A stretch of DNA of 22,740 bases. Origin: a virus. Where the stretch lies: positions 1-22,740 of IMG/VR virus record IMGVR_UViG_3300044912_000138; one strand, given 5' to 3'. The translations under genes were made by a program, and so were the position numbers. Below are positions 1-22,740 of this stretch, piece after piece. The stretch's first letter is position 1. The number at the start of each line of letters is the position of its first letter. The notes below the pieces were generated by a model that was not told the origin of the DNA, did no database searches, and was given only the letters and a program-made list of their open reading frames with translations.

Positions 1-80
1 GGAAATCCATTGTGGGCACACGTTTGTTGTTGTTTGGAAATGGGTTTTGATTATTTTTGTTGTTTCACAATGGATTTTCC
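1..80. repeat. Inverted repeat at the left window edge
   Basis: Positions 1-14 (ggaaatccattgtg) and 66-80 (cacaatggattttcc) are reverse complements except for one extra T in the right arm. They enclose about 51 bases of T-rich DNA. The left arm may continue outside the window. The spacer carries no convincing gene. The structure could be a folded RNA, a protein-binding site or part of an origin, but the sequence does not say which. Confidence 0.5.
30..59 (+). promoter_or_regulatory. Promoter-like element, Bacteroidota consensus
   Basis: TTG at 30-32 is followed by exactly 19 bases and then TATTTTTG at 52-59, which fits the Bacteroidota TTG-N19-TAnnTTTG promoter. TTG and T-runs are very common here, so chance agreement is possible. 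A transcript starting near position 65 would meet the strong terminator at 98-127 after only about 60 bases. Confidence 0.35.
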
Positions 81-127
81 GTTTTGGATTTGCGTTTAAA
101 ACACCGGGTGGTTCCGGTGTTTTTTTT
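65..127 (+). ncRNA. Candidate short RNA or attenuated leader
   Basis: The interval lies between a consensus-spaced promoter-like element (30-59) and a strong intrinsic terminator (98-127), so a transcript of about 60 nt is predicted. It begins with the right arm of the edge inverted repeat. It also contains a nine-codon reading frame (ATG at 70, stop TAA at 97-99) that ends inside the terminator stem, which would suit a leader peptide. Alternatively the terminator simply ends a transcript coming from left of the window. The evidence is only the arrangement of signals. Confidence 0.25.
98..127 (+). terminator. Strong intrinsic terminator
   Basis: A perfect 10-bp stem pairs 98-107 with 114-123 around a six-base loop and leads into eight T residues (120-127). 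It isolates the downstream gene from upstream transcription, which fits the separate promoter at 192-221. Confidence 0.8.
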
Positions 128-191
128 GCGTTGATTTTCAATCAATTGCATCACCTCAACAAATAAAACAACAAAAAAAATCAATCGAATG

Positions 192-221
192 TTGTTGGTG
201 TGAAAAACGTTTGTATGTTTG
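192..221 (+). promoter_or_regulatory. Promoter of the first early gene
   Basis: TTG at 192-194, a 19-base spacer and TATGTTTG at 214-221 match the Bacteroidota consensus exactly. The ATG of the first gene follows at 250. An inverted repeat, TGTTTG-T-CAAACA at 216-228, overlaps the -7 element and the expected start site and is a candidate operator. Confidence 0.7.
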
Positions 222-228
222 TCAAACA
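216..228. promoter_or_regulatory. Candidate operator over promoter 192-221
   Basis: TGTTTG-T-CAAACA is a perfect 13-base inverted repeat with a one-base centre. It covers the end of the -7 element and the presumed transcription start, which is where a repressor would block initiation. Related CAAACA/TGTTTG repeats sit at the two other recognised promoters. Confidence 0.4.
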
Positions 229-249
229 AAACGCAAACAAAAAAACACC

Positions 250-822
250 ATGAAAACGCAAAATTCAACAATCGATTCACAATCAACAACAACCAACAAC
301 AATTCAACCATTTGGATTCAATGGGGTGATGAACAAAAAATTGTTGCCCAATTCAAAACAATTGATGAATTGGTTTCGGCCGGTTACGTTGCAAAATATG
401 CATCAAATTTTGGATATGAACATTTGGTTGATCGTTCATTGAAAAATTGGGCCAATGTTCAAATCCACGATGTTTTTGTTACATCGGCAAATCCGGTTTT
501 CAATTATGGTTTGGATTTCAATATTTGGATTCATTACACGGTTGATGGAATCAATTTCATGAAACAATTGAACATTGGTTCGGCATCATTAACATCGGCA
601 CCATTGCAACGTGTTATGTTGAACATTGCATTGCCGGCCGGATTGGATTTGAACAACCTTGAAAACAATTCACCGGAAATCATGGCCGAATGGGCATCAA
701 ACATCAAAAACAATGTTTATTCATCATTCGATTTTTCAACGAATGCATTTTATAAAAAGGATTCACAATTCCGTTCACAATTGCGTGAATTGTGCACCAA
801 ACACAATTTCATTTTTGCATAA
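250..822 (+). CDS. Hypothetical early protein, 190 aa
   Basis: I do not recognise this protein. An in-frame ATG at 211 lies inside the promoter (-7 element 214-221), so the usable start is 250, which follows an AAACGCAAAC leader by 11 bases. The first 25 residues are rich in Ser, Thr, Asn and Gln and look disordered. The rest is a mixed alpha/beta soluble protein with many aromatics (for example IWIQWGDEQ near residue 22 and FNIWIHYTVDG near 92). There is no signal peptide or membrane segment. It is the first gene after its own consensus promoter and is followed directly by an intrinsic terminator, so it is expressed as a single-gene unit. Such a position is typical of immediate-early takeover or anti-defence genes, but that is only inference. 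Confidence 0.8.
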   Translation: MKTQNSTIDSQSTTTNNNSTIWIQWGDEQKIVAQFKTIDELVSAGYVAKYASNFGYEHLVDRSLKNWANVQIHDVFVTSANPVFNYGLDFNIWIHYTVDGINFMKQLNIGSASLTSAPLQRVMLNIALPAGLDLNNLENNSPEIMAEWASNIKNNVYSSFDFSTNAFYKKDSQFRSQLRELCTKHNFIFA

Positions 823-829
823 TCATCCC

Positions 830-853
830 GGCCCGGGAAACCGGGCCATTTTT
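830..853 (+). terminator. Intrinsic terminator, GGCCCGG hairpin copy 1
   Basis: GGCCCGG (830-836) pairs with CCGGGCC (841-847) around a GAAA loop, followed by A and five T residues (849-853). It lies eight bases after the stop of the first gene. The same stem recurs at 1163-1182 and 1720-1739. Confidence 0.8.
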
Positions 854-885
854 CACTTATAAGTTAAACGCAAAACCAAATCATC

Positions 886-1155
886 ATGGAAAATTCATCA
901 CCACAAACCCAATCCCAATTTTTGATCACACATGCAAACAATTTCCGGATTGCCGTATTGAATGGAAAAACGATCCGAAAATTCATCAACCATTGTAAAA
1001 AAAACGGTGCAATCATTGAAATTGATCGGCCGAACCATAAATTGATCACCGATGTTGAGGGTTTCAAAATTTTTTCGGCATTGAAATATTCATCCGGGTG
1101 GGATTGCCGGATTGCCGAACAATTTGTTGGTGAATTGAAATCAATAATTGGGTGA
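886..1155 (+). CDS. Hypothetical early protein, 89 aa
   Basis: This small soluble protein is not recognised. It runs from a disordered Ser/Gln-rich start (residues 1-12) into a compact basic domain with two likely helices (KTIRKFINHCKKNG around 28-41 and IAEQFVGELKSI at the end) and a central strand segment. The ATG at 886 follows an AAACGCAAAA leader by ten bases, as at four other starts. It lies between two terminator hairpins (830-853 and 1163-1182) and I see no consensus promoter in the 38-base spacer. It is therefore either read through from upstream or driven by a non-consensus promoter such as the TATAAGTT-like stretch at 858-865. Function unknown. Confidence 0.75.
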   Translation: MENSSPQTQSQFLITHANNFRIAVLNGKTIRKFINHCKKNGAIIEIDRPNHKLITDVEGFKIFSALKYSSGWDCRIAEQFVGELKSIIG

Positions 1156-1162
1156 TCAAACC

Positions 1163-1193
1163 GGCCCGGTTTCGGCCGGGCCATATAATTTTG
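1163..1193 (+). terminator. Terminator hairpin, GGCCCGG copy 2
   Basis: GGCCCGG (1163-1169) pairs with CCGGGCC (1176-1182) around a TTTCGG loop, identical to the copy at 1720-1739. The trailing T tract is interrupted (ATATAATTTTG), so termination may be partial. A TAATTTTG box at 1186-1193 could double as a -7 element for the next gene, but no TTG lies 19 bases upstream of it. Confidence 0.6.
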
Positions 1194-1196
1194 ATA

Positions 1197-1409
1197 ATGG
1201 CCGAACAATTATCCATGTTTAATGAATCCGAATCCAAACCGGTTGATGTTTACATCATCACGTTTGATGTTGGCACCGGTGAACAAACCATTGAAACCCG
1301 GCCCATGAATGAAATTGAAATTGAGGATTTTTTTGATTTGATGAATGTGATGGGGATTTGGTACACGGCACAAAAAAAGATTGGAAAAAATCAAACAAAT
1401 GTTGTTTGA
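1197..1409 (+). CDS. Small acidic protein with N-terminal clamp-binding-like motif, 70 aa
   Basis: The reading frame is open from 1152, but that ATG lies before the terminator hairpin (1163-1182). The ATG at 1197 directly after it is the likely start. Residues 4-8 read QLSMF, which closely matches the bacterial beta sliding-clamp binding consensus QL(S/D)LF. The remainder is short and strongly acidic (for example MNEIEIEDFFDLM near residues 37-49) with no other recognisable domain. By analogy with other clamp-binding peptides it may dock on, or block, the host clamp; this is inference from one short motif. The last codons of the gene contain the -33 element and operator-like repeat of the next promoter. 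Start context is poor and leaderless-like. Confidence 0.65.
   Translation: MAEQLSMFNESESKPVDVYIITFDVGTGEQTIETRPMNEIEIEDFFDLMNVMGIWYTAQKKIGKNQTNVV
1392..1408. promoter_or_regulatory. Candidate operator over promoter 1402-1431
   Basis: CAAACAA (1392-1398) and TTGTTTG (1402-1408) form a perfect inverted repeat with a three-base centre. The right arm covers the -33 TTG of the promoter. It resembles the repeats at 216-228 and 3154-3167. Confidence 0.4.
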
Positions 1410-1431
1410 TATTAAAATATGTTTACATTTG
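1402..1431 (+). promoter_or_regulatory. Promoter, Bacteroidota consensus
   Basis: TTG at 1402-1404, exactly 19 bases, then TACATTTG at 1424-1431. It begins inside the last codons of the preceding gene and lies 30 bases before the ATG at 1462. This is one of the two clearest promoters in the window. Confidence 0.7.
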
Positions 1432-1461
1432 CTCATACCAAAAACGCAAAAAACCGAAATC

Positions 1462-1713
1462 ATGGAATGTAAAGTTGTTCAAACACAAAATGAAAATGGC
1501 CGATTCACCTACAACATCAACGATTTGTTGGCCATTGGGAATTCAAAAAAGGATTATTCATTTGCATTGGTTTGCAAATATTCACAACATCCCGAATGGA
1601 CGGTTTTGAAATTTTCATCGAAAACAAATCAATCGGATTTGAATTTTTGGGTGAAAAATGCCGGTTCAAATTTGGTTGTTGATTCAATCCAATTTGTTCA
1701 AATCCAAAAATAA
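1462..1713 (+). CDS. Hypothetical early protein, 83 aa
   Basis: Not recognised. The frame is open from 1381, but the promoter at 1402-1431 lies inside that stretch, so translation starts at the ATG at 1462, ten bases after an AAACGCAAAA leader. The product is a small, probably beta-rich soluble protein with alternating hydrophobic and polar residues (segments such as YSFALVCKY, WTVLKFSS and NFWVKNAG), with no membrane segment or signal peptide. It is a single-gene unit between its own promoter and the terminator at 1720-1745. That pattern is the same as for the first gene of the window and suggests independent early expression. Confidence 0.75.
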   Translation: MECKVVQTQNENGRFTYNINDLLAIGNSKKDYSFALVCKYSQHPEWTVLKFSSKTNQSDLNFWVKNAGSNLVVDSIQFVQIQK

Positions 1714-1719
1714 TCATCC

Positions 1720-1745
1720 GGCCCGGTTTCGGCCGGGCCATTTTT
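1720..1745 (+). terminator. Intrinsic terminator, GGCCCGG hairpin copy 3
   Basis: GGCCCGG (1720-1726) pairs with CCGGGCC (1733-1739) around TTTCGG, then A and five T residues (1741-1745). Stem and loop are identical to copy 2. The AAACGCAAAA leader of the next gene starts three bases after the T tract. Confidence 0.8.
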
Positions 1746-1766
1746 CAAAACGCAAAAACCAAAATC

Positions 1767-2066
1767 ATGAACAAATCAATAATCAAATTATCCGTTCGAA
1801 ATCCCGAACAATTTGATTTGGCCCGGATGTTCCGGTTACTCAATCAAAAATTCATCAATGGTGAAATGGTGTTTTGGATGGAATTTGATTCAAAACATGA
1901 TGCCCAAAATCATTTGAATCAATTGGCCCGGGAATTATATTGGAACGAACCGGCCGAAACCGTTTCCGAAAACATTTACCACAATGGTTTGCATTTTTCC
2001 GGGATGTTTGCCCGGGTGATGAATTCGGATGAATCAAAAAATTTCAAATCAATAATCAATCAATAA
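1767..2066 (+). CDS. Hypothetical protein, 99 aa
   Basis: Not recognised. It is a mixed alpha/beta protein: strands around residues 4-10 and 33-40 (MVFWMEFDS), then a helix containing DAQNHLNQLARELYW at 45-59 and a C-terminal HFSGMFARVMNS segment. The strand-helix-strand order resembles small ferredoxin-like folds, but this is only a pattern impression. The ATG follows an AAACGCAAAA leader by nine bases. It comes right after terminator 1720-1745 with no visible promoter between, so its transcription depends on read-through or on a signal I cannot see. It probably heads a unit with the genes at 2087 and 2395. Confidence 0.7.
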   Translation: MNKSIIKLSVRNPEQFDLARMFRLLNQKFINGEMVFWMEFDSKHDAQNHLNQLARELYWNEPAETVSENIYHNGLHFSGMFARVMNSDESKNFKSIINQ

Positions 2067-2086
2067 AACCCAAAACCGAAAAAACC

Positions 2087-2398
2087 ATGTACAAAGTAAC
2101 ACGGGAATCAAAAAACGGTTCATCAACAACCGTAACAACCAATTTAAAATTCGTTGATGCATTCGATGAATTCATTGAATTGATGAATATTCATTGCATC
2201 GAACGATTTAGTTCATTCGGAATCCCATTGGATTGTGATATCGAAACCATTGGATTTGGATTGATGTTTCATGCCGAAAACGAATGGATGGATTTAACAT
2301 TAACCAAAACGGCAACCGGGAATGAATGTGGTTCCAAATTTTTGAAATCGATAAACGATTCAATGGAAAACGATTTGATGAAATTTTTAAATGAATGA
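2087..2398 (+). CDS. Hypothetical protein, 103 aa
   Basis: Not recognised. The product is soluble and acidic, starting with a basic strand segment (MYKVTRESKNGSS) and a Thr-rich stretch. A hydrophobic middle follows (FVDAFDEFIELMNIH near 23-37) and a charged helical C-terminus ends in NDLMKFLNE. The start lies 20 bases after the preceding stop behind an A/C-rich leader without Shine-Dalgarno. Its stop codon overlaps the start of the next gene in an ATGA junction at 2395-2398, implying translational coupling. Confidence 0.7.
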   Translation: MYKVTRESKNGSSTTVTTNLKFVDAFDEFIELMNIHCIERFSSFGIPLDCDIETIGFGLMFHAENEWMDLTLTKTATGNECGSKFLKSINDSMENDLMKFLNE

Positions 2399-2640
2399 TC
2401 ATGGAAAAAATTGAAACAACAACCGTTTTGTTTGGGGATTTTTTTTCCCAATTATCCGAATTGGAAATTGATTTTGTGATCACACATTTGAACCGATCAA
2501 AAAAATTAGGATTCGAAACATCACGTGCCCATGTGGCAACATTGGATGCAAAGTTCATCAAATCATTTGTGAACGAATTGAACGTTGGTACAATCGGCCA
2601 AATCATCGTTCAATCATTAAATAATCGAATGGCCGTTTAA
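2395..2640 (+). CDS. Hypothetical protein, 81 aa
   Basis: Not recognised. The ATG at 2395 overlaps the preceding stop by four bases (ATGA); a second in-frame ATG at 2401 would give 79 residues. The protein is probably all helical, with segments such as DFFSQLSELEIDFVITHLNRS and DAKFIKSFVNELN, and has no membrane segment. The small size and coupling to the upstream gene suggest that the two products act together, but no function can be assigned. Confidence 0.65.
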   Translation: MIMEKIETTTVLFGDFFSQLSELEIDFVITHLNRSKKLGFETSRAHVATLDAKFIKSFVNELNVGTIGQIIVQSLNNRMAV

Positions 2641-2641
2641 T

Positions 2642-2667
2642 CAAAAACCAAAAACCAAAAACCAAAA
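2642..2667 (+). repeat. Short tandem repeat of seven bases in a leader
   Basis: The unit caaaaac (equivalently aaaaacc) repeats more than three times in the spacer just before the ATG at 2670. It forms an A/C-rich, unstructured leader, in line with the Bacteroidota preference for A-rich sites over Shine-Dalgarno sequences. It is a likely slippage product. Confidence 0.6.
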
Positions 2668-2669
2668 CA

Positions 2670-3149
2670 ATGGAAAATTTATTTGAAATCGTTAACCGTG
2701 AAACCGAATTATCAAAATCACGTGCCGAATCAATGGCAAACCAAATCATTCAAATTGCCGATTCCGGTGATTTTGATATTCTCACAATGTTGGCCAAAAT
2801 GGAATTCATTTCCCAAATCATTGAAACGGCAAAAACCAAATTGCGTGAATATGCCGTTGATGAATTGGATGCATACGGCCCGGAGGCGAAAACCGGTGTT
2901 AAGGTGTTGGGTGTTTCGTTCAAACAAAAGGAAACCGGTGTGAAATACGATTATTCAAACACCGATGCATGGCAAAATTTGAAATCATTTGAGGATGCCC
3001 AAGCCGAAAAACGCAAATCGTTGGAATCAACATTGAAAACGTTGAAACAACCAATGGTGATTGCCGATCCGGAATCCGGGGAATGGATTGATGCCAAACC
3101 ACCAATCAAAACATCAAAAACATCCATCGAAATTTCATTGCCCAAATAA
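2670..3149 (+). CDS. RecT-associated conserved phage protein, 159 aa
   Basis: The product is helical at the N-terminus (residues 1-70, with Glu/Lys-rich amphipathic segments such as AKMEFISQIIETAKTKLREY). It then has a GVKYDYSNTDAW motif near residues 89-100, a charged helix with EKRKSLESTLKTLKQP, and an ending in PPIKTSKTSIEISLPK. I recall this arrangement (a GVKYDYS-W core, a K-rich helix and a final P-V/I-K-T-S-T segment) from Bacteroidota prophages, where it sits beside recombination genes; that recollection is not a database result. Here it lies directly upstream of recT. A role with the annealing protein, for instance as exonuclease partner or nuclease inhibitor, is possible but unproven. 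There is no nuclease motif, membrane segment or signal peptide. Confidence 0.65.
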   Translation: MENLFEIVNRETELSKSRAESMANQIIQIADSGDFDILTMLAKMEFISQIIETAKTKLREYAVDELDAYGPEAKTGVKVLGVSFKQKETGVKYDYSNTDAWQNLKSFEDAQAEKRKSLESTLKTLKQPMVIADPESGEWIDAKPPIKTSKTSIEISLPK

Positions 3150-3153
3150 TCAA

Positions 3154-3167
3154 ACAACATTTGTTGT
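3154..3167. promoter_or_regulatory. Candidate operator before recT
   Basis: ACAACA-TT-TGTTGT is a perfect inverted repeat with six-base arms. It ends on the first base of the TATATTTG box (3167-3174). With its left flank it reads CAAACAACA, resembling the left arm of the repeat at 1392-1408. Confidence 0.35.
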
Positions 3168-3174
3168 ATATTTG
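3167..3174 (+). promoter_or_regulatory. Promoter -7 box before recT
   Basis: TATATTTG matches the Bacteroidota TAnnTTTG element and lies in the 47-base gap before recT, directly followed by the AAACGCAAAA leader at 3178-3187. No TTG sits 19 bases upstream (the closest candidate, 3138-3140, is 26 bases away). The promoter may therefore be weak or need an activator. Confidence 0.45.
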
Positions 3175-3196
3175 CAAAAACGCAAAAAACAAAACC

Positions 3197-4255
3197 ATGA
3201 AAAACATTGAGAAAACGGCACCGGATTATGGTGCCGATGTGGAAAAAATCACAAAATATTTGGAAACGATGGGGTTGGCCAACAATCTAACCAAATCGGA
3301 GGTTGAACAATTCATTGAAATTGCCCAAGGGTTTCAATTAAATCCATTCAAACGTGAAATTTATGCCAATAAATACGGTGATAAATTTTCGGTTATCGTT
3401 GGATTTGAAACGTACATCAAACGGGCCGAACGTTCCGGTTTGTTAAACGGTTGGCATGTTCGAATTCATGGATCGATCAATCAACAAAACGTGATGCATT
3501 CGGATTTGAGGGCCGAAATTATCATCCACCGGCGTGATTTTGAACATCCATTTGTTCATGATGTATATTACATTGAATATGTTGGCCGGAAACGTGATGG
3601 ATCAATCACCGAATTTTGGCGAAACAAGCCCATCACGATGATTAAAAAGGTTGCAATGGCCCAAGGGTTCCGATTATGTTTTTCGGATGAATTGGGAGGC
3701 ATGCCATACACATCGGAGGAATTGGCGGCAATGGATGTTGATGCCGTTGTTGTTGAAACAAAAGTTCGAAAACCAAAATCGGTGAATCAACAACCAAATG
3801 TGGATGATACGATCCGGATTCGAACATTGTTGGACGGCATCCGGGAAATAAGTGATTTGGATGAATTGGTTGCCGTTTGGAATGCAAACCCGGATTTGCA
3901 CAATTTGCCAATGTTCAAAAATGGTTTAACAACCCGGAAAACGGAATTGGCAAAATTGGATGCCGAACGTAAACACAAACAAAGGATTGAGGATATTAAA
4001 ACGCAAATCGATAAAACCGATGATGTTTCCGAATTGATGAAAATATATTCAAACAACGATGATTTAAAGGGCCAAATTGAAATGATGATTGGATCACGGG
4101 TTGATATTGTTGCATTGTCTAAAATCGAACAATCCGAATCCGTTGAACAAATCATGGATTTAACAATGGAGGAAACCCGGCCGGAAATTTTGGAGGTTGC
4201 CCAAAACAAAATCAATTCATTAACCCAAACAACATTGTTTGATGAAAACGTTTAA
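3197..4255 (+). CDS. recT: RecT/Bet-family single-strand annealing recombinase, 352 aa
   Basis: RecT/Redbeta-type proteins anneal complementary single strands in phage recombination and recombination-dependent replication. The family signature is clear: a helical N-terminus with LTKSEVEQFIEIAQ (31-44), then LNPFKREIY (48-56), VGFETYIKRAERSGLL (68-83) and a conserved C-terminal core KVAMAQGFRLCFSDELGG (151-168). Residues 177-352 form a long helical, charged extension. The protein ends in QTTLF (344-348), a sliding-clamp-binding-like motif. The ATG at 3197 is chosen because the open frame further up (from 3161) contains the promoter box. The AAACGCAAAA leader lies nine bases upstream. No exonuclease partner is evident in the window. 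The last 14 bases overlap the next gene. Confidence 0.93.
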   Translation: MKNIEKTAPDYGADVEKITKYLETMGLANNLTKSEVEQFIEIAQGFQLNPFKREIYANKYGDKFSVIVGFETYIKRAERSGLLNGWHVRIHGSINQQNVMHSDLRAEIIIHRRDFEHPFVHDVYYIEYVGRKRDGSITEFWRNKPITMIKKVAMAQGFRLCFSDELGGMPYTSEELAAMDVDAVVVETKVRKPKSVNQQPNVDDTIRIRTLLDGIREISDLDELVAVWNANPDLHNLPMFKNGLTTRKTELAKLDAERKHKQRIEDIKTQIDKTDDVSELMKIYSNNDDLKGQIEMMIGSRVDIVALSKIEQSESVEQIMDLTMEETRPEILEVAQNKINSLTQTTLFDENV

Positions 4256-4712
4256 AGATATCCAAATTGAGGCCGAAAAATTTGGTTTGATCCAATCCAA
4301 AAAATTTCCCCAATCCAAAAATTTAACGTTTGCAAAATTTGCATCAAACGTTCAACGTGAATTGAAAAAACAATATGGTTCAACCCGGCATTTTTGCCGG
4401 GTTAACCAATTGAATTATTACACCATCACCAATGGTTTGAATTTAAGGTTATCACCGGAATCAACCAATGATGTTTTTCGATGCATTGCCAACATTTTGG
4501 AAACCGAATTCAAAATGGAATGTTCCAATTGCATCACATATTTTGAACGTGAATCAATCCGGATTGGCATTGCCACAAAATTCCGGAACATCAAATCATT
4601 TGTTGAGCAAAACCCACATCACACATATCCATTTGTTCACAATGTGATTTCCGGAAAACGCAAATTGGCCGATGCCCGTTTCATCAAATTGTTCAACGAT
4701 GTTGTGAAATGA
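4242..4712 (+). CDS. Putative DNA-binding protein with two HTH-like segments, 156 aa
   Basis: The gene overlaps the end of recT by 14 bases in another frame. The product is basic and soluble. Two segments look like helix-turn-helix units of the Xre/Cro type: STRHFCRVNQLNYYTITNGLN in the middle (about residues 47-67) and a C-terminal block with HTYPFVHNVISGKRKLADARF (about 125-145), where the N-V-I-S-G-K-R-K pattern is typical of a recognition helix and turn. I infer a sequence-specific DNA-binding protein, possibly a regulator of the early promoters or a replication accessory protein. No catalytic motif is visible. A strong hairpin lies within the gene (4382-4403). Confidence 0.6.
   Translation: MKTFKDIQIEAEKFGLIQSKKFPQSKNLTFAKFASNVQRELKKQYGSTRHFCRVNQLNYYTITNGLNLRLSPESTNDVFRCIANILETEFKMECSNCITYFERESIRIGIATKFRNIKSFVEQNPHHTYPFVHNVISGKRKLADARFIKLFNDVVK
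4382..4403 (+). other. Perfect hairpin inside a coding region
   Basis: AACCCGGCA (4382-4390) pairs with TGCCGGGTT (4395-4403) around a four-T loop, giving nine perfect base pairs inside the gene at 4242-4712. It has no following T tract, so it is not a standard terminator. It could slow ribosomes or stabilise the mRNA, or be coincidental. Confidence 0.5.
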
Positions 4713-5503
4713 AAACACCAAAAAATTCATCGGAACGTTTACCATCGTTTCAATTTTATCCCGGTGATTGGTTAACCGATACATCATTGCGGATGTGTTC
4801 ACCGGAAACCCGTGGTGTTTGGATTGATTTATTGTGCCACATGCACATGGCAAATGAACGTGGTTTTTTGATGGTTTCGGATGTGTTTTTGGATGCAAAA
4901 GGAATCCAAAAGTTATCCAATTTGAATCCAAAAAAATTCCAAAAGGTGTTCCATGAATTGAAACATTTTGGAATCATAAAGGAAAACGAATCCGGGCAAT
5001 TTTATTCAAAACGAATGGTTGGGGATGAACGGTTGCGTAAGGTTCGGAGGGAATCCGGCAAATTGGGAGGAAACCCAAAATTGGTGAAAAAAGGTTCAAA
5101 AAAGGTTGAACATTTGGTTAACCAAAATTCCAACCAAAAACCAACCCTTTCATCTTCATTTTCATTTTCATCTTCATTAAATAACAATAATGATATTATT
5201 GTTGATGAAAATGTTTTTCATCCAATCATTGATCACATCACCAAAAATTGCCCAAACATCAAAAAATTGAAAACCCAATTGAAAATTTCCGATGCCGAAA
5301 AATTGGATGAAACATTCGGGTTCAAAAACGTGATTGAAACATTGGATTCGATGGAAAATTACAAACCATTGATTTCAAAATATTCATCCGTATTTTTAAC
5401 GTGCAAAAAATGGTTATCAAACAAAAACGCAAAACCAAATGGAAACAACATTAACAACCCAAAATCAAAACCAAATTTCGATGATGCGGTTCGTAACTTT
5501 TAA
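4709..5503 (+). CDS. Putative replication initiation protein (DUF1376-like N-terminus), 264 aa
   Basis: The N-terminal 110 residues carry the pattern of DUF1376/phage replisome-organiser winged-helix domains: FYPGDWLTD (16-24), SPETRGVWIDLLCHMH (31-46), then a winged-helix-like stretch with FHELKHFGIIKENESGQFYS (81-100). A Lys-rich segment and a Ser/Asn low-complexity linker (146-162) join it to a C-terminal helical domain. Such two-domain proteins bind the origin and help load the replicative helicase. The position between recT and a loader-like gene supports the call. It overlaps the previous gene by ATGA (4709-4712) and the next by about 23 bases. The linker DNA holds three CT dinucleotides within 27 bases, which is exceptional for this genome. 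Confidence 0.6.
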   Translation: MKTPKNSSERLPSFQFYPGDWLTDTSLRMCSPETRGVWIDLLCHMHMANERGFLMVSDVFLDAKGIQKLSNLNPKKFQKVFHELKHFGIIKENESGQFYSKRMVGDERLRKVRRESGKLGGNPKLVKKGSKKVEHLVNQNSNQKPTLSSSFSFSSSLNNNNDIIVDENVFHPIIDHITKNCPNIKKLKTQLKISDAEKLDETFGFKNVIETLDSMENYKPLISKYSSVFLTCKKWLSNKNAKPNGNNINNPKSKPNFDDAVRNF

Positions 5504-6320
5504 CGGCCGTGAAATCGTTGAAACAAAATTGAATTCAAAACCGATCCGGGATTTAACCGATGATGAACCGATCCGGCAATCTTTACGATATATTTTCACA
5601 TTGATTGGTTTGAAACCCGAACATTTCCCATCCGAAATCCAAAAAATCGTTTTAATCGATTTCATCAAAACCGAATTGAAAAATTTTTCATCGGAGGAAT
5701 TGGCATTATCATTTCGATTGGCCGCAACCAAAAAAATCGATGTTGATATTACCCATTACCAAAATTTTTCGGCCGTTTATTTGGCCGATGTGATGCATGC
5801 ATTTAAAAAGGCCCAACAATCGGCATTGAATGAATACAACCAACAATTAATCAAATTGAACGAAATGAACCAATCGGATGAATTAACCGTGGATGATAAA
5901 CAACGAATGTTTTGGGAATACATCGAAAAATGTTTGTTCGATGTTTGGGATTATTATGCCGTTACCGGAAAAATCAATTTCAAACATTATTCGATCCGGC
6001 AAATGTTCGATGTTTTGGAAAACCAATTGTGCATTTTGGTTTTAACGGCCGAAAAAAAACGTGAAATTTTCGAACATGCACAAAAGGTGATCAATGTTCA
6101 AATCGAAAATCCTCAATGTGATACATTGGAAAAATTACGGGTTTTCAATTCCATGAAATCGGCAATTGAATCCGGGCAACATCACATTGGGCACCATGAT
6201 ATGGTTGTGAACAAATCACGTGAAATTGCCATTCGTGAGTTTTTCAATAAGATTAAAGATTCAAATGGATGTTTGCGTGAAATGGTTGCCGCAATTAAAC
6301 CCACAATTCAATATAAATGA
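5481..6320 (+). CDS. Conserved phage replication-module protein, possible helicase-loader type, 279 aa
   Basis: The product is helical and soluble. After a short strand start (FVTFNGREIVET), a region with LIGLKPEHFPSEIQKIVLIDFIK and then EELALSFRLAATKKIDVDITHYQNFSAVYLADVMHAF (written here only to show order) is characteristic. From memory, Bacteroidota phages carry similar proteins just after their replication initiators. No Walker motifs are present, so it is not itself a helicase or an ATPase loader. Start choice is uncertain: ATG at 5481 or 5484 overlaps the preceding gene by about 20 bases, while an ATG at 5439 would overlap by 65. It ends in an ATGA junction with the next gene. A non-ATPase helicase-recruiting role is inference from position. 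Confidence 0.6.
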   Translation: MMRFVTFNGREIVETKLNSKPIRDLTDDEPIRQSLRYIFTLIGLKPEHFPSEIQKIVLIDFIKTELKNFSSEELALSFRLAATKKIDVDITHYQNFSAVYLADVMHAFKKAQQSALNEYNQQLIKLNEMNQSDELTVDDKQRMFWEYIEKCLFDVWDYYAVTGKINFKHYSIRQMFDVLENQLCILVLTAEKKREIFEHAQKVINVQIENPQCDTLEKLRVFNSMKSAIESGQHHIGHHDMVVNKSREIAIREFFNKIKDSNGCLREMVAAIKPTIQYK

Positions 6321-6562
6321 AAAACGAACAAATCAATTTCGGCAATGCAATCATCATGATGTTGCAACGTGAGTTCATCCGGGAATGCAAAATTGAACCG
6401 GCAATGGATGAAAACGGAAACCCAAAAACCGATGAAAACGGAAACCCAATCGATCGTGCAATCCATCCGATGAATTTTAATTTTGAAATGTGGATGAAAC
6501 ATCACAAAATCATAATCGAAAAATCCCCAATCATTCAATCACCAATCAAAATCGTAAAATGA
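6317..6562 (+). CDS. Hypothetical protein with DENGNP repeat, 81 aa
   Basis: Not recognised. The gene starts in an ATGA overlap with the previous one and ends in another with ssb. A helical N-terminus (NAIIMMLQREFIREC) is followed by two copies of DENGNP separated by eight residues. These are encoded by identical 18-base stretches at 6407-6424 and 6431-6448. The C-terminus contains NFEMWMKHHKIIIEKS. DENGNP-like turns recall short calcium-binding or linker loops, but two copies are too few for a call. Tight coupling to ssb suggests a replication accessory role. Confidence 0.65.
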   Translation: MKNEQINFGNAIIMMLQREFIRECKIEPAMDENGNPKTDENGNPIDRAIHPMNFNFEMWMKHHKIIIEKSPIIQSPIKIVK

Positions 6563-6888
6563 ACAAAGTATTTTTAATTGGGAACGTTGGTTCCGATGTT
6601 GAATTCAAACAAATCAACACAACAACCGTGTGCAATTTCAACATTGCCGTTACAAAACGAATCAAAAAAAATGATGAACCGGTTGAACAAACAACATGGT
6701 TCCGGATTGCAACATTTGGCAAATTGGCCGAATTGGCCAATAAGTACATCAAAAAAGGGCACAAAGTTCACATTGAGGGTGAAATTGAAATCCGGGAATA
6801 TATTGCAAATGATGGATCAAAACAACGTGCAACAAATATCATTGCCGAAAATTTCATCATGTTAACACCGAAAAACCAAAACCAATGA
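6559..6888 (+). CDS. ssb: Single-stranded DNA-binding protein (SSB), 109 aa
   Basis: A single OB-fold SSB that coats single-stranded DNA during phage replication and recombination. Diagnostic segments are MNKVFLIGNVGSDVEFK at the start, the central TTWFRIATFGKLAELANKYIKKGHKVHIEGEIE-type core (EQTTWFRI through VHIEGEIE, about 48-79) and RATNIIAENFIML near the end. At 109 residues it stops just after the OB fold. The disordered tail and acidic DDDIPF-type tip that recruit partners in cellular SSBs are missing, so it probably acts without that interface. The ATG at 6559 forms an ATGA overlap with the upstream stop; an earlier in-frame ATG (6490) lies deep inside the previous gene and is rejected. 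Clustering with recT is common in phages. Confidence 0.95.
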   Translation: MNKVFLIGNVGSDVEFKQINTTTVCNFNIAVTKRIKKNDEPVEQTTWFRIATFGKLAELANKYIKKGHKVHIEGEIEIREYIANDGSKQRATNIIAENFIMLTPKNQNQ

Positions 6889-7112
6889 ACATAATTTCAA
6901 AAATTGCAATGATTTGGGCATTCCCAATTTTCATGATCATTATTGCATCAATTGCAATTAAAACATCCATCGTTTACGTTTGCAAAGTTGTTTTTGTTAA
7001 ATCCGGAACGGCCGATGCATTGGCATTTTTATTTGCCCGGTTGAGGTTATATTTGATTGATTACACATGGAGGGAATTGAAACACGATGATGTTAAACAA
7101 TCACAATCATGA
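6885..7112 (+). CDS. Small membrane protein, 75 aa
   Basis: The first 35 residues are strongly hydrophobic (IAMIWAFPIFMIIIASIAI, then SIVYVCKVVFV), enough for one long or two short membrane helices. A more polar C-terminal part follows, containing LFARLRLYLIDYTWREL and a charged end. It starts and ends in ATGA overlaps (with ssb and with the 55-residue gene), so it belongs to the replication operon. Function is unknown; possibilities are membrane anchoring of replication or an inner-membrane takeover or exclusion factor. It lacks the features of a standard holin-endolysin cassette. Confidence 0.65.
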   Translation: MNIISKIAMIWAFPIFMIIIASIAIKTSIVYVCKVVFVKSGTADALAFLFARLRLYLIDYTWRELKHDDVKQSQS

Positions 7113-7276
7113 AATTTTTTAAAACACAAAATTCAATCGATGGTGGAATTGAAATTGCCGAACGGAACATTCAATTTTTGTTGAAACAACGGAATGCAAT
7201 TGATAATCAAATCAAACGTTGGGAGGATCGGAAATTGAAATTGATGAATCAAAAAAACCCAAATCATGATCAATAA
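7109..7276 (+). CDS. Small coiled-coil-like protein, 55 aa
   Basis: A short gene found by following the ATGA overlap at 7109-7112 and confirmed by codon use matching its neighbours. After a basic start (MKFFKTQNS) the remainder is one charged amphipathic helix, about residues 12-47 (IEIAERNIQFLLKQRN, then NQIKRWEDRKLKLM), suitable for a coiled coil. It ends at TAA 7274-7276, overlapping the next gene by 11 bases. Function unknown. Confidence 0.65.
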   Translation: MKFFKTQNSIDGGIEIAERNIQFLLKQRNAIDNQIKRWEDRKLKLMNQKNPNHDQ

Positions 7277-7658
7277 TTTTGAGGATTTCACATTCGAATT
7301 AACCAATGAGGAAAAATTTGTGGTTGAAACAATTGTTAAACGTTTCAATGTTTTAAAGGGAAAACGCAACATTGTAACCGGTGAACAAATCCGAATTGGG
7401 ATCAACAACCATTTGAAAATTGATTTCAAGGAATCACGAATCCGAAAAATGATTCAATACATCCGATTGAACAATTTGGTGATGGGTTTGGTTGCAACAT
7501 CACGTGGTTATTATGTTGCGGAAACAATCGATGAAATCCAACAATGGGTTGATTCATTGAAATCCCGGGAAAACGCAATCCGGGAAATCCGGGAAAAGGC
7601 CGAACGGCAAATTTTTGAAATGCAAAACCGATTCCAACAAACACAATTATTTTCATGA
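7266..7658 (+). CDS. Winged-helix-like phage protein with clamp-binding-like C-terminus, 130 aa
   Basis: Residues 12-90 look like a winged-helix domain: ETIVKRFNVLKG, then TGEQIRIGINNHL (38-50), RIRKMIQYIRLNNLV (58-72) and the wing VATSRGYYVAE (76-86). From memory, proteins with the IR-x(3)-YIR-x-NGL and ATS-x-GYYV patterns are frequent in phages and are probably DNA-binding. A charged helix follows (DSLKSRENAIREIREKAERQ), and the protein ends in QTQLF at 125-129, a clamp-binding-like motif. It overlaps the previous gene by 11 bases and the next by ATGA. It probably works with the replication proteins upstream. Confidence 0.65.
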   Translation: MINNFEDFTFELTNEEKFVVETIVKRFNVLKGKRNIVTGEQIRIGINNHLKIDFKESRIRKMIQYIRLNNLVMGLVATSRGYYVAETIDEIQQWVDSLKSRENAIREIREKAERQIFEMQNRFQQTQLFS

Positions 7659-7936
7659 GTTCAATTTTTCAAAAACAATATTTGCGGAAAATTCCGAAAT
7701 CACAATTAAAACGTGAACGTGAAAAGGTGATTAATGAATGGAATAACATTGAATATCATTTCACCGAAACATTGTTTGGTTATGATTGGGATTCATCGGA
7801 GGAATTGAAATCCATTCCAATTTTTAACCATTTCAATTGGATTTGGATTGAGTTTTCAAAACATTGGAATCAAAATGAACGGCATGCAACAAAAGTGAAT
7901 GCACATGCATTTTTTGATGCATATTGCAAACAATAA
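7655..7936 (+). CDS. Hypothetical protein, 93 aa
   Basis: Not recognised. It starts in an ATGA overlap. The N-terminus is basic (QKQYLRKIPKSQLKREREK), and the remainder is rich in Trp, Phe and His (FNHFNWIWIEFSKHWNQNERHATKVNAHA in part). The FxHFxWxW pattern and the clustered His residues may indicate a compact helical fold or metal site, but no family comes to mind. It is the last gene of the replication operon, followed by a 56-base gap without a visible promoter or terminator before the small terminase. Confidence 0.65.
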   Translation: MSSIFQKQYLRKIPKSQLKREREKVINEWNNIEYHFTETLFGYDWDSSEELKSIPIFNHFNWIWIEFSKHWNQNERHATKVNAHAFFDAYCKQ

Positions 7937-7992
7937 CGGGATCAAATCCGTAAACATCACCGGGCCAATCCATCGGCCGAAAAATTGGAAAC

Positions 7993-8484
7993 ATGAAAAA
8001 AAAGGCAAAGCCGGGCACATCATTGAAATATCGTTTATCAAAAACGAAATTGATTTGTGAGGCATACGAAAACGGCAATGTAACGATTGAATCATGTTGT
8101 GGTGAATATGGGATTTCCGTTCGAACGTTCACACAATGGTGTGGTTTGCATTCCGAAATTTCCGAACGTTATAAAAAGGCAAAGGAACAACACAACAAAA
8201 TTGGCAAAGAATCAATCCGGGAAAAATCAATTGATGGTTTAACCCGGTTGATCACCGGATATTGGGTTGATGAAACCGAAACGATGGAAATTTATGGCAA
8301 AACCGGCCAATTGAATGGGAAACGTGTGATGAAAAAACGGCGTTATGTTGGGCCGAATCCAACGGCCGTGATTTTTGCATTGAAAAACACCGATCCGGCA
8401 AATTGGGGTGATCAAATCAATGTTGATGTTTCCGGCGAAAAACAAGTGTTCAAAATTGGGGATCAAATCATCGAATTCAATTAA
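7993..8484 (+). CDS. terS: Terminase small subunit, 163 aa
   Basis: The small terminase binds the phage packaging site and hands DNA to the large subunit. An N-terminal helix-turn-helix is visible (about residues 30-50, IESCCGEYGISVRTFTQW). A charged helical middle (SERYKKAKEQHNKIGKESIREKS in part) probably drives oligomerisation. The C-terminal part contains PTAVIFALKNTDPANWGDQ (121-139); the A-x-FALKN-x-P-x-WGD pattern is typical of small terminase proteins. Length fits the family. Three small genes separate it from the large subunit. Its TAA shares one base with the next ATG (8482-8486). Confidence 0.88.
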   Translation: MKKKAKPGTSLKYRLSKTKLICEAYENGNVTIESCCGEYGISVRTFTQWCGLHSEISERYKKAKEQHNKIGKESIREKSIDGLTRLITGYWVDETETMEIYGKTGQLNGKRVMKKRRYVGPNPTAVIFALKNTDPANWGDQINVDVSGEKQVFKIGDQIIEFN

Positions 8485-8705
8485 TGGCAAAAACACCATT
8501 GAACCAATTGTTGGATTACATTTCCATGATTGATGATGGAACCATCCCGGTTCAACTTTATTTCAAAATCGAAAATTTATTGGAGGTTGAACATGATATG
8601 ATCATCCGGGTTTTTGAATTGGGCCAATCGAATCCAAAAACCAAATCGGAGGATGCAATTTTGAACCATTTGGTTAAATTTGAAAAACCAAAATCCAATG
8701 ATTGA
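8484..8705 (+). CDS. Hypothetical protein between terminase subunits, 73 aa
   Basis: Not recognised. It is a small acidic, probably helical protein (NQLLDYISMIDDG, FKIENLLEVEHDMIIRVFELG). It starts on the last base of the terS stop codon. The next gene begins within its last codons (ATG at 8698), so the three small genes here are translated as a coupled chain. Position suggests involvement in packaging or late regulation, without sequence support. Confidence 0.65.
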   Translation: MAKTPLNQLLDYISMIDDGTIPVQLYFKIENLLEVEHDMIIRVFELGQSNPKTKSEDAILNHLVKFEKPKSND

Positions 8706-8916
8706 TGTTTCCAATGCCGTGATTGAAACGGCCGATAAAATGATTGATAAACACCACGGTGTTTCCAATGCAATCAAACACGTGGAATTGAAAATTGATG
8801 AATGCATCGATTCCGGCATCACCTACAAAAACCATCAATCAATGGATAATGGATCAATCCAATTTTGGGTTGATGTTCACAACGTTTTGATGGATCGATT
8901 GAGTTTGGAAATATGA
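8698..8916 (+). CDS. Hypothetical protein between terminase subunits, 72 aa
   Basis: Not recognised. ATG at 8698 gives an eight-base overlap with the preceding stop; an alternative ATG at 8680 would add six residues. The product is helical and acidic with several His residues (ADKMIDKHHGVSNAIKHVE, then IQFWVDVHNVLMDRL). It ends in an ATGA junction. No motif supports a function. Confidence 0.6.
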   Translation: MIDVSNAVIETADKMIDKHHGVSNAIKHVELKIDECIDSGITYKNHQSMDNGSIQFWVDVHNVLMDRLSLEI

Positions 8917-9164
8917 GGGATGTTTTGATTTGCCGGGGGATTTTTGATTCCATGAACCGGGAACAATTCGAAAAATTGGGGATCTATGTTTCCAATGATC
9001 ATGAAATCATCCCAATGAGGATTGTTTTGGATCAAATCATCACGTGGATCGAATGTGATGATTTCAATGGTGAAAACACAACCATTGTTCATTTGGCAAA
9101 TGGCCGTTCGTTTTGGATCATTGCATCCATCGATGTGATCGATAAAATGATGATGGGATCATGA
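8913..9164 (+). CDS. Hypothetical protein between terminase subunits, 83 aa
   Basis: Not recognised. It is flanked by ATGA overlaps on both sides, the second with the large terminase. Alternating strands and turns (MRDVLICRGIFDS, TTIVHLANGRSFWIIASIDVIDKMMM) suggest a small beta-rich fold. Coupling to the large terminase gene implies production in step with it, but no packaging role can be read from the sequence. Confidence 0.65.
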   Translation: MRDVLICRGIFDSMNREQFEKLGIYVSNDHEIIPMRIVLDQIITWIECDDFNGENTTIVHLANGRSFWIIASIDVIDKMMMGS

Positions 9165-10429
9165 AAATTGCATTTCAACCACATCAAAAACAATTGGAAT
9201 TCATGGATGCCGTGTTTTCATTCAAACACGAATGTTTGATGTTTGGTGGGGCGGCCGGCGGTGGCAAAACATTCGTTTCGTTGGCAACATTGATATCATT
9301 GGCAAAAATATTTCCGAATTCAAAATCACACGTGATTCGTGAATCGTTACCATCGTTGAAACGAACAACCATTCCAACGTTTTTCAAGTTGTGCCCGAAA
9401 TCGTTTATTCGATCATATCATCAAACCGATCACATTGTTACGTTCACCAATGGATCAACATTGGAATTTTTCCCGGAAAATTTCAACATGGATAAAAATT
9501 TAACCCGGTTCGATGGATTGGAAACCAATTTTTTTTTGATTGAGGAATGCCAAGAAATCCAAAAAAAAACGTTTGAAAAATGCAAATTGAGGGTTGGCCG
9601 GCATATCATCCCCAATCAACCACCACGTTTGATTTTGTTAACGTGCAACCCATCACAACAATGGCCCAAAACGGAATTCCATGAACCTGCAATGGATGGG
9701 AAATTAAACCCATCGTATTTCTACAAACGTGCATTGATGATCGACAATCCAACATTGCCGGCCGAATATTTGGCGGCAATGGAAAATTTGGATGATGTAA
9801 CACGGGCCGTTTTCGTGAATGGTGATTGGGATGTTGTGGATGTGGAACGGCCGTTTGCATACGGGTTCAATAAGTTCAAAACCGTGAAACCGGGATTGGA
9901 AATCAAAAAAAACGAACCGATCATTTTATCATTCGATTTCAATGTTGATCCAATCACATGCATTGCCGGCCAATCGTTCGGTGATTCAATCCAAATCATC
10001 CGGGAATTCCGATTGAGGAATTCGGACATTTACCAATTGTGCCAAACCATCCGGGCCGAATTTGGGGATGTGTTTTATTTGGTAACGGGTGATGCATCCG
10101 GTGCCAATCGTTCGGCAATGACAAAGGGCACATTGAATTATTACATGATCATCCGGGATGAATTGGATTTGCCAAAATCGGCGTTCCGGGTTCCATCGGT
10201 TAACCCATCAATCAAAAATTCCCGGGTTTTGCTCAATTCGATTTTGCAAAAACATCCGGATTGCAAAATTGATTCATCGTGCCAATTTTTGATTCACGAT
10301 TTGCAATCGGTTGAAACAACATCATCCGGTGATATTGATAAAACAAGTGATTCAAAATCAACCCATTTGTTGGATTGTTTCCGTTATTATCTTTGGACGT
10401 TTCACAATGATTTCATTCGATTGAAATGA
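9161..10429 (+). CDS. terL: Terminase large subunit (packaging ATPase and nuclease), 422 aa
   Basis: The motor drives DNA into the capsid and cuts the concatemer. The ATPase domain has Walker A GGAAGGGKT (29-37), Walker B FFLIEEC (124-130) and a coupling motif LLTCNPS (159-165). The C-terminal RNase-H-like nuclease shows its three acidic residues in FDFNVDP (Asp259), VTGDASG (Asp311) and HLLDCFRYYLW (Asp405). The length matches the family, and both domains appear intact. It starts in an ATGA overlap. The portal gene, which normally follows closely, lies almost 10 kb downstream after the tail genes. Confidence 0.97.
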   Translation: MKIAFQPHQKQLEFMDAVFSFKHECLMFGGAAGGGKTFVSLATLISLAKIFPNSKSHVIRESLPSLKRTTIPTFFKLCPKSFIRSYHQTDHIVTFTNGSTLEFFPENFNMDKNLTRFDGLETNFFLIEECQEIQKKTFEKCKLRVGRHIIPNQPPRLILLTCNPSQQWPKTEFHEPAMDGKLNPSYFYKRALMIDNPTLPAEYLAAMENLDDVTRAVFVNGDWDVVDVERPFAYGFNKFKTVKPGLEIKKNEPIILSFDFNVDPITCIAGQSFGDSIQIIREFRLRNSDIYQLCQTIRAEFGDVFYLVTGDASGANRSAMTKGTLNYYMIIRDELDLPKSAFRVPSVNPSIKNSRVLLNSILQKHPDCKIDSSCQFLIHDLQSVETTSSGDIDKTSDSKSTHLLDCFRYYLWTFHNDFIRLK

Positions 10430-10458
10430 TTATTTTTGGTGAAATTTAAACGCAAAAA

Positions 10459-11052
10459 ATGAATTGGTTTAAACGAAAACCCAAAACACCAACCATTGCA
10501 TCCAACCACATAACCGGTTCAATTATTCCATTGAATCACGTTTATACGGCAAAGGATGGAACCAAATGGTTTGAATACAAAAACCCATTAACGATCCCGG
10601 CCCGGCGTGCCATATCGGCCGAGGTTGCAACCCGGTTTGCCGAAATGAACATGAACAAAGATCAATTGAAAACATTGATTGAGGGCATGAAAAAACATGC
10701 AAACAATGGGAACATCGTTGAGTTGTTCAATATTTTGGCCGAAATGGAATTCCGGATGGAATACATTGGGGAGGAAAAAACATTGTTGGAATTGGCATCA
10801 TGTTATTTCATCATTGATGGTGAAAACGAAAACGATTTCAATGATGTTTGGAAATCCCGGAAAACCGAAATGATGGAAAACGATGGGGATTTAAAGGATT
10901 TTTTTTTGCAACGGGCATTCGTTATCACAACCAAATATTCGGAATTATCCGAAACCGATATCCACGATTATTTGAAAACGAACGGCCCGGCAAACGAAAG
11001 ATTCAAACGGGTTTTGCACAAATTGAAATTGGGAAATACATTGATCAAATAA
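10459..11052 (+). CDS. Tail assembly chaperone, short (gpG-like) form, 197 aa
   Basis: A soluble, helical, charged protein (MNWFKRKPK start; helices such as DQLKTLIEGMKKHANNGNIVELFNILAEM) immediately before the tape measure gene. By position and because it has a -1 frame extension it resembles the G protein of lambda, which coats the tape measure protein before tail tube polymerisation. The AAACGCAAAA leader ends one base before the ATG, and a TATTTTTG box at 10431-10438 may mark a late promoter without a proper -33. A heptamer GGGAAAT (11031-11037) lies in the correct frame 13 bases before the stop. The assignment is by context, since sequence identity to known chaperones is not obvious to me. 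Confidence 0.65.
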   Translation: MNWFKRKPKTPTIASNHITGSIIPLNHVYTAKDGTKWFEYKNPLTIPARRAISAEVATRFAEMNMNKDQLKTLIEGMKKHANNGNIVELFNILAEMEFRMEYIGEEKTLLELASCYFIIDGENENDFNDVWKSRKTEMMENDGDLKDFFLQRAFVITTKYSELSETDIHDYLKTNGPANERFKRVLHKLKLGNTLIK

Positions 11053-11186
11053 ATTACATCAACCAAATCATTTGTGATAACAAGGTTTCCGAAATGAAAG
11101 CATTGGAATCGTTATCCACCGATGAATATTACCAAACCATTTCAACGTTTTTCCGGATCATGGATGAACGAAACGAATCAAAATAA
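10459..11186 (+). CDS. Tail assembly chaperone, frameshifted (gpGT-like) form, about 242 aa
   Basis: The -1 frame remains open past the stop of the short form to TAA 11184-11186, just 11 bases before the tape measure gene. Slippage on GGGAAAT (11031-11037, read as GGA AAT in the zero frame) would move to GGG AAA and continue at TAC 11037. This adds 49 residues that start YIDQINYINQII and end FFRIMDERNESK. The downstream 49 codons follow the genome's usual codon habits, unlike the same frame upstream of the slip. In lambda the equivalent heptamer is GGGAAAG, and the long form recruits the tape measure. Proposed as a programmed frameshift, not proven. Confidence 0.55.
11031..11037 (+). promoter_or_regulatory. 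Putative -1 ribosomal frameshift site GGGAAAT
   Basis: The heptamer fits X-XXY-YYZ in the zero frame of the chaperone gene (G GGA AAT) and precedes its stop (11050-11052) by 12 bases. It connects the two overlapping frames at the same relative place as the lambda G/T slip site. Confidence 0.5.
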
Positions 11187-11197
11187 AAATTGAAATC

Positions 11198-14100
11198 ATG
11201 GCCGATGGTGTGAAAAATGTGTTGTTCCGTTTACAAGCCGATACAACCGGTTTGAAAAGGGAATTGGATGCCGTAAAATCACAATTGCGTGATTTGGGTG
11301 GTGTAACAAAAGGTGCCGAAAATCAATTGGGCGGTTTGAAACGGGCATTAACCGGGGCGGCGGCGGCGTTCGGTGGAATATCGGTTGCATCATCGGCAAT
11401 TGATTTTGGCCGTGGTGCAATCAAAGCGGTTGCCGATTATGAATCGGTGCAAATATCGTTGGAAACGTTTTTGGGTTCGGCCGAAAAGGCAAAGGAGGTG
11501 TTTGCCGAATTGGAGGAATTTTCGATCAAAACACCATTCACACCGGAACAAGTTAACCAAGCCGGCAAAGCATTGTTGGCATTCGGTGAACCGGTGGATC
11601 AATTAACAACATCATTGCAACGAATCGGTGATGTATCATCGGCAACCGGCAAAGATTTCAATGAATTGGCCGTTATTTATGGCAAAGCCCGGGTGCAAGG
11701 AACATTGTTTGCCGAGGATATCAACCAATTAACGGAGGCCGGTGTGCCCGTGATCACCGAATTTGCAAAACAATTTGGGGTTTCGGAATCGGCCGTGAAA
11801 AAATTGGGATCGGAGGGAAAAATCACATTTGCCAATTTGGAACGTGCATTCCAATCGTTAACATCGGAGGGTGGCCGGTTTTTTGGGTTAACCGAAAAAT
11901 TGGCCGGTTCAACGGCCGGCCGGATTTCCACATTAACCGGAAATTTCGAACAATTGAAACGTGATATTGGAACCGGGTTGTTGCCCGTTTTCGAAACGGC
12001 CGTGGATTCGGCGTTCAAATTGATTGATGGATTTCGACAAATCCCGGAATTCATTGAGGAAAACAAAACATCATTGTTGTTGTTGGGTGGTGCCGTTGCA
12101 TTTTATGTTGGGCAACAAAAAACGGCATTGCAAGTTGAATTGATATCCAATGCCCAAAAATTGATTTCGGTTGCCCGGGAACGTGCATTGGCAATTGCCC
12201 GTGGTATTTCAACCGGTGCAACCCGGATTGCAACAACAACCACGTTATTGTTTGGAAATGCATTGCAACGACAAACGGCGGCAACCGGGATTGCAACGGC
12301 GGCATCAAAAACATTCAATGCGGTGATTCGTGCCAACCCATTGGGTTTGATTTTATCGGTTGTTGCAACGGCGGCGGCATTTTTCATCGATTTTGGTGAT
12401 GCCGTGGATGAATCGGCACAATCAACCGAACAATTGTTGAATGCCCAATCGGCATTGGCCGAATCCCAAAAAATAACCAATGCCGAAACGGCAAAGGAAA
12501 TATCGGCATTGGATGAATTGGTTGGTGAAATTAAAAATGCAAACAATGGATCAACCGAACGCAAAAAATTGGTTGATGAATTGAATTCCAAATATGGCAC
12601 AACCATCAAAAACATAAAGGATGAAACCAAATTCATTGCGGCATTGGATGCCGAGTATATCAAATTGGCAACATCCATCAAATCGGCGGCCGAATCGGAG
12701 GCATCCCGGAATGCAATTGTTCGATTAAGTGAACAAAAATTGGGATTGGAACAAACCCAAAAACAATTGGCGGCCGAAAAAACATTGCAAAACCAACGTG
12801 ATGCAAATGTTGCCCGGGAAACCCAACGATTGGAGCAACAACGTAAGGCCGGGCAATTATCATCATCGGATTTCATCGAACAAACGGCGGCATTGGCATC
12901 CGGGAATCGTGCCCGGCGAAATCAAATCGATGAACAAATTGCCCAAAACGAACAATCCATCATTGAAACACAAAATGCAATCGATGAATTGGCATCCAAT
13001 GCCGCAAAATCAACCCGGATCACATCGGATGTGGATGAAAAGGCCGGCAAAGCGGCCGCAAAATTGGCCGAACAACGGCGTGATTTGTTGATCGATTTGA
13101 AAAATGAAATCCGGGATTTGTCGTTGGAGGTTAGGCAACAACCGATTGAGTTATCAAAACCACAATCAACGGAGGATGAAAAAAAACGTGTTTTGGAATT
13201 GGCCAAAATACAATCGGAGGCAATTGATAACACGATCACCGATCGAATTCAAAAGGCCCGGGATGCCGGAACATTAACCGGCGAAATCGAAAAACAATTT
13301 GAGCAAATCCGGAAATTGGAAAAAATCAAATTGGCCAATGATACAAACAACGAAATCACAACCATCGAAACCGATGCCGCAAAAAAACGGCAACAATTGT
13401 TGGCCGAAATCGATCAAATTGATATCGAAACCCAAATTGAAAACGAAACACAATTCACCAATGAATTATTGAACCAACGTGCATTGTTGTTCGAACAATT
13501 TGAAAATGCCAAAAACCAAACCGAAAAACAAAATTTGCGTGATGCATTGGATTCCAATTTGGCCGATGTTCGGGCATCATTGGGTGAACGTGAATCATTG
13601 GAAATTTCGGCAATTGAATCACGGCGTGATGCCGAATTGGCAACCGGTGAATTAACATCGGAGGGCCGTGTTTTACTTGAAAAGGAAACCGATTTGGAAA
13701 TTTTAAAGATTCGACAAGGTTTCAACGATCAATTGGCCCAATTGGATGATGAATTAACCCAATCATCAATTGAGGATTCCAAAAAACGGCGTGATGCAAT
13801 CATCAAAGGAATTGAGGATGTTGCCAAAGCAACATTGCAATTGGCCAATGCCGTGATCGATGCCCAAATTGCACAAACCGATGCCCAAATCACCGGGCAA
13901 CAAAAACGGATCAATGATGCCGCAAAGATTGCCGAAAAGGGGAATGCCGAATTGTTACAAATTGAGGAGGATCGTTTAACCAAATTGAATGAGAAACGGG
14001 CAAAATTCGTTCGTGCCCAACAAGCATTGGCGGCCATTGAATTGGTTGCCAATTCGGCCGTGGCAATATCCAAAGCGGCGGCCGAGGGTGGGGCGGCGGC

Positions 14101-14512
14101 ACCATTCACCATTGCGGCAACATTGATTGCATTGGCGGCCGGTTTGGTTGCGGCCAAAGCCCAAGCCCAATCGGCGGCCGGTTCATTTGCATCCGGTGGT
14201 TACACGGGTGATGGTGGGAAATATGAACCGGCCGGTGTTGTTCACCGTGGTGAATTCGTTATCACCAAAGAAAAAACAAAACGTTTCCGGCCATTGTTGG
14301 AACAAATCCACATGGGCCGAAATCCATTTTTGGTGAATTCAATTTCGGAATCAAACCGATTCAACACATCAACAATGGAAAAACGATTGGAGGGGATTGA
14401 ACGTGCCGTTCGTGAACAAAAGGGATTGAGTTTATCAATTGATGAACGTGGAATCAATGGGATCGTTTCCCGGATTCAATACAAAAACCAACGAATTCGA
14501 AACAAGGCATAA
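11198..14512 (+). CDS. Tail tape measure protein, 1104 aa
   Basis: The tape measure sets tail length and threads the tail tube. Residues 1-50 are a helical start; about 75-265 form the conserved tape-measure domain (SLETFLGSAEKAKEVFAEL, TPEQVNQAGKALLAFG, LFAEDINQLTEAGVPVITEF, STLTGNFEQLKRDIGTGL). Hydrophobic segments lie at about 291-305 and 381-399. A long Glu/Gln/Lys/Ala-rich coiled-coil region runs through the middle. An Ala-rich hydrophobic segment precedes the typical ending ASGGYTGDG to VVHRGEFVI (about 996-1025). At about 0.15 nm per residue it implies a tail of very roughly 165 nm, so a long-tailed siphovirus or myovirus; no sheath gene is visible, which favours siphovirus. No peptidoglycan hydrolase domain is seen. 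Confidence 0.95.
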   Translation: MADGVKNVLFRLQADTTGLKRELDAVKSQLRDLGGVTKGAENQLGGLKRALTGAAAAFGGISVASSAIDFGRGAIKAVADYESVQISLETFLGSAEKAKEVFAELEEFSIKTPFTPEQVNQAGKALLAFGEPVDQLTTSLQRIGDVSSATGKDFNELAVIYGKARVQGTLFAEDINQLTEAGVPVITEFAKQFGVSESAVKKLGSEGKITFANLERAFQSLTSEGGRFFGLTEKLAGSTAGRISTLTGNFEQLKRDIGTGLLPVFETAVDSAFKLIDGFRQIPEFIEENKTSLLLLGGAVAFYVGQQKTALQVELISNAQKLISVARERALAIARGISTGATRIATTTTLLFGNALQRQTAATGIATAASKTFNAVIRANPLGLILSVVATAAAFFIDFGDAVDESAQSTEQLLNAQSALAESQKITNAETAKEISALDELVGEIKNANNGSTERKKLVDELNSKYGTTIKNIKDETKFIAALDAEYIKLATSIKSAAESEASRNAIVRLSEQKLGLEQTQKQLAAEKTLQNQRDANVARETQRLEQQRKAGQLSSSDFIEQTAALASGNRARRNQIDEQIAQNEQSIIETQNAIDELASNAAKSTRITSDVDEKAGKAAAKLAEQRRDLLIDLKNEIRDLSLEVRQQPIELSKPQSTEDEKKRVLELAKIQSEAIDNTITDRIQKARDAGTLTGEIEKQFEQIRKLEKIKLANDTNNEITTIETDAAKKRQQLLAEIDQIDIETQIENETQFTNELLNQRALLFEQFENAKNQTEKQNLRDALDSNLADVRASLGERESLEISAIESRRDAELATGELTSEGRVLLEKETDLEILKIRQGFNDQLAQLDDELTQSSIEDSKKRRDAIIKGIEDVAKATLQLANAVIDAQIAQTDAQITGQQKRINDAAKIAEKGNAELLQIEEDRLTKLNEKRAKFVRAQQALAAIELVANSAVAISKAAAEGGAAAPFTIAATLIALAAGLVAAKAQAQSAAGSFASGGYTGDGGKYEPAGVVHRGEFVITKEKTKRFRPLLEQIHMGRNPFLVNSISESNRFNTSTMEKRLEGIERAVREQKGLSLSIDERGINGIVSRIQYKNQRIRNKA

Positions 14513-14515
14513 AAC

Positions 14516-16282
14516 ATGAATTCATCAATGAAAATCAAAATCAACAACACGTTGATCACCGGCCGTGTTGATGGTGTTTCCAATTTCGAAATAACATTGC
14601 GGCGTGAGGATGATGCCGGCAAAACGGCCCGTTCATTTACATCCGAATTAACGTTTTATGATGATGGATATAATATCATCAAAACACAATTGATTGATGA
14701 TGTTAATGGATTCGGGAAAAAAGTTGATGTGAAAATTTATGATGATTGTTGTTCCGTTCCGGTTTTTGAGGGATATATTCGGGGTGATGCAATCGATTGG
14801 TGTGAACCGGCGTGTTCGGTTACGGCAAACGTGGTTGAAATCGATGATGCATATTCATGCCTTGAATCAATTGTGGTTCGATTAAAAAATTCACCATTTA
14901 TCAATGATCGTGATTATGTTGATGTGCCATATTGCATTGAACACCGGCCAAAATTCGTTCAAATCGTGATTTCGATTTTGTTGGCATTGATTGGGAACAT
15001 CATTTCGTTTGTTTTATTGCCGTTTTTGGTTTTGATTTTGTTGTTATCCGGATTGTTTTTTGTTTTGTGTTCAATCGTTTGTTTTTTGCCATTAACCGAT
15101 TGCACACAATCCGATTGTGATGATGCCCAATTATCACCAACCAACATTTTGGATTCGTTGCAAGATTCGGTGAATGATGTGATTGGTTTTTTTGATACAT
15201 GCAACCGGAAACATCCATCCGGGTTGTTGCGTTCGTACATTTCAACAACATGTGGTTTGTGTGGTTTGAATTTTCAATCCTCAATTTTGAATGATCCGGC
15301 ATCACTTTATTTCAACACGTTGTTGTGGAGTTCACCGGTTGAAAAGGGGATTTTGAATTCGATTCCATCCGGTGGTTTGATTGAGCAAAACAAACCAATC
15401 GAAACATTGCAAACGTTGTTGGATAATGTTTTGAAACCAACATTTAATGGTGATTATCAAATTGTTGGAAACACATTGATTTTTGAACGGCGTGATTTTT
15501 TCCAATCCACAACAACATGGATTGATGCCGAACAAATGTTGAACAATGGCAACATCATTGATAACCAAATATGTTATTCATGGATTGATCGTGAACGATG
15601 GGCATTCGGCCGATTTGAATATTCGATGGATGCATTGGATATCATTGGAAATGAGGCCAAATTAAGATACAACGATATTGTTGAATGGAACATCCCGTTT
15701 AACATCACGCAATCCGGCCAATATCAAAACATTTTGCCGTTATCAATGGCCCGTTTCCGGGGTGATGATGTTGATGGTGAGGGAACCATTTTTGATATTT
15801 TATCATTTTACCAAGGTGGTTTGATCAATGTTTTTTTCTATGGGATTTTTTCCAATGATGAAAACCAAATGATGTTGAACAACCATTGTGGTTTTAACTA
15901 CAAATTGTTGATTTGGGATGGGCAAAACATGGATTCCGGGAAAATCGTTCATCAATTCGATGAATCATTCACCGGTGGCCCGGTGATCGTTGATGGAAAT
16001 ACCATCGATCCGGATGATTTGTTCAATTATCCGTTTTGGTTTAAAGAGGGAAACACAAACAATTTATATTCATTGTTTCATTACATCGATGATCCACGTT
16101 TGCCGGGATCAACACAATTCAATTTCAATTTTTCATTTCCGTTTTCGTGCCAACAATTGGCCGATTTCGATTTCAATAAGGTTGTAAGGTTGCCGAAAAA
16201 CGGTTCAATCGTTTATGGCCGTGTTAAGGAGGTAAAAATCAATTTCATTAACCGAACAATTGCCGTTTCCGGGATTGTATAA
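14516..16282 (+). CDS. Tail protein (distal tail/hub candidate) with internal membrane-like segment, 588 aa
   Basis: It lies three bases after the tape measure gene, where distal tail, hub or baseplate proteins are encoded. The first 110 residues form beta strands (SFTSELTFYDDG, VPVFEGYIRGD), compatible with a tail-hub domain. Residues 147-193 are almost wholly hydrophobic (IVISILLALIG, FVLLPFLVLILLLSGLFFVL), long enough for two membrane helices, and are flanked by Cys-rich stretches. The rest is beta-rich and aromatic. A membrane-like hairpin inside a tail component may take part in envelope penetration, but this is inference. Starts at 14516 or 14528 are both possible. I do not recognise a named family. 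Confidence 0.65.
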   Translation: MNSSMKIKINNTLITGRVDGVSNFEITLRREDDAGKTARSFTSELTFYDDGYNIIKTQLIDDVNGFGKKVDVKIYDDCCSVPVFEGYIRGDAIDWCEPACSVTANVVEIDDAYSCLESIVVRLKNSPFINDRDYVDVPYCIEHRPKFVQIVISILLALIGNIISFVLLPFLVLILLLSGLFFVLCSIVCFLPLTDCTQSDCDDAQLSPTNILDSLQDSVNDVIGFFDTCNRKHPSGLLRSYISTTCGLCGLNFQSSILNDPASLYFNTLLWSSPVEKGILNSIPSGGLIEQNKPIETLQTLLDNVLKPTFNGDYQIVGNTLIFERRDFFQSTTTWIDAEQMLNNGNIIDNQICYSWIDRERWAFGRFEYSMDALDIIGNEAKLRYNDIVEWNIPFNITQSGQYQNILPLSMARFRGDDVDGEGTIFDILSFYQGGLINVFFYGIFSNDENQMMLNNHCGFNYKLLIWDGQNMDSGKIVHQFDESFTGGPVIVDGNTIDPDDLFNYPFWFKEGNTNNLYSLFHYIDDPRLPGSTQFNFNFSFPFSCQQLADFDFNKVVRLPKNGSIVYGRVKEVKINFINRTIAVSGIV

Positions 16283-16293
16283 TTTTGTAAAAT

Positions 16294-19125
16294 ATGCCAA
16301 ACCGTTGGGAATTTAACAATTGCATAAGTGAAACCGGAACACCGGGTGCAATTACAAATTTGATTTATCCGGGATGTTGTTGCGAAATCACGTGCATAAT
16401 CACGAACATCAACAATCAAAAAATGAGTTTAACCGGGATCACGGCATCATTTGCGGCCGGTGAATTCACGGTTGTGTTAAATTCAATTCCACCATTGCCG
16501 CAATCATTAAATCCGGGTGATGGTTTTCAATTTACATTAACAATTTGTGCCGATCCGGGGGAGGATTTTGATGTTTTAATAATTGGGATCACATCGGCCG
16601 AACATGGATTGGAAAATCACCAATTTGATTTTGGCCCGGCACCGGCCGGAACGGTTGATGTTTCGGCAATTGATTTTGGAATCGTTCCAATTGGCACAAC
16701 ATCATCACCACAAACAATTTGCATCACATCAAATGCGACATTGTGCCAAACAAAATTCACAATTGATGTTTCCGATTGTGGAATTGGCGTTAAACCATCA
16801 CCAAGTGTTTTGAATGTTGATCCGGGTGGATTGGATACGGATTGCACATTCATCACGTGGGAACCGGAATTTGAATGCCAACAATTGAATTGCACAATAA
16901 ACATTGAAATTTGTGATGGAATCATTATTCCAATCACCGTAACGGGCCAATCAACAAATCGTGATGGTTCACCATGTGCCGGGCCATGTGATGAATGTTT
17001 GTGTTGTGAAAGCATTACCATAATAACCGAATCGGAGGATGCCAAGGCAATGGATGATGTTGTATTAAATTGTAATGATGCAACCATTTTTGATTTGGCG
17101 GCCGTTGGTGAAAAAAAGATTGTTGAATATCAATTCAATTATCCAACCGGGTTATCGGATAACATGGAATTTTATTTCAATCCGTGGTTGTTTTCAAACA
17201 ATTGTGATTTCGGTTCATTATATCCAACCGGTTCCATTAATAATCCACCACCGGTTGCATTTTATTATCAATACAATTCATTGGATTCCGGGCCGCAATC
17301 GATGCCATTGGTTGGGGCCGGCGTGAATGTTTTGAATCAATTGAATTGGGAATGTGAATTTGAATATCTTGGCCCGGATGCATTCAAAATTCGTTTTTCA
17401 TTTTTCATGATCAACGATTTTGATAATTGGATCACCAATTTGTTGCATTCCAATTCACCGAAATGGAGGCGAACGGATGTAAATGCCGTGATTCCGGCAT
17501 TGAATGCCGTTTATCAAAACACATTTCCATCGGTTTACAAAATCAACAAACGGTTGTGTGGTTTGCTTTATTTAATCGATCCAAACACATTGGTTGTTGT
17601 TCCACCAAACACGGTTCCAACACAACCAACACGTTGTTGGAATATCGTTTCGGTTCGATACACGGCCCGTTGGTACAACAAAGGGTTGTATAATGGCCCA
17701 TCCGAATTCATCAACCCGGCATTCGTTTTTGAACGTTCCGGTGTTCCGGTTTTGAATTTGTCAACCATCCAAAAAACGGAGGTAAAATTTTCAATAAACA
17801 TTCCGGTTGGTTTTCATAACAAAACAATTTTTCAATTGTTTGATGAAACCACAACCGATAACACCGTTGATTTTTTATCGAATTATGATTCATCACGGGC
17901 AATAATTACAACCATCCCGGGGATTTCAGTTTTGAACAACAATTTGCAATCACCATCATCAATTGTTTCATTGGGTGGTGGTAATTACGAAATCACGGCA
18001 TACATTGGAACCAATGTTGTGATGGGGCATCAATATCGAATCATGGCCATTGTTTATTCAACGGTGAACATGGTTAACACATTCATTTCCGATCCTTTGT
18101 TGGTTACCAATACACCAACATTTAGTTGTGAGGAATGCCAACCGGATGTTGATTCAACATGGAAACAATATTATTTGGATTCAACCGGTGATTGCATCCG
18201 GCCCGTGGCAAAGGAACGATTAATGCATCAAACAACATGGAATGTTGGGGATTTGAAAACATGCATTTCCGAATGGCCAAATTCAAATGATTGGTTGGAT
18301 TATGTTACCACAATGAGGTTGAACGTTTACAAACGTGCATTGGATTTCCCGGTTGTTGGCCAAACAACATTTTTGATGATCAATCAATTGCAATCATCAC
18401 GTGTTGTTGGTTTCCCGGGAAATTGGAACAACACCACAAATTTGATTGTTTCCGATACCGGCCCGGCATCCGAAATTGAAACATCATTCATTCGGCGTGT
18501 TGGATGGGAACAAACGGCATTCAATCCATCCGATGTTTTCATTGCCAATAATGCAACCTACATGAACCGAACACCGGTTGGGGCATTGGCGGCCGGTTAC
18601 ATTGCAACATTGGGTGCAACCAACGATTGGCGTGATGATGAAATTTATTATGAATACATTTTAACGTTTGATTTCACATCCTTGTTTGGATCACCATATC
18701 AAATCAATTTGGTTAAATCATTCAAGGTGTTGGCAATCCAAAATGAACCGGATAATTCGGGATTTCCACCAATTATTGAATCAATGGTTTTCCAAGGGTT
18801 CAACGGAACATCATGGGTGAACATAACCGGCCCGTTTTGCCCATCCGATTTTCAATCGTTGCGTGTAACATATTGTGCCAACCAATCCGGTGAATTCATA
18901 TTTTTTGCCGAACCATCACCGGATGGAAACCAAATCACAATCCGGGAATCGGAAAACCAACCATCACCAAATGGATTTCCTCAATTGTTGAATGTTGTTT
19001 CGTTGGATTCATCATTCAGTGCCGTTGGTGGTGGTTCATATTGTGCAACGGCAATTTTGGATTCAAATTCGTTGGCAAATGGTTTATATTTGTTATGTGG
19101 ATATTGGAGTGAATCCATTTTGTAA
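16294..19125 (+). CDS. Large Cys-rich tail or adsorption protein with Ig-like domains, 943 aa
   Basis: A long, mainly beta-structured protein in the tail module. The first 240 residues resemble two tandem immunoglobulin-like domains of the HYDIN/ASPM-SPD-2 kind; for example IDFGIVPIGTTSSPQTICI (about 126-144) and VSDCGIGVKPSPSVLNVDPGG show the typical F-G-x-V-x(2)-G-T and C-terminal strand patterns. Cysteines are unusually dense there (CCC at 28-30, CDECLCC near 230-236; about 19 in the first 260 residues). The remainder is rich in aromatics, Asn and Thr, as in receptor-binding or fibre-like proteins. It starts 11 bases after the previous stop and ends two bases before the next gene. Likely part of the tail tip; receptor unknown. 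Confidence 0.6.
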   Translation: MPNRWEFNNCISETGTPGAITNLIYPGCCCEITCIITNINNQKMSLTGITASFAAGEFTVVLNSIPPLPQSLNPGDGFQFTLTICADPGEDFDVLIIGITSAEHGLENHQFDFGPAPAGTVDVSAIDFGIVPIGTTSSPQTICITSNATLCQTKFTIDVSDCGIGVKPSPSVLNVDPGGLDTDCTFITWEPEFECQQLNCTINIEICDGIIIPITVTGQSTNRDGSPCAGPCDECLCCESITIITESEDAKAMDDVVLNCNDATIFDLAAVGEKKIVEYQFNYPTGLSDNMEFYFNPWLFSNNCDFGSLYPTGSINNPPPVAFYYQYNSLDSGPQSMPLVGAGVNVLNQLNWECEFEYLGPDAFKIRFSFFMINDFDNWITNLLHSNSPKWRRTDVNAVIPALNAVYQNTFPSVYKINKRLCGLLYLIDPNTLVVVPPNTVPTQPTRCWNIVSVRYTARWYNKGLYNGPSEFINPAFVFERSGVPVLNLSTIQKTEVKFSINIPVGFHNKTIFQLFDETTTDNTVDFLSNYDSSRAIITTIPGISVLNNNLQSPSSIVSLGGGNYEITAYIGTNVVMGHQYRIMAIVYSTVNMVNTFISDPLLVTNTPTFSCEECQPDVDSTWKQYYLDSTGDCIRPVAKERLMHQTTWNVGDLKTCISEWPNSNDWLDYVTTMRLNVYKRALDFPVVGQTTFLMINQLQSSRVVGFPGNWNNTTNLIVSDTGPASEIETSFIRRVGWEQTAFNPSDVFIANNATYMNRTPVGALAAGYIATLGATNDWRDDEIYYEYILTFDFTSLFGSPYQINLVKSFKVLAIQNEPDNSGFPPIIESMVFQGFNGTSWVNITGPFCPSDFQSLRVTYCANQSGEFIFFAEPSPDGNQITIRESENQPSPNGFPQLLNVVSLDSSFSAVGGGSYCATAILDSNSLANGLYLLCGYWSESIL

Positions 19126-19127
19126 AC

Positions 19128-20213
19128 ATGGGATATTTATTCGATTCGTACATCAACCCAACCAACCCGGCACAAACATTTTGTGATTTATCGGTTGATT
19201 GCAGCCCAAAACCCGATCCATTGGTTCGTTTGTTTTGCAATGAAATAAACGTGTTTTGTGGAACCAATGAAGATTGTTCACGAACAATTGTAAACAATGG
19301 ATTGGTTTTGTGTGAATGTTCCGATACATGGAACAATGATTTGTGTGGGAATGATTTGCCGTTTTGTTATCAATTTCAATCCGGTGATTTGTACACATTC
19401 CAATTCCAACAACCGAATGCAACATCATCAAACACGGGTTGGGCATCAAATGGAACATTGATCACAACCGATCCGTTTGCATATTTCGAAATCCGAAAAT
19501 GTTGTGATGATTCATTGGTTTTTGTTGATTCGGCATTGTTCAATGATTTTGTTGTTGGATCGTTTGTGGGCACATTCAATTTGGCCAATTATGCCGGCAC
19601 ATTATCGGAAAACCAAATCCAACAAATCCAATTCGATTTGGGTGCAATTGCCGAACACATGATTTCATTGGGTGATGATCCATGTTTTTATTTCAAATTT
19701 TGTTTTTCAAAAAACCAATTGCCAATCCCATATCCAATCAATTTCAACAACGTTGATTGTTTTTGCACCGAAAATTTCCGGTTGGAAACATGTTTGGAAA
19801 AACCAAAATCGGTGTTGATCGATTCACGTTATTCATCAACGGATTGTTTTGGCCAATATTTCGGATCGGATTGGAACGATATTCAAGCCGGAACACCATT
19901 CCAATTTTCAAATCAAATCCGGGTTCCCGGATATTTTGAACCAACCAATTTCACCATCACCAAAAACGTGATTGAATCATCCCGGAAAACAACCGGAATG
20001 GAATTGTGTGAAACATGGTTGTTGCGAACGATGCCAATGCCGTTGAGGTTTGCCCGTTTATTGGCAACCATCATTGCCGGTGCCGATGTTTACATCAATG
20101 GCCGTGAATATCAATTCCAAGGTGAATTCCCCAAAAACAACGAAACCGGTTCGTTGTGGTGTGCCGATTTGCAATTTGAATATTGTGATTGTTCCAAAAA
20201 TTTAACATGTTGA
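19128..20213 (+). CDS. Cys-rich tail-associated protein, 361 aa
   Basis: This is the third consecutive Cys-rich protein of the tail module, with 22 cysteines in 361 residues, nine in the first 80 and a C-terminal ending CDCSKNLTC. It is otherwise beta-rich with many aromatics and Asn/Thr, and has no signal peptide or membrane segment. A more conserved-looking block near residue 295 (ELCETWLLRTMPMPLRFARLL) is helical. Spacing of two bases to the gene before and one base to the portal gene after shows a single transcript. I infer a tail-tip or adsorption component; the cysteines could bind metal or form disulphides outside the cell. Confidence 0.55.
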   Translation: MGYLFDSYINPTNPAQTFCDLSVDCSPKPDPLVRLFCNEINVFCGTNEDCSRTIVNNGLVLCECSDTWNNDLCGNDLPFCYQFQSGDLYTFQFQQPNATSSNTGWASNGTLITTDPFAYFEIRKCCDDSLVFVDSALFNDFVVGSFVGTFNLANYAGTLSENQIQQIQFDLGAIAEHMISLGDDPCFYFKFCFSKNQLPIPYPINFNNVDCFCTENFRLETCLEKPKSVLIDSRYSSTDCFGQYFGSDWNDIQAGTPFQFSNQIRVPGYFEPTNFTITKNVIESSRKTTGMELCETWLLRTMPMPLRFARLLATIIAGADVYINGREYQFQGEFPKNNETGSLWCADLQFEYCDCSKNLTC

Positions 20214-20214
20214 A

Positions 20215-22128
20215 ATGATATCGATTGAGGAAATACCATCATTGTTGGCCAATGAACAATATCGGCCCAAAAATTATGAGCATTGGAACCGGGTTCGGGA
20301 TAACATGTTCATCCATACACGTGGAAAAAATCCCGGGGAAATTTTAACCCGGCGGCGGCCAAATGAGGATGAGGATGTGAAAAAATATCGATTATCGATT
20401 TATGAACCAATCACAAAAGGTTCGATGAATCGTGCCATTGATAAATTGTTCCGGATTTTCCAAGGTGCCAATTTTTCAATTTCCGTTTCGGATGAATTGA
20501 ACACATATTTGAGTGAACAAAAATTCGATGGGCAATATTTTTATTCATACATCCAAAAATATGTTGTTCGGAGGATGATCGAAGATCCGAACGGTTATTT
20601 GGTTTGGATTCCCGTTGGTGATGGTTTAATCAACCCGGCAATCAAAGTTGATGTGCAACCGGTGTTGATTATGAGTGATGAAATTAAAATTTTGGATCAT
20701 GGCATCATAACATGGGAATCGGAGGATGAAAAATCAATGGTTCGGGTGAATGGCAAATTGGATCAATCCGGTTCAATTTATTACACATTAACCGATTCCG
20801 GATATTACAAACACATTCAATTCGGGCAAAAACATGATCGGAAATTTGAAACCGTGTTGATTTATGAACACAACATTGGTTCCGTTCCGGCCGTGATTTT
20901 GGGTGGTGATTACACCGATGAAAATTTTTTCGATTCGTATTTTTCGGCATTCATTCCATTTGCCAATGAGGCAATCCGGCAATATTCCGATTGGACGGCG
21001 GTAATGACAACATCGGCGTTCCCATATCGTGAGGAAATGGCCGAAACATGTTCGGCAAAGGGTTGCCGGGATGGTGTTGTTTACAATTCGGAAAACGATG
21101 AACATGAACGTTGTGGCAATTGCAAGGGCACCGGCAAAGTGATTTCACGTTCACCATTCGGTGTTTTCATGCGTGAAAAGGGAAACAATGCAATGGGTGG
21201 TGATAATTCATCCGAACCAATGTTGAGGTTCATATCACCGGCCGTGGATATCATCGAATATTCGGGCAATGCATGGGAAACATTATTAAAAAAGGCCGAA
21301 CAATCATTGCATTTAAACGTGATCGATGAATCACAATCCGGGGTTGCAAAACAAATTGATCGTGAGGATTCGTTTTCCCAATTAACCAAAATTTCGAACA
21401 ACATATTTGATGAAATAATCTACAAATCATTGTTGTTCATTGAGGCATATCGAAACGTGATCGAACCGGTTGCACCGGTGATTGTGAAACCAATTTCATT
21501 TTCGATGAAAACGGAATCGGATTTGATTGCCGAAATCACAACGTTGAGTGATAAAAATGCACCGGTTGCATTTTTGGTTGAATCAACCAAGGATTTGGCC
21601 CGGAAACGTTTTTCCGGCAACAAATCGGTTACACGAATGGTTGAAACATTGGTTTCCTATGATCCATTGTTCAACATCAAAACAACCGATAAACAAATGT
21701 TGTTGGCATCCGGAACAATTCAAAAGGCCGATTTAATCCGTTCATTGTATGCATACAGAACATTAACAAATTTGGTGGCATTGAACGGAACGGAGTTTTT
21801 GGAAAAACCATTGCCGGAATTGTTTTTGGCATTGGATGATGCAATGGCACCGATCATTGAAAAATATGTGCCCAAAACCATCATCAACATCGATGCACCA
21901 ACGGTTGATCCCGAATTCCAACGTACCCAAGCCGAGGCCCAAGCCAATTTGAAAGGATCGGTTGGTGGTGTGCAAGGTATTTTGCAAATTCAACAATCGG
22001 TTGCCAATGGAATAACCGATTTTGCGGCGGCAATTGAATTGTTGAATGTGATTTATGGGATTGATGTGGAAACGGCCCGGAAAATTTTGGGAACACCAAA
22101 ACCGATTGAACCGGGAACAAACGTTTGA
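20215..22128 (+). CDS. Portal protein with zinc-finger-like insertion, 637 aa
   Basis: The portal forms the dodecameric DNA gateway of the capsid and docks the terminase. The order of elements fits phage portals: an N-terminal helical part with YEPITKGSMNRAIDKLFRIF (63-82), wing-like strands, RMIEDPNGYLVWIP (120-133), a stretch with SVPAVILGGDYT (223-234), and a long C-terminal helical part containing GVAKQIDREDSFSQLTKISNN, then an acidic and Gln-rich end. Between them, residues 279-303 carry C-x4-C, 15 residues, then C-x2-C, ending CGNCKGTGK, as in DnaJ-type zinc sites. I recall this insertion in portals of Bacteroidota phages. It starts one base after the previous stop, and its position after the tail genes is unusual. 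Confidence 0.8.
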   Translation: MISIEEIPSLLANEQYRPKNYEHWNRVRDNMFIHTRGKNPGEILTRRRPNEDEDVKKYRLSIYEPITKGSMNRAIDKLFRIFQGANFSISVSDELNTYLSEQKFDGQYFYSYIQKYVVRRMIEDPNGYLVWIPVGDGLINPAIKVDVQPVLIMSDEIKILDHGIITWESEDEKSMVRVNGKLDQSGSIYYTLTDSGYYKHIQFGQKHDRKFETVLIYEHNIGSVPAVILGGDYTDENFFDSYFSAFIPFANEAIRQYSDWTAVMTTSAFPYREEMAETCSAKGCRDGVVYNSENDEHERCGNCKGTGKVISRSPFGVFMREKGNNAMGGDNSSEPMLRFISPAVDIIEYSGNAWETLLKKAEQSLHLNVIDESQSGVAKQIDREDSFSQLTKISNNIFDEIIYKSLLFIEAYRNVIEPVAPVIVKPISFSMKTESDLIAEITTLSDKNAPVAFLVESTKDLARKRFSGNKSVTRMVETLVSYDPLFNIKTTDKQMLLASGTIQKADLIRSLYAYRTLTNLVALNGTEFLEKPLPELFLALDDAMAPIIEKYVPKTIINIDAPTVDPEFQRTQAEAQANLKGSVGGVQGILQIQQSVANGITDFAAAIELLNVIYGIDVETARKILGTPKPIEPGTNV

Positions 22129-22131
22129 TAA

Positions 22132-22740
22132 ATGGCCGAATTCACCGAACAAATAATTGATATCATTGAAAAAAAGGATTCGACAATTTCAACGGCCGAA
22201 TCCAAATTGTTGGATCAATTAGGGCCAACCGAAAAATTGATTTTTGCCGATATCAAAAAATTGATCGACAAATTCAACGTTTCCGGCGGCAAAATTGAAT
22301 TCAATGATTCAAACATTGAATTGGTGAACACCATCAATCAAACAATCGTTGATGCAATCCAAAAATCAAAAATGCCGGCAACCATCCGGGAATTTTTGCG
22401 TGATTTCGATACCATAAAGGAATTCAATGTTGATGTTCATTCCAAATTGAATGGATTATCAAAAAAGGAATTGGAGGATTTAATTAATCCCATCCAACGT
22501 GGTGTTGTGCAACAAACATTGGATGGTTTAACCGGTGCCGGTGTTGATGCCAATTTCATCGAACCGGTTAAACAAGGAATTTACCGAAACATCGTTGGTG
22601 GTGCAACCCGTTCCGATTTGGAAAATTTTTTAACGGCATACGTTGTTGGAACACCGGAATTGAATGGTTTATATTCACGATATGTGAAACAAATTTCCCG
22701 GGATGCATTGGGCCAATTTGATGGGCAAATCAATGCAATC
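22132..22740 (+). CDS. Putative minor head/structural protein, partial (N-terminal 203 aa)
   Basis: The gene begins three bases after the portal stop and runs off the right edge without a stop codon. The visible part is helical and charged: MAEFTEQIIDIIEKKDSTIS, then KLIFADIKKLIDKFNVSGG, a Gln/Asn-rich middle and a segment with YSRYVKQISRDALGQFDGQINA at the end. In many phages the gene directly after the portal encodes a minor head protein (MuF/SPP1 gp7 type). The KQISRDALGQFDGQI stretch resembles the helical part before that domain, but the diagnostic C-terminal region is outside the window, so the call rests on position. Confidence 0.55.
   Translation, partial: MAEFTEQIIDIIEKKDSTISTAESKLLDQLGPTEKLIFADIKKLIDKFNVSGGKIEFNDSNIELVNTINQTIVDAIQKSKMPATIREFLRDFDTIKEFNVDVHSKLNGLSKKELEDLINPIQRGVVQQTLDGLTGAGVDANFIEPVKQGIYRNIVGGATRSDLENFLTAYVVGTPELNGLYSRYVKQISRDALGQFDGQINAI

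What the first reader, a model, noticed from the sequence alone, without database searches (positions are those of the whole stretch)
1..22740. Near-total elimination of the CT/AG dinucleotide across a whole phage segment
Reading the + strand, CT is almost absent. In 11221-12000 (780 bases) I count 0 CT and 18 AG, against roughly 49 each at equal base use. Of the 18 AG, 17 sit where a Lys, Gln or Glu codon precedes a codon starting with G, where no synonymous codon can avoid it; one is an AGG Arg codon. Over the whole window I see only a few dozen CT. This explains Leu as TTR only, Ser as TCA/TCG/TCC, Arg as CGN, no NNT codons for Ala/Pro/Thr/Ser, C-ending codons rarely before T, and no TAG among 30 stops. 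It is not only codon preference: codon junctions and spacers show it too (1-249 has one CT and no AG). Remaining AG is mostly in AGG context. No restriction site explains a two-base motif. Possible causes are a host defence or toxin recognising CT/AG or CU in RNA, a context-dependent base change (C to T before T), a DNA modification, or an inherited host bias.
Basis: seen in the sequence. Interest (0 to 1): 0.88.

Follow-up and report, generated by a model that had tools for sequence, protein, structure and literature searches.

The report
Phage family that erases whole dinucleotides
This virus of bacteria has almost completely removed the two-letter word AG/CT from its DNA, even altering its proteins to do so, and its relatives have removed other short words and classic restriction sites, which points to bacterial DNA-cutting defences that read only two or three letters.

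Summary
Confirmed. The 22.7-kb record holds 36 CT and 240 AG (symmetrised odds 0.10). No 4-, 5- or 6-base context escapes, so the avoided unit is the dinucleotide itself. CT on coding strands is 3.5% of the synonymous null; avoidable AG is 5.7%; noncoding DNA shows both strands alike. Proteins are affected: Lys/Glu/Gln before Val/Ala/Asp/Glu/Gly occurs at 0.45 of expectation, against 1.00 in reverse order. TA, GAC/GTC and GCG/CGC are also depleted. The window belongs to an uncultured phage family whose nearest bacterial matches are Bacteroidota. Its syntenic members carry different avoidance sets: some have normal AG, one lineage has lost CG (odds 0.05-0.10), others GAG/CTC, and many lack classic Type II sites altogether (GATC 0/185, CCGG 0/153, CTAG 0/70, GCNNGC, ACNGT, GGNCC). 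All 92 aligned window GATC sites are changed in one relative, through many different substitutions. This argues for selection by host DNA restriction and against mutation bias, host composition, codon preference or RNA effects. The likeliest cause is host restriction or nicking systems with 2-3-bp specificity, for which a chlorovirus AG methylase/R^AG nickase is precedent. The host and enzyme were not found.

The parts
1..22740 (.). Whole record: AG/CT nearly eliminated on both strands (36 CT, 240 AG); TA, GAC/GTC, CAG/CTG and GCG/CGC also depleted
3194..4255 (+). RecT-like ssDNA annealing protein
   Evidence: PHROG 10056, E 2.8e-39
4709..5503 (+). replisome organizer
   Evidence: PHROG 13246, E 1.1e-7
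6556..6888 (+). single-strand DNA binding protein
   Evidence: PHROG 44, E 1.2e-33
7993..8484 (+). terminase small subunit
   Evidence: PHROG 309, E 7.9e-19
9161..10429 (+). terminase large subunit, used to find relatives; itself AG/CT-poor (8 AG, 4 CT)
   Evidence: PHROG 979, E 2.7e-22
11198..14512 (+). tail tape measure protein; 59 AG of which 48 are forced by the protein, 1 CT
   Evidence: PHROG 9959, E 1.4e-68
20215..22128 (+). portal protein
   Evidence: PHROG 7376, E 4.2e-10

Best explanation
The depletion is the footprint of selection by host DNA-targeting, restriction-type defence. The window's phage escapes by not having the target: it carries no detected protective modification and has purged AG/CT (and largely GAC/GTC, CAG, GCG, partly TA) down to nearly what its proteins force, and further by changing proteins. 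The recognised unit for AG is the dinucleotide itself. I infer a host system with 2-bp (AG) specificity, or R-M/nicking systems with overlapping 2-3-bp specificities, stacked on ordinary Type II systems. A system whose damage scales with the number of sites, such as nicking, would give the smooth per-site gradient needed to walk from about 2,700 sites to 276. Shown: the elimination, its DNA-level strand symmetry, selection rather than one mutation route, protein remodelling, and exact-zero Type II sites in relatives. Inferred: the identity and 2-3-bp specificity of the defence, and that the host carries it.
For: Strand-symmetric and present in noncoding DNA (AG 0.06, CT 0.07). All 48 four-base contexts of CT are below 0.25 of the null. 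Forced-pair depletion is 0.45 against 1.00 in reverse order; AG-normal relative G016 is 0.95. Family members lack Type II sites: GATC 0/185, 0/116, 0/125; CCGG 0/153; CTAG 0/70; GCNNGC 0/34; ACNGT 0/88; GGNCC 0/42. Near-absent motifs are strongly enriched for palindromes: 4 bp 21/414 against 26/6340 non-palindromes; 5-bp gapped 19/435 against 6/7000; 6-bp gapped 15/435 against 0/7000; 6 bp 14/471 against 6/21314. All 92 aligned window GATC are changed in G001 at 83% identity, to GACC, GATT, GAAC, AATC, GTTC and others, while other palindromes are 36-72% conserved. A different lineage eliminates CG instead (avoidable ratio 0.054). Avoidance sets change across the tree. Precedent: an AG-methylating MTase and R/AG nickase in chloroviruses (PMC7019647). 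Loss from phage genomes of the sites of host systems is documented (PMC6286503).
Against: No host and no AG-specific enzyme was found. Known site elimination concerns almost only orthodox Type II sites (PMC6286503); a 2-bp restriction target in a bacterium is not known to me. A double-strand cutter at about 2,700 sites would give no gradient until nearly all sites are lost, so the path needs partial or nicking damage or methylated escape, which is inference. TA depletion is only partial (avoidable ratio 0.29).
Confidence: 0.62

Rival explanations
1. Composite of many conventional R-M systems (sites of 4 bp or more), each containing AG/CT, with no 2-3-bp system.
For: Relatives carry many exact-zero Type II sites. 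Some relatives lose only part of AG: GAG, CAG and TAG but not AAG in G011/G013/G014; all but AGG in G012. In the window a forced AG before G is written GAGG-type 59 times against GAAG 2, and CAAG 22 against CAGG 0, showing extra motifs layered on AG.
Against: In the window no 4-, 5- or 6-base context escapes: 100% of expected CT lies in 4-mer contexts below 0.25. Covering every context with sites of 4 bp or more would need dozens of systems. GAG/CTC alone reaches 0.02-0.09 in other lineages, itself a 3-bp unit.
Confidence: 0.14
2. Phage-encoded nuclease: the phage makes an AG/CT-specific nuclease against host or rival DNA and protects itself by lacking the site.
For: AG depletion is shared over much of the family while palindrome avoidance is patchy. 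Many small genes have no known family.
Against: No nuclease family found in the window; no HNH in 23 family records. No gene found in all 8 near-complete AG-poor genomes is missing from all 5 AG-normal ones. Type II palindromes are lost in the same way, which this does not explain.
Confidence: 0.07
3. Mutational bias, for example deamination of C before T or a biased polymerase, with no selection.
For: Effect is genome-wide, coding and noncoding; AA/TT are raised.
Against: CT sites differ between two relatives through TT, AT, CG, CA, GT, CC and others, and are conserved only 16-21% against 48-79% for all dinucleotides but CT and AG. Forced pairs are lost by K>R and E>D, not a single transition. 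Exact-zero palindromes cannot come from one mutation type.
Confidence: 0.05
4. RNA-level selection, such as a toxin or RNase cleaving CU in transcripts.
For: Coding-strand CT (0.038) is somewhat lower than avoidable AG (0.057).
Against: AG on the coding strand is depleted almost as much once forced sites are removed; noncoding DNA shows both equally. Palindromic DNA sites are lost in relatives.
Confidence: 0.04
5. CRISPR PAM avoidance: hosts with PAMs of AG or CT type select for PAM-free genomes.
For: PAMs are 2-3 bases, and motif depletion in phages of CRISPR hosts has been reported (PMC4246573).
Against: Requires pressure at nearly every site; does not explain exact-zero palindromes, the CG-less lineage or TA. 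No convincing spacer was found in 395 Bacteroidota genomes (only weak chance-level matches).
Confidence: 0.04
6. Inherited host composition or codon bias.
For: Phages often resemble host signatures (general knowledge).
Against: 80 bacterial loci carrying terminase relatives have AG/CT odds 0.69-1.28. Syntenic relatives differ from 0.10 to 1.0. Effect at codon junctions and in noncoding DNA.
Confidence: 0.02

Closest known systems
Restriction-site avoidance in phages (Rusinov et al. 2018, PMC6286503)
   Same: Passive loss of recognition sites as anti-restriction; relatives of the window show complete loss of ordinary Type II palindromes.
   Different: The known cases are almost all sites of orthodox Type II systems; here a dinucleotide is removed everywhere, with protein-level change, and other lineages lose CG or 3-mers.
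M.CviQII / Nt.CviQII (R/AG nickase, also named Nt.CviQXI) of chlorella virus NY-2A
   Same: A methylase for AG and a nickase for R/AG show that AG-level recognition with a cognate cutter exists (PMC7019647 text and reference list; PMC7248222).
   Different: Known from viruses of green algae and encoded by the virus; here the inferred system would be in a bacterial host. In the window CAG and TAG are rarer than AAG and GAG, so an R/AG preference is not seen. No homologue was searched for.
Motif depletion in phages of CRISPR hosts (PMC4246573)
   Same: Short motif depletion under a DNA-targeting defence.
   Different: Concerns PAMs; does not predict exact-zero palindromes (only the abstract was seen here).

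Membership tests
Restriction-site avoidance (Type II) | Motif near-absent relative to composition and codon-preserving null | tested here: met
   AG/CT 0.10; avoidable AG 0.057 and CT 0.035-0.038
Restriction-site avoidance (Type II) | Strand-symmetric, coding and noncoding | tested here: met
   noncoding AG 0.06, CT 0.07
Restriction-site avoidance (Type II) | Avoided motif is a recognition site of at least 4 bp, usually palindromic | tested here: not met
   In the window the unit is AG/CT, 2 bp, with no escaping context. Met in relatives: GATC, CCGG, CTAG, GCNNGC
Restriction-site avoidance (Type II) | Host encodes the cognate system | not tested
   host not identified
CviQII-type AG methylation/R^AG nicking | Cognate AG MTase and nickase genes present | not tested
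   no MTase or nuclease family in the window; host unknown
Phage with modified bases | Modification genes in the genome | tested here: inconclusive
   none detected in the window, but the record lacks about 10 kb of a 32-34 kb genome. Relatives G007, G010 carry a C5 MTase, G009 an N6/N4 MTase

The most novel reading that the evidence does not exclude
Bacteroidota hosts carry an undescribed class of DNA defence whose members read only two or three bases (AG, CG, GAG, GAC, perhaps TA), with targets so dense that phages of this family persist by purging a whole dinucleotide and rewriting their proteins.
Probability: 0.45. Interest if true: 0.93.

Novelty: new variant of a known kind. Interest (0 to 1): 0.84.

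Why it matters
It would show that restriction pressure can drive a genome to give up a dinucleotide and reshape protein sequence, far beyond known site avoidance. The avoided set of each phage reads out the defence specificities of unseen hosts, so the family is a natural catalogue for finding 2-3-bp restriction or nicking enzymes, which would be useful tools. It also offers natural, dinucleotide-poor coding genomes for testing codon and dinucleotide theory.

Tried and rejected
Host search failed: terminase in GTDB genomes gives at best 31-38% identity, mostly distant Bacteroidota; the capsid profile in 398 genomes of one order gave only distant hits; window DNA against 395 Bacteroidota genomes gave only short chance-level matches, no convincing spacers; no plasmid or phage record matches. 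No whole host genome was available because the record is a virus. A union of Type II sites as the full cause was tested by context coverage and found inadequate for the window. A phage-encoded nuclease was tested by gene presence and HNH search: no candidate. Mutational bias was tested by replacement spectra. Literature searches found no report of a dinucleotide-purged phage, in a library that lacks most subscription papers. No structure was predicted because no candidate gene called for it.

Full report
OBSERVATION. The window is a complete IMG/VR record of 22,740 bases. CT occurs 36 times and AG 240 times; symmetrised odds 0.102, uniform along the record. No stop is TAG.

CONTROLS. With the proteins fixed and codons shuffled within amino acids, AG would be 661 and CT 343; with free synonymous choice, 1382 and 981; observed in the gene set are 231 and 34. 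The lowest AG count the proteins allow is 161, and for CT it is 0. Avoidable AG is thus 5.7% and CT 3.5% of null. Codon junctions show AG 0.12 and CT 0.04; 817 noncoding bases show AG 0.06 and CT 0.07. The effect is therefore in DNA, on both strands, and not a codon preference.

PROTEINS ARE BENT. Pairs Lys/Glu/Gln followed by Val/Ala/Asp/Glu/Gly force an AG. They occur at 0.45 of expectation in the window; the same residues in reverse order at 1.00. In the syntenic AG-normal relative G016 the value is 0.95. Where G016 has such a pair the window has lost it by many routes, K>R and E>D leading, with A>S/T, V>I, E>K and D>N. No single base change accounts for this.

THE UNIT. Against the synonymous null, every 4-base context of CT in the window is under 0.25 of expectation, and at 5 and 6 bases at least 97% of expected CT lies in such contexts, with none above 0.5. 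The dinucleotide itself is avoided. Further layers exist: GAC/GTC 18 against 434 expected, CAG/CTG 5, GCG/CGC 0.28, TA 0.29. Where AG cannot be avoided, Glu before G is GAG 59 and GAA 2, while Gln before G is CAA 22 and CAG 0: GAAG and CAG are avoided more strongly than AG in general.

THE FAMILY. Terminase relatives and capsid relatives come from IMG/VR; no phage record in the GenBank collection carries the capsid. Three relatives have 127-base end repeats and 32.7-33.8 kb, so the window lacks about a third of a genome. Gene order and core genes are shared with G016. AG/CT odds range from 0.10 to 1.0. On a capsid tree AG-poor members need at least 2, and by parsimony 5, changes. One lineage (L235-L240, G036) has normal AG but CG odds 0.05-0.10, with avoidable CG at 0.054. 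Other lineages purge GAG/CTC (0.02-0.1) but keep AAG, or lose AG except AGG.

RESTRICTION SIGNATURE. Relatives lack ordinary Type II sites altogether: GATC 0/185 (G001), CCGG 0/153 (G017), CTAG 0/70 and GGNCC 0/42 (G016), GCNNGC 0/34 (G006), ACNGT 0/88 (G001), CTNAG, CCNGG, TTTAAA, ATTAAT, GAATTC. Over 30 sequences, near-absent motifs are strongly enriched for palindromes: 4 bp 21/414 against 26/6340; 5-bp gapped 19/435 against 6/7000; 6-bp gapped 15/435 against 0/7000; 6 bp 14/471 against 6/21314. The sequences are related, so these counts are not independent. Between window and G001 (83% nucleotide identity in aligned genes) all 92 aligned window GATC are changed, to GACC, GATT, GAAC, AATC, GTTC, CATC, GATA and others, while eight other palindromes keep 36-72%. 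The few CT left are conserved only 16-21%. This is selection against sites, by any available change.

CAUSE. Phages lose sites of systems in their hosts (PMC6286503), mostly orthodox Type II. What is new is the shortness of the motif. Chloroviruses show that AG-level methylation and R/AG nicking exist (PMC7019647; PMC7248222). I infer a host system of that sort. Nicking or weak cutting makes damage proportional to site number, giving a gradient; this step is not shown. No modification or nuclease gene was found in the window, and no gene common to all AG-poor genomes is absent from all AG-normal ones. Some relatives carry DNA methyltransferases.

LIMITS. Host unknown. No enzyme in hand. Gene calls in relatives are from a simple longest-ORF scheme and include some false small ORFs. 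Expected counts for gapped motifs assume independence. The literature library is partial.

VERDICT. Real, extreme, biological, and part of a family-wide pattern of purging short DNA words under DNA-level selection. Best read as restriction-site avoidance extended to a dinucleotide; it suggests short-motif host defences not yet described in these bacteria.

Noticed in passing
L235-L240, G036 (L253+L254): Related phage lineage with CG almost eliminated (67 CG in 31.5 kb, odds 0.05), normal AG, and CTAG and ACNGT absent.
   Followed up: partly
G007 16188-17084 (-), G010 32717-33292 (-), G009 20349-21008 (-): DNA methyltransferases (C5 in G007 and G010; N6/N4 in G009) in AG-poor relatives that also lack GATC.
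   Followed up: partly
L183, L184/L189 (G039): Relatives with TA odds 0.16-0.20 and GAG/CTC near 0.07-0.10, CTNAG 0, but AG only 0.73-0.85; TA can be purged without AG.
   Followed up: partly
G002, G018, G003, G005, G017, G021, L205: CATC/GATG, a 4-bp non-palindromic word, at 0.00-0.14 of expectation together with CCGG and GCNNGC absent or nearly so.
   Followed up: no
L221: Capsid sits inside the AG-normal clade but the contig shows GAC 0.16, CTC 0.13 and GGCC 0: possible recombination or host switch.
   Followed up: no
L228 (G034), contig IMGVR_UViG_2788500380_000008: Record identifier differs in form from the 33000... metagenome ones; it may come from an isolate or single cell and could lead to a host. 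GAG/CTC is at 0.02.
   Followed up: no
G001 (L144+L145): GATC and GAC both avoided; Asp before Pro/His/Gln, which forces one of them, is at 0.42 of expectation.
   Followed up: yes
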